From: an uncultured Ulvibacter sp.
Lineage (GTDB): Bacteria > Bacteroidota > Bacteroidia > Flavobacteriales > Flavobacteriaceae
Reading direction: 5' to 3'
DNA length: 64,000 bases
NCBI GenBank assembly: GCA_938041335.1
Contig: CALIAF010000008.1
Coordinates: forward strand, 1 to 64,000
The notes beneath the pieces were generated by a model. That model worked only from the letters and a program-made list of their open reading frames with translations. It was not told the DNA's origin and made no database searches. The position numbers and the translations under genes are program-made. Within the stretch, counting starts at the first letter, position 1, and every line of letters begins with the position of its first letter. Positions 1 through 64,000 of the stretch are shown here, piece by piece.

Positions 1-1217
1 GGCAATATCCATCCCATACTTACCCCTGCAAATGGTATAAAAGATTTAACAACATCTAATGTTTCCGAAGTTGTAAAAAACTGCAAAAAATCTGGAATGC
101 TAAATAAGAAGGTTACGAGTACCACTAATCGAAACACCAACGGCGACGCCCATTTTTGCGGCAGCACATTGAGAATGATTAAGACAATCGTTATTGGGTA
201 AATAAACATTAATGCTGGTAGTGCGATGTCTATAATATAATGTACATCAAACTGCCCTACGGCAACTCCAATGATACACCCTACTACTGCTGTAATCGTA
301 TATGCAAGTTTTGAGTCGCCGGCAATCTTCTTTACAAAATCTGCCGTACCCGTTACAATACCAACCGCTGTGGTAAAGCAGGCCAAAGCCACAAGTACGC
401 CTAAAAATGAAGTCCCAATATCACCTAATGTTCCTTTACTTAGATCTGTTAAAAGTTGTACTCTGTCATCGGTCTCAATGGTGGTATTATATTTTGCGCC
501 AAGTGCTATAAGACCGCCATAAATTACAAATAAACCAAGACCCGCAAGAAGACCCGCCTTTGCAATCATCTTTTTCTTTTGGTCATAATTTAAAGTGCCT
601 TGCAATGCCAGAGATACCACAATCACTCCTCCTACTACTACCCCACCTATGGCATCAAAAGTTTGATAGCCTTCTAGAATTCCGTCTGTAAATGTGTTTT
701 TAAAAATGGTATCACTCATAGGAGTTACATCTGCAAAAAGACCAATACTGATAATGATTAAAAGAATTAATATGATCAATGGCGTTAAAAACTTACCAAT
801 AATGCTTAGTATTTTGGTTCTATTAAGTGCAAAGACTAATACCAATGCAAAATAAATAGCACTCAATGTCAAAGAAGACATCTCGAAGTATGGTTCGATT
901 GCCATCTCGTACGTCACAGATGCCGTTCTTGGTGAAGGAAGACTGATAGATATTGCGTAAATAATAATGGCATAAATAAGCGCAAAGACGGGAGAGACTT
1001 TATTAGCAAAATCCATTAAAGTCCCTTGCAATCGTGCGTGACCGTAAATAGCCATAATTGGTATAATCACTGCAGATATTGCAAAACCAATAGAAACTAA
1101 AGGCCAACTACTTCCCGCATTATGACCTAAAAAAGGCGGTAGAATGAGGTTTCCGGCGCCAAAAAAAAGCGAGAACAATGCAAATGCGATGACTAAGGTC
1201 TGTTTATTAAAACTCAT
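1..1217 (-). CDS. brnQ: Branched-chain amino acid:cation symporter, partial (BrnQ/LIVCS family)
   Basis: Absent from the ORF track because its stop lies outside the window; I translated it from the ATG at 1217 on the minus strand. It begins MSFNKQTLVIAFALFSLFFG followed by AGNLILPPFLG, the typical BrnQ N-terminus, and continues with many hydrophobic helices (SLALQGTLNYDQKK, ALACFTTAVGIVTG). About 405 residues are present, so most of a family member of roughly 430 is here and only the C-terminus is cut by the window edge. It would import Leu/Ile/Val with Na+ or H+ across the inner membrane. It is divergent from the hydrolase at 1259, with only 41 bases between the two starts, so their promoters must overlap. 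A TTTCCGAAG word lies within it at 62-70. Confidence 0.93.
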   Translation of the reverse strand, partial: MSFNKQTLVIAFALFSLFFGAGNLILPPFLGHNAGSSWPLVSIGFAISAVIIPIMAIYGHARLQGTLMDFANKVSPVFALIYAIIIYAISISLPSPRTASVTYEMAIEPYFEMSSLTLSAIYFALVLVFALNRTKILSIIGKFLTPLIILILLIIISIGLFADVTPMSDTIFKNTFTDGILEGYQTFDAIGGVVVGGVIVVSLALQGTLNYDQKKKMIAKAGLLAGLGLFVIYGGLIALGAKYNTTIETDDRVQLLTDLSKGTLGDIGTSFLGVLVALACFTTAVGIVTGTADFVKKIAGDSKLAYTITAVVGCIIGVAVGQFDVHYIIDIALPALMFIYPITIVLIILNVLPQKWASPLVFRLVVLVTFLFSIPDFLQFFTTSETLDVVKSFIPFAGVSMGWIL

Positions 1218-1258
1218 GATATATCTTATCTTTACTTTAGAAATGCCAAGATACCTAA

Positions 1259-2029
1259 ATGATTTACAACTATAATAACACGCCTATATATTATACCATC
1301 ACAGGTACTGGCAAACCCTTGGTCCTACTTCATGGGCTTATGGAGAGCAGTACAATGTGGATAGACACTACCGCACATTTTAAAAACACCCATCAGATTA
1401 TTGCGATAGACTTACCTGGTTTTGGACAAAGTGGTAACATTGCAGCCATTCATTCTATGGATCTCATGGCAGGTATTGTCGCCGAAATTTTAAAGCGTGA
1501 ACAGATTACTTCTGCCGCAATCATTGGGCATTCGATGGGCGGGTATGTGGGGTTGGCTTTCGCCGAAAATTTTCCAGATATGATCCATGCGCTGGTCTTG
1601 TTACACTCCACAACAACCGCAGATAGCGAAGAACGCAAGATAAACAGAAACCGCGCTGCCGAGATTGTTCAAAGAAATAAGAACGCCTATATAAGTAACG
1701 CGATGAGTAATCTATTTACTCAAAAAGCGCGAGAGCAACTCCCTTCAGCAATACAAAAAGCAAAAGACGAGGCATTAACATTCAGCGCCGAAGGCATTGC
1801 GGCGGCACATTTAGGAATGCGTGATCGCAAAGACCGTGCTTCGGTATTAGCAAATTTCAGTAAAAAGAAACTCATTATCGCTGGCGTAGATGATCTCATT
1901 TTACCCCTTTCTGAAGTGCAGCACGTTTCAGAAATCACAAATACGCCACTTGTAACCATCGATTCTGGGCATATGAGTTGGGTAGAAAACAAGGTGGAAA
2001 TGTTAAAATATATGCATTTCGTCGATTAA
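1259..2029 (+). CDS. Alpha/beta hydrolase
   Basis: A 256-residue alpha/beta-hydrolase fold protein without a signal peptide, so probably cytoplasmic. Visible landmarks are the oxyanion-hole segment LLHGLMES (near residue 24), the strand DLPGFGQSG, the nucleophile elbow GHSMGG with Ser about 92, a late acidic residue in GVDDLILP, and the catalytic His in DSGHMSW near the C-terminus. The whole triad is therefore present and the enzyme should be active on an ester, thioester or similar bond; the substrate cannot be read from sequence. A TATCTTTA box at 1227-1234 could be its -7 promoter element. The gene stands alone, divergent from brnQ. Confidence 0.9.
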   Translation: MIYNYNNTPIYYTITGTGKPLVLLHGLMESSTMWIDTTAHFKNTHQIIAIDLPGFGQSGNIAAIHSMDLMAGIVAEILKREQITSAAIIGHSMGGYVGLAFAENFPDMIHALVLLHSTTTADSEERKINRNRAAEIVQRNKNAYISNAMSNLFTQKAREQLPSAIQKAKDEALTFSAEGIAAAHLGMRDRKDRASVLANFSKKKLIIAGVDDLILPLSEVQHVSEITNTPLVTIDSGHMSWVENKVEMLKYMHFVD

Positions 2030-2093
2030 TTATGTTTTTTATCGTTTTAATTGAATGGATTTACTTATATTTATCCAACCAATAAAAACAATC

Positions 2094-2342
2094 ATGGAAG
2101 CTATCCCCAACAAACCTACCTTAAAAATCTCTGCTTTAATGTGCACCCTAGGGCACGATTATATGGTTACAAACACCATTACTACGTATATTAAAGAATA
2201 TAAATGCTGCAATTGTGGCCGTGAAGTAACAGATGACCTTAATGGTAAATTAAAGGAATTGACTGAAAAGTCACGTATTGTGAATGCCTGTGTAAGCTCT
2301 TTTTTGAGAAAGAAAAGGAATCGCTTAAAATTAGCTGTATGA
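2094..2342 (+). CDS. Small Cys-containing (half zinc-ribbon-like) protein
   Basis: The ORF opens at 2055, but I prefer the internal ATG at 2094 (MEAIPNKPTLKIS). The segment between the two is AT-rich and promoter-like (TATATTTATCC), and the shorter form aligns better with the next gene. The product is about 82 residues with a core Cys-x-Leu-Gly-His and, 20-some residues on, Lys-Glu-Tyr-Lys-Cys-Cys-x-x-Cys-Gly. This resembles the small one-domain phage/plasmid zinc-binding proteins of the DUF1660 type, though I cannot confirm the family. Its stop overlaps the start of the next gene by four bases (ATGA), so the two are translationally coupled paralogues. Function unknown. Confidence 0.6.
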   Translation: MEAIPNKPTLKISALMCTLGHDYMVTNTITTYIKEYKCCNCGREVTDDLNGKLKELTEKSRIVNACVSSFLRKKRNRLKLAV

Positions 2343-2533
2343 AAGAATTAAATTGTAAAATATTTGGTCATTCAATGACAAAAACGAGCGCTCCATTTGC
2401 TCAAGTGAAAGAATACAAATGCACTTGCTGTAGTAAAGAGTTCACAAAAGATGGATATGGTGAGATTGTTGTTCTAGATTCTTACTGGAAACACAACAAC
2501 GAAAATCTTCGTGCCTCATTTGCGCTTAAATAA
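2339..2533 (+). CDS. Small Cys-containing protein, paralogue of the preceding gene
   Basis: A 64-residue protein starting MKELNCKIFGHSMTKT, with a second Cys pair in KEYKCTCCSKEFTKDG. The order Cys-x-x-Phe-Gly-His then Lys-Glu-Tyr-Lys-Cys-x-Cys-Cys parallels the upstream protein (CTLGHDYMVT, KEYKCCNCG), so the two are tandem duplicates. Two Cys, a His and a further Cys pair could bind one zinc ion. It overlaps the upstream gene by four bases and ends three bases before the convergent thiL stop. No function can be given. Its size and tandem arrangement would suit a regulatory or phage-derived protein, but that is inference. Confidence 0.65.
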   Translation: MKELNCKIFGHSMTKTSAPFAQVKEYKCTCCSKEFTKDGYGEIVVLDSYWKHNNENLRASFALK

Positions 2534-2535
2534 AT

Positions 2536-3591
2536 TTAGTCATCCTCTTCTAAAGCATTCCAACCGCGAGCAATCAATGGTATTTTTGTGTTTGCTCTCG
2601 TAATTAGATGGACCCCTTCACTTTCTTTTGTCATATGACCTATCACAGAAAGATGCGGATTTGCTTTTACCTTTAAAAAATCCTCTTGCTTAATGGTGAA
2701 CAATAATTCATAATCTTCCCCACCGCTTAAAGCAATAGTAGTACTATCCATATTAAACTCTTCGCAGGTATTAATTACTTGCGGATCTAAAGGAATCTTA
2801 TCTTCATACAGATTACACCCTATTTTAGATTGTTTACAGATATGTAAAACCTCTGATGAAAGGCCATCACTAATATCTATCATACTGGTAGGCACAACTT
2901 CAAGTTCTTCTAATAATGCGATGACATCTTTGCGCGCTTCTGGCTTTAGCTGTCGCTCTACCAAGTAAGTGTATTGCTCGAGATCCGGCTGTGCATTAGG
3001 ATTCACTTTAAACACTTGTCTTTCTCTTTCTAGCACTTGTAAGCCAAGATATGCCGCACCCAAATCTCCAGAAACAACAAGCAAATCACCTTCTTTTGCA
3101 GTATCTCTTCTTGTCACTTTATCTGCATCTACTTGCCCAATCGCTGTAATGCTTATCACTAGTCCAGCATTTGAAGAGGTCGTATCGCCTCCTATTACGT
3201 CTACTTTATATGTACTTGCTGCCGCTTGTATTCCTGCATATAATTCTTCTAATGCTTCTACCGGAAAACGGTTAGAAACTGCGATGCTAATTGTAATTTG
3301 TGAGGCGCTTGCATTCATCGCGTAAACATCACTTAAATTTACCATTACTGCTTTATAGCCTAGATGCTTTAATGGCATGTAGCTTAAGTCAAAATGCACC
3401 CCTTCTACTAATAAATCTGTGGTAACGACTACTTGTTTTTTAGTATTAAAATCAAGAATGGCTGCGTCATCGCCAATACCTAGAACGGTCGTTTTTTGTT
3501 CAATTTTAAAATGTTTTGTCAAATGGTCTATGAGACCAAATTCGCCCAAAGTAGAAATAGCTGTACGAGTGGTGTCTTTATTTTCAAACAT
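2536..3591 (-). CDS. thiL: Thiamine-monophosphate kinase
   Basis: ThiL phosphorylates thiamine monophosphate to thiamine diphosphate with ATP. The family signature is complete: GIGDDAAIL near the N-terminus (Mg-ATP binding), TTDLLVEGVHFD, GGDTTSS, SGDLGAAYLGL, DISDGLSSE and SGGEDYELLFT. The ORF opens at 3609, but I choose the second Met (MFENKDT, 3591), giving about 351 residues. The likely -7 box, TATTTTTG read on the minus strand (3607-3614), would place the transcript start downstream of the first Met and yield an almost leaderless mRNA. No other thiamine genes lie nearby. Confidence 0.93.
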   Translation of the reverse strand: MFENKDTTRTAISTLGEFGLIDHLTKHFKIEQKTTVLGIGDDAAILDFNTKKQVVVTTDLLVEGVHFDLSYMPLKHLGYKAVMVNLSDVYAMNASASQITISIAVSNRFPVEALEELYAGIQAAASTYKVDVIGGDTTSSNAGLVISITAIGQVDADKVTRRDTAKEGDLLVVSGDLGAAYLGLQVLERERQVFKVNPNAQPDLEQYTYLVERQLKPEARKDVIALLEELEVVPTSMIDISDGLSSEVLHICKQSKIGCNLYEDKIPLDPQVINTCEEFNMDSTTIALSGGEDYELLFTIKQEDFLKVKANPHLSVIGHMTKESEGVHLITRANTKIPLIARGWNALEEDD

Positions 3592-3819
3592 GGATAAAAT
3601 TTTGTGCAAAAATACAGGAATTAAGACTATTAAACATAAATAGAATAGATGTATTTGTAGGTAATTACCCGACGTTAAAAACCGTTAAAACTTGCCTAAT
3701 TATGGATAAACTACCTGCTTTAATCTTATATTTGTCTTCTGCTTTTATCACTATAATCTCATTTTGATCTATAATTCGTACTATTATTATATATTATTGC
3801 GTTTCAATAAAAAACGACT

Positions 3820-5259
3820 ATGAAAATCAAACAAGTACTTAAACAAAATTTCACTCTTACAGTTCTTGGACTGTTATCAATTGCTGCATTTGCACAAACA
3901 CCTTGTAACAATGGAATGGCTGGTCCTTATCCTTGTGATGGGTACGATTTACAAGCCGCGATAAGCTTGAGTGTTATGGGTGCAAGTTCAGGAAATGACT
4001 CTTGGGGATGGACAGATCCAGAAGATGGTAAAGAATATGCCCTTATTGGTTTAAATAATGGAACGGCATTTATTAATATTTCAAACCCAACAAGTCCAGT
4101 ATATCTCGGAAAACTACCTACACATACTAGCAGTACTACGTGGAGAGACGTAAAAGTGTATGAAAATCACGCTTTCATTGTAAGTGAAGCAGGTGGGCAT
4201 GGAATGCAAGTTTTTGACCTTACCCGTTTAAGAGGCGTAACTAGCCCTCAAACTTTTACTAACGACGCACATTATAATGGCTTCGGAAGTGCCCATAATA
4301 TTGCTATTAACGAAGATACTGGATATGCTTATGCCATTGGTACTTCCACTTTTAATGGAGGAGGTCATTACATTGATATCAGTAACCCTACAAATCCAGT
4401 AGCGGCAGGTGGTTCTTCTATAGGAGGCTATTCACACGATGCTCAAATTGTAATTTATGATGGGCCAGACAATGATTATAATGATGGAAACACAGAATTA
4501 TATATAGGTAGTAATGAAGATAAAGTAGTGATCATAGATGTTACAGACAAAAGCAACCCTGTTTTAATAAAAGAAATTAGTTACTCAAATGATGCCTATA
4601 CGCACCAAGGATGGTTAACTGAAGATCATAGGTATTTTATTTTAGGTGATGAAGTAGATGAGTTAAGTTCTGGATTTAATACACGAACAGTTGTTTTTGA
4701 CCTAGAAGACCTCGACGCAAATACACCGCCAAGATTCGAATATTTTGGCCCAACAGCAGCTATTGACCACAACGCATATGTGAGAGGTCAGCAATTATTT
4801 TTAAGTAATTATAGAGCTGGAATGCGTGTTATAGATATCTCTGATATTGCAAATGGAAATATAGTAGAAGAAGGATATTTTGATTCTTACCCAAATAATG
4901 ATGGAGCAGATTTTGACGGGGCCTGGAATGTATACCCATTCTTTGCTAGTGGAAACATTGTGATAAGTGATATCAATCGCGGATTTTTATTGGTGAAAGA
5001 CCCAGATTTCTTAGGTATTAATGACCAGGTTTCAGAAGCATTTTCAATTGCACCCAATCCTGCGACCACAGAAATCACAATTAAATCTCAAGCAGAACCT
5101 ATTACATCAATAGAGATATTTAATGTTTTAGGACAGCAAGTAATACATCAAACATACGATAGTGGCCTTTCTAAAAACTTGAACATATCGCAACTTAACG
5201 CAGGTATGTACTTGGTAAAAGTGAACAAAAACGCCGTATCGAGATTGATTAAAAACTAA
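3820..5259 (+). CDS. Choice-of-anchor B / LVIVD-repeat secreted protein with type A T9SS sorting domain
   Basis: A 479-residue secreted protein. It has an N-terminal signal peptide (LTVLGLLSIAAFAQ), then a repetitive beta-propeller-like body with recurring units such as TAFINISNPTSPVYLGKL, HYIDISNPTNPVAAGG and VVIIDVTDKSNPVLIKEI, the pattern of LVIVD repeats and of the choice-of-anchor B family. The last ~75 residues are a type A T9SS C-terminal domain (FSIAPNPATTEITI ... GMYLVKVNKNAVSRLIKN), so it should cross the outer membrane through the type IX system and be surface-anchored or released. Only six bases separate it from the next ORF, and with the lipoprotein, MbnP-like and MauG-like genes it probably forms one operon. 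The ligand of the propeller is unknown. Confidence 0.88.
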   Translation: MKIKQVLKQNFTLTVLGLLSIAAFAQTPCNNGMAGPYPCDGYDLQAAISLSVMGASSGNDSWGWTDPEDGKEYALIGLNNGTAFINISNPTSPVYLGKLPTHTSSTTWRDVKVYENHAFIVSEAGGHGMQVFDLTRLRGVTSPQTFTNDAHYNGFGSAHNIAINEDTGYAYAIGTSTFNGGGHYIDISNPTNPVAAGGSSIGGYSHDAQIVIYDGPDNDYNDGNTELYIGSNEDKVVIIDVTDKSNPVLIKEISYSNDAYTHQGWLTEDHRYFILGDEVDELSSGFNTRTVVFDLEDLDANTPPRFEYFGPTAAIDHNAYVRGQQLFLSNYRAGMRVIDISDIANGNIVEEGYFDSYPNNDGADFDGAWNVYPFFASGNIVISDINRGFLLVKDPDFLGINDQVSEAFSIAPNPATTEITIKSQAEPITSIEIFNVLGQQVIHQTYDSGLSKNLNISQLNAGMYLVKVNKNAVSRLIKN

Positions 5260-5265
5260 CCATAT

Positions 5266-6672
5266 ATGTCCCCACACAAATTAGTAACCTACACCTTCTT
5301 TCTTTTTAGCTCATTCCTGTTTATTGCGTGTGGCAATGACGATGAAACTCCATCTGATGACGACCAAGGTATGACCAACATATCCTTTACGGGCGACATT
5401 GATTGGCTTTCCACTATAGGAGGCTCTGGAGAAGATTCTGGAAATGATATTATTGCCACAGGCGATGGTGGTTATCTTTTAGTAGGAACAACAAACAGCA
5501 TAGACGGAGCGATAACAGATAAGACAACAACAGACAATGATATTTGGGTGGTTAAAGCAGATGCTAATGGCGCAGTAGTCTGGAGTAAAACCTACGGAAG
5601 CACACAAAATGATCAAGGCTATGCAATTATCGCAGCTTCAGATGGTAACTATGTAGTGTCAGGTTATGTTTCCGGTGGAGACGGCGATGTAACTACATTT
5701 GAAGGTTTTCACGATTATTGGATTATTAAAATAACTCCTTCAGGTGATATTATCTGGGATAAAAGTTATGGCTTTTCTGGAAGTGATCAAGCAAAAGGCA
5801 TTATCAATACAAATGACGGTGGCTACTTAGTTACCGGTTTTTTTGATGTTACCGCAAGTGAAGGTCAAGGTAATGATGCTCAAGGAAATACTACTTCTCA
5901 AAATACAGACAACACTCGCTCCTCAAATGGCGTGCAACACGGAGTAGGAGATTATTGGGCTATTAAACTTGATGCCAATGGCAATAAAGAATGGCGTAAC
6001 TATTTTGGTGGAACAAACGACGACAGAAGCTTTGATGTCGTACAAACACTAGATAATGGCTATTTAGTTGTAGGTGCATCAGAGAGTACAGACTTTGATA
6101 TAACAGACAATAAAGGGGGGCATGATTTCTGGATTGTAAAAGTAAATACTATCGGCGAAAAAGTATGGACCAAATCTTTTGGAGGATCAGAAATTGATAA
6201 TGGCTACGCATTAACTGCAACGCAAGATGGTAATTATCTTTTTGTGGGCGATACGAGAAGTACCGGCGGGGATATTACTAACCCACTAGGAAATGCAGAT
6301 AGTTGGGCGGTAAAGTTTAGCCCATCAGGAGATCTAATCTGGCAAAAAACGAATGGAGGCGCATTATTTGAATCTGCAAGAGGTGTTACTAACTTTAATA
6401 ATGGCACCTACCTAGTCGCAGGATCAACTCGCAGTACCAGCGGCGACATTACCCAAAACAATGGACAGAACGACGCTTGGGTCTACCTGCTCGATGAAGA
6501 AGGCACCCTTCTATTTGAAAAATCAATAGGTGGTTCTGGTCTTGATTTTGGTATTACCACAATAAAATCTGCAGATAATGCGATTGTATTAGTAGGAAAC
6601 ACGGAAAGCAACGACGGAGACATTGTAACTAATGCTGGTATAAAAGACCTTCTCCTTGTAAAAATTAAGTAA
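5266..6672 (+). CDS. Repeat-containing (beta-propeller-like) lipoprotein
   Basis: A 468-residue lipoprotein: a hydrophobic leader ends in FLFIAC, with Cys about 22 as the lipidation site, followed by an acidic DDETPSDDDQ linker of the kind that sends Bacteroidetes lipoproteins to the surface. The body is seven or so repeats of about 55 residues, each with GGYLLVGTT...DIWVVKADANG..VWSKTYG...D.GYAI, the pattern of extracellular SBBP/delta-60-type repeats. There is no C-terminal sorting domain, so anchoring is by lipid. It sits between the LVIVD protein and the MbnP-like gene, pointing to a shared envelope role. No enzymatic motif is visible. Confidence 0.82.
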   Translation: MSPHKLVTYTFFLFSSFLFIACGNDDETPSDDDQGMTNISFTGDIDWLSTIGGSGEDSGNDIIATGDGGYLLVGTTNSIDGAITDKTTTDNDIWVVKADANGAVVWSKTYGSTQNDQGYAIIAASDGNYVVSGYVSGGDGDVTTFEGFHDYWIIKITPSGDIIWDKSYGFSGSDQAKGIINTNDGGYLVTGFFDVTASEGQGNDAQGNTTSQNTDNTRSSNGVQHGVGDYWAIKLDANGNKEWRNYFGGTNDDRSFDVVQTLDNGYLVVGASESTDFDITDNKGGHDFWIVKVNTIGEKVWTKSFGGSEIDNGYALTATQDGNYLFVGDTRSTGGDITNPLGNADSWAVKFSPSGDLIWQKTNGGALFESARGVTNFNNGTYLVAGSTRSTSGDITQNNGQNDAWVYLLDEEGTLLFEKSIGGSGLDFGITTIKSADNAIVLVGNTESNDGDIVTNAGIKDLLLVKIK

Positions 6673-6698
6673 TTAATAAACCCAATATTTTTTAAACA

Positions 6699-7484
6699 AT
6701 GAAAAAGATTGCCCTTTTATTCATAGCCCTTGTTAGCTTTTTAGCCTGTGACAATGATGATGAGACTGCAACACCAGTTGTAGAAAGTGTCGTGAGTATT
6801 AGTTTTACGCAAAGCTTTGATGGAAGCCCTATCACGGCAAATGAGTTTAATGCCATATCATATACAAATGAAAATGGCGAGCAATTGAGTATTTCTCGTT
6901 TGCGCTACCTAATGTCAGACATTGTACTTACAGATGCTAATGGTACTGAGGCCGTTATTGGAGACTATAGCCTTGTAGATGTTGGAGAAAATTCTGGGGT
7001 ACTACTAGAAGCGCCCATGACATTTGAACCGGGAGAATATACGCTTTCTATGCGTTTTGGTTTTAGCGATGCAGATAATACAAATGCTGCTTATCCAGAT
7101 TTAAATGCTGCATCTTGGGGCGTTCCTGCTCCACTAGGCGGAGGATATCACTACATGCAAATGGAAGGTATGTATATAAATAGTGAAGATGTAAATACTA
7201 ATTACCAATATCACACTATTAGAGCTGCAGAAAATCCTGGAGAAGCACCTACTTTGACAGACACATCGATTGCTATTAACCTAGGGACCCTTACCATTGA
7301 AGGTAGCGTGACTATTATTGAGGTTAATATGAACATAGAAGAGTGGTATAAAAACCCAATAGTATGGGATTTAAATGAACTATACACGATGCTAATGCCC
7401 AATTATGAAGCACAAATCATGATGAACCAAAACGGACAAAATGTATTTAACCTAGGGCTAGTAAATTCTGCAATAGATAATTAA
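6699..7484 (+). CDS. MbnP-family (putative copper-binding) lipoprotein
   Basis: A 261-residue lipoprotein with lipobox SFLAC (Cys about 17) and an acidic linker. The body matches the MbnP family layout: an early VVSISFTQSFDGSPI strand, LSISRLRYLMSDIVLTDANG, a middle region with a single Trp (ASWGVPAPLGGGYHYMQMEG, Trp about 140), then YHTIRA and a beta-rich tail. Characterised MbnP proteins bind copper only after a partner di-heme enzyme, MbnH, oxidises a Trp to kynurenine. Here a MauG/MbnH-like gene follows directly and overlaps by one base (TAATG), which strongly supports the assignment. Whether Trp140 is the modified residue is inference. Confidence 0.82.
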   Translation: MKKIALLFIALVSFLACDNDDETATPVVESVVSISFTQSFDGSPITANEFNAISYTNENGEQLSISRLRYLMSDIVLTDANGTEAVIGDYSLVDVGENSGVLLEAPMTFEPGEYTLSMRFGFSDADNTNAAYPDLNAASWGVPAPLGGGYHYMQMEGMYINSEDVNTNYQYHTIRAAENPGEAPTLTDTSIAINLGTLTIEGSVTIIEVNMNIEEWYKNPIVWDLNELYTMLMPNYEAQIMMNQNGQNVFNLGLVNSAIDN

Positions 7485-8560
7485 TGAATAAAATAATTCT
7501 AACGAGTCTCATCTTATTGTTGCTTGCATCTTGCGGTAAGGACAATGATGACGCCTTGGGATATATCCCAACACCTGCTGAAATAGCAACACCTTTACTA
7601 TTTCAGCAGTTAATACCAGAGGCTGTTATACCAGAAGACAACCCGCAAACTGAAGAAGGCATCGCATTAGGAAAGCGCCTGTTTTACGACAAAAGATTGT
7701 CATTAGACAACTCGATTTCTTGCGCAAGTTGCCACAGACCACAAGAGGGTTTTTCTGATAGTCGCACCGTTAGTATAGGCGTAGATGGCGCTCCAGGCAC
7801 TAGAAACTCTATGCCACTTGTCAATCTTGCTTTTAATTACTTCGGAAATTTTAACTGGGATGGAAGCGCAGCCACACTTGAAGAACAACACGAAACGCCT
7901 ATTACCAGCCCTATAGAAATGCATAGTACATTTGCAGATATTACCGCTATGGTTGAAGCAGATGCCAATTATCCATTACAATTTGAGCAGGCTTTTAATG
8001 TGACCAATGTCACAAAAACAGAAGTTACAAAAGCGTTAGCGCAATTTGTGAGAACTATGGTTTCTGGCGACTCTAAATTTGACAGGCATCTATTAGGTGA
8101 AGCTACCTTAACGCCACAAGAACAAAATGGTCTTGACGTGTTTTTAGATGAAACAAGAGGAGACTGTTTTCACTGTCACGGAAGTCCCACAAACCCATTA
8201 TGGACAGATAATATTTTTCATAACAATGGTTTAGACACTACTTTTGATGATAGAGGTCGGGGAGATTTTACTGGAGACCCCAACCAGTTTGGGCAATTTA
8301 AGTCACCCTCATTACGGAATCTCGCTTACACAGCACCGTACATGCACGATGGCCGCTTTGCCACATTAGAAGAGGTTGTTAACCACTATAGTGAAGGTCT
8401 GGTGTATTCTGACACAATTGATCCTTTAATGAAAGCTGTTGATGTAGGTGGTGTAGCATTATCAGAAACAGATAAAGCAGACTTAGTGGCCTTTTTACTA
8501 TCACTATCAGATCCTTCTTTTATTAATAATCCTGCTTTTCTTCCTTCAAATAATCCGTAA
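7484..8560 (+). CDS. Di-heme cytochrome c peroxidase / MauG (MbnH-like) lipoprotein
   Basis: A 358-residue protein with lipobox LLLASC (Cys about 17) and two c-type heme sites, CASCH (residues 80-84) and CFHCH (228-232), as expected for the bacterial CCP/MauG family. Flanking motifs GLALGKRLFYD-like (ALGKRLFYDKRLS), FKSPSLRNLAYTAPYMHDGRFATLEEVV and a terminal DLVAFLLSLSDP also fit. Because it is coupled by one-base overlap to an MbnP-like gene, the likeliest role is oxidative maturation of that protein in the periplasm or envelope rather than simple H2O2 removal. Simple peroxidase activity is the alternative. The repeated word CTTCGGAAAT occurs inside it (7840-7849) and just after its stop (8567-8576). 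Confidence 0.88.
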   Translation: MNKIILTSLILLLLASCGKDNDDALGYIPTPAEIATPLLFQQLIPEAVIPEDNPQTEEGIALGKRLFYDKRLSLDNSISCASCHRPQEGFSDSRTVSIGVDGAPGTRNSMPLVNLAFNYFGNFNWDGSAATLEEQHETPITSPIEMHSTFADITAMVEADANYPLQFEQAFNVTNVTKTEVTKALAQFVRTMVSGDSKFDRHLLGEATLTPQEQNGLDVFLDETRGDCFHCHGSPTNPLWTDNIFHNNGLDTTFDDRGRGDFTGDPNQFGQFKSPSLRNLAYTAPYMHDGRFATLEEVVNHYSEGLVYSDTIDPLMKAVDVGGVALSETDKADLVAFLLSLSDPSFINNPAFLPSNNP

Positions 8561-8603
8561 TTTTTACTTCGGAAATACGACTACATAAAAGCATGGATTA
8601 GCC

Positions 8604-8635
8604 CATAGCTTTTTGCTATGACTTTATACTTTTTA
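8604..8635 (+). terminator. Weak hairpin, possible end of the MbnP/MauG operon
   Basis: CATAGC-TTTTT-GCTATG forms a six-base-pair stem about 45 bases after the MauG-like stop, followed by an AT-rich run ending in CTTTTT. It is short and GC-poor, so a terminator function is only suggested by its place before the suf promoter. Confidence 0.3.
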
Positions 8636-8671
8636 AGTATACCTCATAATGGTAAAATCACGGATTTACCT

Positions 8672-8679
8672 TATCTTTG
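8672..8679 (+). promoter_or_regulatory. Putative suf operon promoter, -7 element TATCTTTG
   Basis: TATCTTTG is an exact match to the Bacteroidetes sigma-A -7 consensus TAnnTTTG and lies 30 bases upstream of the sufA ATG. No clear TTG-type -33 box is seen at the usual 19-21 base spacing. No Fur/IscR-like palindrome was recognised. Confidence 0.5.
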
Positions 8680-8708
8680 CACCCTAATTTAGAATAAATC
8701 TAATTTAT

Positions 8709-9038
8709 ATGATCAAAGTTAGCGAAGGAGCAAAAACTAAGATTTCACAGCTTATGACAGAGGAGGGTTTTAACCCCACCCAAGATTATGTGCGCGTAGG
8801 TGTTAAGAGTGGCGGTTGTTCTGGCTTATCCTATGAGTTAAATTTTGACAACACCTTAGGCGAGAACGACAAACTTTTTGAGGAGAATAATGTAAAAATT
8901 GCAGTAGACAAAAAAAGCTTTTTGTACCTCGTAGGGACAACATTAGAATACAGTGGAGGCCTAAACGGAAAAGGATTTGTGTTTAACAATCCAAACGCTA
9001 ACCGCACTTGTGGTTGTGGCGAGTCTTTTTCACTATAG
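8709..9038 (+). CDS. sufA: Iron-sulfur cluster assembly scaffold/carrier (A-type, HesB/IscA family)
   Basis: A 109-residue A-type carrier with all three cluster-binding cysteines: Cys37 in SGGCSGL and Cys101/Cys103 in TCGCGESF at the C-terminus. It accepts Fe-S clusters from the SufBCD complex and passes them to apoproteins in the cytoplasm. It is the first gene of the suf operon, directly after a TATCTTTG promoter box. Length and motif spacing are normal. The gene is separated from sufB by an inserted four-helix-bundle gene, which is unusual for this otherwise compact operon. Confidence 0.93.
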   Translation: MIKVSEGAKTKISQLMTEEGFNPTQDYVRVGVKSGGCSGLSYELNFDNTLGENDKLFEENNVKIAVDKKSFLYLVGTTLEYSGGLNGKGFVFNNPNANRTCGCGESFSL

Positions 9039-9059
9039 ATTTCAGGTTCCTGATTTATA

Positions 9060-9488
9060 GTTTCAAATTAAAAAAACTATGGCAACGATAAAAAGGTTTG
9101 AAGATTTAGAAATTTGGAAAGAGGCAAGAATCATTTGTCAAACAATATTTAAAATAAAAGAAGAATCTGGTTTAAAAACAGATTATAAATTAAACAATCA
9201 AATAAATGGATCTTCGGGTTCTATAATGGATAATATAGCCGAAGGTTTTGAAAGAGATGGGAATAAAGAATTTAACCAATTTCTCTCAATAGCAAAAGCC
9301 TCTTGTGGAGAGACTCGTTCTCAAATGTATCGGGTTTTAGATAGAAATTACATTTCGCAAGAAAGATTTGATCAAATTATTGCAGAATTAATAGGGTTAA
9401 GCAAACAAATTGCTGGCTTTATGAATTATTTACAAAAAACAGAATTCAGAGGAAATAAATTCAAATAATTTTTTATAAAATTTGAAAC
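9060..9488. repeat. Inverted repeat flanking the four-helix-bundle gene
   Basis: GTTTCAAATT at 9060-9069 is matched by its inverse complement AATTTGAAAC at 9479-9488, bracketing the inserted gene. The surrounding spacers contain looser variants (TTTCAGGTTCC left; GAAACCTGGAATT right). The arms are short, so this is a suggestive rather than a proven cassette boundary. Confidence 0.45.
9079..9468 (+). CDS. Four-helix-bundle protein (S23/IVP family) inserted in the suf operon
   Basis: A 129-residue, all-helical protein of the four-helix-bundle family first seen as the 23S rRNA intervening-sequence protein. Recognisable parts are IKRFEDLEIWKEARIICQTIF at the start, LNNQINGSSGSIMDNIAEGFER in the middle and EFNQFLSIAKASCGETRSQMYRVLD. 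The biochemical role of the family is not established. It lies between sufA and sufB, where it has no obvious functional tie, and the spacers on both sides carry GTTTCAAATT and its inverse (9060-9069 and 9479-9488). This suggests insertion as a small mobile cassette without breaking the operon reading direction. Confidence 0.85.
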   Translation: MATIKRFEDLEIWKEARIICQTIFKIKEESGLKTDYKLNNQINGSSGSIMDNIAEGFERDGNKEFNQFLSIAKASCGETRSQMYRVLDRNYISQERFDQIIAELIGLSKQIAGFMNYLQKTEFRGNKFK

Positions 9489-9509
9489 CTGGAATTAGAA
9501 ATATGAAAC

Positions 9510-10955
9510 ATGAAGTACACTGAAGACGATTTAAAAAAAGAACTAGAAACCAAAGAATACGAATATGGTTTCTACACAGATATTGAATCTGAAACATTTC
9601 CTATTGGTCTTAACGAAGATATTGTGCGTGCAATTTCTGCTAAAAAAGAAGAGCCACAATGGATGACAGACTGGCGGCTAGAAAGTTTTAGATACTGGCA
9701 GCAAATGGAAGAGCCAGAATGGGCAAACGTTCATTATGAGAAGCCAGATTTTCAGGCCATCTCTTATTACTCTGCACCTAATGGTAAACCAAAATACGAC
9801 AGCATAGATGATGTAGATCCAGAGTTATTGGAAACATTTGCTAAGCTTGGTATTTCATTAGACGAGCAGAAAAAATTAGCAGGTGTCGCGATGGATGTTG
9901 TGATAGATTCGGTTTCTGTAGCGACTACTTTTAAGAGTACATTAGCAGAAAAAGGGATCATTTTTTGTAGCATTTCCGAAGCCATAAGAGAGCATCCAGA
10001 ATTGGTAAGAAAATACATAGGATCTGTGGTACCACAACGTGATAACTTTTATGCAGCCCTAAATAGTGCTGTTTTTAGTGACGGATCGTTCTGTTATATC
10101 CCTAAAGGGGTAAGATGTCCTATGGAACTTTCTACCTATTTTAGAATCAACCAGGCAAATACAGGACAGTTTGAAAGAACCCTTGTGATTGCAGATGAAG
10201 GTAGTTATGTGAGTTATCTAGAAGGTTGTACGGCGCCTAGTCGTGATGAAAACCAATTACACGCAGCGGTTGTAGAGCTTATTGCTCTTGATGATGCAGA
10301 AATAAAATATAGTACGGTACAAAACTGGTTTCCGGGTAACAAAGAAGGAAAAGGTGGTGTTTTTAATTTTGTAACGAAGAGAGGAATCTGTGAGAAAAAT
10401 GCAAAAATCTCTTGGACTCAAGTAGAAACAGGTAGTGCTGTGACATGGAAATACCCTAGCTGTATCTTAAAAGGAGACAATTCTATCGGGGAGTTTTACT
10501 CGATTGCAGTGACAAACAATTATCAGCAAGCAGATACTGGAACTAAGATGGTTCACATAGGTAAGAACACCCGTAGTACGATCATCTCTAAAGGAATCTC
10601 AGCCGGTAAATCTCAAAACAGTTATAGAGGTTTAGTAAAGATTAATAGAAGAGCAGATGGGGCGAGAAATTTTTCGCAGTGTGATTCTCTTTTAATGGGT
10701 AATGCATGTGGAGCACACACGTTTCCATACATAGAAGTAGACAATAAAACCGCACAAATAGAACATGAGGCGACAACTAGTAAAATTGGGGAAGACCAAA
10801 TTTTCTATTGTAACCAACGTGGTATTGACACAGAAAAAGCCATCGCTCTTATTGTAAATGGCTTTAGTAAAGAAGTATTAAATAAACTGCCTATGGAGTT
10901 TGCCGTAGAGGCTCAAAAACTTTTAGAAATCAGTCTAGAAGGATCTGTAGGATAA
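9510..10955 (+). CDS. sufB: Fe-S cluster assembly protein SufB
   Basis: A 481-residue SufB, the normal length. It is the scaffold subunit that forms the SufBC2D complex and on which the [4Fe-4S] cluster is built. Characteristic stretches include [62 protein letters not shown], and [42 protein letters not shown], which holds the conserved Cys and His/Glu residues of the SufB-SufD interface. The start [13 protein letters not shown] is the usual flavobacterial N-terminus. It contains a copy of ATTTCCGAAG (9972-9981). Confidence 0.97.
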
Positions 10956-10984
10956 CAAATAACAAGAACCAAAATTAATCAAAA

Positions 10985-11404
10985 ATGAAAAAGCAATTAT
11001 TCGTTTTATGTCTTTTAATGACACTTTTCGCCTGTAAGAATGGTGAAGAAAAAGAACAAGTAGCAACAGCTCCTGTTTCAGAAACAGAAACAACGGAAAA
11101 CTATAAAGTTTTTAGCGGTGAGTTTATCTACATCGCAGATGGTGCTGTTTTAAAAGGGAACAACTTTATCTATGGTGTAACTATAGATGATAAGATGCAC
11201 GAGCTGGCAAAGCTAGTAGAACCAATAAAAAAAGATGAATTTGATATGGTGCCGGTAAGAGTTAAGGGAGAACTTGTTATTAATCCTCTTTTTGTAAATA
11301 CTGGAGAAGGATGGAAACAGAATGTTACCATTAAAGAAATTATTAAAGTAAGCGATACACCAGCGCCTGCAGATGTAAGAATTGAAGAAAAGCAAACAAA
11401 ATAA
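10985..11404 (+). CDS. Lipoprotein of unknown function within the suf operon
   Basis: A 139-residue lipoprotein: hydrophobic leader with lipobox TLFAC (Cys about 17), a low-complexity Glu/Thr linker, then a compact beta-rich domain (FSGEFIYIADGAVLKGNNFIYGVTIDD...VPVRVKGELVINPLF). The domain pattern recalls the C-terminal OB-fold of NlpE, but this is only visual resemblance. It is placed between sufB and sufC and shares one base with the sufC start (TAATG), so it is co-translated with a cytoplasmic machine although itself exported. It has no conserved cysteines beyond the lipid site, so direct cluster binding is unlikely. Confidence 0.75.
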   Translation: MKKQLFVLCLLMTLFACKNGEEKEQVATAPVSETETTENYKVFSGEFIYIADGAVLKGNNFIYGVTIDDKMHELAKLVEPIKKDEFDMVPVRVKGELVINPLFVNTGEGWKQNVTIKEIIKVSDTPAPADVRIEEKQTK

Positions 11405-12153
11405 TGTTACAGATTAAAAATTTACACGCAAGTGTTGAAGATAAAGCAATCCTTAACGGGATTAACCTAGAAGTAAACGCAGGTGAAATACACGCTATTA
11501 TGGGCCCTAATGGTGCTGGTAAGAGTACACTCGCTTCTGTTATCGCAGGTAAAGATGAGTATGAAATGACTAAAGGCGAAATCCTATTAGACCATGAAGA
11601 CATCACAGAATTAGATCCAGAAGAGCGTGCGCATAAAGGTATTTTCATGTCCTTTCAATATCCTATCTCTATTCCTGGAGTATCTACAACTAACTTTATT
11701 AAGACTGCGATTAATGAAACACGCAAGTCTAGAGGAGAAGCAGATATGCCAGCTTCTGAAATGCTAAAATTAATCAAAGAGAAGGCAGAGTTATTAGATA
11801 TAGACCGTAAATTCTTGTCTAGATCTCTCAACGAAGGTTTTTCAGGTGGAGAAAAGAAACGTAATGAGATTTTTCAGATGGCCATGTTAGAGCCTAAAAT
11901 TGCGATTCTAGATGAGACTGATTCTGGTCTTGATATTGATGCATTAAAGGTGGTTGCAAATGGGGTGAACAAACTTAAAAACAAAGACAATGCTGTAGTT
12001 GTTATTACACACTACCAGCGCCTTCTTGATTATATCGTGCCAGATTTTGTGCACGTATTAATGGATGGTAAAATTGTTAAGTCTGGAACCAAAGAACTGG
12101 CTTACAAACTAGAAGAAAAAGGATACGACTGGATTAAAGAGGAATTAGTTTAA
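11404..12153 (+). CDS. sufC: Fe-S cluster assembly ATPase SufC
   Basis: A 249-residue ABC-type ATPase. Walker A is GPNGAGKST (near residue 36), the Q-loop region is FMSFQYP, the signature is a SufC-type FSGGEKKR, and Walker B is KIAILDETDSGLDIDAL, with the H-loop in VVVITHYQRLLDY. The ETDSGLDIDAL form is specific to SufC rather than to transporters, and there are no membrane segments. It drives conformational change in SufBC2D. It overlaps the upstream lipoprotein by one base and is followed closely by sufD. Confidence 0.97.
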   Translation: MLQIKNLHASVEDKAILNGINLEVNAGEIHAIMGPNGAGKSTLASVIAGKDEYEMTKGEILLDHEDITELDPEERAHKGIFMSFQYPISIPGVSTTNFIKTAINETRKSRGEADMPASEMLKLIKEKAELLDIDRKFLSRSLNEGFSGGEKKRNEIFQMAMLEPKIAILDETDSGLDIDALKVVANGVNKLKNKDNAVVVITHYQRLLDYIVPDFVHVLMDGKIVKSGTKELAYKLEEKGYDWIKEELV

Positions 12154-12191
12154 AGACTATAATCAGTAAACTAAAAACCTTAAACGATACT

Positions 12192-13505
12192 ATGGATTTA
12201 AAAGATAAATTACTCACATCACATATTGCTTTTGAAGATCATTTAAAAGCGGACTCCCCTTTGCATGACCTGCGATCAAACGCGCTTAAGGTTTTTGAAG
12301 AAAAAGGATTTCCGAGTAAAAAAGAAGAAAACTGGAAATACACTTCCCTTAATTCTGTCTTAAAAGAAGATTATAGTTTTTCTCCTAAAGGAGAGAGCGT
12401 TATTGAATTTAAGGATGTAAAAAAATACTTCTTACATAACGTTGACACCTATAAAATTGTATTTATAGACGGTGTTTACAGCTCATTTTTATCTGAAACT
12501 ACACACGATAATATTGATGTTTGTCTATTATCTTCTGCGCTTGACAAGTCTAAATATAAGCCTGTTATAGAAGCATACTTTAATAAAGCAGCTAAAAAAG
12601 ACGGATTAACACAACTAAATACTGCGTTTACAAAAGAAGGAGCATTTATCCATATCCCGAAAAACAAAGAAGCAGATAAGCCTATTGAAATTATTTATTT
12701 CTCTACCGGTAATGAAGCGGCTATGTTTTTACAACCACGTAACTTAGTGGTAGCCGACGAAAATGCTCACGTACAAATTATAGAACGTCATCAAAGTTTA
12801 TCTAGTAATGCCGTATTAACAAATGCAGTTACTGAGATCTTTGCAGATAAACGTGCGATGGTAGATTATTATAAAATACAAAATGATGTACTCTCCGCTT
12901 CTTTAGTAGATAGCACTTATGTTGAGCAACAACGTGATAGTATCTGTAGTGTACATACGTTCTCTTTTGGCGGACAGATAACACGCAATAATCTCCAATT
13001 CAAGCAACTTGGAGAGCACTGTGATTCTATATTAAATGGGATTACCATTATAGGCGATAAACAGCACGTAGATCACAATACATTAGTGCATCATATTGCA
13101 GAAAACTGCGAGAGTCATCAAGACTACAAAGGTATTTTTGATGATAGCTCTACTGGAGTTTTTAACGGAAAGGTATATGTTGAAAAAGAAGCTCAAAAGT
13201 TAGATGCTTTCCAGCAAAACAACAACATCTTGATTAGCGACAAAGCGACGATTAATGCCAAACCTCAATTAGAGATTTTTGCAGATGATGTAAAATGCTC
13301 ACACGGTTGCACTATAGGACAAATGGACAGTGAAGCATTATTTTATATGCGCTCAAGAGGTATTGGAGAAAAAGAAGCGAAAGCTTTATTGATGTATGCC
13401 TTTGCAAATAATGTCTTAGAAAGCGTTAAAATTCCTGAATTAAAATCAAGAATTAATAAACTTATCGCTAATAAAATTGGGGTTAGTTTAGGCTTCGAAT
13501 TATAA
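12192..13505 (+). CDS. sufD: Fe-S cluster assembly protein SufD
   Basis: A 437-residue SufD paralogue of SufB. Typical parts are the N-terminal GFPSKKEENWKYTSL, the central beta-helix, and the C-terminal EIFADDVKCSHGCTIGQMDSEALFYMRSRGI, with the conserved Cys-Ser-His-Gly-Cys at the SufB-SufD interface. It is needed for iron acquisition by the scaffold. It sits in the usual sufC-sufD-sufS order with short spacers of 38 and 13 bases. Confidence 0.96.
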   Translation: MDLKDKLLTSHIAFEDHLKADSPLHDLRSNALKVFEEKGFPSKKEENWKYTSLNSVLKEDYSFSPKGESVIEFKDVKKYFLHNVDTYKIVFIDGVYSSFLSETTHDNIDVCLLSSALDKSKYKPVIEAYFNKAAKKDGLTQLNTAFTKEGAFIHIPKNKEADKPIEIIYFSTGNEAAMFLQPRNLVVADENAHVQIIERHQSLSSNAVLTNAVTEIFADKRAMVDYYKIQNDVLSASLVDSTYVEQQRDSICSVHTFSFGGQITRNNLQFKQLGEHCDSILNGITIIGDKQHVDHNTLVHHIAENCESHQDYKGIFDDSSTGVFNGKVYVEKEAQKLDAFQQNNNILISDKATINAKPQLEIFADDVKCSHGCTIGQMDSEALFYMRSRGIGEKEAKALLMYAFANNVLESVKIPELKSRINKLIANKIGVSLGFEL

Positions 13506-13518
13506 AACCAAACTTCTC

Positions 13519-14736
13519 ATGAGCTTTGATATAAAAAAGATACGAGAAGATTTTCCTATCCTGAAAAGAAAGGTCAACAATGCCCCTTTGGTGTATTTAG
13601 ATAATGCCGCTACATCCCAAAAACCGCAACAAGTAATAGATTGTATTGTAGCTTATTACAGTAACTACAATGCTAACATTCACCGTGGTGTGCACTCGCT
13701 TTCTCAAGAGGCGACAGACGCTTATGAGAAAGCAAGAAAGACATTGCAGCTTCATTTTAACGCGGCACACTCGCACGAAATCCTGTTTACAGCAGGGACA
13801 ACAGAAAGTATTAATCTCGTCGCTTCTGGTTTTTCTGAACTATTAAAAACGGGAGATGAGATCATTGTATCTGCATTGGAGCATCATTCAAATATAGTGC
13901 CTTGGCAAATGTTATGTGAGCGCACGGGAGCCATTTTAAAAGTCATCCCAATGAATGAAGATGGGACCTTGCAGATGGATAGGTATTCAAATTTGCTTAA
14001 TGACAACACGAAGCTTGTCTTTGTAAATCATATCTCAAACGCATTAGGGATTATTAATCCAATTAAAAAAATTATTGAGCAAGCACATCAAGTTGGCGCA
14101 GCTGTATTAATTGATGGAGCGCAAGCTTGTTCTCATATTAAAGCAGATGTTCAGGCTTTAGATGTTGATTTTTACGTTACCTCTGCACATAAAATGTGCG
14201 GCCCTACGGGAGTAGGAATGTTATATATTAAGGAAGCTTGGGGTAAAACACTACCGCCTTATCAAGGTGGAGGTGAGATGATTGCTACCGTGACTTTTGA
14301 GAAAACGACTTATGCAGAAATGCCTCATAAATTTGAGGCAGGAACACCTAATATTTGTGGAGGCATCGCATTTGGTGCTGCAGTAGATTACTTAAACAGC
14401 ATTGGTTTTGATGCCATTAAAAAGCAAGAAGAAGCATTGTTAAGTTATGCAACAGAACAATTGCTGCAAATAGACGGATTAAAAATTTATGGAACGGCCT
14501 CAGAAAAAACAAGTGTGATATCATTTAATGTAAGTGAAATTCACCCGTATGACATAGGCACGATTTTAGATAAGTTAGGTATAGCGGTGCGCACAGGACA
14601 GCATTGTACGCAGCCTATTATGGATTTTTATGGCATTCCAGGAACCGTTAGGGCTTCATTTGCTTTTTATAATACGAAGGAAGAGGTGGACGCTTTAGTA
14701 AATGCCGTAAAAAGGGCAACAATGATGTTATCATAA
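13519..14736 (+). CDS. sufS: Cysteine desulfurase SufS (class V aminotransferase fold)
   Basis: A 405-residue PLP enzyme that takes sulfur from L-cysteine to form a persulfide for cluster assembly. Visible are VYLDNAATSQKP near the start, ALEHHSNIVPWQ, the PLP-lysine motif TSAHKMCGPTGVG, and the active-site cysteine loop VRTGQHCTQPIMDFYG near residue 360, with the short-loop RTGxHC form of group II desulfurases. Its partner SufE follows four bases later. Confidence 0.97.
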   Translation: MSFDIKKIREDFPILKRKVNNAPLVYLDNAATSQKPQQVIDCIVAYYSNYNANIHRGVHSLSQEATDAYEKARKTLQLHFNAAHSHEILFTAGTTESINLVASGFSELLKTGDEIIVSALEHHSNIVPWQMLCERTGAILKVIPMNEDGTLQMDRYSNLLNDNTKLVFVNHISNALGIINPIKKIIEQAHQVGAAVLIDGAQACSHIKADVQALDVDFYVTSAHKMCGPTGVGMLYIKEAWGKTLPPYQGGGEMIATVTFEKTTYAEMPHKFEAGTPNICGGIAFGAAVDYLNSIGFDAIKKQEEALLSYATEQLLQIDGLKIYGTASEKTSVISFNVSEIHPYDIGTILDKLGIAVRTGQHCTQPIMDFYGIPGTVRASFAFYNTKEEVDALVNAVKRATMMLS

Positions 14737-14740
14737 GACT

Positions 14741-15163
14741 ATGACAATAAAAGAAATACAAGAAGAGCTAATTGATGAGTTTGCGATGTTTGACGACTGG
14801 ATGCAGAAGTACGAGTACATGATAGACTTGGGCAAAACATTACCGTTAATTGATGCTGAGAAGAAGACCGATGATAAATTAATTAAAGGGTGTCAATCTA
14901 AAGTCTGGTTGAACAGCGAGATGCAAGAAGACAAAATTGTCTTTACGGCAGATAGTGATGCAATAATTACAAAAGGGATCATTGCAATTATGATCCGGGT
15001 ATTCTCACATCAAACACCCGATGCTATTGTAGCAGCCAATACAGATTTTATTGCTGAAATAGGCCTACAAGAACACCTCTCTCCTACCCGAGCAAATGGG
15101 CTGGTGTCCATGGTAAAACAAATGAAATTATACGCAATCGCCTATCAGGCAACCAATAAATAG
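14741..15163 (+). CDS. sufE: Cysteine desulfuration protein SufE
   Basis: A 140-residue SufE-family sulfur acceptor. The acceptor Cys lies in KLIKGCQSKVWL (near residue 51), and the typical IIAIMIRVFSHQTPDAI and LSPTRANGLVSMVKQMKLYA follow. It takes the persulfide from SufS and hands it to SufB. It is four bases downstream of sufS. Confidence 0.95.
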   Translation: MTIKEIQEELIDEFAMFDDWMQKYEYMIDLGKTLPLIDAEKKTDDKLIKGCQSKVWLNSEMQEDKIVFTADSDAIITKGIIAIMIRVFSHQTPDAIVAANTDFIAEIGLQEHLSPTRANGLVSMVKQMKLYAIAYQATNK

Positions 15164-15167
15164 GATT

Positions 15168-15500
15168 ATGGCAGAAGAAAAAGCAACAATAGACGTTCAA
15201 GAATTAGGAGAAAAGATAGTACGAGTTATCAAGACTATTTTTGATCCAGAAATCCCCGTAGATATTTATGAGCTAGGCTTGATTTATGATGTTTTTGTAA
15301 ATGAAGACTACGAAGTGAAAATTTTAATGACCTTAACCACCCCTAACTGCCCAGTAGCAGAAACGTTACCAGTAGAGGTAGAAGATAAGGTGAAGTCTTT
15401 AAAAGACGTAAAAGACGCAGAAGTAGAAATCACTTTTGATCCCCCATGGACACAAGATTTAATGAGTGAAGAGGCAAAGCTAGAATTAGGGATGCTTTAA
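15168..15500 (+). CDS. sufT: SufT-like DUF59/MIP18 Fe-S assembly protein
   Basis: A 110-residue DUF59 (MIP18-family) protein, four bases after sufE. It has the family core IFDPEIPVDIYELGLIYDV, the metal-loop TLTTPNCPVAETLPVEVE with its single Cys, and DPPWTQDLMSEEAKLELGML at the end. Members assist maturation of Fe-S proteins downstream of SUF. The last 40 bases of the gene plus one base beyond recur exactly at 15604-15644, just before the DUF2480 gene, so the original operon junction has been split by a duplication event. Confidence 0.92.
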   Translation: MAEEKATIDVQELGEKIVRVIKTIFDPEIPVDIYELGLIYDVFVNEDYEVKILMTLTTPNCPVAETLPVEVEDKVKSLKDVKDAEVEITFDPPWTQDLMSEEAKLELGML

Positions 15501-15644
15501 TAATTCATGTAAATATTCAAATAGAATGTCTTGGTGCTTGTTTACATAAATTTTGAATCTTTTTTACTTCAAAATTTTTTAAACTTTGCGGTAAGCGCAT
15601 TAAAATGAGTGAAGAGGCAAAGCTAGAATTAGGGATGCTTTAAT
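15461..15644. repeat. 41-bp exact direct repeat of the sufT-like 3' end
   Basis: The 41 bases at 15461-15501 (AATGAGTGAAGAGGCAAAGC and onwards, through the TAA stop) recur without mismatch at 15604-15644. The second copy runs straight into the start of the DUF2480 gene. The 102 bases between the copies are AT-rich and include AAACTTTG, a near match to a -7 promoter box. The arrangement looks like an insertion or unequal exchange that duplicated the gene end. Confidence 0.9.
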
Positions 15645-15649
15645 TTAAT

Positions 15650-16156
15650 ATGGCAGACGAAATTAAAAACAGAGTAGCAAATAGTAAGTTGATTACTATA
15701 GACCTTGAGGATTACTATCCTAAAGGAGAACGCGTGTTGTTGGATGTTTCGCAATGGCTAGAACAAGGGTTCATACTGCGTGAAAGCGATTTTAGAGCAG
15801 TACTATCCGCCTATAACTGGAAGCAACACATAAACCAGTATGTAGCTTTATATTGCAGCACAGACGCCATATTACCCGCATGGACCTATTCATTAATTAC
15901 ATTAATGTTGACGCCTTATGCTTCAAAAATTATTGTAGGAGATACAGAACAGTTAGAATCTATTCTCTATTCTGAAATCATCCAAAAATTAGATCTTAGT
16001 CATTGTCAAGGAAAACCATGTATAATTAAAGGCTGTTCAAACCTTCCTATTCCTCAAAACGCCTATGTTTTATTAGGCCAAAAGCTATTTCCAATCGCTA
16101 AAAACATCATGTATGGCGAAGCATGTAGCTTTGTGCCGCTTTTAAAAAAGAAGTAA
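15650..16156 (+). CDS. DUF2480 family protein
   Basis: A 168-residue protein of a family found in Bacteroidetes and often next to suf genes. Conserved-looking segments are KNRVANSKLITIDLEDYYPKGERVLLDVSQWL, VALYCSTDAILPAWTYSLI and KPCIIKGCSNLPIPQNAYVLLG, ending with IMYGEACSFVPLLKKK. Three scattered cysteines are present but no known metal motif. No signal peptide. Its function is unknown; the position after the suf genes suggests an accessory part in cluster assembly. The duplicated sufT tail just upstream may give it its own promoter. Confidence 0.85.
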   Translation: MADEIKNRVANSKLITIDLEDYYPKGERVLLDVSQWLEQGFILRESDFRAVLSAYNWKQHINQYVALYCSTDAILPAWTYSLITLMLTPYASKIIVGDTEQLESILYSEIIQKLDLSHCQGKPCIIKGCSNLPIPQNAYVLLGQKLFPIAKNIMYGEACSFVPLLKKK

Positions 16157-16263
16157 TTTGTCGTTATATTTCGCAGTTAATCGAATGATAAATATATTTT
16201 TTTGGCGTGAATCAAGCAGATTTAAAAATAACATCTAATTTCGCGTAAACTAAATTTAACAAC

Positions 16264-17202
16264 ATGAAAAAAGTATTATTATTGGCAGCATGTCTAAGCT
16301 TAGGGTTTAGCTCATTTGCTCAAACAGAGGAAGAGTTAAAATCTCAACAAGCTCCTAAAACTGCGGAGATCGCAAAACTTCAAGGTGAAGTTGATGCATT
16401 ACAAGCGCAAATTGATGCTTTACCAGGATGGAAAAAAGGCGCTTTTGGAACTATAGGAGGAAGTATCTCTCAGTTTAGTAATTGGTTTAACCAAGGTACA
16501 CCAAATGTTTCTTCTGGTAACATAGGTATTTCAGGAAATGCTTTTGCTAATCTTAAGCAAGACAAATATTTCTGGCGCAATGCTTTAAATGTAAACTTTT
16601 CTTGGATAAAATTTGATGATGAGTCTATTGACACGGATGACGATAACTTTAGAGAAGCAGTAGATGTGTTTAATATTTCTTCTCTTTATGGTAGAAACAT
16701 TGCAAAAAATCTTGCAGCCTCTGCTTTAGGAGAATACAGAACTACTATCCTAAATAATTTCAACGACCCTGGATATTTAGATCTTGGTGTTGGTGCTACG
16801 TGGACTCCTTTAGCGGATTTAGTAGTTGTAGTACACCCATTAAACTACAATTTTGTATTTGCAGAGAATGATGCGGTTTTCCAATCATCTTTAGGTGCAA
16901 AAATCTTAGTTGATTACACAAGAAAAATAGGTGCGATTAACTTTAAGACTAATCTTTCTGCTTTCCGAAGCTATGAAAGTGGTGATCTTTCTAACTGGCA
17001 GTGGACCAATTCTTTTGGATACACTTTATGGAAAATGATTGGTGTAGGCTTTGATTTTGGATTAAGAGGTAACAGACAAGAAACTGTAAACTATACAAAT
17101 GGTCTTCTTCCTGCAGGCGTAACTCCTTTTGAATTAGGTGACGGTGCTGTAGACAACCAGACTCAATCTTACTGGACACTTGGTTTAAGCTACGCTTTTT
17201 AA
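16264..17202 (+). CDS. DUF3078 outer-membrane protein
   Basis: A 312-residue exported protein. The signal peptide is MKKVLLLAACLSLGFSSFAQ, followed by a short heptad-like coiled coil (KTAEIAKLQGEVDALQAQIDAL) and then a DUF3078 beta-rich domain (GWKKGAFGTIGGSISQFSNWFNQG ... FWRNALNVNFSWIKF). The chain ends in Phe (LGLSYAF), as outer-membrane barrels often do. The N-terminal coiled coil could span the periplasm toward peptidoglycan, which is inference. It is followed by a strong terminator, so it is the last gene of the suf-side cluster or a single unit. A TTTCCGAAG word is at 16972. Confidence 0.85.
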   Translation: MKKVLLLAACLSLGFSSFAQTEEELKSQQAPKTAEIAKLQGEVDALQAQIDALPGWKKGAFGTIGGSISQFSNWFNQGTPNVSSGNIGISGNAFANLKQDKYFWRNALNVNFSWIKFDDESIDTDDDNFREAVDVFNISSLYGRNIAKNLAASALGEYRTTILNNFNDPGYLDLGVGATWTPLADLVVVVHPLNYNFVFAENDAVFQSSLGAKILVDYTRKIGAINFKTNLSAFRSYESGDLSNWQWTNSFGYTLWKMIGVGFDFGLRGNRQETVNYTNGLLPAGVTPFELGDGAVDNQTQSYWTLGLSYAF

Positions 17203-17248
17203 GTATATCTAAGTAACCGTTTACGAAATAAAGGTCGTAAAGCATATA

Positions 17249-17278
17249 AAAAAAGACTACCAAATGGTAGTCTTTTTT
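17249..17278 (+). terminator. Rho-independent terminator after DUF3078
   Basis: AAAGACTACCA-AA-TGGTAGTCTTT forms a long perfect stem followed by a run of T residues, 46 bases past the DUF3078 stop. Confidence 0.85.
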
Positions 17279-17585
17279 TATGCCGAAATTTTATTGCCTC
17301 AAGCCTTGTGCAGGTCATTGATCTAAAATAACAAGGCAACAGTCTCTATTTTAAAAACAGAGAAGGAGTTCGCTCTAGCCTTTCAGCTTACCAGATGACT
17401 TACCATCTATTTACCTCTACAGCGACACATGTTTGGGACTACGGGATTCTTTCTGAGCATTCAATCTAAAGGAGCTTTGCTGCGGAGTAAAGCTCAAACC
17501 TTGATTCCAATACACTAGAATTATAGTACTTTCTGCACAATTCTAATAGCAACGTAAGTACCGTTTTACAAAAAACATTGTGCAA
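17279..17585. other. Non-coding spacer between two convergent terminators
   Basis: About 300 bases with no convincing gene. It holds two small inverted repeats: GCCTTGT...ACAAGGC with a 22-base spacer (near 17303-17338), and GAGCTTT...AAAGCTC (near 17472-17495). The longest plus-strand reading frame from an ATG is about 29 codons (17429). It could be an eroded gene or a structured RNA; I see nothing decisive. Confidence 0.4.
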
Positions 17586-17618
17586 CAAAAAACCTCCATT
17601 ACAATTTGTAATGGAGGT
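17586..17618 (-). terminator. Terminator of the OmpA-PorP-T9SS operon
   Basis: ACCTCCATTACAA and its inverse complement TTGTAATGGAGGT form a 13-bp stem with a minimal loop. Read on the minus strand it ends in TTTTTGTT, 29 bases past the OmpA-family stop. Confidence 0.85.
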
Positions 17619-17646
17619 CTACTTTTGGTTGGTTATTAGTTGTAAG

Positions 17647-19542
17647 TTATCTAGCTGTAATTGTAAATTCTGATCTTCTGTTTTTAGCGTGTTGTTCATC
17701 TGTACAACCATCGCCACAATTATAAATAGGTGAAGTCTCTCCTCTACCTACACCAGAGATTCTACTTCCATCTATCCCTTTGGAAATAATATACTGAACG
17801 GTAGATTGTGCTCTTCTATTTGACAGTCCTGCGTTATACTGGTCACTAGCTCTACTATCTGTGTGACTATCTGCACGTACAATCATTGTTGGGTATTTTT
17901 TCATAATAGCCACCACCTTATCTAGCTCGAAAGCTGCTTGAGGTTTAATGTTATGCTTATCATAATCAAAATAGATCGGATTTAAAACAATCTTATCTTC
18001 TACAATAATTACTTCAATAGGCTTTAACTCTATGGTCACCCTAACGTTCTCGTCATTTCCAGCAGGAACATCCATAGATGCGCTTTCGTAGTCTTTCATT
18101 ACTGCTTGAGATACATAAGCTACATCACAAGTGGTATCAAAAGTTGTGGTACCATTAGAAACGGTAGTTAGTGTTCCTAACTTGTTTTCCATCATATCAT
18201 ATAAATCTACTCTAGCCCCAGAAATAGGTTCCTTTGTATTTGCATCTATCACAACTACAGTTGCTGTAGCCTCACATAATGGCTCTAACTGTTTTACTCT
18301 ATAGATATCATCACTTCCTTTACCACCTTTACGGTTAGAAGAAACAAATCCTTCTTGTGTAGTTCCATCAAAAATAAAGGCGAAGTCATCATCCATACTA
18401 TTTACTACATTCCCCATATTCTTAACTTTTCCGAAGCCATTACCATTGGCTTCAGCATAAAACACATCCAGACCACCTAGTCCTAAATGTCCATTACTTG
18501 CAAAATAAATGGTCCCATTACTATCCACATATGGGAAAGCGTCTGTCCCTTCAGTATTTAAATTACCAGTTACCGGTGTCGGATTTCCAAAAGTACCATC
18601 TGCAAGGATGCTTACTTGGTAAATATCTGACATACCCATACCGCCAGGCCTATCACTTGAAAAGTAAAGTGTTTTACCGTCCGGGCTTAAAGCAGGGTGT
18701 CCAGTAGAGAATTCGCTACTATTAAAAGGTGCTAATTGTACATCTTTCCACTCCCCATTAACATTCTCCGCATAGTAAAGGTTAATCTGATTGATCCCTT
18801 CTTCATCTTTTTCGTAATCTCCGTCATTATAGTCATTACGGTCAAAATACATACGTTTCCCGTCTTGAGTCACAATTGCGTTTGCCTCGTGATACTTAGT
18901 ATTTACTTCTCCATCAAGCAATTTTGCATTTTTAATTGCAGATTCACCTACTTGTCCTGCCTTATATAAGTCTAAAAATGGCTCATCATTCCAGTCATAG
19001 GTTTTTCTTGTCGTATTTCTTGCAGAAGCAAAGTAGAAGTCTTTACCAATCATAAAACCTCCAAAATCTGAAAACTTACTATTTAGTTCAGTCATATTTG
19101 TCGCGGAGAACTTTGCTTTTTTCTCAAGCAATTGAGGTAAATAATCTGGGTTTTTAAGAAACTCCATCGCGCGATTATCGTTTGGCTTCATGGCAGCAAA
19201 CTTCTTCATCCATTCATTAGAATCTGCATACTTCCCATTAGTTTTAAGCGACTGTGCATAGTTATAAACCGTTTCTGACTTTACGTCTCTGGCTTTTACT
19301 ACACGCTTATAATAGGTTTCGGCTTTTTTAGTGTCATTTATAAAAAAGTAACTATTCGCTAGGCGCTCATAAACATACCTATCTCCTTTATTCTTTTTAA
19401 GGAGTTTTTGATATTCATCTGCAGCGTCTGTATAAGCAAGACGATCATAATAACCATCAGCCTTTTTAGTGTCTTTATTTTGAGCCATCATCGTACTACT
19501 GCTAATGGCTACTAAGAGTAAGAAAGTAAATATTTTTTTCAT
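17647..19542 (-). CDS. OmpA-family protein with TPR and PD40 repeats
   Basis: A 631-residue cell-envelope protein. Order of parts: signal peptide (FTFLLLVAISSSTMMAQ), TPR-like helices (DAADEYQKLLKKNKGDRYVYERLANSYF...AETYYKRVVK), WD40-like PD40 beta-propeller repeats (GHPALSPDGKTLYFSSDRPGGMGMSDIYQV, GTIYFASNGHLGLGGLDVFYAE), a carboxypeptidase-regulatory-like beta domain around ATVVVIDANTKEPISGARVDL, and a C-terminal OmpA peptidoglycan-binding domain (NPIYFDYDKHNIKP...VRADSHTDSRASDQYNAGLSNRRAQSTV). This layout, always beside PorP/SprF genes, is thought to tie T9SS type B substrates to the cell wall. It is last in the operon and has a clear terminator. Confidence 0.92.
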   Translation of the reverse strand: MKKIFTFLLLVAISSSTMMAQNKDTKKADGYYDRLAYTDAADEYQKLLKKNKGDRYVYERLANSYFFINDTKKAETYYKRVVKARDVKSETVYNYAQSLKTNGKYADSNEWMKKFAAMKPNDNRAMEFLKNPDYLPQLLEKKAKFSATNMTELNSKFSDFGGFMIGKDFYFASARNTTRKTYDWNDEPFLDLYKAGQVGESAIKNAKLLDGEVNTKYHEANAIVTQDGKRMYFDRNDYNDGDYEKDEEGINQINLYYAENVNGEWKDVQLAPFNSSEFSTGHPALSPDGKTLYFSSDRPGGMGMSDIYQVSILADGTFGNPTPVTGNLNTEGTDAFPYVDSNGTIYFASNGHLGLGGLDVFYAEANGNGFGKVKNMGNVVNSMDDDFAFIFDGTTQEGFVSSNRKGGKGSDDIYRVKQLEPLCEATATVVVIDANTKEPISGARVDLYDMMENKLGTLTTVSNGTTTFDTTCDVAYVSQAVMKDYESASMDVPAGNDENVRVTIELKPIEVIIVEDKIVLNPIYFDYDKHNIKPQAAFELDKVVAIMKKYPTMIVRADSHTDSRASDQYNAGLSNRRAQSTVQYIISKGIDGSRISGVGRGETSPIYNCGDGCTDEQHAKNRRSEFTITAR

Positions 19543-19574
19543 TTGTAATGAATTTATTTTAAAAGAATGGTTTT

Positions 19575-20489
19575 TTAGAAGTATCTAGGTGAACGTAATG
19601 CCTTTTTATTAAAGATAAGATCGAACGTTAAAATTACTTCGTGAGATGATGGTGCAACTACTCTGATATCACTGGTCACTGCATCATATGCATATCCAAT
19701 ACGTAATGTTGGTGTTGCTTGAAAACCTACAAGACCACTAAAAGAATCATCTAATCTGTAAGATGCTCCTAATTCAAATTTATCATAGAACAAAGCATTA
19801 AGGTTTCCGTCAAAAGATGTTGGTGCATCAAATGCAGATTTCACCATAACAGAAGGCTTTAGTTTAAAATTATCATTGACCTGAAACACATATCCTGCTG
19901 TAGCAAAATAATGATTGGTTTCTGATCCAAACTTAAGACCATTTTCTTCAAGGTGAACAGACCTTAACATATTAGGTACAGAAAGTCCTACATAAAAGTT
20001 GTCGGTATATAGAAAAGCTCCAGCTCCTACATTAGGGTAAGTAGCATTTACGTCTTGAGAGAAAAATGGATCATTATCATCCTGTAGTTCTAGATCTACT
20101 AGACCTACATCATGAAAAGTCGCTCCAGCTTTCAGTCCCAATGCTAGTCTTGTGTTTCCTCCCACTTGCAAGGTATATGAGAAGTCCGCATAAGCATTAG
20201 TTTCACTAATAGGCCCTAGTTCATCTTTTATTACTGAAAGACCAAGCCCTACATTGTCACCTACGGGTGCATGTCCCGAAAATGTGATTGTCTCTGGGGC
20301 ACCATCAAAACCAGACCACTGATTTCGATATAATGCGGTAAGAGATAATGCCTCTTTATTACCAGCATACGCCGGATTTACGACATTCATATTGTACATA
20401 TACTGCGTATATTGCGGATCTTGCTGTGCTGATGCCAATTGGGCAGTAAATCCAACAATTAGGAGTACTAATAACGTTCGTTTTTTCAT
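19575..20489 (-). CDS. PorP/SprF-family outer-membrane protein
   Basis: A 304-residue outer-membrane beta-barrel of the PorP/SprF family. It has a signal peptide ending in TAQLASAQ, then QDPQYTQYMYNMNVVNPAYAGNKEALSLTALYRNQWSGFDGAPET, the standard opening of the family, with SHEVILTFDLIFNKKALRSPRYF at the C-terminus. SprF of Flavobacterium johnsoniae is needed for surface attachment of the adhesin SprB. Here the gene follows, by 26 bases, a giant protein with the type B sorting domain that such proteins serve, so it is probably the dedicated partner of that substrate. Confidence 0.93.
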   Translation of the reverse strand: MKKRTLLVLLIVGFTAQLASAQQDPQYTQYMYNMNVVNPAYAGNKEALSLTALYRNQWSGFDGAPETITFSGHAPVGDNVGLGLSVIKDELGPISETNAYADFSYTLQVGGNTRLALGLKAGATFHDVGLVDLELQDDNDPFFSQDVNATYPNVGAGAFLYTDNFYVGLSVPNMLRSVHLEENGLKFGSETNHYFATAGYVFQVNDNFKLKPSVMVKSAFDAPTSFDGNLNALFYDKFELGASYRLDDSFSGLVGFQATPTLRIGYAYDAVTSDIRVVAPSSHEVILTFDLIFNKKALRSPRYF

Positions 20490-20515
20490 TATAGTTGCTT
20501 ATTAATATTAGTCAA

Positions 20516-23500
20516 TTATTTGTTTAAATAGATGAAACCTGTTAACGCTTCACCTTCTACTAAGTTTATTACATAATAGTAGTTACCTACAGGTAGTTCA
20601 CTCCCATCATCTGCTTGTCCTCGCCATTCATTTACATAATTAGCCAGTTCAAACACCATAAGTCCGTGGCGGTTAAATATGCTCACTTTTTCAATACCCG
20701 GGGCTACACTTAAAAATTCAAGATCCAAGTTATCATTTAGACCATCACCATCGGGTGATATACCCTGAGTAACAATACAGTTTTCATTATCAAAGAATCT
20801 TACAAAGATGTCGTCTGAGTCTAAACAACCCGCGCCATTTACTTCCACTTGATACAACCCTCTTTCTGTAATTTCTATGGTTGTTCCGGTTTCTCCAGCA
20901 ATTTCACCTCCATCTAAGAACCATCTATAGGTTACCGCATTAGGATCAGCTTCTGTAACAGTAGCTGTAAGTATTTCTATGTCGTTAGCACATTTTACAA
21001 CAACATCACCTGTCTCGTCCATTCTTGTTGCCGAAATGACTACTAGGGGCTGATCTAATAAAGTAATGTTTACCTCGTCTGAGTTGACACAGCCTTCAAT
21101 TGTAACTTCTACACTATAGGTTCCAGATGATGTCACAATAATCGTTGGTGTTGTTTCTCCAGTACTCCAAACAAAAGTTGCTGTAGTAGGATCTTCTCCA
21201 TCAATTTCTGGAATTATCTCAAATGAGTCTTCACCACATAAAGAGATGTCTCCTCCTACGTCAACATTAAAAGCAACGGCATTTACAAATACCTCATCTG
21301 TACTCATACAATTTTCGTTTGCCGTAACAATCACACTATAGGTTCCTTGATCTGTAACCGTTAACATTGCATCTGTTTCACCAACTATCTCAACCCCATC
21401 AATAAACCATTGATATGTGATATTCTCTAAAGCTGCCTCATTTAATGGTGTTGCATCTAACACGGCACTATCACCATCACAAATTAAAACATCTGGTCCT
21501 AATTCAATCTCAGGATTCTCAAAGAACTCAACAAAAATCTTGTCATTTAGCTCACAAGTCGTACCGTCAAACGTAACACTAACTTCATATTCTCCGGTTT
21601 CTGTTACTATTAAGGTGCTGCTTGTTTCGCCTGCAATAACTACATCATCCTGTAGCCATACATAGGTGGCACCATCAAACTCACCTGCATCAATAATAAT
21701 TTCTTCTCCATCACATAAAGCAAGACCACTTTCTAAGGTAATATCACCCCCAAGATCCAACTGTCCTAGGTCAAAACTTCCACCCGCTAAAAACACTGCA
21801 GAGTCAAATGCCGTATCAGACCTGTCTGCAATAACTAATTTTACGGTATAGATTTCGCCCACCATTACTGGAACGGACGCTGTTGTTAATGCGATAGTAA
21901 GACCATCAAACTCTATTGGCTGATTGTTTAGGTTGTCTGCCCAGTTACCAACATATAATTCAGGAAAATAATCTACCCCTTCATTTTCACCGCCACATAA
22001 GAATGTGTCTCTATGAATAGTTGCTGTACTTACTGGAACATTGTCCGACCCTTGAATAGACGCAATATTAACACCGCCAAATGGCGCTCCAGAAGTGTCT
22101 GGAATTCCTGGTCCTTTTACTAGAAATGCAAAACCATCTCTAAAGTTATCTGTACACTCAAATTCATCTTCATACTCTTCTGAAGCGAAGATAAAATCGA
22201 ATGTCACCAAGGGTATATTAGAAGAAAATTCAAACTCGAATACAGTTGCATTTTGAGTTGGCACCACGGTACCATACTGATTATCTAATATTGCTTGGAG
22301 ATCAGTATCTCCTCCCCAGCCTGCTCCAGTATTTGAGGTCCCTGTTTGCCCATTATCTCCTTCAGCAGATTCTGCAAATCCAGAAGATATAATAATACCA
22401 TCTTCTAGTTCAAATGCTGTTGTGCCTCTTTTAAAATAACCCCAACTACGTTGCGATAAATTCCCTACTCCAGAAGGATTCTCCTGTAAGTTTGTAAATT
22501 CTATATCCACAGTTCCACATCCACCTTGTTCTACAAATACTTGTTGAACAAGTTCTTCTGCCGTCAACGATGTTTCTGGATCATTAATACTGTTAACAAT
22601 GATTGTGTCAAAAGAATTCACACAAACATCGAATGTCGTATTCTGGAACGGCTCATTAGTAAAACTATACACTCTAATCCAATACGTATCGCCTGGAATA
22701 AAATCACTAGATTGGCTAGCATTTGCATCACTGCAATAAATTTCTGTAAGATTGTTACAGTCTGGCCCAGAATAAACAGCGTGAACTATGTCTGTAACAT
22801 CACCTACTATATTCAGCATACTCACACGATGTGCATTGTTTAACGCTGTAAAGGTAAACCAAACATCATCATCACCTGTTCCTGGACAAGCAGAAGTGAC
22901 TCCAGAATCTGTGGCACCCAATAAGGTCCCTGAAGTAAATAATACACAAGAATCATCTGCATTCACGCCAACATCTACTGCTCCATCGCATTCATCATTT
23001 GTCGGCGGTGGTGGTGGAATAAATGAAGCAATACAAAGGTCAAATGTTGCCATTTCTAATGGATTAGTTCCATTAGACCAAATACGAATGTAATAGGTCT
23101 CTCCTATAGTTAATCCTGTGGCAAAACTATCATTATCATCGTTACAAAACAATTGCGTTAAGTTATCGCAATCTGCACCTTCATAAACAGCATGTACCAA
23201 ATTATTGGTGCCATTCATAATATTTAAAATGGCAATAGTATGTATTTCAGTTGTGGCAACAAAAGTATACCAAACATCATCATTTGCCGTTCCTACACAG
23301 TCATTTGGTACGTTAGACATTGTAGCTCCGCCTATGGTTCCTGGATTAAGTAAAGTACATTGATCGTCCATATTTACCAAGGCTGGTACTGCTTGTAAAT
23401 CACACTCATCATTTGGTGGTGGTGGTGGTGGCACAACACAAGTAATTTCTATGTTATAATTGCCCGAAGCTCCTCCAAATCCATTTACATAAAACAAGTA

Positions 23501-24289
23501 GTTTGTAGAGGCATCAGACTCAAATACTAATTGAGAATTATTTCCTGCTCCACAAGCGGCAAAGTTATCATCATTACCAGCTACACATACTTGACCAAAA
23601 CAGTTACCCGAAAACACCTGTAATTGTGTGTCAAAATCTGAACCACATAAAGAAACGGTTACTATATCGCCAGTACCTGCAAAACTATACCAGACCCCTG
23701 GTGCTGAGCCATTATTAAAAATACCACATAAATCTGTTGGTTCATCTGTTTCTGTAGCTCCCAAGGTTGTTGCAAAAAAACTATCTCCACAAGTAATGTC
23801 AATAGCATCATCACATAAATCATTCATCACTGGTGGTGGTGGTGGTGTACAAGAGACACTTAATTCGTAATCACCTGTAGCGGTACCAAAACCAAAAACA
23901 TAAACAAGGTAGTTTGTAGATGCATCGGATGCAAAAGTTAATTCAGATTGTAACCCACAAGCATCGTCATTACCTCCAACACAAACGAGTCCAAAACAAT
24001 TTCCAGAGTACACCCTTATCTTAGTGTCATAGGCTCCCAAAGAACAGAGAGACAAAGTTACTAGATCGCCTGTCCCTGCAAAACTATACCAATTTCCGGC
24101 AGCCCCATTTGCAGTCCCACAACCATCCTCTGGAGAGGTAGTGATAGTTGACATATCTGTATTTCCTTGAATCACATCATCACAAGCTATCGATATAGCA
24201 TCGTCACAAAGATCATTGGCTGGGGCCTGCGCTTGAACCTGCAGCCCTATAATGGCAATGATAAAACTGAAAAGTAATTTTTTAATCAT
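20516..24289 (-). CDS. Giant secreted protein, choice-of-anchor L domain, type B T9SS sorting domain
   Basis: A 1257-residue surface protein. After the signal peptide (SFIIAIIGLQVQAQ) come four repeats of about 135 residues, each starting NDLCDDAI or NDEC and joined by Pro-rich hinges (PPPPP near residues 150, 289 and 427). Residues about 570-820 are a choice-of-anchor L domain (GYFKRGTTAFELEDGIIISSG, FIFASEEYEDEF). Several PKD/Ig-like repeats follow (TYVWLQDDVVIAGETSSTLIV). The last ~88 residues are a gliding-motility-type C-terminal domain (GISPDGDGLNDNLDLEF...FNRHGLMVFE), which routes type B substrates to PorP/SprF. It heads the operon and is probably an adhesin; the ligand is unknown. It shares its N-terminal repeats with the next upstream gene. 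Confidence 0.92.
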   Translation of the reverse strand: MIKKLLFSFIIAIIGLQVQAQAPANDLCDDAISIACDDVIQGNTDMSTITTSPEDGCGTANGAAGNWYSFAGTGDLVTLSLCSLGAYDTKIRVYSGNCFGLVCVGGNDDACGLQSELTFASDASTNYLVYVFGFGTATGDYELSVSCTPPPPPVMNDLCDDAIDITCGDSFFATTLGATETDEPTDLCGIFNNGSAPGVWYSFAGTGDIVTVSLCGSDFDTQLQVFSGNCFGQVCVAGNDDNFAACGAGNNSQLVFESDASTNYLFYVNGFGGASGNYNIEITCVVPPPPPPNDECDLQAVPALVNMDDQCTLLNPGTIGGATMSNVPNDCVGTANDDVWYTFVATTEIHTIAILNIMNGTNNLVHAVYEGADCDNLTQLFCNDDNDSFATGLTIGETYYIRIWSNGTNPLEMATFDLCIASFIPPPPPTNDECDGAVDVGVNADDSCVLFTSGTLLGATDSGVTSACPGTGDDDVWFTFTALNNAHRVSMLNIVGDVTDIVHAVYSGPDCNNLTEIYCSDANASQSSDFIPGDTYWIRVYSFTNEPFQNTTFDVCVNSFDTIIVNSINDPETSLTAEELVQQVFVEQGGCGTVDIEFTNLQENPSGVGNLSQRSWGYFKRGTTAFELEDGIIISSGFAESAEGDNGQTGTSNTGAGWGGDTDLQAILDNQYGTVVPTQNATVFEFEFSSNIPLVTFDFIFASEEYEDEFECTDNFRDGFAFLVKGPGIPDTSGAPFGGVNIASIQGSDNVPVSTATIHRDTFLCGGENEGVDYFPELYVGNWADNLNNQPIEFDGLTIALTTASVPVMVGEIYTVKLVIADRSDTAFDSAVFLAGGSFDLGQLDLGGDITLESGLALCDGEEIIIDAGEFDGATYVWLQDDVVIAGETSSTLIVTETGEYEVSVTFDGTTCELNDKIFVEFFENPEIELGPDVLICDGDSAVLDATPLNEAALENITYQWFIDGVEIVGETDAMLTVTDQGTYSVIVTANENCMSTDEVFVNAVAFNVDVGGDISLCGEDSFEIIPEIDGEDPTTATFVWSTGETTPTIIVTSSGTYSVEVTIEGCVNSDEVNITLLDQPLVVISATRMDETGDVVVKCANDIEILTATVTEADPNAVTYRWFLDGGEIAGETGTTIEITERGLYQVEVNGAGCLDSDDIFVRFFDNENCIVTQGISPDGDGLNDNLDLEFLSVAPGIEKVSIFNRHGLMVFELANYVNEWRGQADDGSELPVGNYYYVINLVEGEALTGFIYLNK

Positions 24290-24408
24290 AAACTTGATTT
24301 TAGATTTAAAACACTAATGTATTTAATATTATAGCATTCGCAATAGAAGTATGGTTTTTTTAGATAAAAAGCAAAATATCAATGCTCACCAAACTAATTT
24401 GCATCTAC

Positions 24409-27400
24409 TTAATCTTCTCTATTTAAATATACCCAACCACTTACTTCTCTGCCATATGCAGGATCATCATTCTCTAGCATAATCACATAGAAATAGGTTC
24501 CAGTTGGTAATTCATCTCCTTCATTGGTTTGACCTCCCCATTGGTTCACGTAATCCAATTGTTCGTATATAGCTCTTCCGTGTCTGTTAAAAATTTGGAA
24601 TAACTCAATCCCGGAGCGATCATCTAAAAATTGTAAGTCTAATGTATCATTCATACCATCTCCATTAGGAGAGATTCCTTCGGAAATAATACAATTATCA
24701 ACATCGTACAATGAAATATCAATGGTGTCTGTACCAATACAAGTTCCATTTAAGACATTCACGGTATACGCCGTGGCACCAATGGTGCCAGCTGGTACTT
24801 GAACTATAATTGAACTTCCCGTTTCATTAGGAATAATATTCCCATCCTGATCTAACCACTCATAGGCTAAGTCGCCATCTACATCTACTGTTGCGAATAT
24901 AGTGGTATCCATATCTGGACAGGTCTGGAAGTCTGCACCTAAAGTGACTATTGGATTTGCTAAATATTCTATCCCGATAGAAGATTCTACCGTACAAACA
25001 TCTACCATAATCGTGAGCGTGTACAACCCAGTCGTATCTACGGTAATCGTAGGTGTAGTTTCACCTGTACTCCATAAATAAGTGATTCCTGTAGTGTCTC
25101 CCGAAATGTTAGGTACAATCTCAAATGGATCATCACCTTCACAGAAAGACTCATCCATTCCTAAGTCAAGGATTGGAGCATCAAAAACAGTTACTTCGGT
25201 GGTATAGACATTTGTACCACATACCGGCGCAAATACTTCTAAGGTATAAACCCCTGCTGCTGTTGGCACAAAAATAGCATCTGTTGAAACAACTGTTCCA
25301 GCCGCATCTTGCCACTCATAGGTCACTCCTGTTAAATCCACATCAGGATTTGTTGGTGTTCCATCGATTGCTGGGAAGTCTTCATTTGAACAAATTTCAA
25401 ACAATGCTGGCAGGTTAATTCCTAAATCAATATTAAGTCCTATTTCAATATTAAATTGTGTGATACTAAAGCAATTAGGTTGATTTAGTCTCTCCACACG
25501 TACCCAGATAGTTTCTGGATCTACCATATTTGTATACATTGTAGGGTCTGCAATAGCGTTTTCGCCATTCATTGCATCATCTTCTGTGGTATAGAATGTA
25601 ATCGTGAAGTCTGCTGGGCTTAAACCATTTAAAATCATATCATTCTGAGTGGTTAAGTCATAAATTGCAAACCCATCTTCGTCATCGTCACAACCTATAA
25701 TGTCATCTGGCATTTCAATATCTGGCGGTGTTCCTTCAAAATACAGCCCTATATCATCGATAGCATAATCATTTCCGCAGGCGCCGAAAACGACGTTTTC
25801 TAACACTAATTCTAGCGTTGTATTCGTTCCGGAATTAAATTCTAAAACAAAACGTTGCCAGTCTACGTCAGATTGGTTTTCAATATCACCAGTGTTAGAA
25901 GACGCTAATGTTGCACCTCCAGAAGTTTCAAATCTGTAATCAAAATTTGTTGGGTCTCCAGTACCTGGGCAGATATTAGAATCTGTGTCGTACATTGTGG
26001 TGGCCCAAACAACAAAAAAGTAATCGGTATTTGGCACTACGGTAATCTCTCTTCTATAAAATTCTGATCCTGCTGGTGAGTTACTTGCATTTATTATTAG
26101 TGCGTTTCCATCTGTATCATCTTCTGTATGATCTTCAAGACCTACATGCCAGCCATTATTTATGGGGCTTAATCCATTTTGGACCGAATACTCAGCTTCA
26201 TCCAGCTGTCCACTTCCATCAAATACAAATGGTGCTGGAAGGAAAGCGTGATCTACTGGTGAAGTACCTTGACCAAAACCTTCAAAGAATTGCGCATCCG
26301 TACAGTCAAAATCACCACAGGTTGTGGTTCTTGTAATCACCACGTCTTCAGAATAAACCGCCTCGACACCATCTGCATCTATAGTAGTTAATACCGCAGA
26401 ATATGTAGCACTAGATGTTTCAGGACACACGGTGATCATAAGATCTGTACCTAAGACCGTACCGTCTTCATCTTGCCACTCAAAAGTAGTACTTATAGCA
26501 GGGTCAACTGGACCGTTAGGGATAAAACGCCAAGTTTCATTAGTTGCCTCCCAAGCTCCGGTATTTCTACCATCTGGAACACTAAATTCTGTTAAATCAT
26601 TCCCCATCAAACCTAGAGTCGCAAGACCATCATTCCAACCTGGACAGGAAGGTTTGTTGATTAGGTTTACATCAATAATATTTAATCCTTCAAACAAGAT
26701 AATTTGCTGTGTGGTAGTAAAGCCTGGGTTACAAGCACCACCAAAATGTTCTACTTCATTAAAATTAAGAACAAACAATCTACTTCCCGGCTCCCCCGAA
26801 ATAAAATAATTAATTTGAGCTGGATCAGGGATTTCATTCGGGTCCATATCGTGATAGGCCCCATAGATAGTATTTAACGGAAAGTTGCCATTAGTAACTG
26901 GTAGCTGATCTCCTGGGCCGGAGTTCCATCCATTAAAGCCACCTGCTAAAGTCAGGTCAAATGAAATTTGCCCATTTGGACCTATTACTAAACTTGAATA
27001 ATCCGTTCCAAAATAGTTGAATGTAAAAGGTATATTTATAACACCAGACCACTCATCGTCATCAATAATATTAGTTGGAGTTCCACCATCTATAGGTGGC
27101 ACATCACATATAGGACCATTAATTTCATAAGATGTAGTTGATAGTCCTGGCAATGAACCACTCACAAAACTTGCCTCTAAATCAACACAGTTCTGCTCAC
27201 AATCTATTTCCATATCTTCAGACACTATCAATATGTCATAGCATTCTATCAAACAAGCAAACGTAAATGCTTCACTTGTGATTACACAATTAGGATCACC
27301 TGGGTCTAAACTGAATGTTACAACGGTATCATTTGCTGTATATGGCCCAAAAGTTACAATGCCCGCGGCCGCAATATTTTGAGGTGCAGATCCTTGGTCA

Positions 27401-29103
27401 TCCGTTATTGTTAACCCATTTCCAGACCCTATGTCTGACACGTTTACATCTACTGTAAACTCGGCTGGGTCATCACAATCACCAATAACTGTATAGGTAG
27501 CTTCTGGCTCAGTACATTCAAGACAAATAACAGTATAATCTATTGGCTCATCAATATTCCCGTCTGCACAACTCACGCTTTGATCACTTTGTATTAAAAA
27601 TGAGATAGAGTTACCTGATGCTGTAAAAACAAGACCGGTTAAGTCTCCGTTATTCCCGTTAGGACTCGCTGCATTTAGATTTGTAATTCCATCAGAATCT
27701 AATACGATTAATACATCGTCAGGATCCTCTACAATACCAGAATTAATTACAAGACGCAATGGGAAAGCCGTATCTCCTTGAAAGAAGTTTTGAAATGTAC
27801 TGTCATTATCATAGCAATACGAGCTATTAAAGTTACCATCTGCACAAACAATATCAACCAAACCTTCACGAATACATAGGTCAAAAGTCACATCATTTGT
27901 AATTCCATTTGCAGCGGTATAAACTCTAATAAAATAAGTTTGTCCTACTATAAGGCCTTGCACTGTACTTTGATCTCCATCACTACAAGCAATTTCAACT
28001 AAAGCATCACAAGTACCTTCATATACTCCGTGCACTAAATCATCAGGAGCGCCCATAATATTTTGTAATTCTATAATCTGAATTTCAGATAATGCAACAA
28101 ACTCAAACCAGACATCGTCGTTAGCAACTCCTGGGCATGCAGTAGCCACATTAGAACCTGTAGCACCAGCCAATGTACCTTGTGTAATCAAATTACAAAA
28201 CTCATCTGGATTAACTACAGCGTCTATCGCCTGATCACATTCATCATTTATAGGTGGTGGTGGTGGTGTTGTACATGTTATTGTTAATTCATAATCTCCA
28301 GTAGAGCTTCCAAACCCAAATACATAAATTAGGTAATTGGTAGATGCATCTGACACGAATGTAAATTCAGATTGCAATCCACATGAATCATCATTACCAC
28401 CTACACAGGCCAAAGAAAAGCAATTACCTGAGTATACTCTAATTTTGGTATCATAGTTAGACCCACCACATAAAGAGAGATCAATAATATCTCCATTACC
28501 CATAAAACTATACCAATTTCCTGGAGCTCCGTTTGGAGTACCACAACCATCTTCTGGAGAAGTTGCATTAGTAGAATTATCTGTAAAACCTGTAACTACA
28601 TCACCGCAGCTAATGGGTATTGCATCTTCACACAAATCATTTTCTGTAGGTGGTGGTGGTGGTGCACAAGTAACTTCTATAGTATAGTCTCCTACGGCTG
28701 TATTAAACCCAAAAACGTAGAATAAGTAATTAGTACTAGCATCACTAGTAAAAGTAATTTCTGATTGCGCGCCACAGTCATCGTCTGTACCATCAATACA
28801 AGCCGGACCGTTACAGTTTCCTGAAAAAATTTGAAGTTTGGTATCATACGTTGAGGCACAAAGGGATACCGTAATATTATCTCCAGTACCTGCAAAAGAG
28901 TACCAAACTCCTGGTGCCGCTTCTCCTGTACCACAAAAAGCAGTGATTTCACCTATTTCTGTTGCCTCGGTAGTGCTTCCCATAACTAGATCACCACAAA
29001 CAATGACAGCGGCATTTTCACACAAGTCATTCGCTGGTACTTGAGCAAAAGTTATAAAAGAAGAGAAAATAAAAGTAAGTCCTAGGAGTAAATTTTTTAT
29101 CAT
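24409..29103 (-). CDS. Giant secreted protein with type B T9SS sorting domain, paralogue of the 1257-residue neighbour
   Basis: A 1564-residue surface protein. Signal peptide (LLGLTFIFSSFITFAQ), then three N-terminal repeats of the same NDLCE...NYLFYVFGF type as the neighbour, with Pro-rich hinges near residues 150 and 281. A long middle follows with a nidogen/lectin-like stretch (FTFNYFGTDYSSLVIGPNGQISF ... VLNFNEVEHFGG), a carbohydrate-binding-like jelly roll (DYFFVVWATTMYDTDSN...AIDDIGLYFEGTPP) and Ig/PKD-like repeats. The end (GISPNGDGMNDTLDLQFL...IFNRHGRAIYE) is the type B sorting domain. The 119-base gap to the next gene has no terminator, so it may be co-transcribed with the PorP partner. 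Adhesin role is inferred. Confidence 0.9.
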   Translation of the reverse strand: MIKNLLLGLTFIFSSFITFAQVPANDLCENAAVIVCGDLVMGSTTEATEIGEITAFCGTGEAAPGVWYSFAGTGDNITVSLCASTYDTKLQIFSGNCNGPACIDGTDDDCGAQSEITFTSDASTNYLFYVFGFNTAVGDYTIEVTCAPPPPPTENDLCEDAIPISCGDVVTGFTDNSTNATSPEDGCGTPNGAPGNWYSFMGNGDIIDLSLCGGSNYDTKIRVYSGNCFSLACVGGNDDSCGLQSEFTFVSDASTNYLIYVFGFGSSTGDYELTITCTTPPPPPINDECDQAIDAVVNPDEFCNLITQGTLAGATGSNVATACPGVANDDVWFEFVALSEIQIIELQNIMGAPDDLVHGVYEGTCDALVEIACSDGDQSTVQGLIVGQTYFIRVYTAANGITNDVTFDLCIREGLVDIVCADGNFNSSYCYDNDSTFQNFFQGDTAFPLRLVINSGIVEDPDDVLIVLDSDGITNLNAASPNGNNGDLTGLVFTASGNSISFLIQSDQSVSCADGNIDEPIDYTVICLECTEPEATYTVIGDCDDPAEFTVDVNVSDIGSGNGLTITDDQGSAPQNIAAAGIVTFGPYTANDTVVTFSLDPGDPNCVITSEAFTFACLIECYDILIVSEDMEIDCEQNCVDLEASFVSGSLPGLSTTSYEINGPICDVPPIDGGTPTNIIDDDEWSGVINIPFTFNYFGTDYSSLVIGPNGQISFDLTLAGGFNGWNSGPGDQLPVTNGNFPLNTIYGAYHDMDPNEIPDPAQINYFISGEPGSRLFVLNFNEVEHFGGACNPGFTTTQQIILFEGLNIIDVNLINKPSCPGWNDGLATLGLMGNDLTEFSVPDGRNTGAWEATNETWRFIPNGPVDPAISTTFEWQDEDGTVLGTDLMITVCPETSSATYSAVLTTIDADGVEAVYSEDVVITRTTTCGDFDCTDAQFFEGFGQGTSPVDHAFLPAPFVFDGSGQLDEAEYSVQNGLSPINNGWHVGLEDHTEDDTDGNALIINASNSPAGSEFYRREITVVPNTDYFFVVWATTMYDTDSNICPGTGDPTNFDYRFETSGGATLASSNTGDIENQSDVDWQRFVLEFNSGTNTTLELVLENVVFGACGNDYAIDDIGLYFEGTPPDIEMPDDIIGCDDDEDGFAIYDLTTQNDMILNGLSPADFTITFYTTEDDAMNGENAIADPTMYTNMVDPETIWVRVERLNQPNCFSITQFNIEIGLNIDLGINLPALFEICSNEDFPAIDGTPTNPDVDLTGVTYEWQDAAGTVVSTDAIFVPTAAGVYTLEVFAPVCGTNVYTTEVTVFDAPILDLGMDESFCEGDDPFEIVPNISGDTTGITYLWSTGETTPTITVDTTGLYTLTIMVDVCTVESSIGIEYLANPIVTLGADFQTCPDMDTTIFATVDVDGDLAYEWLDQDGNIIPNETGSSIIVQVPAGTIGATAYTVNVLNGTCIGTDTIDISLYDVDNCIISEGISPNGDGMNDTLDLQFLDDRSGIELFQIFNRHGRAIYEQLDYVNQWGGQTNEGDELPTGTYFYVIMLENDDPAYGREVSGWVYLNRED

Positions 29104-29529
29104 GATAGTCTACCTAATAAATTTTTAAGAGCACTAAAATATTGAAAATTTAGGACTAACAACAATTAGTTAGACAAAATTGTTGTACTGTGAGATAATT
29201 AGGATAAAGTGTGAAAGAAATGTTAACAATGAACCAGAAATATGAGAATTTTAAGAGCACTTCAAAAATTCTAATGAATTTTTAGACGCTTTAAATTAAT
29301 TAAAATTAACACTATTTAAACGAGTCATTTTAATATTTATTCAATCTAACAATTGATAAGGTAACAATTATCAGTGGTGATCTGAGGGCAAAAAAACTTT
29401 ACAATAAAAGTGTTGAAAAATTGAATGAAAACTGATAATGATATTTATACTACATATTTTACATACGGATGGCAATAATGAACTAATGAATCGCAATACA
29501 CGTGTAAGCTGAATTATAAGCCTGGATAT
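29104..29529. other. AT-rich upstream region of the 1564-residue gene, with repeats
   Basis: No gene seen. It carries an 8-bp inverted repeat CAACAATT...AATTGTTG (29160-29185), about 57 bases upstream of the giant gene's start and so possibly an operator. It also has a 13-bp exact direct repeat TTTTAAGAGCACT at 29123-29135 and 29249-29261. The great length of this leader region suggests regulated expression. Confidence 0.5.
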
Positions 29530-29709
29530 TTAATGAGGTAAATCCTTTAAAAAACACTTTGACACTAAGGCATATACTTTGTTCTTTTTAGTAATGTTTT
29601 TACCATAAAGACGTGCTTCCTTAATTTTATGAAGAATATGAATTATACCTCCTATTATTGCAAAGAACAGCAAAAGTGTTAGTACATAAAGAAAAAAACT
29701 GGTTAGCAT
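29530..29709 (-). CDS. Small single-pass membrane protein (59 residues)
   Basis: Too short for the supplied ORF track. Read on the minus strand from ATG at 29709 it gives MLTSFFLYVLTLLLFFAIIG and continues GIIHILHKIKEARLYGKNITKKNKVYALVSKCFLKDLPH, then TAA. One strong N-terminal membrane helix (about residues 4-26) is followed by a basic cytoplasmic tail with a single Cys, the positive-inside layout of a genuine small inner-membrane protein. No family recognised. It lies alone in a long spacer between the giant T9SS gene and the EEP nuclease, on the same strand as both. Confidence 0.5.
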   Translation of the reverse strand: MLTSFFLYVLTLLLFFAIIGGIIHILHKIKEARLYGKNITKKNKVYALVSKCFLKDLPH

Positions 29710-29829
29710 AGCACAAGTATACCGAGATCAGAATAGAATTCTATTAATCATAAAGAATAAAGACTGTTGCTAAAGGTTGTTTTCGTTAAACACCAAATCA
29801 ACTGCGACAAAAGACATTTGTATTAATTG

Positions 29830-30765
29830 TTATGTAATTTCAAAAATTCCATATACTGGAAAATGATCACTCACACCACCTAAATACTTTGGCCCTGCAT
29901 AAGTTCTAAAGGGATTGCCCTTGTATTTACCTTCTCGAATCACAACCGAAGCGGCATTAAATATAGCTGCTTTCTCAAAAGAAAATGGGTTATCGTAAGT
30001 TTTCATAAAATTATTTGAAACCAAAATCTGGTCAAATAAATTCCATTGTCCTTTGTATGAAGTGCTTCCCTGATCACGAGTTAGTAACATTTGCATTGGA
30101 TTGTAAAAATCGGCGTCCATTAAATGCGTAACGCTATTACTTTGTGGGTCATCATTAAAATCACCCATCACAATAATTCGTGCTTCGGGTTCTGTGCTTT
30201 TTATTTTTGAAATTACCTCTCTATTTTTCTTAGCAGCTGCTAATCGTTTAGGGGCGGTTTCCTTTTCACCCGCTCGTCTAGATGGCCAGTGATTTACTAA
30301 TACATGTACTCGTTGTCCTTCAAGCTCTCCTGTAACATGTAATATATCACGAGTAAAATCTGGTTTGCCTTGGGAAGTTTCTAAAGGTAAAAAAACGGCC
30401 TCACTTGACAACACTTTAAAAAAGGCAGATCTATATAGTAACGCCGTGTCAATGCCTCGCTCATCTGGAGCATCAAAATGCACAAAAGAATACCCTAACT
30501 CCTTTAAATGTGGAGCGTCCACCAATCGCTGCATTACACTTGCATTTTCTACCTCGGCAACGCCAACTAATACTGGCTTGTACGGATTATCCCCTTGCCC
30601 AATACTCGTAATGACACTTCCTAATTTTCGGACTTTTGAAGCCAGCCTATGTTCCGTCCATTTAGCATCGCCTTTAGGAGTAAATGTGTCATCCATTTTT
30701 TCAGGATCATTGACAGTATCAAAAAGGTTCTCTAGATTATAAAAAGCAATGGTGTAGCGACTCAT
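29830..30765 (-). CDS. Endonuclease/exonuclease/phosphatase (EEP) family protein
   Basis: A 311-residue EEP-fold metal-dependent hydrolase. Motifs in order: FYNLENLFDTVNDP (metal-site Asn and Glu), VLVGVAEVEN with the catalytic Glu, DTALLYRS, HVLVNHWPSRR with the active-site His, VMGDFNDDPQS with the Asp/Asn pair, and VSDHFPVYGIFE at the C-terminus. No signal peptide is seen, so it is probably cytoplasmic. Substrate (DNA, RNA or a phosphorylated small molecule) cannot be decided. It is divergent from hflX; the spacer holds an inverted pair of the window's repeated 10-mer. Confidence 0.9.
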   Translation of the reverse strand: MSRYTIAFYNLENLFDTVNDPEKMDDTFTPKGDAKWTEHRLASKVRKLGSVITSIGQGDNPYKPVLVGVAEVENASVMQRLVDAPHLKELGYSFVHFDAPDERGIDTALLYRSAFFKVLSSEAVFLPLETSQGKPDFTRDILHVTGELEGQRVHVLVNHWPSRRAGEKETAPKRLAAAKKNREVISKIKSTEPEARIIVMGDFNDDPQSNSVTHLMDADFYNPMQMLLTRDQGSTSYKGQWNLFDQILVSNNFMKTYDNPFSFEKAAIFNAASVVIREGKYKGNPFRTYAGPKYLGGVSDHFPVYGIFEIT

Positions 30766-30827
30766 GATTTTAAAAAAGTTTTCAGTGAAAATAGCGGTGG
30801 CAGTAACATGTAATTACTAGCTTTTTG

Positions 30828-30861
30828 CTTCGGAAATATACAACCTTTAAAATTTCCGAAG
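30828..30861. repeat. Inverted pair of the repeated 10-mer CTTCGGAAAT / ATTTCCGAAG
   Basis: CTTCGGAAAT (30828-30837) and its exact inverse complement ATTTCCGAAG (30852-30861) are separated by 14 bases, forming a perfect 10-bp hairpin arm. It lies in the divergent spacer, so it is not after either gene. It is built from two copies of the word enriched across the window. Confidence 0.85.
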
Positions 30862-30917
30862 AAAAGAAATTGCTCTCTTGACTTAAGTTCATCTTCGCCT
30901 TCGATTTTGAGTTAGGT

Positions 30918-30950
30918 TTTGATTTCATTTTAGATTTCATCGTATCTTTG
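30918..30950 (+). promoter_or_regulatory. hflX promoter (TTTG, 21 bases, TATCTTTG)
   Basis: TTTG at 30918-30921, a 21-base spacer, and TATCTTTG at 30943-30950 match the Bacteroidetes -33/-7 consensus. The ATG is at 30956, so the transcript should be leaderless or nearly so. Confidence 0.75.
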
Positions 30951-30955
30951 CCTAT

Positions 30956-32167
30956 ATGCTAGACGAAAAGAAAATAGAATACGAAAAAACCATTCTCATT
31001 GGTGTCATAACACAAGACCAAAATGAAGAGAAATCTAAAGAATATCTTGATGAATTAGAGTTCTTAGCCTACACGGCAGGTGGCGAGGTGAAGAAACGAT
31101 TTACACAAAAGATGTCATCTGCTAACCCAAAAACTTTTGTGGGTGCAGGGAAAATGGAAGAAATACAAGCATATATAGAAACGCATAATATTGGCACGGC
31201 TATTTTTGATGATGAGTTGAGCCCAGGACAACAACGTAACATAGAAAAAATACTGGAGTGTAAAATCATAGATCGCACCTACCTTATCCTAGATATTTTT
31301 GCACAACGAGCACAAACAAGTTATGCACGCACTCAAGTAGAATTAGCACAATATCAATATCTTCTGCCACGATTAACCGGATTATGGACACACCTTGAAC
31401 GCCAGCGTGGTGGTATAGGAATGCGTGGACCAGGAGAGACCGAGATAGAAACTGATAGACGTATTGTGCGCGATCGCATCACGCTCTTAAAGAAAAAAAT
31501 GCTCGCCATTGACAAACAGATGGCCACACAACGTGGCAACAGAAAATCGCTCATTAGGGTAGCGCTTGTTGGGTACACAAACGTGGGGAAATCTACTTTA
31601 ATGAATGTGATAAGTAAGAGCAAAGTATTTGCAGAAAACAAACTCTTTGCCACCTTAGATACGACGGTGCGTAAAGTAGTTATAGGCAATCTTCCCTTCT
31701 TGCTTACAGATACGGTTGGGTTTATTAGAAAATTGCCTACGCAATTAGTGGAGTCCTTTAAAAGTACACTAGACGAAGTTCGCGAAGCAGATTTATTGTT
31801 ACACGTGGTAGATATTTCGCACGAGTCTTTTGAAGATCACATAGATTCTGTAAACACTATTCTTACTGAAATTAAGAGTGCAGATAAGCCCATCGTGATG
31901 GTCTTTAATAAAATTGATGCTTATGAGCCAGAAACTATTGATGAAGACGATCTAGTCACAGAAAAGACGAAAGCACATTACACGCTAGAAGACTGGAAAC
32001 GCACGTGGATGAATACAGAAAACAATGCCGCTATCTTCATTTCTGCAACCCATAAAGAAAACTTAGATAATTTCAGAAAAATCGTTTATGACAAAGTACG
32101 TGAGTTGCACAGTACACGTTTCCCGTATAACAATTATCTATATCCTGACTATCACGAAGAAGAGTAG
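30956..32167 (+). CDS. hflX: GTPase HflX
   Basis: A 403-residue HflX GTPase, which binds and splits 70S ribosomes and acts in stress recovery. N-terminal HflX domain: ELEFLAYTAGGEVKKRFTQKMSSANPKTFVGAGKMEEI and DELSPGQQRNIEKIL. The linker has the classic LERQRGGIGMRGPGETEIETDRR. The G domain follows with G1 GYTNVGKST (about residues 206-214), G3 DTVGFIRKLP and G4 NKID. Start chosen because an excellent promoter sits only six bases before it. No hfq or other companion is next to it. Confidence 0.96.
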   Translation: MLDEKKIEYEKTILIGVITQDQNEEKSKEYLDELEFLAYTAGGEVKKRFTQKMSSANPKTFVGAGKMEEIQAYIETHNIGTAIFDDELSPGQQRNIEKILECKIIDRTYLILDIFAQRAQTSYARTQVELAQYQYLLPRLTGLWTHLERQRGGIGMRGPGETEIETDRRIVRDRITLLKKKMLAIDKQMATQRGNRKSLIRVALVGYTNVGKSTLMNVISKSKVFAENKLFATLDTTVRKVVIGNLPFLLTDTVGFIRKLPTQLVESFKSTLDEVREADLLLHVVDISHESFEDHIDSVNTILTEIKSADKPIVMVFNKIDAYEPETIDEDDLVTEKTKAHYTLEDWKRTWMNTENNAAIFISATHKENLDNFRKIVYDKVRELHSTRFPYNNYLYPDYHEEE

Positions 32168-32415
32168 AATGATTTTAGATTGTGGATTGACGATTTTTGG
32201 TTGTTGATTTTCTCCTTCGGAAATTTTAAACGTTAAAAACCTGCAACAAATTTAAAGTGTTGTTCTAGTCATTGCCCTTTGACTCCCGATAACTATCTGG
32301 ACATGGTGACTTTTATTTTAAATCACAGTCGTGCTGAGCCTTTCAAAGTACATCAACAGCAGTCAATTTTCTGGTATTAGCCCTTTTTTACAATTCGCCA
32401 CTCACTGCTCAATAC

Positions 32416-33219
32416 TCACAACTCACTCAAAAATTTATAGCCAAGCAACATCTTCAAGTTTATCGAATCAACTTGCTTATAAGCAACATCAGCATCATCT
32501 GCAAAAGTGGGTGGTTCTAAGCCCAGTACTTCGGCTTTGGCAGTATAGTACTCTTTTTTTAAGGGGTGTGCAGGGTGCACGGCGTTAAATATTTTACCAA
32601 ATTTTTGTTGTTTTATTATTTCAGAAAGAACCCCGATACAATCGTCACGATGTATCAAGTTAACAGGAGCACTGCCTCCTCCTAAGTTTTTTCTGCCAGC
32701 GAGAAATTTTACCGGCTGGCGAGATCCACCATAAAGGCCTCCAAAGCGAACAACACTCGTTTGTAAAGTTGGTGCGTTAAAAAACAATTGCTCGACTTGA
32801 AAAAGCTGACGTCCCGCATCGTGTTCTGGCGCAGGTAGATCTCGTTCTGTCACTATTGCTTGACCGTCGCCATAGACCGATGTACTGCTAATAAAAATAA
32901 CTTCTGAAACGCCACTTGCTTGAACCTCTTTTAAAAAATGAGACATCTTACCCACATAATTGGATCCCGAGTTTCTGCGGAGTCCTGGCGGAATCATAAT
33001 GACCAAAATAGCCGCATCCTTTAGCAAGCCTTGTGGCGAACCTATTACTCCTTCTTCTGTCAAATTTACCTCGTAAGCATCCATACCCTTTGTCTGCAAA
33101 GTACTCGCCTTCTTTACTGAAGTCACAGATCCTTTAACGCGATAACCAAGTGTCATTAATTGTTGTGCCAGCGGCATCCCTAACCAGCCTAAACCAGCAA
33201 TTGCAATGGTATTACTCAT
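32416..33219 (-). CDS. NAD(P)-dependent epimerase/reductase-like (extended SDR) protein
   Basis: A 267-residue Rossmann-fold protein with an N-terminal dinucleotide site GLGWLGMPLAQQL and the atypical-SDR pattern VIFISSTSVYGDG, where Ser/Tyr would be catalytic. VVRFGGLYGGSRQPVKFLAGRKNLGGG and NLIHRDDCIGVL match YeeZ-type SDR proteins. It begins one base before the stop codon of the upstream M28 peptidase gene (stop at 33220), so the two are probably co-transcribed. The C-terminus FADDADVAYKQVDSINLKMLLGYKF is complete. Substrate unknown. Confidence 0.85.
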   Translation of the reverse strand: MSNTIAIAGLGWLGMPLAQQLMTLGYRVKGSVTSVKKASTLQTKGMDAYEVNLTEEGVIGSPQGLLKDAAILVIMIPPGLRRNSGSNYVGKMSHFLKEVQASGVSEVIFISSTSVYGDGQAIVTERDLPAPEHDAGRQLFQVEQLFFNAPTLQTSVVRFGGLYGGSRQPVKFLAGRKNLGGGSAPVNLIHRDDCIGVLSEIIKQQKFGKIFNAVHPAHPLKKEYYTAKAEVLGLEPPTFADDADVAYKQVDSINLKMLLGYKFLSEL

Positions 33220-35577
33220 TTACTGCAATATCATTGGTGATGAAAGAGAATCATTTTTTTGCAACACCATACTATCTAGTTCAAATGTCTTTCTGGTAAT
33301 AATGGCATCTGTATTCACAAAAGGCATAGGCATCATATGATCAGGTCTTTTGTTGATACTAAACTGCGGGTGTGTCAATAAATCATAAGAATATTCCATC
33401 ACCGTAAAGCGAGGCATTTCAGTAGTTCTAGTGCTATATTTTAACTCTAGAGAATCCGTATCTGCGACAAAGTAGCGTAATAAACGGTTGCTTATTCTAT
33501 CTGTAAAACCGCTTATCGCCGTGTCCTGAGAAACCTGCTGCCCGTTAATCTCTAGGGTCTCAAAATTAAATGCTTTGTCAAGATACACAAAGAGTTCGTG
33601 TGTGTTTCGTTGCGGCACAATAGTTACTGTAGTGGTACGATGATCTAGTGCAATAGAATCTGCATCCAATCTAATAGTTGCTGCCGCTATCTCTTTTGCG
33701 GGTGCTTTGTTTGCATAAGAGAATCCTCCATTATACTTGCTTCCGGCTGCACTTTCAATATACTTTGAAGCCTTTTCTGGAGTATCGCCTAAATACCCTT
33801 TGGTCCACTCATCAAGATTCGTGTCATAGGTGAGCCAATAGTTTTCATTTTTGTCTTGATCTTGATAATATAATAGACTGTTAGGTTTTTTACGATCTTC
33901 TGTATAATCGCTTTTAGCGTGCGCAATAATAAAGCAACCTATCGCCATCACAAAAGTGAACATGGCAATAAAGTTTTTCCAGCGATAAAAACCGACTACA
34001 GGAACTAATAAACCGAAAGTTAGAACGGTAAAAACACTGGTTAATACCAACATTTTTAAACCAAGACCCACTGGAAAAAACTGAATGAGTGGTGAAAAGA
34101 AAAATAGTGCTGGCACACTCAATAGTGTGAGTAATAATAAACTTGGTTTTTCTTGACGTATAAGCACATAAAATGACAACAAACCGAAGAAAACAGGAAT
34201 AATCCAATACGCAGCACCTTTTAAAATAACAGCAACGGCAACATTAATTATTAACCAGAACACTAGTGGTGCCACGTAATAACTTACTACGTGATGCTTT
34301 GTTTTGTACTTCTTATACACTTTAAAACAGATGGCTAAACTTAACAGTACAAAAAATGCAATATACCAGTGCCCGTTATAGGTAAATCCATGCTGTATAT
34401 CGTTGTATTGAGGATACACTGCTTTTAAGATGGTCCAACCAAAATAACCAACCACACCAGAGATAACTAGTGATACTAAAAATGCACCAAAACCTCTAAA
34501 GATTTCTTTTGTTTTTAATCGTCCTTTCTTAATACCTAAAAGAAGTAGTATTATAAAAATGACAACTGCAATGATGAGCATTGGGATGACCCAAGAAAAA
34601 GGATAGCTTATCATTTTTACCAAAGGAGCGTTTACATAAACGTAATCTTCTTCTGCCTTTAAACCAGATAGATCTACTTCGGTAAAATGGTGTAATAAAG
34701 GGAGTAAATAACTCCCTTGATGCTGCAAGGTTTCGCGATCGAGATTCTCATAATTATCACTCTCCGTATGATAGTCAAAATGATCATCAATAAATGCAAA
34801 AAAGAAACTATCTATGTCACCATCTTCTCTAAACACTGTAGAATCTGTGTCATTAGGCAACATCTTATAGATGCTATACATTAAGGAAGAAGCCACTGGA
34901 TATTCTGGATTTGCATCAATAAATGCTTTTACAAGATTTGCATTCCCTCCATTGGTTTCCAGAATCATATTACTAGGACCGCCACTACCTCTAGCCTCAA
35001 AATTAAGTACAAGACCAATATTATCAACAAGTTCACTACTTTCTACAAAGGTTTGTGCCCCATCAAGGCCATTCTCTTCAGCATCTGTAAAGAGCACGAT
35101 GATATCATTTTTTGGTGTTTTTCCAGAAGCCTTATAGGCTCTTAAACTTTCAAGAATAGTAACTACACCACTTCCTGCATCACTCGCCCCAAAAGAAGGC
35201 ACTTTTGCGCTGTCATAATGCGACAGTAAAACCAAAGATTTTCCTTCACCACTCCCTTTTAAAACACCTACAATGTTTTTAGGTTTTACGAGGGCACGAC
35301 GCCATTGGTTCAAGTTAAATTCATCTTGAACGCGTGTTTCGAGCCCTAATGCATTCAATTCTGAAATAATATATGCTCGAACTCTTGTATGCTCGTCGCT
35401 ACCATGAAAGTGTGGTGCTTTAGTAATTTCTTTTAAAGGCACAAGGGCTCTTTCTGTAGAAAATTCAGTTTCTGCAATTGAGGCAGGAGTACCTTTTTGC
35501 GGCATTAAACTATAAAAACTATAATAAATGCAGCCTAATACAACAAGGAGTGAAATGATTCCAGCTATTCTTTTCAT
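33220..35577 (-). CDS. M28-family membrane metallopeptidase
   Basis: The ORF opens at 35691, but the first 38 codons are unlike a protein N-terminus. I start at MKRIAGIISLLVVLGCIYYS (35577), giving about 785 residues with an N-terminal signal anchor. The peptidase domain has the M28 zinc ligands: LLSHYDSAKVPSFGASDAGSG (His and bridging Asp) and LFTDAEENGLDGA (catalytic and ligand Glu). The C-terminal half has a block of about eight membrane helices (VIPMLIIAVVIFIILLLLGI, FLVSLVISGVVGYFG) and a final soluble beta domain. This matches ER-metallopeptidase-1-like M28 proteins. It is co-oriented and essentially abutting the SDR gene. Confidence 0.88.
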   Translation of the reverse strand: MKRIAGIISLLVVLGCIYYSFYSLMPQKGTPASIAETEFSTERALVPLKEITKAPHFHGSDEHTRVRAYIISELNALGLETRVQDEFNLNQWRRALVKPKNIVGVLKGSGEGKSLVLLSHYDSAKVPSFGASDAGSGVVTILESLRAYKASGKTPKNDIIVLFTDAEENGLDGAQTFVESSELVDNIGLVLNFEARGSGGPSNMILETNGGNANLVKAFIDANPEYPVASSLMYSIYKMLPNDTDSTVFREDGDIDSFFFAFIDDHFDYHTESDNYENLDRETLQHQGSYLLPLLHHFTEVDLSGLKAEEDYVYVNAPLVKMISYPFSWVIPMLIIAVVIFIILLLLGIKKGRLKTKEIFRGFGAFLVSLVISGVVGYFGWTILKAVYPQYNDIQHGFTYNGHWYIAFFVLLSLAICFKVYKKYKTKHHVVSYYVAPLVFWLIINVAVAVILKGAAYWIIPVFFGLLSFYVLIRQEKPSLLLLTLLSVPALFFFSPLIQFFPVGLGLKMLVLTSVFTVLTFGLLVPVVGFYRWKNFIAMFTFVMAIGCFIIAHAKSDYTEDRKKPNSLLYYQDQDKNENYWLTYDTNLDEWTKGYLGDTPEKASKYIESAAGSKYNGGFSYANKAPAKEIAAATIRLDADSIALDHRTTTVTIVPQRNTHELFVYLDKAFNFETLEINGQQVSQDTAISGFTDRISNRLLRYFVADTDSLELKYSTRTTEMPRFTVMEYSYDLLTHPQFSINKRPDHMMPMPFVNTDAIITRKTFELDSMVLQKNDSLSSPMILQ

Positions 35578-35694
35578 GGGTGGTAATTTGAGTTTAAAAG
35601 TACGATATTTTAAAGTTTTATTATTTCCGAAGTAAAAGCAAGGCGCAGGCTTGATATTTATTTGTAACTTAGATTCTTCTAAACTACTCAAAAT

Positions 35695-36156
35695 ATGGCA
35701 ATTAAAAGTTTTACAGGCAAACGCGCAAAACCTACAAAAGGAAGTGCATCAAACATTAAGGTTTCAGATTATATGAGTCGTAACCTCACCACATTTTCTC
35801 CTGATCAATCTGTAATGGAGGTAATGAATGTTTTGATAAAAAAGAAAATTTCTGGCGGACCCGTTGTCAATGATAAAAATGAGTTGCTCGGTATTATTTC
35901 TGAAGGAGATTGTATGAAAGAGATTAGTAATAGCCGTTATCACAACCATCCCATGCAAGATGTAAAAGTACAGGACCATATGGTGACTGCTGTAGAAACA
36001 CTAGATGGAGGTATGAATGTTTTTGATGCAGCAGATAAATTTCTTTCTTCTCGTAGAAGACGTTTTCCTATTCTAGAAAACGGAAAACTTGTGGGTATTA
36101 TTAGCCAGAAAGATGTGCTAAAGGCTGCTATTGACTTGAAAGGGCAGACTTGGTAG
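35695..36156 (+). CDS. CBS-domain pair protein
   Basis: A 153-residue protein made almost only of two CBS motifs: VSDYMSRNLTTFSPDQSVMEVMNVLIKKKISGGPVVNDKNELLGIISEGD and VQDHMVTAVETLDGGMNVFDAADKFLSSRRRRFPILENGKLVGIISQKDVL. Such stand-alone pairs bind adenosine nucleotides and act as energy sensors for a partner protein, not identified here. Cytoplasmic. It is divergent from the M28 peptidase; the spacer contains ATTTCCGAAG at 35623-35632, about 60 bases upstream of its start. Confidence 0.92.
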   Translation: MAIKSFTGKRAKPTKGSASNIKVSDYMSRNLTTFSPDQSVMEVMNVLIKKKISGGPVVNDKNELLGIISEGDCMKEISNSRYHNHPMQDVKVQDHMVTAVETLDGGMNVFDAADKFLSSRRRRFPILENGKLVGIISQKDVLKAAIDLKGQTW

Positions 36157-36222
36157 CTTCGGTACAATTTTAATTAGAATCACTCAACCACCTTAAAGAA
36201 GGGTTTTTGTTTTAAACTCTGG

Positions 36223-36582
36223 CTACAATGTAATATCAACCTTTACCATTAAAAACCAATCATCTTCTAGTTCTAAATAGCCTTGATCGTACACATAATA
36301 ATAAGTCGATCCTTTTTTTGTGATGTATTGTCCTGTGAAGAATTTAAAGTTAAAACCATGTTTTAGTAAGGTTTCTCTTTTGGTTTTCGTTTTATCCTTT
36401 GTATTGAGTTTTGAAAGAATCCTGTGGTTTTTACGTAAGCGGTTATTAATATTACGCACTAGGTTGCTTTGATCCTTATTGAGACTATTATTATGAGCAT
36501 TTCGGCAGGCATCGCCACAGAATTTTTTATCTGCACGACCTAAAATACGACCTCCACATTCTGGGCACTGTTTTTCCATCAC
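36223..36582 (-). CDS. Zinc-ribbon-containing protein of unknown function
   Basis: A 119-residue protein with an N-terminal CPECGGRILGRADKKFCGDACRNAHN, four cysteines spaced as a treble-clef or FCS-like zinc finger, followed by a basic helix (NNRLRKNHRILSKLNTKDKTKTKRETLL) and a C-terminal beta part (GSTYYYVYDQGYLELEDDWFLMV). Similar short proteins occur in other flavobacteria but have no assigned role. The basic, zinc-finger composition would suit nucleic acid binding; this is inference. The gene stands alone. Confidence 0.8.
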   Translation of the reverse strand: MMEKQCPECGGRILGRADKKFCGDACRNAHNNSLNKDQSNLVRNINNRLRKNHRILSKLNTKDKTKTKRETLLKHGFNFKFFTGQYITKKGSTYYYVYDQGYLELEDDWFLMVKVDITL

Positions 36583-36703
36583 ATTAATAATTAATTACAA
36601 AACTAAGGTGTCTATTTGCTAAATGCGTCAATTACGTTTTGTTTAAAGATATAAAAATTGACGGAATGAAAAAGGAATCTTACAATTCTGAATGGTCTTC
36701 AAT

Positions 36704-36732
36704 AAAAAAGCCCCTAGATACAACTAGAGGCT
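36704..36732 (-). terminator. Terminator of the 1103-residue T9SS gene
   Basis: GCCTCTAG-TTGTAT-CTAGGGGC followed by TTTTTT on the minus strand. It is part of an 83-base sequence repeated exactly at 40366-40448. Confidence 0.88.
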
Positions 36733-36786
36733 TGATTAATTTATTTGGTTAACCGTGTTACTTTTTAATCACTCTTTTGGTAATGG
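36704..36786. repeat. 83-bp exact repeat, copy 1 (partner 40366-40448)
   Basis: The terminator, 3' untranslated segment, stop codon and last codons (encoding ITKRVIKK) of the 1103-residue gene are identical, base for base, to those of the 1408-residue gene. Identity ends abruptly upstream at 36787, where the coding sequences diverge at the base level. Confidence 0.92.
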
Positions 36787-39700
36787 CACCAGCATCTGTA
36801 GTTACTCGTACAAAGTACACTGCGCTGCCTAAACTAGACATATCTAACGGGTAGGTATTAAGACCATCCACAACAATCGTGCTCACCACTCTTCCTCGAA
36901 TATCGGTAACAACTACATTGTTCACCAACGTTCTTGGAGAAACAATATTCAAAACACCATTGGTTGGGTTTGGTGACAATACTATTGCATTAAGGTTGAC
37001 TTCGTTTGTTCCTAGAATATTACGGTCAACAAATTGTAATGTAAATCTGTTATAGAAAGTACCTTCTTCACTTGTAAATTCATAGTCTACTTTACTCAAG
37101 TTAGTTACCGTACCAAATACATTATCTACAAGATAAGCATCGTGGCTCTCTAATGCAGGTCCATCAAAATCAGATAGCGATACGCTATACGTTGTGTTCT
37201 CTTCTATTAATGAAGAGAAACCAAGTTGTATTTGCATATCTGCATCAAATGATTCTCTACCCTGAATACTGTATCCATTAGTTACATCTCCATCAATCTG
37301 AGAGAATAATGATACTACGGTACCCATTCTATAGTTATCGTAAGCAGCATCATATCCAGCAGTTGCTTGATCCATAAATCCAATCAATGTGCTTCCACCT
37401 ATTTCATAAGTTTTACTAGTAATATTTAACCAGATACGACTTCTATCTTCATTTGCTGCACGTAATGTTGTGTTACCAGCTGTTAATCGCATACTGTTAT
37501 TAAATGTTGCTGTTCCTGCTCCTGATGCAAATACTCCAAAACCTTGAGCAGTAGAGATGACACCATTAGGTGTTGTTCCAGCACCTGATGCAGCTAAACC
37601 ACCAACTCCGTTATAAACAGATACATCTTGCATATTGAAATTTGCAACATTAGGTCCAGGTATACCTGGATCTGGAGCAGCTCCATGCTCCCAAAAATAC
37701 ACAGCATCTATTTGAGGGTTGATTGCTCCTATAAATATGTCTGCATCAATTGCAGATGCATATGGATTAGATAGCATATTTGCATTCTGTGATCCCGCAT
37801 CGGCAGCTTCTAATAATGGGTATGTTATAACACCAGTATTTAAATTTCCTTGGTCGTAATCGTGCAGAAAAATTCCTCCTGGTGCAGTATATCCTGTTTG
37901 AGGGAATACTAAATAACCAGCACCAGGGCTTAATACACCTGTTGCTGGATTCCAACAATCAAGATCTTCACTTTGAAAATTATAAAGAACTCCTGCTTGA
38001 CCAGCTACTGCTGCATTATCATCAAATAATGAAGCATCAAAAGCTTGCACATTATGCGCAGCTGCATAAACACCTTCACGTGTTTCTGTGGTCATAGGAG
38101 AACCAGACATTATAAAGTCTCTGGTATCAACATCTGGCGTATTTACTTTTACTGTGATCGCACCATTATTTGTTACTATCGCAGCATCATCAACTTGTAC
38201 CACACTACCCGTGTGTGCGACTATTAATGTTCCATTTATAGTGATATCGGTATTTGCCAAAATATAATCATCTGCCGCTACAGTAAGAGTTGCTCCTGCA
38301 TTGACCGTCAGTTTACAGGCTTCAAAAGAACCTAAACCACCGATTGAAGTATCATAATTTGCATCGATAATGACTTCATTAGAAAGACTTGGCAGTATTG
38401 CTCCCCAGCCGGCAGCGCCAAATGTTGCAGTGTCAAGACATATATTACAACCCTCCGCAGGGTTTACTGAAAAATTATCTGTTTGTGAAAACGTAGTGGT
38501 GTCTGTAGGTGATCCAAAAGTTCGATTAATAATAATAATTCCGTCTTCTAAAATCCTATAAGTATTACCCTGAATACCGTCACCAAAAGTATCAGTAATG
38601 TTAAAAGTATATGTGTCTTCTTGCGCAATAGACACTGTTTGCGTAACTGTTACATTACTTGTTGTATATGTCCCTTGTGGTACTTCAAAAAGTGTTGTAG
38701 CTCCTTGAGATAAAGACCACCCAACCTCTGTAGAAAACTGATCTAAATCTATTTGAACTTCAATAACAGATTGACATGCTACGACTTCCACATCATCTGA
38801 TGCAGCACCAGAACAACCATTAGCATCTGTAATACTATAGGTTATAATATGTATCCCAAAACCAGCTGTATCTGGGTCAAAAGCATAAGTCATTCCATTA
38901 CCATCATCGGTAACTCCAGGCCCTGAGTATACCCCACCTATTGGCGTTGCTCCGCTTAAACCAGTTTGCTCGCCAGAGTCAATAGCCATATCAGCAGGAG
39001 CTGCAAAGGTTACTATTGGTAATGCATTTTCTATAAGATTAACTGCTCCAGAAGTTGCGGCACAACCATTGTCTGTTGCTGTTACCGTATAAGGGTTTCC
39101 AACAGTCGTTAAAATAGAAGTAGTTGAAATTCCTGTGTCTCCATTGGACCATAAGTAAGAAGCTGTTGCTCCAGCATTAATAGCGGTTAAAGTTACAGAA
39201 GGAGCTCCCACACAATATTCAAGATCTGTACCTGAAGTAATAATCGATGCGGCTGGTGTACTGTTTACTGTTACGCTAACTTGACCACAGAGACCTGTAG
39301 CTTCATCTACACATCCAACCCCGTCTTCCCCTCTAACATAAAAAGTTGTATTGCTTGATAAAGCCGGAGTTAAAAACGAATTTCCAGATGTAGTACCTAG
39401 TAATGTGCCCCCACAAGTACCACTGTAAATATGCCATAATGTGGCGTCATTTAATGCTCCTGTCCAACTCAATATTGTATTAGACCCCGGGCATATTGAA
39501 TTTGAAGACGCTGTTATAGATGGAATACCTGGATCAACACAAGGTTGGCTTTCAGGTGTGTAAATTAAGTTATCAATTCTAAAATTGATATCTGCGGCTT
39601 GTATTCTAAACTCATCTATGTTACCAAAGTCAGCATTAGGTGAGAAAATTTTTGTACCGTCAAAATCAATATTAACAGTTGTACCAATCTGAATATCATC

Positions 39701-40069
39701 TCTATAGGCACTAATTGTTCCGCTAGGACTTCCAAAAGTTAAATCTAAAATAAGAATACTTTCTAATTTAAACTCTGTACCATCAGCTCTTTCTATTGTC
39801 CATTGTGTAATAGCACCAATATCAATATTATTATCTACAAAACAACCCCCTGTAGGAACATTGGTACTTCTCCATTGAATATGATCTTCTGGCTGAGTAC
39901 TGTTAATTGAAAAAGTAAAGCCAGAAAATGTTACTGTCTTTGTGAGGTCTTGTCCTTCTGTAAATCCCGGATTTTCAAAATCAATAGTAACTTGACCAAA
40001 AGTTACAATAGGCATAAAAAATGCAAGTAATAATATTCTTTTAAATGTTATATCAATATGTTTTTTCAT
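36758..40069 (-). CDS. Large secreted protein with type A T9SS sorting domain
   Basis: A 1103-residue secreted protein. The leader ILLLAFFMPIVTFGQ is preceded by a longer basic stretch (MKKHIDITFKR). A jelly-roll-like N-terminal domain follows (VTIDFENPGFTEGQDLTKTVTFSGFTFSI), then Ig/SprB-like repeats (YLWSNGDTGISTTSILTTVGNPYTVTATDNGC). A C-terminal ~500-residue half (ATLTVAADDYILANTDITINGTLIVAHTG ... TETREGVYAAAHN) is plainly paralogous to the next gene. The last ~75 residues (LSPNPTNGVLNIVSP...AVYFVRVTTDAGAITKRVIKK) form the type A sorting domain. No enzymatic motif is seen; a surface-structural or adhesive role is inferred. Confidence 0.9.
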   Translation of the reverse strand: MKKHIDITFKRILLLAFFMPIVTFGQVTIDFENPGFTEGQDLTKTVTFSGFTFSINSTQPEDHIQWRSTNVPTGGCFVDNNIDIGAITQWTIERADGTEFKLESILILDLTFGSPSGTISAYRDDIQIGTTVNIDFDGTKIFSPNADFGNIDEFRIQAADINFRIDNLIYTPESQPCVDPGIPSITASSNSICPGSNTILSWTGALNDATLWHIYSGTCGGTLLGTTSGNSFLTPALSSNTTFYVRGEDGVGCVDEATGLCGQVSVTVNSTPAASIITSGTDLEYCVGAPSVTLTAINAGATASYLWSNGDTGISTTSILTTVGNPYTVTATDNGCAATSGAVNLIENALPIVTFAAPADMAIDSGEQTGLSGATPIGGVYSGPGVTDDGNGMTYAFDPDTAGFGIHIITYSITDANGCSGAASDDVEVVACQSVIEVQIDLDQFSTEVGWSLSQGATTLFEVPQGTYTTSNVTVTQTVSIAQEDTYTFNITDTFGDGIQGNTYRILEDGIIIINRTFGSPTDTTTFSQTDNFSVNPAEGCNICLDTATFGAAGWGAILPSLSNEVIIDANYDTSIGGLGSFEACKLTVNAGATLTVAADDYILANTDITINGTLIVAHTGSVVQVDDAAIVTNNGAITVKVNTPDVDTRDFIMSGSPMTTETREGVYAAAHNVQAFDASLFDDNAAVAGQAGVLYNFQSEDLDCWNPATGVLSPGAGYLVFPQTGYTAPGGIFLHDYDQGNLNTGVITYPLLEAADAGSQNANMLSNPYASAIDADIFIGAINPQIDAVYFWEHGAAPDPGIPGPNVANFNMQDVSVYNGVGGLAASGAGTTPNGVISTAQGFGVFASGAGTATFNNSMRLTAGNTTLRAANEDRSRIWLNITSKTYEIGGSTLIGFMDQATAGYDAAYDNYRMGTVVSLFSQIDGDVTNGYSIQGRESFDADMQIQLGFSSLIEENTTYSVSLSDFDGPALESHDAYLVDNVFGTVTNLSKVDYEFTSEEGTFYNRFTLQFVDRNILGTNEVNLNAIVLSPNPTNGVLNIVSPRTLVNNVVVTDIRGRVVSTIVVDGLNTYPLDMSSLGSAVYFVRVTTDAGAITKRVIKK

Positions 40070-40363
40070 AATTGAAAATTTGTTAGAATGAACGCGTAAA
40101 ACTATAAATTAAAGCTTATCAAAAAATACGTATAAACACCTATTTTTAATATGTTTATATTAAACTAAAGTTCTCGCCTTCTTAAAAACCTGAATTTAAT
40201 AGCACAAATATAAATAGTAACCTAAATCTTGTCAACCACATATTGATGTGGTTTTTGAGGACAGTTAGTTTTAAGGATAGGCTATTTATATTTAATTGAA
40301 ACACACATATATGCTTGTAGACAAGTAACTTAAGACGCTAATAGCCTCGAATCTGAAAATATC
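40070..40363. other. Upstream region of the 1103-residue T9SS gene
   Basis: AT-rich, no gene seen. It includes ATACGTAT (near 40126-40133), about 60 bases before the gene start. A related TACGTA word occurs in tandem at the same distance from the paralogous 1408-residue gene. Confidence 0.4.
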
Positions 40364-40394
40364 AAAAAAAAGCCCCTAGATACAACTAGAGGCT
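40364..40394 (-). terminator. Terminator of the 1408-residue T9SS gene
   Basis: The same GCCTCTAG-TTGTAT-CTAGGGGC hairpin as at 36704, here followed by a run of eight T residues on the minus strand. Confidence 0.88.
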
Positions 40395-40448
40395 TGATTA
40401 ATTTATTTGGTTAACCGTGTTACTTTTTAATCACTCTTTTGGTAATGG
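40366..40448. repeat. 83-bp exact repeat, copy 2 (partner 36704-36786)
   Basis: This copy covers the terminator and the final codons of the 1408-residue gene. The two copies are 3.66 kb apart in direct orientation. Confidence 0.92.
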
Positions 40449-43400
40449 TACCAGCTTCGGTTTCAATACCAATAAAGTACACTGCACTACTCATTTCTGA
40501 AATATCTATGGTGTACGATAATCCTTCTATAACATCCATTTGCGTTATGGTTCTGCCCTGAACATCTTTAACAGATACGCTGCGAATAACACTCAAAGGA
40601 GATTGAATGGTTAAAACACCATCTGTAGGGTTAGGACTCACAGAAATTTGATCTAAAGCTACCGCCGAAGTATCCAGTACATTTCTATCTGTAAAGCGTA
40701 ATGTGAACCTATTGTTGTATATCCCTTCACTTGCAGTAAACGCATAATCAGTTTTAGAGATATCTGTAATGGTACCAAGCTCGTGATCTTCTAAATACAC
40801 CGTATAGCTTTCTATTAACGAACCATCTAATTCTTTAATACTTATCATATAGGTATCTACTTCTTCATTTTGAGTGGAGAACCCAAGGGATACTTCTTTG
40901 TCTTCCGTTAAAGCTTCTCTTGTTTGTATCCCCAAAAGGCTATTGTCATCTTCTATGTGAGAATACAATGACACAAACTTTGCAATCTGCTCGCTATCAT
41001 ACCCCGCATCAAAATCTGCTGTAGCTCCTTCTTTAAATGCAATTAATGTTTCCGAAGCAATACCAAACGCAGTACTCTCTAGTGTTAGCCAGATTCTATC
41101 TCTACTAGTTTCTGTAGTTCTTAGTGTCGTATTTCCTGTGGTCACACGCATTGCATTATTAAATGTTGCCGTTCCTGCTGCGGTTGCTTTTACACCAAAA
41201 CCTTGTGATGTTGCTATAAAACCATTGGGTGTTGTACCACCATTAGTTGCAGCTGTTCCTGCGCCAATACCTCCAGAAAGATTAAACATAGAAATGTCTT
41301 GCATACTGTAATTAACGTTATTTGCTCCAGGCAAGGCTGCATCTGGATAGGTAATATGTTCCCAGAAATACACTTCATTAATCTGCGGGTTTGCATTGAT
41401 GAAAGCTTCTGCATCTATCGCAGATGCATATGGATTTGATATCATACTTGGGCTACTGTTTTGATCTACGTGAAAATCAAGACCAAAGGTTATTGCTCCA
41501 TTGTTAAGCGTTCCATTTTCAAAACTTAAATCATAGGTCATTCCACTTTCTGTACCATTACTTTGCGGACTCACTAAATAGCCCTCGCCTGGGTTTAAAA
41601 GTCCTGTTTGCGGTGTCCAGTTGTTAAAATTATCATCGGCAAAGTTCGCCACCGTTGCAGGTGCATAATAGGCATCTACATCTGGATGCGGAAAGAAATC
41701 TAGTGTACTATGTTTATGCATTCTATACGCATTTGCATACACACCTTCTCTTGTTTCTGTGCTCATTGGACTTCCTGCAATCATAAAATCACGAGCCTGC
41801 AAAGTAGGTGTGGTTACGTTTACGTTTATAGTACCGTTGTTGGTAACGATAGCCGCATTTTCAACCTGTACTGCACTACCGGTATGTGCTACTTCTAAGC
41901 TCGATCCAGTTGCAACATTTATATCTTGTTCAATTAAAACAAAAGTCTCTGGGCTAATAATGAGTGTTGCACCATTTGTGACTGTTAACGAACAAGCATT
42001 AATAGAGCCTAGACCTACTGATGAAGTAGTATAGTCTTCATTAATAATGGCTTCCATAGTTGCATTAGGAGCACCATTGTCCCATCCACCAGCAATAGTG
42101 TAGGTTGTGGTGCCTCCTGAACAGTCGGGTAACGAATTTTCATACCAAGCAATGCGATTATCACCAAAGGAGGCCGAAAGCACATCTAGGTCACCATCGC
42201 CGTCAAGATCTGCAGCTTCTACATCAAAAGGTAAAGATGTTGCTGTGGTAATTGTCTGTTGTGCTCCAAAAGTTCCTGAACCATCATTAGCATACCAAGC
42301 AATGCGGTTATCAGTTTGTGAGGCAGAAAGTACATCAAGGTCACCATCACCATCCATATCGCCAGTGACTACATTTCGAGCGCCCATTGCCGCAGTAGTA
42401 ATTACCTGTTGCGCCCCAAAAGCGCCCATTCCATCATTTTTATACCATGCAATTGTGTTGTCACCTTGTGAAGCACAGAGCACATCAAGGTGACCATCAT
42501 CATCTAAATCTGCTGTGGTTACAGTACTTGCTCCAACTGCGGTGGTGCTTATTACTTGTTGTATTGTAAAGTTTCCATTGCCGTCATTAGCATACAAGAT
42601 AATATTATTGTCAAATCGAGACGTAGAAAGTACATCTAGGTCACCATCGCCATCGATATCGGCAGCACTAACACTGCTCGCCCCATCGGCCGTTGTGTTA
42701 ATATTTTGTTGCACTCCAAAAGCGCCCATTCCATCATTTTTATACCAAGCAACACGATCATCAATTGCGGAAGAAGAAAGAACATCAAGGTCACCATCAC
42801 CATCTAAGTCTGCCGCAATTACACTTTGTGCGCCGTTTGCTAATGTGGTAATCGTTTGTTGTGCTCCAAAAATTCCTGTACCATCATTTTGATACCAAGC
42901 AATACGGTCATCTAGAAGCGAAGCAGAGAGTACATCAAGGTCCCCATCACCATCTATATCTGCTACAGCAGTATTATTAGCGCCATCTGCTAGAACACTT
43001 ATAGTTTGACGCACTCCAAAAGTTCCCGAACCATCATTTGCAAACCAGGCAATACGGTCATTAGTATTTGAAGAAGAAACGACATCTAGGTAACCATCAC
43101 CATTAAGATCTCCAATGCTTACACTGGTAGCAAAAGCTTCGGCCGTACTAATATTGTTTTGACCCAAAGGAAATTCTCCCGGACTATTTGGGCTTACGGC
43201 TGTGGTAAATTGGTATGTGTATGGCATTATCAATGGCTCTCCTGAGTTGGCTTCTATACCAGTGGTAAGTGTCGTGGTAATAACCTCACCAGGAAAGAAG
43301 TCTCGATTAGGGTTTATGCTGGCTAATTGTCCTGAACCTTGATTAGAAAATGTGAGCGGCTCCCCTTGATTACCTAAAACTTTAACGGTAGCAGGAGTAA

Positions 43401-44646
43401 TTGTAGTTGCATCAATAACTCCATTAAAAGTAACATCAATATTGGAGGTATTGTTTACATTGAGTGCATTGGTAGTAGGTATAAACGATGTAACTTCTAA
43501 TGGAGATACATATTCTAAAATAACTTCTGTGGCCGTATAATTGACATTCCAAACGGAATCCTGTGGTAAATTTAAAGTAGTAAAAGTACCAGATATAGAA
43601 TTAGCTGTTAAAATTGTAAATGTATCTCCAACATTTGGTTTAAAATTATTTAATAAATTGATATTTAAAGTACCTATTAGTGTTGCGGCTCCATTTACTG
43701 CTACGACATCAAAAGAGCTTATGCTTTCTATATCTATGGCTATTGTTGGGTTACTATTGATTATATCCGTAAAGTCGTCTTGTATTAAATTATCATTAAA
43801 AGTGTAAGTTCCAGTTGATTGATCTAATCCTGGACTTAATATATATTCATTATTAAAATCTCCTACATGACTTATGTTTTCACCAGAAATCAATCCATAA
43901 TTTGATAATTTCCCATAATTAATCATGGTCCCATTATCTTTTATATAGCCAGTATTTTCGATTCTCCAATTATTATCTATAGTTCCATAATTTTCTATAG
44001 TTCCATCATTTTGTATTGAACGATGATACATATTGATTGGATCCCAACCTAACCAGAAATAGTAATCAATATCTATAAAAGTATTTATTGCTAATAATCC
44101 GTAATTATACAAAGTACTTCCATTATAAAAAACAAGATATGGACTATCAATGTACATAGCGCCATAATTATAAATCTCACCATTCATTATAAAGGATGAA
44201 TTTCCCTCAAAACCAATAGATCCCATGTTGTTAATTGTTCCATCATACTCATCCCCACCTCCAGCAATAAAGACGCCTAAACCTGAGTTAGCATCAATGT
44301 TTATAGTTCCAATTCCCCCTAATTGATTAAATTGAAGAGAACCACTTACTAAATTCACCGTACCAATATTATAAAATGGTCCCAAAGAGACATAAGCGTC
44401 GCTATTAGTGCCATTTACATTTATTGTTCCATAATTTATTATTTCTTCAACACTATCACTATCTATAAAACCTTCTATAAAACCTTCAAGTTGTACAATA
44501 TCATTTGCGCTTATTATTATACCAGGATAAGATGGTGACCAATTGGCTTCCGTATCCCAAGAACCTTCACCCGTATAGGTATACGTGGTTTGCGCTTTTA
44601 GGCTAATGCTCGATATAACTAGTAGTGTGAGTAGTAGATTTTTCAT
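40420..44646 (-). CDS. Large secreted FG-GAP/VCBS-repeat protein with type A T9SS sorting domain
   Basis: A 1408-residue secreted protein. Signal peptide (LLTLLVISSISLKAQ). Residues about 30-270 are Asn/Tyr/Gly-rich short beta repeats (IENYGTIDNNWRIENTGYI, MINYGKLSNYGLISG), likely a beta-helix. An Ig-like domain (about 385-480) is followed by seven FG-GAP/VCBS units of about 47 residues with Ca-binding DGDGDLDVLS. The C-terminal ~480 residues are paralogous to the neighbouring gene (IVTNNGTINVNVTTP, STETREGVYANAYR) and end in a type A sorting domain (ISVSPNPTDGVLTIQSP...ITKRVIKK). Integrin-like propellers of this kind bind ligands at the cell surface; the specific one is unknown. Confidence 0.9.
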   Translation of the reverse strand: MKNLLLTLLVISSISLKAQTTYTYTGEGSWDTEANWSPSYPGIIISANDIVQLEGFIEGFIDSDSVEEIINYGTINVNGTNSDAYVSLGPFYNIGTVNLVSGSLQFNQLGGIGTINIDANSGLGVFIAGGGDEYDGTINNMGSIGFEGNSSFIMNGEIYNYGAMYIDSPYLVFYNGSTLYNYGLLAINTFIDIDYYFWLGWDPINMYHRSIQNDGTIENYGTIDNNWRIENTGYIKDNGTMINYGKLSNYGLISGENISHVGDFNNEYILSPGLDQSTGTYTFNDNLIQDDFTDIINSNPTIAIDIESISSFDVVAVNGAATLIGTLNINLLNNFKPNVGDTFTILTANSISGTFTTLNLPQDSVWNVNYTATEVILEYVSPLEVTSFIPTTNALNVNNTSNIDVTFNGVIDATTITPATVKVLGNQGEPLTFSNQGSGQLASINPNRDFFPGEVITTTLTTGIEANSGEPLIMPYTYQFTTAVSPNSPGEFPLGQNNISTAEAFATSVSIGDLNGDGYLDVVSSSNTNDRIAWFANDGSGTFGVRQTISVLADGANNTAVADIDGDGDLDVLSASLLDDRIAWYQNDGTGIFGAQQTITTLANGAQSVIAADLDGDGDLDVLSSSAIDDRVAWYKNDGMGAFGVQQNINTTADGASSVSAADIDGDGDLDVLSTSRFDNNIILYANDGNGNFTIQQVISTTAVGASTVTTADLDDDGHLDVLCASQGDNTIAWYKNDGMGAFGAQQVITTAAMGARNVVTGDMDGDGDLDVLSASQTDNRIAWYANDGSGTFGAQQTITTATSLPFDVEAADLDGDGDLDVLSASFGDNRIAWYENSLPDCSGGTTTYTIAGGWDNGAPNATMEAIINEDYTTSSVGLGSINACSLTVTNGATLIISPETFVLIEQDINVATGSSLEVAHTGSAVQVENAAIVTNNGTINVNVTTPTLQARDFMIAGSPMSTETREGVYANAYRMHKHSTLDFFPHPDVDAYYAPATVANFADDNFNNWTPQTGLLNPGEGYLVSPQSNGTESGMTYDLSFENGTLNNGAITFGLDFHVDQNSSPSMISNPYASAIDAEAFINANPQINEVYFWEHITYPDAALPGANNVNYSMQDISMFNLSGGIGAGTAATNGGTTPNGFIATSQGFGVKATAAGTATFNNAMRVTTGNTTLRTTETSRDRIWLTLESTAFGIASETLIAFKEGATADFDAGYDSEQIAKFVSLYSHIEDDNSLLGIQTREALTEDKEVSLGFSTQNEEVDTYMISIKELDGSLIESYTVYLEDHELGTITDISKTDYAFTASEGIYNNRFTLRFTDRNVLDTSAVALDQISVSPNPTDGVLTIQSPLSVIRSVSVKDVQGRTITQMDVIEGLSYTIDISEMSSAVYFIGIETEAGTITKRVIKK
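42137..43135. repeat. Seven tandem ~141-bp units encoding FG-GAP/VCBS repeats
   Basis: Each unit has a near-identical segment encoding LDGDGDLDVLSAS and a following IAWYANDGSGTFGAQQ. The repeated triplet pattern produces long open antisense frames (42107-42493 and 42515-42892 in the track), which I treat as artefacts. Confidence 0.85.
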
Positions 44647-45121
44647 TGTAGAGTATTTGGCTTCAATATGCTGATAGTAACAAAAATAAAGGATTAAATT
44701 GAGTTTTTCCTACGTACCCCTACGTATTGGAGCCAACTATCTAAGTGGTTTCAATTCTTTTCTAGCCATTTTATATGTTCATTTTTTCCATTGATGAAAA
44801 AACGAACCAAAAAAATCTAGACTTACGAAACGATATCTAAATGTATTGTTTGCCCACTAAATTTTAGGAACTCGCTCGTACAACTAATTATTAATAGACT
44901 ACTTTGCTTGGCTCAAACAGCCTAAAATTTTACGAGGACTTCACTTCAAATTTTACGATAGCTTTTCGATAGGTCAAAATGGTCTTTTCTAATAAACTAA
45001 GCTAAGAATTGTGTCATTGTCAAATACTTCTTGTGTCTAACTTTTCGACTTCTACTGAAAAATTATTAGTGGAACTGTTGATTTTAAATCGTGTTTAATA
45101 TTACAATAAAGGTCTAATAAG
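44647..45121. other. Divergent spacer between a T9SS gene and ileS
   Basis: No gene seen. A tandem CCTACGTA at 44709-44716 and 44719-44726 lies 63-80 bases upstream of the 1408-residue gene (minus strand), a plausible regulator site. The rest is AT-rich, with no terminator or RNA recognised. Confidence 0.45.
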
Positions 45122-45122
45122 A

Positions 45123-45159
45123 TTTGATGTAAAAATCACATCAAAATTCCGTAATTTCG
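45123..45159 (+). promoter_or_regulatory. ileS promoter region with 8-bp inverted repeat
   Basis: TTTGATGT-AAAAATC-ACATCAAA (45123-45145) is a perfect 8-bp inverted repeat directly before TAATTTCG (45152-45159), a near match to TAnnTTTG. It may be an operator overlapping the ileS promoter. Confidence 0.4.
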
Positions 45160-45251
45160 CAGCCTTAATTAGCGTATTAAAAATCTCATTTTTGAAATTC
45201 TAGAACATTTCAGAAATAATTAAAAGATTACCCAACAGCGTGGGCAAGAAG

Positions 45252-48200
45252 ATGGCAAAACAATTTAACACATACAAAGGATTAAACCTCCCAGAATTAG
45301 GGCAGGACATACTCAAATTCTGGAAAGAAGAAAACATCTTTGAAGAGAGTATTGCCATTCGCGAAGGTGCCGAGCCTTTCGTATTTTTTGAAGGACCACC
45401 TTCTGCCAATGGATTGCCAGGAATACATCACGTGATGGCGCGTGCTATTAAAGATATTTTTTGCCGTTACAAAACGCAAAAAGGGTTTAAAGTAGATCGT
45501 AAAGCAGGATGGGATACACACGGCCTGCCTATCGAGCTTGGCGTAGAAAAAGAACTAGGAATTACCAAAGAGGATATTGGTAAAAAAATATCTGTAGAAG
45601 ACTATAATGCAGCCTGTCGTAAAGCCGTAATGCGCTACACAGATGTATGGAACAAAGTAACCGAAAGCTATGGCTATTGGGTAGATATGGAGGATCCATA
45701 TGTGACTTACAAGCCCAAGTATATGGAGACGGTATGGTGGTTGTTAAAACAAATCTATAACAAAGATTTACTATACAAAGGCTACACCATCCAGCCTTAC
45801 TCACCTAAAGCAGGAACGGGTTTAAGTAGTCACGAGCTTAACCAACCTGGCACCTATCAAGATGTGACAGACACCACGGTAGTCGCACAGTTTAAAGCTG
45901 TGGAAAGTTCCTTGCCAGATTTTCTTCGGAAATATGACAACTTAAATTTTATAGCCTGGACCACAACACCTTGGACCTTGCCTTCTAACACGGCATTAAC
46001 CGTGGGCCCTAAGATTGAATATGTGGTGGTTGCTACTTACAATCAATATACGTTTGAGCCTATTCACGTGATTCTTGCTAAGAATCTAGTAGGGAAACAA
46101 TTTAAAGGCAAATACGAACAAACAGAAGATCTTGACGTTTTAACAAGCTACACCAAAGAGGATAAGAAAATCCCATTTTTTGTTGCTGAAACGTGCTTAG
46201 GGGCAGCCTTGTTAGAAATAAGATATGAGCAGCTATTAGACTACGCAACACCAGATGCTGGCGTAGAAAACGCTTTTAGAGTTATCGGAGGAGATTTTGT
46301 GACTACTGAAGACGGAACAGGAATTGTGCATACCGCACCAACTTTTGGTCAAGACGATGCCATGGTCGCTAAGCAGGCAGTGCCAGAAGTACCGCCATTA
46401 TTAGTGAAAGATGAGAATGACAATCTTGTACCGCTTGTAGATTTACAAGGTAGGTTTAGACCAGAATTGGGCGAATTTGCGGGCAAGTATGTAAAAAACG
46501 AATACTATGATGATGGAGCTGCACCAGATAAAAGTGTGGATGTTGAGCTTGCCATAAAATTAAAGACAGAAAACAAGGCGTTTCACGTTGAGAAATATGT
46601 GCACAGTTATCCTAACTGCTGGCGTACAGACAAGCCTATTTTATATTACCCATTAGACTCCTGGTTCATTAAAGTAACAGACTTTAAAGACCGTATGCAC
46701 GAGCTTAATAAAGAGATTAACTGGAAACCAAAATCTACCGGTGAAGGCCGTTTTGGCAATTGGCTTGCCAATGCAAACGACTGGAATTTATCTCGATCTC
46801 GCTATTGGGGAATCCCATTACCATTATGGAGAACTGAAGACGGTACAGAAGAAATTATCATAGGAAGTGTCGAAGAGTTAAAAGCAGAAATGGCCAAAGC
46901 AGTTGATGCTGGTTTGATGGAAAAAGATATTTACGACACTTTTAAAGTAGGTGACTTTTCCGAAGAAAATTATAACCAAATTGACTTACATAAAAACATT
47001 GTTGATGGTATAGTTTTACTCAGTGCAAGCGGGAAACCAATGCAACGGGAAGCAGATTTAATTGATGTTTGGTTTGACAGTGGTTCTATGCCTTATGCGC
47101 AATGGCACTACCCATTTGAGAATAAAGAGAAAGTAGAAAACACCTGGCGTAAAGCAGATTTTATTGCAGAAGGTGTTGACCAAACCAGAGGATGGTTTTA
47201 CACCATGCACGCGATTGCAACCATGATATTTGATGATGTAGCGTATAAAAACGTAGTATCTAACGGACTAGTGCTTGATAAAAACGGGCAGAAAATGTCT
47301 AAGCGTTTAGGCAACGCCGCAGATCCTTTTGATGTACTTGACAAATATGGACCAGATGCGACGCGCTGGTATATGATAAGCAATGCAAACCCTTGGGATA
47401 ATTTAAAATTTGACCTTGACGGTATTGGGGAAGTGCGTAACAAGTTTTTTGGGACACTGTATAATACCTATAGCTTCTTTAGTCTCTATGCGAATCTTGA
47501 TGGTTTTAATTACAGCGAAGCAGATATTGCTTTAGAAAAACGTCCAGAAATTGATCGCTGGATATTAAGTGAATTGAATACTTTAATCGCTACTGTTGAT
47601 GAGGCATTCACAGAGTATGAACCAACCAAAGCAGCAAGAGCCATACAGAATTTTGTGGGTGAAAACTTAAGTAACTGGTTTGTAAGATTGAGTAGAAGAC
47701 GCTACTGGAAAGGAAGCTATGCAGAAGATAAAATATCTGCGTACCAAACATTATATACTTGTTTGTTAACTGTATCTAAACTAGGTGCACCTATCGCTCC
47801 ATTTTTTATGGATCGTTTGTATCGTGATCTTGTTGCTGTAACAGGAAAAGGAGAAAAATCTGTGCATTTAAGTGACTTCCCTAAGAGCGATGCGAGTTTT
47901 ATTGACAAGGACTTAGAACGTAAAATGGAAAAAGCACAAACGGTATCTTCATTAGTGTTATCACTGCGCCAGCGTGAGAAGATTAAAGTGAGACAACCCC
48001 TTCAGAAAATAATGATTCCTGTACTAGACGAACAAGGAAAAGAAGAAATTGTAGCGGTAAGTGACTTGATAAAAAGTGAGGTAAATGTTAAAGAAATAGA
48101 GCTCATTGATGAAGGCTCTGGCATTCTTGTAAAACAGATTAAGCCAGACTTTAAAAAGTTAGGACCCCGTTTTGGAAAAGATATGAAACAAGTAGCTGCG

Positions 48201-48650
48201 GCTATCCATGGTTTTGGCCAAGAAGAAATTAATTTGTTAGAAAAAGATGGTGAAATTCCACTTTTGTTTAACGAAAAAAGTGTTATATTAACCCTTGAAG
48301 ACGTGATTATCAGCTCTCAAGATATCGAGGGATGGTTAGTTGCAAATAATAAAGGGATTACGGTAGCGTTAGATATAACAATAACGGATGACCTTAGGAA
48401 TGAGGGGATAGCACGTGAGTTGGTTAACAGAATTCAGAACCTTAGAAAAGACACAGGTTTTGAAGTAACAGATCGAATAAAAGTGACTATTCAAGATCAA
48501 GATGAGCTTAAAAAGGCGGTCTTAGAAAACTTAGAATACATTAAACAAGAAACATTAACAGAAACACTCGATTTTAGTACCACTATAACAAATGGAACGG
48601 AAATTGCTTTTGATGATATAGTAACACAAATGAGTGTTGAAAAAATATAA
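45252..48650 (+). CDS. ileS: Isoleucine-tRNA ligase
   Basis: The ORF opens with GTG at 45240, but the ATG at 45252 (MAKQFNTYKGLNLPELGQD) matches the usual start, giving 1132 residues. It is a class I synthetase: the HIGH-type motif appears as GLPGIHHV (near residue 56) and the KMSKS motif as QKMSKRLGN (near 682). The editing domain (TTTPWTLPSNTALTVGP, DGTGIVHTAPTFGQDD) is present. The long form without an obvious C-terminal zinc finger suggests the eukaryote-like type 2 IleRS found in many Bacteroidetes. It is followed after five bases by the dksA-like gene. It contains two copies of the repeated word (45924, 46957). Confidence 0.96.
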   Translation: MAKQFNTYKGLNLPELGQDILKFWKEENIFEESIAIREGAEPFVFFEGPPSANGLPGIHHVMARAIKDIFCRYKTQKGFKVDRKAGWDTHGLPIELGVEKELGITKEDIGKKISVEDYNAACRKAVMRYTDVWNKVTESYGYWVDMEDPYVTYKPKYMETVWWLLKQIYNKDLLYKGYTIQPYSPKAGTGLSSHELNQPGTYQDVTDTTVVAQFKAVESSLPDFLRKYDNLNFIAWTTTPWTLPSNTALTVGPKIEYVVVATYNQYTFEPIHVILAKNLVGKQFKGKYEQTEDLDVLTSYTKEDKKIPFFVAETCLGAALLEIRYEQLLDYATPDAGVENAFRVIGGDFVTTEDGTGIVHTAPTFGQDDAMVAKQAVPEVPPLLVKDENDNLVPLVDLQGRFRPELGEFAGKYVKNEYYDDGAAPDKSVDVELAIKLKTENKAFHVEKYVHSYPNCWRTDKPILYYPLDSWFIKVTDFKDRMHELNKEINWKPKSTGEGRFGNWLANANDWNLSRSRYWGIPLPLWRTEDGTEEIIIGSVEELKAEMAKAVDAGLMEKDIYDTFKVGDFSEENYNQIDLHKNIVDGIVLLSASGKPMQREADLIDVWFDSGSMPYAQWHYPFENKEKVENTWRKADFIAEGVDQTRGWFYTMHAIATMIFDDVAYKNVVSNGLVLDKNGQKMSKRLGNAADPFDVLDKYGPDATRWYMISNANPWDNLKFDLDGIGEVRNKFFGTLYNTYSFFSLYANLDGFNYSEADIALEKRPEIDRWILSELNTLIATVDEAFTEYEPTKAARAIQNFVGENLSNWFVRLSRRRYWKGSYAEDKISAYQTLYTCLLTVSKLGAPIAPFFMDRLYRDLVAVTGKGEKSVHLSDFPKSDASFIDKDLERKMEKAQTVSSLVLSLRQREKIKVRQPLQKIMIPVLDEQGKEEIVAVSDLIKSEVNVKEIELIDEGSGILVKQIKPDFKKLGPRFGKDMKQVAAAIHGFGQEEINLLEKDGEIPLLFNEKSVILTLEDVIISSQDIEGWLVANNKGITVALDITITDDLRNEGIARELVNRIQNLRKDTGFEVTDRIKVTIQDQDELKKAVLENLEYIKQETLTETLDFSTTITNGTEIAFDDIVTQMSVEKI

Positions 48651-48655
48651 TAATT

Positions 48656-49033
48656 ATGAACGAAGGAAGAGTACGATATCCAGACGCACAACTAGAAGAG
48701 TTTAAAATCTTAATAAACGAAAAAATAGTTAAAGCACAACAGCAATTTGAGCTTATAGAAAGCGCTTACAGAAACGATAGTGATAACGGTACAAATGATA
48801 CCGCACCTACATTTAAAGCATTTGACGAAGGTAGTGAGGTAATGAGCAAAGAGACTGCCTCTCAACTAGCCATTAGACAAGAAAAATTTATCCGTGATCT
48901 TAAAAACGCATTGATCCGTATTGAGAATAAAACCTACGGTGTTTGTCGTGTTACTAAAAAACTGATTAATCCAGAGCGTCTTAAATTAGTGCCTCACGCT
49001 ACTTTAAGCATAGAAGCAAAAAATATGCAATAG
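48656..49033 (+). CDS. TraR/DksA-family protein lacking the zinc finger
   Basis: A 125-residue member of the DksA family, which bind the RNA polymerase secondary channel and modulate transcription with ppGpp. The helical N-terminal part with an acidic tip (RNDSDNGTNDTAPTFKAFDEGS) and the C-terminal globule (NKTYGVCRVTKKLINPERLKLVPHATLSIEAK) are recognisable. Of the four zinc cysteines only the first remains (GVC-RVT), so it is a Cys-poor, zinc-independent variant; similar forms occur in other flavobacteria. Gene order ileS-dksA-lspA is common in the phylum. A strong terminator follows. Confidence 0.88.
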   Translation: MNEGRVRYPDAQLEEFKILINEKIVKAQQQFELIESAYRNDSDNGTNDTAPTFKAFDEGSEVMSKETASQLAIRQEKFIRDLKNALIRIENKTYGVCRVTKKLINPERLKLVPHATLSIEAKNMQ

Positions 49034-49056
49034 CATTCATAAATATAAAACATTGC

Positions 49057-49090
49057 AAGCCAATCTTCAAAAGACCGATTGGCTTTTTTT
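49057..49090 (+). terminator. Terminator of the ileS-dksA unit
   Basis: AAGCCAATC-TTCAAAAGACC-GATTGGCTT then TTTTT. It lies 24 bases after the DksA-like stop and before the likely start of the next gene. Confidence 0.88.
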
Positions 49091-49112
49091 ATTGATTGTC
49101 ATTCATATAAAT

Positions 49113-49739
49113 ATGACGAAATTTTCAGGATTTATACTCGTACTTTTCTTCACTACCACTCTTTTTTCTCAAAAGATAATGGAGAAGCAGCTGGACATTT
49201 CAGAAATAGAAAGAATTACGTTTTTGGGGGATAAGGTTTATAAAATCAAGATTACAACGGTAAAATCTCAATTACTTACCCTCAGAGCCTCGATAGCTGG
49301 AGAGTACGCAGAAAATGTTGTGATTGACCTAAAACAAGCTCAAAACTCACTTACCATTACACCTGGCTTTACTCCGTTTTTCGCTAAAGATAATGACAAG
49401 CTCGCGGCTCATAAAGTACTATCTATAGAACTAGAGGTTCTGGTTCCTGAAAATCGCTATGTCTCGATAGCATCAAAAATGGCTTCTATTACTGGCTCCG
49501 GAAATTTTAAATACTTTCAGGCCTATCTAGAGCAGGGGTCTTGTGAGCTACAATCATTTTTAGGCGACGGTTATATTCTAACAAAAAATGGCAATGTCAC
49601 CGTGAGTACTTCTAACAATGTTGGTGTTTTAGCAGGATCCAAAACTGGATTAGTAAAAGGCAAGCCGTATCAAGAACACTTTTACAAATTAGAAATAAAG
49701 ACCGTATCTGGAGATATCACTATACTCGGAACCAATTAA
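49113..49739 (+). CDS. Secreted protein of unknown function (between dksA and lspA)
   Basis: The track starts this ORF with TTG at 49053, but that would run through the preceding terminator. I choose ATG at 49113 (MTKFSGFILVLFFTTTLFSQ), which gives a clean signal peptide and about 208 residues. The mature part is beta-rich (KIKITTVKSQLLTLRASIAGE, ENVVIDLKQAQNSLTITPGF, LSIELEVLVPENRYVSIASKMASITGSG, VTVSTSNNVGVLAGS), reminiscent of putative auto-transporter adhesin / DUF4097-type right-handed beta-helical proteins. No active-site motif. The family assignment is tentative. Confidence 0.75.
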   Translation: MTKFSGFILVLFFTTTLFSQKIMEKQLDISEIERITFLGDKVYKIKITTVKSQLLTLRASIAGEYAENVVIDLKQAQNSLTITPGFTPFFAKDNDKLAAHKVLSIELEVLVPENRYVSIASKMASITGSGNFKYFQAYLEQGSCELQSFLGDGYILTKNGNVTVSTSNNVGVLAGSKTGLVKGKPYQEHFYKLEIKTVSGDITILGTN

Positions 49740-49800
49740 TATCGTTATTTTTACACACCTTAAATAAAAGGTTTTACCCTAAAGAAATAAGTCTGTATTT

Positions 49801-50430
49801 ATGTCATTAAAAAAAGCATACCTCATCATAATTGTTGTCCTGATTATTGATCAGGTTTCCAAGATTTATATAAAAACACACTTCACTCTTACAGAGGACG
49901 TAGACGTGTTCTCATGGTTTAAAATTCATTTTATAGAGAATGAAGGAATGGCTTGGGGAGCAAAAATACCTGGAGAACATGGTAAACTTATTCTTACGCT
50001 TTTTAGAATTGTTGCCATTTTTGGTATAGGCTGGTGGCTTAAAGATGCCGTTAAGAAAAAAGGAGCGAAAATATTAATTGTTGCAATCTCACTTATTTTT
50101 GCCGGTGCTTTTGGTAATATTATTGATTCTGTTTTTTATGGTGTTCTGTTTGATACAAGTTCTGCTCAAGTGGCCCATTTTTTACCAGAAGCTGGAGGCT
50201 ATAGTACGCTTTTTCATGGTCATGTGGTAGATATGTTATATTTCCCATTATTTGATGGCGTTTTTCCAGAGTGGGTGCCATTTGTAGGGGGAGATTATTT
50301 TAGCTTTTTTGACCCTGTTTTTAATGTCGCAGATATGGCAATAAGTACAGGTGTTGGGATGCTCTTAGTATTTCATAAAAAGACTTTTCCTAGTACTAAA
50401 AAAGAAACTTTACTAAGCTCAGAAGTTTAA
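49801..50430 (+). CDS. lspA: Lipoprotein signal peptidase (signal peptidase II)
   Basis: A 209-residue inner-membrane aspartyl protease that removes signal peptides from prolipoproteins, of which several occur in this window. It has four membrane helices, FIENEGMAWG, and the two catalytic aspartates in GAFGNIIDSVFYG and FNVADMAISTG. It is longer than the E. coli enzyme because of the loop between GVLFDTSSAQ and HGHVVDMLYF, which is usual in Bacteroidetes. Its 3' end overlaps the convergent histidine kinase gene by four bases. Confidence 0.95.
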   Translation: MSLKKAYLIIIVVLIIDQVSKIYIKTHFTLTEDVDVFSWFKIHFIENEGMAWGAKIPGEHGKLILTLFRIVAIFGIGWWLKDAVKKKGAKILIVAISLIFAGAFGNIIDSVFYGVLFDTSSAQVAHFLPEAGGYSTLFHGHVVDMLYFPLFDGVFPEWVPFVGGDYFSFFDPVFNVADMAISTGVGMLLVFHKKTFPSTKKETLLSSEV

Positions 50431-51581
50431 AATCGTATTGTAAATGTTGTGCTTTTATCTGGAACACTTTCTACTTCAATAGTCCCACCTAATGATTCTA
50501 CTTGATTGCGTGTCATATACAAACCAACACCCGTAGCGTTTGAGTTACTATGAAATGTTTGATACATACTAAAAATGCGGTTACCAAAAACGGCTAGGTC
50601 AATACCTACACCATTGTCCTTAATTAATAGGCATCCTCGATCATCATCATCGAGGTAAGTACATATTTGAATAGAAGTATTGCGGTTTGGGTCCTTATAT
50701 TTTAAAGCGTTAGATAACAGGTTTTGGAGAATACTCTCTAGATAAGATGCTACGTACTCAACTTCCGGGAATTCTGTAAAGTCTACAAAAATATCTGCTT
50801 TTGACTCTTCAATTTCATTCTTTAAGGTCTGGCTAACTCTAGCATACACCTCTTGAATATTGACTGTTTTTCGCACATCAATTTTTTCAGTGTTAATCGC
50901 AACTAACTCATTTAAATGTGTGATGGTTTCATTTAAATTAGCCGCAATATCAGAAAGCCCTCTCAGTAGCTCCTTCTTTTCTAGCAAAGTCGTATCGTTT
51001 GTCATCGCGAAATGCTCTAGCGATAACTGCAGGTTACCAGTATGTGATCTTAGGTTGTGCGAAACAATATGAGCAAAATTCTTTAAGCGTTCGTTTTGGT
51101 GCTCAATTGTTTTTAAAGAATTCTCTAAGGCTATTTCTTTTATTTTTCTTCTATCAATATCAATAAAAACACCGTGAATTCCCGATATTTCTCCATTTTC
51201 AGTATAGCTAGGTCTTCCAGTTGCTTTTACCCAAAATGGAATTTTGTCATAGGTCTGCATTTGTATAATAGTCTCAAAAGCGACTCCTTTTCCGCATGAT
51301 TGAAATAATTCAGTTGCTTTTTGCTTGTGCTCGCCATCCACATAAAATTCAAGAAGTTTATACAAGGATGCTTTATAGTTCATAGGCACACCAAGAATGG
51401 TTCTTGCTTCTGGATCTAAATATGATTCTTTATTCTCAAAGTCAATCCTCCAACCACCAGCGCCAGCTAGTGAGGCAACTTCTTTGTAATAATAGTTGTC
51501 AAAAGAAGGTGCGTTTTGTAGCGGTTTCTCTTTCACAAAGATACGGCGTCTCCTTTGCGTCAATATGTTCATATTTATCAA
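50427..51581 (-). CDS. PAS-domain sensor histidine kinase
   Basis: A 384-residue cytoplasmic histidine kinase with no membrane helix. It has an N-terminal PAS domain (GGWRIDFENKESYLDPEARTILGVP, then a PAC-like GEISGIHGVFIDIDRRK), a His-phosphoacceptor helix with NFAHIVSHNLRSHTGNLQLSLEHF, and a HATPase domain with N box LLSNALKYKD, G1 IKDNGVGIDL and G2 GVGLYMTRNQVESLGG. No response regulator is next to it, so it is an orphan. The start may be the second Met, three codons in. Confidence 0.9.
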   Translation of the reverse strand: MINMNILTQRRRRIFVKEKPLQNAPSFDNYYYKEVASLAGAGGWRIDFENKESYLDPEARTILGVPMNYKASLYKLLEFYVDGEHKQKATELFQSCGKGVAFETIIQMQTYDKIPFWVKATGRPSYTENGEISGIHGVFIDIDRRKIKEIALENSLKTIEHQNERLKNFAHIVSHNLRSHTGNLQLSLEHFAMTNDTTLLEKKELLRGLSDIAANLNETITHLNELVAINTEKIDVRKTVNIQEVYARVSQTLKNEIEESKADIFVDFTEFPEVEYVASYLESILQNLLSNALKYKDPNRNTSIQICTYLDDDDRGCLLIKDNGVGIDLAVFGNRIFSMYQTFHSNSNATGVGLYMTRNQVESLGGTIEVESVPDKSTTFTIRF

Positions 51582-51642
51582 ATTTTAAAGGGCTAATATA
51601 AGATTAAATATTTATATGTAGGGTTTTTCCTTCAAATAAATA

Positions 51643-52056
51643 TTAATTCCCGCTTGACAAAAGTGTGAAAGGATAGACTGGAATATTTCTAGCAATAGCA
51701 AATAATAGTGCGAGACCAAAGTAACCATAAATAAAACGCTTGTTATAAAACAACATGACACGGTGAGATGCACTGTAGAGATAGTTATAGGCCTTAGTTC
51801 CCAAACCATACATGATTAATGGGATAGAAAGCAGTAAAAAAGGATTGAGACTCCAAGCGGCTTTAAAATCACCGTGGAGCAATTGATGTATCGCTCTTTG
51901 CGACCCACAACCCGGACACTCTAAACCAGTCGCATATCGTAAAGGACATTCTAAAAAGAAAGCGTGTTCTGAAGGATTAAAAGTAAAGTAGAAAAAACAA
52001 ACCCCGCCTAATCCTATGATTGACAGGGTAAGTATAAATAATCTTTTGCTATTCAT
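51643..52056 (-). CDS. DUF2752 membrane protein
   Basis: A 137-residue inner-membrane protein with the DUF2752 signature CPLRYATGLECPGCGSQRAIHQLLHGDFKAAWSLNPF, including three cysteines and the GSQRA motif, plus about three membrane helices. Function unknown. It overlaps the upstream CD225-family gene by one base (TAATG), so they are translationally coupled and probably act together in the membrane. Confidence 0.9.
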   Translation of the reverse strand: MNSKRLFILTLSIIGLGGVCFFYFTFNPSEHAFFLECPLRYATGLECPGCGSQRAIHQLLHGDFKAAWSLNPFLLLSIPLIMYGLGTKAYNYLYSASHRVMLFYNKRFIYGYFGLALLFAIARNIPVYPFTLLSSGN

Positions 52057-52331
52057 TACATATTACTTGCAACTCCTATAACTACCGCAAAGATAAAGTA
52101 AAGGATAACACCTATACCAGCTATTGCTGCTCCCCAAATGGAGTATTTTTTTGCGTCATCTGCGGCTTTTTGTGCACCGGCGTGATCTCCTTGTAACCAA
52201 AGTTCTTTTACTTTAGTCGACTTGATAATTGCAACAATACCTAATGGTATACAGCACATTACAGTACAAACTATTGCCCATACTAAGTTGTTTTCTGGTG
52301 GTGCCCCTGCTGGAGTATTTGTGTTTTCCAT
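52056..52331 (-). CDS. CD225/dispanin-family small membrane protein (copy 1)
   Basis: A 91-residue protein with a Pro-rich N-terminus (NTPAGAPPENNLVWAI), the CD225 signature CTVMCCIPLGIVAIIKSTKV leading through a re-entrant helix, a basic-acidic loop (WLQGDHAGAQKAADDAKKYSIWG) and a C-terminal membrane helix. The family includes interferon-induced transmembrane proteins in animals; bacterial members have no proven role. Clearly paralogous to the gene at 52447. Confidence 0.9.
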   Translation of the reverse strand: MENTNTPAGAPPENNLVWAIVCTVMCCIPLGIVAIIKSTKVKELWLQGDHAGAQKAADDAKKYSIWGAAIAGIGVILYFIFAVVIGVASNM

Positions 52332-52446
52332 AAAATTGATTGTTAGAAAGCAAAGATAAAATAAAATTTAAAACCAGTTTTGTTTCAAAGCGTGCTATGA
52401 TCTTGTATTTATAAGCTTCTAGATGCGATAAAAAATCAAGAAGCTA

Positions 52447-52728
52447 CTAAGCGCCTAATAAAGCTCCGGCTAAACCAATAATAAATGCAAATACATAAAA
52501 AAGAACAAAACAAAGAGGGACTATCACCGCAGACCAAATGGCGTATTTCTTTGCGTCATCTGCAGCCTTTCTTGCACCTACAGCATCACCCTGTGCCCAT
52601 AAACTCTCCACTTTATTTGCCTTAAGAATAGAAACAACACCAAGAGGAATACAACATAAACAGGTGGCGAGTATGGCCCATACCAAATGATTCTCTGGTG
52701 GTGGACCTAAAGGGTTTTGATTTTGCAT
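52447..52728 (-). CDS. CD225/dispanin-family small membrane protein (copy 2)
   Basis: A 93-residue paralogue of the next gene, with the same plan: NPLGPPPENHLVWAILATCLCCIPLGVVSILKANKV, then LWAQGDAVGARKAADDAKKYAIWS and a final membrane helix. The two copies differ at many positions and are 115 bases apart, so the duplication is not recent. Same orientation as the DUF2752 gene. Confidence 0.9.
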   Translation of the reverse strand: MQNQNPLGPPPENHLVWAILATCLCCIPLGVVSILKANKVESLWAQGDAVGARKAADDAKKYAIWSAVIVPLCFVLFYVFAFIIGLAGALLGA

Positions 52729-52754
52729 GATTTAACTATTACGTGTTAAATATA

Positions 52755-53324
52755 CTACCTTTTAGTAAAAGAGTGAATGATTTCTGGAGTAACAATATAG
52801 TCTAATGGAACGTCTAACTCCTCTGCGGGCAAGCTATCTTCAGGCTCAAAAAATGAAAGCCCAACAGTTATAACATTTTCCGGACATTCTAATAAAAAGC
52901 GATCATAAAAACCTTTTCCATACCCTACACGATTGCCGCTTTTATCATACGCCAAGAGTGGCACAAAAACCACTTGTATTTGAGATGAAGAGACTTCAAT
53001 ACCATCTAAAGGCTCTGGAATACCGTATTCTGAAATTTTAATCGTCGTGTTTTCTTGTAATAAGATATGAGTCATTTTCATGCGATCAAAATCTGCTCTA
53101 GGTACTAACACAGACTTATCTTTGCCTTGTAAGATATGTAACACATACTCTGTATTTACTTCTTTTTTATTTTGAATAGGCAAAAACATATGATAGTATG
53201 TGGCATCCCAAATAGGAAGTCGTAAGACTTGATTTGCGATGGCAAGGCTCATTTCTTCAATAATTTCTTCGGAAAGCTCCGCGCGTGACGCTTTGTATTT
53301 TTTACGTAGTTCCTGCTTATTCAT
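52755..53324 (-). CDS. 5-formyltetrahydrofolate cyclo-ligase
   Basis: A 189-residue enzyme converting 5-formyl-THF to 5,10-methenyl-THF with ATP. Signature elements: N-terminal KQELRKKYKASRAELSEEI, the central LVPRADFDRMKMTHI, the ATP loop RVGYGKGFYDRFL and GLSFFEPEDSLPAEELDVPLDYIVTPE near the end. It shares one base with the upstream aspartoacylase-like gene (ends at 53324), suggesting co-transcription with the RimK cluster, though a functional link is not obvious. A CTTCGGAAA word is at 53267. Confidence 0.95.
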   Translation of the reverse strand: MNKQELRKKYKASRAELSEEIIEEMSLAIANQVLRLPIWDATYYHMFLPIQNKKEVNTEYVLHILQGKDKSVLVPRADFDRMKMTHILLQENTTIKISEYGIPEPLDGIEVSSSQIQVVFVPLLAYDKSGNRVGYGKGFYDRFLLECPENVITVGLSFFEPEDSLPAEELDVPLDYIVTPEIIHSFTKR

Positions 53325-54358
53325 TAATCTTTACGGTCTTGAGTTTTTAAAATTTCGGCACTAGAGTCCCCTGAAATTTTAGCCGAGGCACACGTACTCT
53401 CTGTAGACAAATGGAATATTGCATCGCCTTGATTCACGATAGGTGCATGATTCACATTTATTATATGGCCTTCATTAGGCGCAATAACCTTGATTCTCAT
53501 TTTTCCGTAGGGGTCTGTAATCGTAGCAAGAAACTCTCCTTTTTGCACATGCTTATTGCAGTTGATTTTAATGTGCAACAGGCCACTCTTTTGCGCACGC
53601 ACCCATCTGCTTTTAGAAATTACAACAGGTGCAGATTTCTCTTCTGGTAGCGCCGTATTACTATTAAGCATCTGTAAATGGGACAACACGCGTACTACAC
53701 CATCTACGCCGTCTTTCACTATATGTTTGTTGCTCTCTAATGATTTACCACCTTCAAACAGTAGTGTTGGTATTCCCATTTTATCACAGGTATCTCTATA
53801 GCTTTTAGCAATATTTGAAGAGTACACTGTAAAGGGAGCATTAAAGATATTGGCTAAGTTTTTTAGTTGAGCTTGTCCTGGTGCAATACGTATTTGTGAC
53901 GCATTAAAACGCTGTGCTCCTCCGGTATGAAAATCTAAGCAATAGTCTGCTAGCGGTAAAATTTCTTTGGTAAAATGATAAGCAACTCTACTTGCTAAAG
54001 ACCCTGTTTTTGTGCCTGGAAATACTCTGTTCAAATCCCTCCCATCTGGAAAAGATCTGCTTGTATTTAAGAAACCAAAGATGTTTAAGATAGGGATGCA
54101 AATAATCGTTCCACGTGCGGGTTTATTAATCTTCTTTGCAATGACTTGTCTTACAATCTCGACACCATTTATCTCATCACCATGAATACCAGCAGTTAAC
54201 AAAATTGTTGGTCCTGCCTTTTTTGCACGCTCCACGATAATTGGAATTTCAACTTTTGTTGAGGTATACAGTTTGGCAAAGCTAAAATTGATAGTTTTGC
54301 TCTCACCAGGAGCCACCTTCTCGTTTAATATGATAAGATCTTGGTTAGTAGTTGCCAT
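53324..54358 (-). CDS. Succinylglutamate desuccinylase/aspartoacylase-family zinc hydrolase
   Basis: A 344-residue M14-fold hydrolase. The zinc motif is TAGIHGDEINGVEIV (His and Glu ligands), with the third ligand in LDFHTGGAQRFN, preceded by the Arg-rich FPDGRDLNRVFPGTKTGS. The C-terminal part has a beta/lipoyl-like extension (GLLHIKINCNKHVQKGEFLATITDPYG). Such enzymes hydrolyse N-acyl amino acids or C-terminal Glu/Asp peptide bonds. Directly downstream of a rimK gene, so it may remove residues added by the RimK ligases; this is inference. Confidence 0.9.
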   Translation of the reverse strand: MATTNQDLIILNEKVAPGESKTINFSFAKLYTSTKVEIPIIVERAKKAGPTILLTAGIHGDEINGVEIVRQVIAKKINKPARGTIICIPILNIFGFLNTSRSFPDGRDLNRVFPGTKTGSLASRVAYHFTKEILPLADYCLDFHTGGAQRFNASQIRIAPGQAQLKNLANIFNAPFTVYSSNIAKSYRDTCDKMGIPTLLFEGGKSLESNKHIVKDGVDGVVRVLSHLQMLNSNTALPEEKSAPVVISKSRWVRAQKSGLLHIKINCNKHVQKGEFLATITDPYGKMRIKVIAPNEGHIINVNHAPIVNQGDAIFHLSTESTCASAKISGDSSAEILKTQDRKD

Positions 54359-54364
54359 AATGGA

Positions 54365-55240
54365 TTAATCTACGTTACGTTCTATATATTTAATAATCAT
54401 AGTGGCAATATCTTTTCCCGTAGCAGCTTCAATACCTTCTAATCCAGGCGAACTGTTTACTTCAAGAATTAATGGCCCTCTTGAAGATTGTAGCATATCT
54501 ACACCGGCAATCCCTAAGCCCATTGCTTTTGCAGCTTTTAATGCAGCTGTTTCTTCTTCATCTGTAAGTTCTATAACGTTTGCACTACCACCTCTATGCA
54601 GGTTGCTTCTAAACTCCCCTTCTTTTCCTTGACGCTTCATGGCTCCTACCACTTGTCCATCTATAATAAAAGCCCTAATATCTGCACCGCCTGCTTCTTT
54701 AATAAACTCTTGAACAATCACTCTAGCTTGTAAATTATTGAACGCCTCTATTACAGATTCTGCAGCTTTTTTTGTTTCTGCAAGTATCACCCCAATTCCC
54801 TGTGTCCCTTCAAGAAGCTTAATAATTACAGGTGCGCCTCCTGCTTGCTCTACTATTTCTTCTACGTTTTTAGAGTAATTAGTAAATATGGTTTTGGGTA
54901 AACCCAAACCTGCACGAGATAAAATTTGTAAGCTTCTTAATTTGTCTCTTGATCTGACTAATGCCACAGACTCTGTGGTTGCAAAGCATCGCATCATCTC
55001 AAATTGCCGCACTACGGCAGTACCATAAAAAGTAACAGAGGCTCCAATTCTAGGAATTACGGCATCTACATCTTCTATCGCCTTACCTTTATAAAAAACC
55101 ATAGGTTTCTTCTTTTCAATAACGATATCACATTTGGTGTGATTAATCACTTCAATGGTGTGGTTTCGTTTTTTTGCAGCCTCTAAAATTCTTTTTGTAG
55201 AATATAAGTTAGGGTTCGCAGATAGTATTTTAATGTTCAT
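54365..55240 (-). CDS. rimK: ATP-grasp RimK-family glutamate ligase (copy 1)
   Basis: A 291-residue RimK-type ATP-grasp ligase, which adds glutamate to protein C-termini (ribosomal protein S6 in E. coli). Visible: [35 protein letters not shown], the ATP loop [44 protein letters not shown] and the metal-binding [14 protein letters not shown] at the end. Length is normal. About half identical by eye to the copy at 55784. Followed by the aspartoacylase-like gene six bases later. Confidence 0.93.
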
Positions 55241-55270
55241 TTTTAGTTTGTTTTTGCCAATTTTGGCTCA

Positions 55271-55705
55271 TTACTTTTTTAAAGACTTTTCTTTCAGTTT
55301 AAAAGAGAGATTTGTTCTGTTAATATCTACCATAAAACGTTTGGTTAAAAATTTACGCCCAATTAGCACTGGATACTTCATTTCTTTACGATCACTTAGT
55401 GTTAAAAAAATGGGGTATACTTTATTAAAAAGAACCACTTCTGTTAAAATGCGATAGCGCACTTGTGTTTGCCCGTTACTGCTTTTAACCACCCGAACAT
55501 CGTACTGGTCAAAAACAAATTCTTTATTGTGATAGGCTCCATGTTCTTCATCTAGAAAACGACACATTAAAAAATCATTTTCAACCCTCATCTCTTTACA
55601 ATGTATAGAAGAAGTATATGCCCCCGTATCTATCTTGATATCAATGTTATCTAATGCCAATAGAGGGAAGTCTACTTTGTCTGTACGGCCTATTTTACGT
55701 TTCAA
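55271..55705 (-). CDS. Retropepsin-like 'ATP-dependent zinc protease' family protein
   Basis: A 144-residue protein of the DUF785/RimB-type family, whose fold is that of retroviral aspartyl proteases. It has the Asp-Thr-Gly motif in DIKIDTGAYTSSIHC, followed by KVYPIFLTLSDRKEMKYPVLIGRKFLTKRFMVD, with LIGRKFL the second flap-side signature. Despite the family name, zinc or ATP use is doubtful. It is sandwiched between two rimK copies, a recurrent arrangement that implies it processes or regulates RimK-tagged proteins. Confidence 0.9.
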   Translation of the reverse strand: MKRKIGRTDKVDFPLLALDNIDIKIDTGAYTSSIHCKEMRVENDFLMCRFLDEEHGAYHNKEFVFDQYDVRVVKSSNGQTQVRYRILTEVVLFNKVYPIFLTLSDRKEMKYPVLIGRKFLTKRFMVDINRTNLSFKLKEKSLKK

Positions 55706-55783
55706 TATTGCTGAAATTTTAATGAGTGAAATATACTAAAAACCAATGTCCGCAAGGCGAATTCTGTAATAATTAGTAGAACT

Positions 55784-56656
55784 TTAATTTCTGCTTTGTT
55801 CTATGTGTTTAATAATCGCATTTGCGACAGAAATTCCTGTCGTAGTTTCTATCCCTTCAAGGCCTGGCGTTGAGTTTACCTCTAACACTAAAGGCCCTCT
55901 GGTCGAGGCCAAAATATCTACCCCGCAAACTTCAAGGTTTAAGGCCTTTGCAGCGGCTACGGCTACTTCTTTTTCTTTATCTGAAAGGGTATAACTCTTA
56001 GCACTGCCACCTTGATGCAGATTACTCCTAAAATCGCCAGCTCTTGAAAACCGTTTCATAGAGGCCACTACCTGGTCGCCCACTACAATAGCTCTAATGT
56101 CAGACCCCATAGATTCTGCTATATATTCTTGCATTACAAAACGAGATCGCAATCCTTGTAATGTTTCTACGGTAGAAAGTGCGTTTACATAATTTTCACA
56201 TAAGATAACCCCATTGCCATGAGTGCCTTCTAAGATTTTAATAATTACTTTACCATCACCAAAATCTTTTAAAAAGTCTTTTAAATATGCGGGCGATCCT
56301 AAAGTCGTTTTGGGCAATGGAATACCTGCTGTGGCTAACAATTGAAAGCTCGTCCATTTATCTCTAGACTGAATAATCCCTTGCGATGAAGCTACAGAAT
56401 AAACCCCTAACGCCTCAAAATGACGCACAATAGACGTGCCGTAATAGGTGTTTGACGCTCCTACTCGTGGGATAAGCACGTCAATGTCATCAATAATTTC
56501 ATCGTGATATTGCAATAATACTTTATTTTTTTCTATCAAGACATTGCAATAGGTAGGATCCATAATTTCTACGTTATGGTTTCTTTTTTCTGCGGCAATT
56601 AGTAAACTCTGTGTCGAGTATAATAGTTCGCCTCGAGATAGGATGGCAATGTTCAT
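55784..56656 (-). CDS. rimK: ATP-grasp RimK-family glutamate ligase (copy 2)
   Basis: A 290-residue paralogue of the downstream ligase with the same motif order: IPRVGASNTYYGTSIVRHFE, the ATP loop VIIKILEGTHGNGVILCE, YIAESMGSDIRAIVVGDQVVASMKRF and VLEVNSTPGLEGIETTTG. Two ligases of this type in one operon suggest two targets or two added residues. It is the first gene of the five-gene minus-strand set that ends in the folate cyclo-ligase. Confidence 0.93.
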   Translation of the reverse strand: MNIAILSRGELLYSTQSLLIAAEKRNHNVEIMDPTYCNVLIEKNKVLLQYHDEIIDDIDVLIPRVGASNTYYGTSIVRHFEALGVYSVASSQGIIQSRDKWTSFQLLATAGIPLPKTTLGSPAYLKDFLKDFGDGKVIIKILEGTHGNGVILCENYVNALSTVETLQGLRSRFVMQEYIAESMGSDIRAIVVGDQVVASMKRFSRAGDFRSNLHQGGSAKSYTLSDKEKEVAVAAAKALNLEVCGVDILASTRGPLVLEVNSTPGLEGIETTTGISVANAIIKHIEQSRN

Positions 56657-57015
56657 TTTGTTAGGTATGTATATGGCAAGTTACATAAAAGCTTCAAATA
56701 ATTGTTATCGATCTGTGTAGGTGGCCGCTTTACAATAGCGGTTTTTTTATTTCGATTTCTGGCTTTTTAAAGACGGTTTGAATCACGACCATACCCGCGG
56801 CACTGTGCGAAACAAGACGGGTAGTTACATTATTAATTCGTCTTGGGTCGTGTAGCTCGCACCGCAAGCGATCGTAGGTCTCAACGTCCTACCCAAGATA
56901 TTAATTCAAATTTTAGATCAAGCCCCAACAACAAATACCTGACGGCAGCGCGATATCAAATAAACTTTAACAAAAATTCAAGACAGCACATTTCCGAAGG
57001 CTAAAAAAATGCCTT
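56657..57015. other. Non-coding spacer with inverted repeats and an orphan hairpin
   Basis: No gene seen in about 360 bases. A small plus-strand hairpin CCGCT-TTACAAT-AGCGG followed by TTTTTTT (56725-56748) looks like a terminator, but no plus-strand gene precedes it. Further on, TCTTGGGT (56841-56848) pairs with ACCCAAGA (56891-56898), and ACGACC with GGTCGT around it, in a locally GC-richer stretch. This could be an eroded gene or a structured RNA. ATTTCCGAAG lies at 56990-56999. Confidence 0.4.
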
Positions 57016-57023
57016 TATCTTTA
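57016..57023 (+). promoter_or_regulatory. Possible uvrC -7 element TATCTTTA
   Basis: TATCTTTA ends five bases before the uvrC ATG, close to TAnnTTTG; a transcript from it would be leaderless. The -33 position is occupied by the repeated word ATTTCCGAAG rather than by TTG. Confidence 0.4.
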
Positions 57024-57027
57024 CCCT

Positions 57028-58821
57028 ATGGCAGAAGCATCTTTAAAATTACAAGTAGCGACACTTCCCAGCACGCCGGGAGTGTATCAATACTATGATA
57101 AAGATGACAAATTATTGTACATAGGGAAGGCAAAAAATCTTAAAAAACGGGTTCAGAGTTATTTTAATAAAGAGCATGAAAATGCAAAAACTCGAATTTT
57201 AGTACGTAAAATAAGCACCTTAAAGCACATCGTAGTCGAGACTGAAACAGATGCTTTATTACTGGAGAATAACCTCATTAAAAAATACCAACCCAAGTAT
57301 AATATCCTACTAAAGGATGATAAGACCTATCCCTGGATTTGTATTAAAAATGAACGTTTCCCAAGAGTATTTTCTACACGTAGACTCATAAAGGATGGCT
57401 CTGAATATTTTGGGCCATACACCAACTTTAAGACCGTTCATGCCTTACTAGATTTGATAAAAGGGCTGTACCCTTTGCGCAATTGCAACTTTGACCTCGC
57501 CGAAGAAAAAATAAGAAATGGCAAATATAAAGTCTGCTTAGAGTTTCACTTGGGCAACTGTTTAGGACCCTGCGAAGGGCTTTATGCGGAGCGTGCCTAC
57601 AATGAAAACATGAATGCCATTCGGAACATTCTAAAAGGAAACTTTAAAGATTCACTGCATCTTTTTAAGAAACAAATGCATCAATTTGCCGATAATCTGC
57701 TATATGAAGATGCACAAAAAGTAAAAGAAAAAATTGACGCGCTAGAGAACTACCAGTCGCGATCTATGGTGGTGCATCCTACCATTACAAACGTAGATGT
57801 GTTCTCCATAATAAGTGACGAAAGCTATGCTTATGTTAACTACTTACAAGTAAGTTATGGGGCAATTATTAGGAGTCACACTCTAGAAATAAAAAAGAAA
57901 CTGGACGAGACCGACGAAGCCTTACTAGAACTTTCTGTGGTAGAAATAAGACAGCGTTTTAACTCTTTATCAAAAGAAGTATTTGTTCCTTTCAAGATAA
58001 GTATTGAAGAAGGCGTAAAACTCCATATTCCGAAGGCAGGTGACAAAAAGAAAATACTAGATCTCTCTACTAGAAATGCAAAATATTATAGGCTTGAACG
58101 ATTTAAACAGTCTAAAATAGTTGATCCAGATCGCCACGAGAAACGTATTATGGCGCAAATGAAAAAAGATTTACGTCTTTCTGCAGAGCCACGACATATA
58201 GAGTGTTTTGATAATAGTAATATACAGGGTACAAATCCAGTTGCGGCTTGTGTGGTGTTTAAAAACGGGAAACCAAGTAAAAAGGATTATCGTAAATTTC
58301 ATATTAAAACTGTTGAAGGACCTGATGACTTTGCTTCTATGGAAGAGGTGGTGTACAGAAGGTATAAAAGATTGCGAGATGAAAAACAACCACTACCACA
58401 ACTCATTATTATTGATGGTGGTAAAGGACAATTATCCTCTTCGTTAAAAGCGCTTGATGCATTAGGTTTAAGAGGCAAAATTGCTATCGTCGGTATTGCA
58501 AAAAGGCTTGAAGAGTTATTTTATCCAGATGACCCCATTCCTTTATACTTGGATAAAAAATCTGAGACGCTAAAAATCATTCAGCAATTGCGAAATGAAG
58601 CCCACCGTTTTGGGATCACTTTTCATAGACAGTTAAGAAGTAAAGAAGCTTTGAACACGGCATTAGAAACGATTCCGGGCATTGGAGAAAAAACAGTAGT
58701 AGAATTATTAAGACATTTTAAAAGTCATAAGCGCATTGGTGTAGCAACTTTTGATGAACTTGCCACGGTAATAGGTGCGAGTCGGGCTAAAAAAGTAAAA
58801 ACCTATTTTAAAGATGAGTAG
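57028..58821 (+). CDS. uvrC: Excinuclease ABC subunit C
   Basis: A 597-residue UvrC, which makes both incisions in nucleotide excision repair. It has an N-terminal GIY-YIG nuclease (LPSTPGVYQYYDKDDKLLYIGKAKNLKKRVQSYF), a Cys-bearing linker (LEFHLGNCLGPCEGL), a UvrB-interacting UVR segment (FADNLLYEDAQKVKEKIDAL), an RNase H-like nuclease (IECFDNSNIQGTNPVAACVVFKNGKPSKKDYR, LIIIDGGKGQL) and C-terminal helix-hairpin-helix motifs (LETIPGIGEKTVVELLRHF). All catalytic regions are present and the length is normal. Confidence 0.97.
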   Translation: MAEASLKLQVATLPSTPGVYQYYDKDDKLLYIGKAKNLKKRVQSYFNKEHENAKTRILVRKISTLKHIVVETETDALLLENNLIKKYQPKYNILLKDDKTYPWICIKNERFPRVFSTRRLIKDGSEYFGPYTNFKTVHALLDLIKGLYPLRNCNFDLAEEKIRNGKYKVCLEFHLGNCLGPCEGLYAERAYNENMNAIRNILKGNFKDSLHLFKKQMHQFADNLLYEDAQKVKEKIDALENYQSRSMVVHPTITNVDVFSIISDESYAYVNYLQVSYGAIIRSHTLEIKKKLDETDEALLELSVVEIRQRFNSLSKEVFVPFKISIEEGVKLHIPKAGDKKKILDLSTRNAKYYRLERFKQSKIVDPDRHEKRIMAQMKKDLRLSAEPRHIECFDNSNIQGTNPVAACVVFKNGKPSKKDYRKFHIKTVEGPDDFASMEEVVYRRYKRLRDEKQPLPQLIIIDGGKGQLSSSLKALDALGLRGKIAIVGIAKRLEELFYPDDPIPLYLDKKSETLKIIQQLRNEAHRFGITFHRQLRSKEALNTALETIPGIGEKTVVELLRHFKSHKRIGVATFDELATVIGASRAKKVKTYFKDE

Positions 58822-58878
58822 CTCTTTTAAAATAGAATCGTTATTTTACTGGTATCAAATTAAATCTTGTTTCCATTC

Positions 58879-61107
58879 TTGAAAAAATTGATCTTCATAC
58901 TATTGCTATTTCCATGGTGTCTATTGGCACAAGAAGAAGGTGCGCAAGACCTAAAAGTAGGTCTTGTATTAAGCGGTGGTGGTGCAAAAGGCTTAGCCCA
59001 CATAGGAGTCTTAAAAGCTATTGAAGAAGCAGGCGTCGAGATAGATTACATTAGTGGAACCAGTATGGGTGCTATCATTGGATCACTTTATGCTTCTGGG
59101 TATACTGCGAAACAACTTGATTCTATATTTAACGCGGTAGATTTTGAAACGCTTATTCGTGACGATGTGCCTCGTAGCGCAAAAACTTTTTATGAAAAAA
59201 ACGAATCTGATAGGTATGCGCTAACGCTGCCCTTTGATCGTTTTAAATTGGGCTTTCCGTCTGGGCTTTCTAAAGGTCAAAATGCCTATAATCTTTTATC
59301 ACAATTAACATCTCACGTTAGTAATATTGATGATTTTAGTAAACTACCCATCCCCTTTTTATGTGTTGCCACAAATCTTGAAACTGGAGATCCGGTTGTT
59401 TTAGAATCTGGTTACTTACCCAAAGCCGTAATTGCTAGCGGGGCATTACCCACCCTATTTAGTCCAGTCACTATTGGGGGTCAGGTGCTAATTGATGGTG
59501 GAGTAGTAAACAATTATCCAATAGAAGAATTACGTGCAAAAGGGATGGACATCATTATAGGCGTAGATGTTCAAGACAATTTAAAAGATGTATCAAAAAT
59601 AAACTCTGCGGTACAAGTGATGGTTCAGATTAACAACTTTGACACGCAGCACGATATGTTAGAAAAGCGTGAGCAAACAGATGTATACATCCAACCTGAC
59701 ATTCAAGATTTTTCTGTCGTTTCATTTGCTGAAGGAAAGACCATTGTAACTTCTGGTTATGATGCTGCAAAAAACAATATGGATCAACTGATCGAGATTG
59801 CTGATAAACAAGCAAAGAAAAATCGTCCTGAAATTACACTTCAAAATGATCAAACCTTTTATATTGATAAGGTGCAAATAGAAGGCACAGAACGTTACAC
59901 TAGGTCATATGTATTGGGTAAACTGAAGCTCATAACACCAGATGCAGTAACGTATGAGCAGTTTAATGAAGGGGTAAACAATCTTTCTGCCACAGGTAAT
60001 TATGACAATATAGACTATCGTTTTACAGAAAATGAGGCTGGCAATTATGACGTTATGTTTACGCTCACAGAGAGCGAAAATCAATTACAACTAAGATTTT
60101 CTGTACATTATGATGATCTTTATAGATCTGCATTTTTAGCAAATGTGACCAGAAAGCGTCTTTTTACAAACAACGATATCGCTTCTTTAGATATTATTGT
60201 GGGTGATAATTTGCGCTATAAAGCCAGCTATTATATTGATAAGGGGTACTACTGGAGTATAGGATTATCTTCTGAGTACAACTTTTTTGACAAAGATGTT
60301 TCTATAGATTTTCTTACTGCGGAAATGTTAGATGAAACCCCCTCGATCAACGAAATTGAAATAGAGTATTCAGATTATACAAACAGCTTGTATTTTGAAA
60401 CTATTTTTAAACGTAATTTTTTATTAGGCCTAGGCGCTGAGCATAAATACTTGAAGTATCTGTCTAAGAATATTGGCGTAGATAAGAACCAAAATTTGCA
60501 AACCATTTTTGAAAACACCAATTACTATAATGCACTTGGGTATTTGGTTTTTGATAGTCTTGATGATTCTTATTTTCCTAAAAATGGTTTGGTTATTCAA
60601 AGTGAATTTAAACTGTACCTCCTTGCCCAAGGAAGGAACGAAGATTTTGAAAGCTTTTCTATTGTAAAAAGTCGTTTTGGATATGCCCATAGTCTCGCAG
60701 AAAACCTGTCGTTTTTATTTAATTACGAAGGAGGTTTTAAAATAGGAGGCAACGATACGGCTTCTTTTGATTTCTTCTTAGGAGGGTTTGGCTTTAATTC
60801 TGTCAATAATATTTTACCATTTTATGGCTATGAATCGCTGGCACTACGTGGTGATACGTATCTTAAATCTTCGCTATCTGTAGATTGGGAGTTTGTCAAT
60901 AAAAATCACTTATCCGTTTTTGGTAATATTGCAAACGTGGGTGAAGATCTTTTTTCTACCGGACAATGGATAGACGGAATAGACTACAGTGGTTTTGGAC
61001 TGGGCTATGGATTAGAAACTCCTTTAGGACCACTCCAAATAAAGTATGCTTACTCCCCAGAACGCGACGCCACAGAATGGCATATTGCTGCTGGATTTAG
61101 GTTTTAA
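58879..61107 (+). CDS. Patatin-like phospholipase with POTRA and outer-membrane barrel (PlpD-like)
   Basis: The ORF opens at TTG 58867; a second TTG at 58879 gives MKKLIFILLLFPWCLLAQ, the expected signal peptide, so I use it (about 742 residues). Patatin domain: LVLSGGGAKGLAHIG oxyanion loop, GTSMGAIIG with nucleophile Ser about 62, and DGGVVNNYP with the catalytic Asp near residue 206. After residue ~310 come a POTRA-like domain (FYIDKVQIEGTERYTRSYVLGKL) and a 16-strand barrel ending in WHIAAGFRF. This is the type Vd autotransporter-like layout of PlpD. Its 3' end overlaps the convergent GLPGLI-like gene by four bases. Confidence 0.9.
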   Translation: MKKLIFILLLFPWCLLAQEEGAQDLKVGLVLSGGGAKGLAHIGVLKAIEEAGVEIDYISGTSMGAIIGSLYASGYTAKQLDSIFNAVDFETLIRDDVPRSAKTFYEKNESDRYALTLPFDRFKLGFPSGLSKGQNAYNLLSQLTSHVSNIDDFSKLPIPFLCVATNLETGDPVVLESGYLPKAVIASGALPTLFSPVTIGGQVLIDGGVVNNYPIEELRAKGMDIIIGVDVQDNLKDVSKINSAVQVMVQINNFDTQHDMLEKREQTDVYIQPDIQDFSVVSFAEGKTIVTSGYDAAKNNMDQLIEIADKQAKKNRPEITLQNDQTFYIDKVQIEGTERYTRSYVLGKLKLITPDAVTYEQFNEGVNNLSATGNYDNIDYRFTENEAGNYDVMFTLTESENQLQLRFSVHYDDLYRSAFLANVTRKRLFTNNDIASLDIIVGDNLRYKASYYIDKGYYWSIGLSSEYNFFDKDVSIDFLTAEMLDETPSINEIEIEYSDYTNSLYFETIFKRNFLLGLGAEHKYLKYLSKNIGVDKNQNLQTIFENTNYYNALGYLVFDSLDDSYFPKNGLVIQSEFKLYLLAQGRNEDFESFSIVKSRFGYAHSLAENLSFLFNYEGGFKIGGNDTASFDFFLGGFGFNSVNNILPFYGYESLALRGDTYLKSSLSVDWEFVNKNHLSVFGNIANVGEDLFSTGQWIDGIDYSGFGLGYGLETPLGPLQIKYAYSPERDATEWHIAAGFRF

Positions 61108-61850
61108 TTTCTTCTTGGCATATTCTTTTTAGACCATTCTTCCATATGAGTAATATATTCAGGATATGATAATAATCTAAATTCAGATTTATATTCTGGT
61201 ATTGATTTTTTAGTTCGATTTATGCAAGTGGCAGTTACAATAGAATCGTCGTTTTCTAACTCTAGAATTACACCTTCTAGAATTGCAAATGGTGTAGGCC
61301 CACAAGAATATTGTAAGGCATCTGTCACCCAGGCTGTAATAGGATAGTGCCCTTTATGAGCAGAAGAATCATTGACCAATTTACCAATATACATTTGACA
61401 ATTATAACCAATAATTTCTTTATGCATTTTAGCCTTCTCCCAAATAATAGAATTCATTTCTACAGAGCGATCCATCTTTACAGCAGATTCAAACCCTGCT
61501 AGTATAGCCACTTCTTCGGTTTTATCTGCTAATATATAATTTGCATCAAAAACTCTACTTATCGCACCCGTTAATTGATATTTAAAAAAATCATCTGTTG
61601 GTATTGGCTGGATATAAGATAAATAGTATCCATCATCGTCGCATATTAATTCAAAATCAATTTCATTGATAATCTCTTTTTTTGATTCAAACTGGGATAG
61701 TAGGTGCGTTTTTATGTATTCGCTTTTATTTTTTAAAAACGTTGTGTCCATTTCTTTTAATTGTGCGCTATACATTACACTCAAATTGGAATCTTGAGAG
61801 ATCCCAATTTGAGTGTATAAGAGTATTAAAATTAACCAAGTTTTTTTCAT
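61104..61850 (-). CDS. GLPGLI-like secreted protein with diverged motif
   Basis: A 248-residue exported protein (signal peptide KTWLILILLYTQIGISQ). The core KEIIGYNCQMYIGKLV ... ITAWVTDALQYSCGPTPFAILEGVILELEN aligns with the GLPGLI family (GYxCxxA, AWyT, GPxxFxGLPGLILxL), but the name motif itself is changed to AILEGVILEL. This family is restricted to Bacteroidetes and has no known biochemical role. Coupled by a four-base overlap to the upstream 78-residue gene; its end overlaps the convergent patatin gene. Confidence 0.72.
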   Translation of the reverse strand: MKKTWLILILLYTQIGISQDSNLSVMYSAQLKEMDTTFLKNKSEYIKTHLLSQFESKKEIINEIDFELICDDDGYYLSYIQPIPTDDFFKYQLTGAISRVFDANYILADKTEEVAILAGFESAVKMDRSVEMNSIIWEKAKMHKEIIGYNCQMYIGKLVNDSSAHKGHYPITAWVTDALQYSCGPTPFAILEGVILELENDDSIVTATCINRTKKSIPEYKSEFRLLSYPEYITHMEEWSKKNMPRRN

Positions 61851-62083
61851 CCTATTATAGGCATTTCATCACAGTCTAGTGGATAATTAAAACAGCAATC
61901 AGTATAAAGTATGTGAAAAGCACCTGCTGCTTCAGACCAAGTAGCTCCGCCATCTAATAAAGCATAATAAACATCAACTGCTCTATCTTCACAATTTCCA
62001 ATAAAATTTTCTCTAGAAAGATTATTCTCACTTACTGCACCATAAGTTGTGAGTAAAAATAAAAAAAGTAAAATTGTTTTCAT
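61847..62083 (-). CDS. Small Cys-containing secreted protein (78 residues)
   Basis: The product has a signal peptide (KTILLFLFLLTTYGAVS) and a short mature part, GNCEDRAVDVYYALLDGGATWSEAAGAFHILYTDCCFNYPLDCDE, with four cysteines that could form two disulfides in the periplasm or outside the cell. No family recognised. Its stop overlaps the GLPGLI-like start (ATGA), so the two form a coupled pair. A role as a small partner or inhibitor is possible but unsupported. Confidence 0.7.
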   Translation of the reverse strand: MKTILLFLFLLTTYGAVSENNLSRENFIGNCEDRAVDVYYALLDGGATWSEAAGAFHILYTDCCFNYPLDCDEMPIIG

Positions 62084-62267
62084 AATATTAAAATTTATTT
62101 GTTAGAACATAAATTTCCTAAAAAAAAAATGACACAAACAAAAATTAATCTGTTAAAGTTTTAATTTACAGCAAACTATAGCAAATATGTAGAAGAAATA
62201 ACAAAGAGATAATCACACCCATATTAATCTAAAATTCCGATATTTGTAGGACTAAGACCTAACAATT

Positions 62268-63431
62268 ATGCCATTATACCACACGCTGGGAAAAATCCCA
62301 CACAAACGCCATACACAGTTTAGAAAACCAGACGGAAGTTTATATAGTGAACAGCTTTTTGGGACCATTGGTTTTGATGGTATGTACACAAATATGTATC
62401 ATGAGCATCGCCCTACAATGGTCAAGGAGATTAAAAACCAATATAGCGTTGCGCCCAAGATTGCTGTAGAAAACAACATTAAATCCTATCGTTTAAAAGG
62501 ATTTCAGGTACAACCAGAAGATGACTATTTAGATAGCAGAAAGGCCATACTTACTAATAGCGATTGCACGATTATTCTTGCAGCACCTAGACATTCTATT
62601 AAGGACTACTTTTATAAAAACACAGATTCAGACGAGCTGCTTTTTGTACATAAAGGAACAGGAAAACTGCGTACTCAACTAGGAAATCTAGATTTTAAAT
62701 ATGGGGATTATTTATTGATCCCACGTGGTATGATTTATCAAATAGACTTTGATACAGAAGACAATCGCCTGTTTATTGTAGAATCTCGCAGCCCTATTTA
62801 CACCCCAAAAAGATACCGAAACCATTTTGGTCAATTATTAGAACACTCCCCATTTTGTGAGCGCGACATTCGACGTCCTTATGAGCTAGAAACACATAAA
62901 GAATTAGGTGACTTTCTACTTAAGGTGAAGAAAAAAGATGAAATAATAGAGATGGTCTATGCAGCGCACCCTTTTGATGTTGTGGGTTATGATGGTTATA
63001 ATTATCCATACGCGTTCTCTATTCACGATTTTGAACCTATTACAGGACGTATACACCAGCCGCCACCAGTGCATCAAACTTTTGAAACAAATGCTTTTGT
63101 AGTGTGCTCTTTTTGCCCAAGATTATATGATTATCATCCAGAAAGTATACCGGCTCCGTACAATCATAGTAATATAGATAGCGATGAAGTTTTATACTAT
63201 GTAGACGGTGATTTTATGAGTCGTAATGATATTGAAGAGGGACACATTAGTCTTCATCCAGCAGGAATACCTCACGGCCCACACCCAGGAGCGGTAGAAA
63301 GAAGTATTGGTAAAAAAGGAAGTGATGAACTTGCTGTTATGGTAGACACCTTTAAACCACTTATGGTCACAGAAGAGGGATTAAAGCTTTCTGATGGCAC
63401 TTATCATACAAGCTGGTTGGATCACGATTAA
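62268..63431 (+). CDS. hmgA: Homogentisate 1,2-dioxygenase
   Basis: A 387-residue cupin-fold dioxygenase that opens the ring of homogentisate to maleylacetoacetate in Tyr/Phe degradation. Family features: N-terminal MPLYHTLGKIPHKRHTQF and LFGTIGFDGMYTNMYHEHRPT, the central DELLFVHKGTGKLRTQLGNLDFKYGDYLLIPRGM cupin strand, and the iron/substrate region NSNIDSDEVLYYVDG-like (HSNIDSDEVLYYVDGDF) and GHISLHPAGIPHGPHPGAVERSIG with the His ligands. No other tyrosine-catabolic gene is in the window, so the pathway is completed elsewhere. Confidence 0.95.
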   Translation: MPLYHTLGKIPHKRHTQFRKPDGSLYSEQLFGTIGFDGMYTNMYHEHRPTMVKEIKNQYSVAPKIAVENNIKSYRLKGFQVQPEDDYLDSRKAILTNSDCTIILAAPRHSIKDYFYKNTDSDELLFVHKGTGKLRTQLGNLDFKYGDYLLIPRGMIYQIDFDTEDNRLFIVESRSPIYTPKRYRNHFGQLLEHSPFCERDIRRPYELETHKELGDFLLKVKKKDEIIEMVYAAHPFDVVGYDGYNYPYAFSIHDFEPITGRIHQPPPVHQTFETNAFVVCSFCPRLYDYHPESIPAPYNHSNIDSDEVLYYVDGDFMSRNDIEEGHISLHPAGIPHGPHPGAVERSIGKKGSDELAVMVDTFKPLMVTEEGLKLSDGTYHTSWLDHD

Positions 63432-63777
63432 TTTTTATTAGATTTTCTACTTCGGAAATATGCCATATTTATTTATGGTATAATGACCCGACTTTCTCGA
63501 CGCATCAGGAGTCTAAGTATGATTAAGAAACAAAATCTAAAAGAGTGCACTTTGTCTTTTGATGCAGTCAAAGTGACTACTAGTTTTCTGTAATAGTAGG
63601 GTTTCTCGATTAAGAAGTAACACATCACATGTTACAAAGGCTATGTTTTAAAATTATTGACAAAGGTTCTAATTCCATAATATTTCAGAAATAAAATAAC
63701 ATAATCTCGTCTTTTAAGCGTTAGAGTTTTTACTTTTGGTACAGCTATTGCAAACACTAGGGTAAAGACCCGAAAAG
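63432..63777. other. Spacer between hmgA and the DUF3108 gene
   Basis: No gene seen. It contains CTTCGGAAAT (63450-63459), a small hairpin TGCCATA-TTTATT-TATGGTA just after it, and a 7-bp inverted repeat CACTTTG...CAAAGTG near 63548-63572. The minus-strand ORF at 63641-63835 runs through the start of the next gene and is not credible. Confidence 0.4.
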
Positions 63778-64000
63778 ATGAACTCAAATTTAACATTATT
63801 GGTAGTTTTCTTAACGATATTCTCGTTAGGCTCAAACGCGCAAGAATCTATCTACCAAGATGGAGAACATCTCAAATTTAGAATGCATTATGGTTTTGTA
63901 ACCGCGGGATACGCAACACTCGATGTGGAAGAAAAGATGCTTGACAACAAAGAAGTGTTTCACATAAAAGGCTATGGTGCCACTACTGGAATGTCTAAGT
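63778..64000 (+). CDS. DUF3108 domain protein, N-terminal fragment
   Basis: Cut by the window end and absent from the track. From ATG at 63778 it reads MNSNLTLLVVFLTIFSLGSNAQ, a signal peptide, then ESIYQDGEHLKFRMHYGFVTAGYATLDVEEKMLDNKEVFHIKGYGATTGMSK. This YGxxxAGxAxL pattern is typical of DUF3108 proteins, which are periplasmic or outer-membrane-associated beta proteins of unknown function. About 74 residues are visible. Confidence 0.82.
   Translation, partial: MNSNLTLLVVFLTIFSLGSNAQESIYQDGEHLKFRMHYGFVTAGYATLDVEEKMLDNKEVFHIKGYGATTGMSK

Follow-up and report, generated by a model that had tools for sequence, protein, structure and literature searches.

A genus-restricted DNA word of Patiriisocius as a probable DNA uptake sequence

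The 9-mer TTTCCGAAG, set in an extended motif of approximately TRAHATTTCCGAAGnAAWWA, probably serves a subgroup within the flavobacterial genus Patiriisocius as its DNA uptake sequence. An uptake-type signal was the best reading of this word because it was genome-wide, genus-specific, strand-balanced and evenly spread, occurred both in and between genes, was imposed on synonymous codons and turned over between species, and because competence genes were present. A sequence-only reading of the window (the whole 64,000-nt stretch of DNA analysed here) had already likened the word to an uptake signal; distribution, codon usage, turnover and competence genes partly supported this, and the uptake role is what we infer from sequence.

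Results

Seventeen copies of TTTCCGAAG were present in the window, nine on the plus strand and eight on the minus strand as previously counted, and among window 9-mers with at least four G/C it was the commonest. The 10-mer ATTTCCGAAG occurred 11 times, at all 11 positions that the sequence-only reading had listed, against 0.16 expected (mean of 100 dinucleotide-preserving shuffles; shuffle maximum 1). A genome-wide count and a Markov comparison, both of which that reading had proposed as checks, extended the enrichment beyond the window: the 3.25-Mb genome contained 474 copies of ATTTCCGAAG, split 235/239 between the strands, and 17 of the reversed word, and 458 kb of it contained 109 copies of TTTCCGAAG and 74 of ATTTCCGAAG, for which an order-3 Markov model predicted 2.06 and 0.54, respectively. 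Ranked by Markov z, the word was the top 9-mer and 10-mer in the sampled genome (G000) and in the congeners G005 and G008. Hundreds of genome-wide copies far above Markov expectation are likewise characteristic of DUS and USS. Core and flank were alike in intergenic and coding copies, and coverage was about one copy per 3-7 kb of genome. Among papers matching the literal string of the word, those listed had no bearing on it; sequences printed in them seem to contain the string by chance.

Seven of the 11 10-mers were intergenic, as reported before. Those at 8567..8576 (minus strand) and 63450..63459 (minus) lay 6 bp past a gene end at 8560 and 18 bp past a gene end at 63431, respectively; the copy at 56990..56999 (plus) was 28 bp ahead of uvrC (57028-58821), and that at 32215..32224 (minus) had convergent genes on either side. 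The copies at 30828..30837 (minus) and 30852..30861 (plus, with the full flank TAAAATTTCCGAAGAAA) lay 25 bp from each other as the left and right halves of a divergent pair. The seventh, at 35623..35632 (plus), was intergenic by the gene model and fell within the mechanical upstream extension of a TTG-start ORF (33220-35691). The remaining 10-mers were located within genes: 7840..7849 (minus, with the full flank TAAAATTTCCGAAGTAA) in gene 7484-8560, 9972..9981 (plus) in the sense direction of a sufB-like gene (9510-10955), 24678..24687 (minus) in the sense direction of gene 24409-29103, and 45924..45933 (minus) antisense in gene 45252-48650, where it was divergent with a sense 9-mer about 1 kb away at 46957..46965 (plus). 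The other 9-mer copies were antisense within a coding frame at 62..70 (plus), antisense in genes 17647-19542 (18428..18436, plus) and 40420-44646 (41049..41057, plus), sense in gene 52755-53324 (53267..53275, minus), and in gene 16264-17202 at 16962..16970 (plus); the last had been placed at 16972, the only 9-mer position in need of correction.

Most copies were within genes, and the word was 3-5 times denser between them (1.26/kb intergenic and 0.24/kb genic in P. marinistellae). In genes and in gaps between co-directional genes it was used in both orientations, with genic copies in several frames. TCC made up 4-5% of Ser codons, but where Ser stood in the NTT-Ser-GAA-G context its share was 23/63 and 33/63; similarly, TTC-GGA made up 6-8% of Phe-Gly pairs, but accounted for 22/28 and 24/35 of those in the context of the word. 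The word is imposed on synonymous codon choice and forces rare codons. Two other over-represented words, ATTTCAGAA and TTTCAGAAA, were codon-phased, and a codon effect accounted for both. Their phasing speaks for codon or dipeptide bias; either such a bias or a dispersed mobile repeat (REP/MITE) would leave the word itself without a role. Such an origin is hardly credible, since the word was denser between genes, occupied several reading frames in either sense, and demanded rare codons, and the synonymous-codon test rejected a codon effect as its cause. The flanks of pair members were unrelated (identity of 0.28, and 0.30 for random pairs), so there was no longer repeat, and REP/MITE was rejected because likeness did not extend past the word.

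We also considered an RNA-level element, namely a UUCG-tetraloop hairpin or an intrinsic terminator. The reverse strand reads CTTCGG, and close convergent pairs can form terminator-like hairpins, a few of which had a T run after the stem; such hairpins from close inverted pairs are known for DUS and USS (PMC7811141). Sense and antisense copies between co-directional genes were nevertheless similar in number (7/10 and 21/25), the bulk of the word was genic, and most divergent pairs had no T run after them. The UUCG hairpin was rejected as a general cause because the base extending its stem was not conserved (position +9 was A in only 37%), and an RNA-level role is very improbable.

Spacing was under-dispersed (CV 0.77) and coverage even, and a word-poor stretch was a low-GC polysaccharide cluster. 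Over 800 kb of one contig there were 123 plus and 138 minus sites, and 68/75 by strand within its first 400 kb; the scan for GC skew covered these 400 kb and gave one sign throughout. Strand balance, evenness and occurrence both in and between genes are shared with DUS and USS. A Chi-like recombination hotspot or a polar KOPS-like replication or segregation word, read by RecBCD/AddAB or an FtsK-like motor, would also be oriented, and the known polarity of Chi implies that divergent pairs would halt exonucleases from either side. Chi and KOPS are, however, strand-skewed, and enrichment between genes is not expected of them. The counts above showed no such skew, and the Chi-like alternative named in the sequence-only reading was disfavoured; we regard this class of signal as quite improbable.

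The lack of strand bias claimed for the window applied to the genome-wide balance, but the orientation of nearby copies was strongly structured. Copies 60-800 bp apart were mostly divergent, with their ATTT ends pointing towards one another, in 54 cases; 14 were convergent and 12 same-way. Same-way copies were depleted below about 1 kb, most copies were unpaired, and 7 of 37 divergent pairs were 25-28 bp apart; pair distances showed no clear helical period. None of 530 control words (8-mers) had the same pairing bias, which indicated that the signal is probably directional. Divergent pairing was not seen in related genera with a weaker core. In the literature on known uptake sequences we found no account of divergent order extending over hundreds of bases, and the divergent order of nearby copies is apparently a previously unreported feature. 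It is not predicted by a simple uptake model, since paired sites gave no added uptake in Haemophilus (PMC7811141).

Divergent pairs might instead arise if the word were the site of an abundant intracellular chromosome-organising or bridging protein that joins opposite sites into loops. Oriented pairs spaced 60-250 bp resemble cooperative looping by a dimer, and the even genome coverage agrees with this. Such bridging would not predict the same-way depletion, and the preponderance of unpaired copies, the rapid turnover between species and the density of copies in coding sequence at the expense of codon choice argue against it. We know of no chromosome-organising site of such copy number and evenness, and consider this explanation unlikely.

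In four large Patiriisocius genomes there were 345, 474, 605 and 833 copies, the highest number in Patiriisocius marinistellae, with equal strands and 14-21 copies of the reversed word; in the Markov comparison, the P. marinistellae 10-mer was counted 126 times against an expectation of 0.8. Of the 17-bp form TRANATTTCCGAAGNAA, five genomes of the genus carried 58, 97, 69, 133 and 32 copies and 34 other genomes carried 0-2; its reversed form had none. This limitation to five genomes of one genus corresponds to the lineage specificity, with dialects, of DUS and USS. About 10 of 46 sites were common to G005 and G008, indicating site turnover. A weaker core, TTCCGAAGnAA, was found in about a dozen related genera of approximately 250. 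That these genera have only this core, mostly within genes and without divergent pairing, counts against the uptake reading and suggests a possible older or different function for the word.

The genome of the window encoded ComEC and DprA as well as homologues of most of the pilus-free Riemerella competence genes, and DUF5689, double-HHH and DUF1343 family proteins. The CarboxypepD_reg and DUF5689 operon, which is essential in Riemerella (PMC8459023), was present in G005 and G008, with recA nearby in G005. The known DUS and USS cases typically rely on type IV pilus machinery whose receptor is a minor pilin (ComP, ComN/PpdA); this is no part of their definition. In this genome (96.9% complete) there was no match to a secretin, and no pilus ATPase was found, the best T2SSE match being under the cut-off; the known receptor class, a type IV minor pilin, therefore appears unavailable, which weighs against the uptake reading. 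Competence genes were rejected as a correlate of the word and do not track it across congeners, because those without the word or poor in it have them equally. No uptake or competence experiment for Patiriisocius was found in the literature.

Discussion

If the word acts in uptake, it would be bound on free double-stranded DNA by a receptor at the cell surface, part of a competence machine that lacks type IV pili. DNA of the same lineage would then be imported preferentially (ComEC, DprA and RecA) and recombined. Alleles bearing the word would be imported more often, and words would build up wherever sequence constraint allows until they reach their present density. Divergent neighbours suggest directional docking: were a DNA loop to pass through an outer-membrane pore, a divergent pair would show both arms in the same orientation. 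We tentatively propose that the word may be the first DUS outside Proteobacteria, read by a pilus-free Bacteroidota machine and directional, as divergent pairs and the depletion of same-way copies hint.

A 2025 paper (PMC12616744) limits the known cases of uptake motifs and self-specific uptake to Neisseriaceae and Pasteurellaceae. The Patiriisocius word, if confirmed in this role, would add an independent third case, from a different phylum and without type IV pili, implying repeated evolution of uptake words. It would indicate a new kind of DNA receptor, with candidates in the Riemerella competence operon, and would open a practical route to transforming marine flavobacteria. With a directional signal, the docking or threading of DNA would have a polarity, and the pairing geometry makes the directionality of uptake a directly testable mechanistic question.

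Chi sites are, like this word, short, frequent, non-palindromic and oriented, whereas the Patiriisocius word has no strand skew, is denser between genes and bends synonymous codons. The USS of Pasteurellaceae (Haemophilus influenzae) resembles it in a non-palindromic 9-10 bp core, hundreds of strand-balanced copies, enrichment between genes together with genic copies, a preferred orientation within reading frames, AT-rich flanks and some inverted pairs that act as terminators (PMC7811141, PMC2346458). The Patiriisocius word differs from USS in sequence and phylum, is less dense (about 1 per 3-7 kb) and pairs divergently out to 250-800 bp, and in the genome of the window neither a secretin nor an ATPase of type IV pili was found. 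The DUS of Neisseriaceae, with its dialects, shares lineage variation in copy number and flanks about a common core, and terminators formed by close inverted pairs (PMC2397512, PMC3630211); its sequence is unrelated, and it has as receptor the type IV minor pilin ComP, whose machinery was not found in the genome of the window. Riemerella columbina (Weeksellaceae), of the same order, prefers its own DNA in competition, and a motif was not found in it, raw counts yielding nothing but A-rich words (PMC7965970). The pilus-free machine with a CarboxypepD_reg and DUF5689 operon, known from R. anatipestifer (PMC8459023), is a likeness to Patiriisocius.

Abundance and sequence of the word

The sequence-only reading had described eleven copies of the 10-mer ATTTCCGAAG in the window as uptake-signal-like, and their positions were all confirmed, as were the location of 7 of the 11 between genes and the strand balance of the 9-mer TTTCCGAAG (17 copies, nine plus and eight minus); among the 9-mer positions, 16972 was a misprint for 16962. 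Shuffled sequence contained the 10-mer 0.16 times on average and once at most, compared with the 11 copies found. The enrichment extended to the whole 3.25-Mb draft genome (G000), whose contig 8 contains the window; here ATTTCCGAAG occurred 235 times on the plus strand and 239 times on the minus strand versus 17 occurrences of the reversed word. All counts other than those of the pairing analysis were obtained by whole-genome search, and the assemblies were drafts. By this search, the congeners Patiriisocius marinistellae KK4 (G008) and an uncultured 'Ulvibacter' (CANLBJ; G005) contained 833 and 605 copies, respectively, and six small congeners (1.7–2.1 Mb, 77–90% complete) had 6–34 copies, near or little above background. 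Most of the 400 family genomes searched (about 250 genera) had fewer than 30 copies, and about a dozen genera, including Ulvibacter, Aequorivita, Altibacter, Marinirhabdus, Aureisphaera, and Aureitalea, had roughly 80–350. Five congeneric genomes contained 58, 97, 69, 133, and 32 copies of the extended 17-mer TRANATTTCCGAAGNAA, and the other 34 genomes searched had 0–2; the reversed 17-mer occurred in none of them.

In sampled DNA of G000, G005, and G008, TTTCCGAAG and ATTTCCGAAG, or their complements, had the highest Markov z among 9- and 10-mers. When 476 copies were aligned, the flank upstream of the core had T at −5 (0.66) and A at −3 (0.69) and −1 (0.79), and G was nearly absent from −2; downstream of the core, +9 was variable though seldom G, +10, +11, and +14 were A, and +12 and +13 were A or T. 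This flank was alike in coding and intergenic copies; weak AT signals around −16 to −12, about ten bases 5' of the −5 block, were clearest in intergenic copies of G000. Other genera had only a weaker core, TTCCGAAGnAA, mostly within genes. In sampled loci of Aequorivita, Altibacter, Aureitalea, and Marinirhabdus (L053–L105, L153–L178), this core was several-fold above its level in Aquimarina and Gilvibacter.

Two other repeats were observed. Tandem 7-bp arrays, (CACTACT)n or (AGTAGTG)n, were located in G000 at L018:18333–18414 (contig C7) and L027:15528–15560 (contig C3), with single 12-base matches in stretches L009 and L011. Short clusters of GGTGGTGGT at 23007–28655 of the window lay within two large minus-strand genes (20516–24289 and 24409–29103), a recurrence that suggests repeated protein segments.

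Orientation of neighbouring copies

The pairing analysis used a base-by-base reading of about 1.7 Mb from three genomes, including G008:C1:1–800000 (L033, L133–L151, L189–L208). Among neighbours 60–800 bp apart in 1.68 Mb of the three species, 54 were divergent (ATTT ends facing), 14 convergent, and 12 in the same direction. Below 300 bp, 36 of 47 pairs in G008, 8 of 12 in G005, and 5 of 5 in G000 were divergent, values reached by 0, 1, and 1 of 2000 label permutations, respectively. The excess was also present inside genes, since 22 of the 27 coding–coding pairs under 800 bp in G008 were divergent, and same-way neighbours under 1 kb were depleted in this genome, at 13 compared with an expectation of about 34. 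In seven of the 37 close divergent pairs of G008, the two words were exactly 25–28 bp apart. No such order was seen among 530 control 8-mers of comparable abundance, nor was the divergent order seen for TTCCGAAGnAA in the related genera. A repeat element as the source of the pairing was ruled out, because the flanks of pair members were unrelated. Divergent pairing and same-way depletion were absent from the sequence-only reading and emerged during the follow-up.

Gene context and turnover

The word is a DNA-level and not an RNA-level signal. Between co-directional genes, sense and antisense copies numbered 7 and 10 in G000 and 21 and 25 in G008, and copies within genes, which were called with a simple model of ORFs and codons, occurred in both senses and in several frames. 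Genes of G005 had an antisense excess (21 sense versus 50 antisense for the core); a favoured reading orientation is also known for the uptake sequences USS and DUS (PMC2346458). In word context TCC made up 37–52%, versus 4–5% of serine codons overall, and TTC-GGA 69–79%, versus 6–8% of Phe-Gly overall; codon choice is bent to accommodate the word. Copies were three to five times denser between genes than within them. Coverage was even: each 25 kb of an 800-kb stretch contained 3–15 copies, and the longest gap measured 14 kb. Among the longest gaps of G008 was a low-GC O-antigen-type cluster. In alignable DNA of G005 and G008 (73% identity), mostly coding, ten of about 46–50 words were common to both, and many others were now unrelated letters. 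Because sites turn over between species, it is the genome-wide supply of words that is maintained, not individual sites.

Competence genes

Uptake machinery is plausible in this lineage. ComEC and DprA are encoded in G000, as is a double-HHH protein whose N-terminus has a hydrophobic segment, and DUF5689 and DUF1343 were also matched there; neither a secretin nor a pilus ATPase above cut-off was found in this genome. A CarboxypepD_reg and DUF5689 gene pair, without which Riemerella is not transformed (PMC8459023), was present in G005, with recA about 5 kb off, and in G008. Competence genes alone do not explain specificity, since word-poor congeners carry the same genes. Two tandem DUF5689 domains were observed in 742–745-aa frames of G000 (C61:35572–37023) and G005 (C1:178270–179733), and a single one in the 490-aa frame of the P. 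marinistellae DUF5689 competence protein. An Exo_endo_phos_3 nuclease gene directly adjoins the CarboxypepD_reg–DUF5689 pair in both G005 and G008 (L144:264–1274; L216:14068–15117), and a member of this family lies at 29830–30765 of the window.

Comparison with known uptake sequences

A candidate signal of the DUS/USS type fits all features except the pairing, which is not predicted by a simple DUS/USS model. Polar docking of DNA might explain the divergent pairs: on a double-stranded loop entering an outer-membrane pore, one member of a divergent pair would lie on each arm, and both would point the same way. Alternatively, import might be one-sided, in which case a tract pulled in by one site would contain the other site only if the two were divergent.

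Uptake motifs are stated to be known only from Neisseriaceae and Pasteurellaceae (PMC12616744, 2025). Riemerella columbina favours its own DNA, but the words recovered by counting in that study were A-rich ones, which have the highest raw counts (PMC7965970). Close pairs in H. influenzae are −/+ at 0–3 bp and +/− at 10–14 bp (PMC7811141); no description of divergent order across hundreds of bases was found in the open-licence literature. Short convergent pairs of the present word partly resembled intrinsic terminators (a stem, then a T run), as do such pairs in Haemophilus and Neisseria, and divergent pairs mostly did not. A prior description may exist outside the open-licence literature searched; if it does serve uptake, the word would be a further case of a DUS/USS-type signal.
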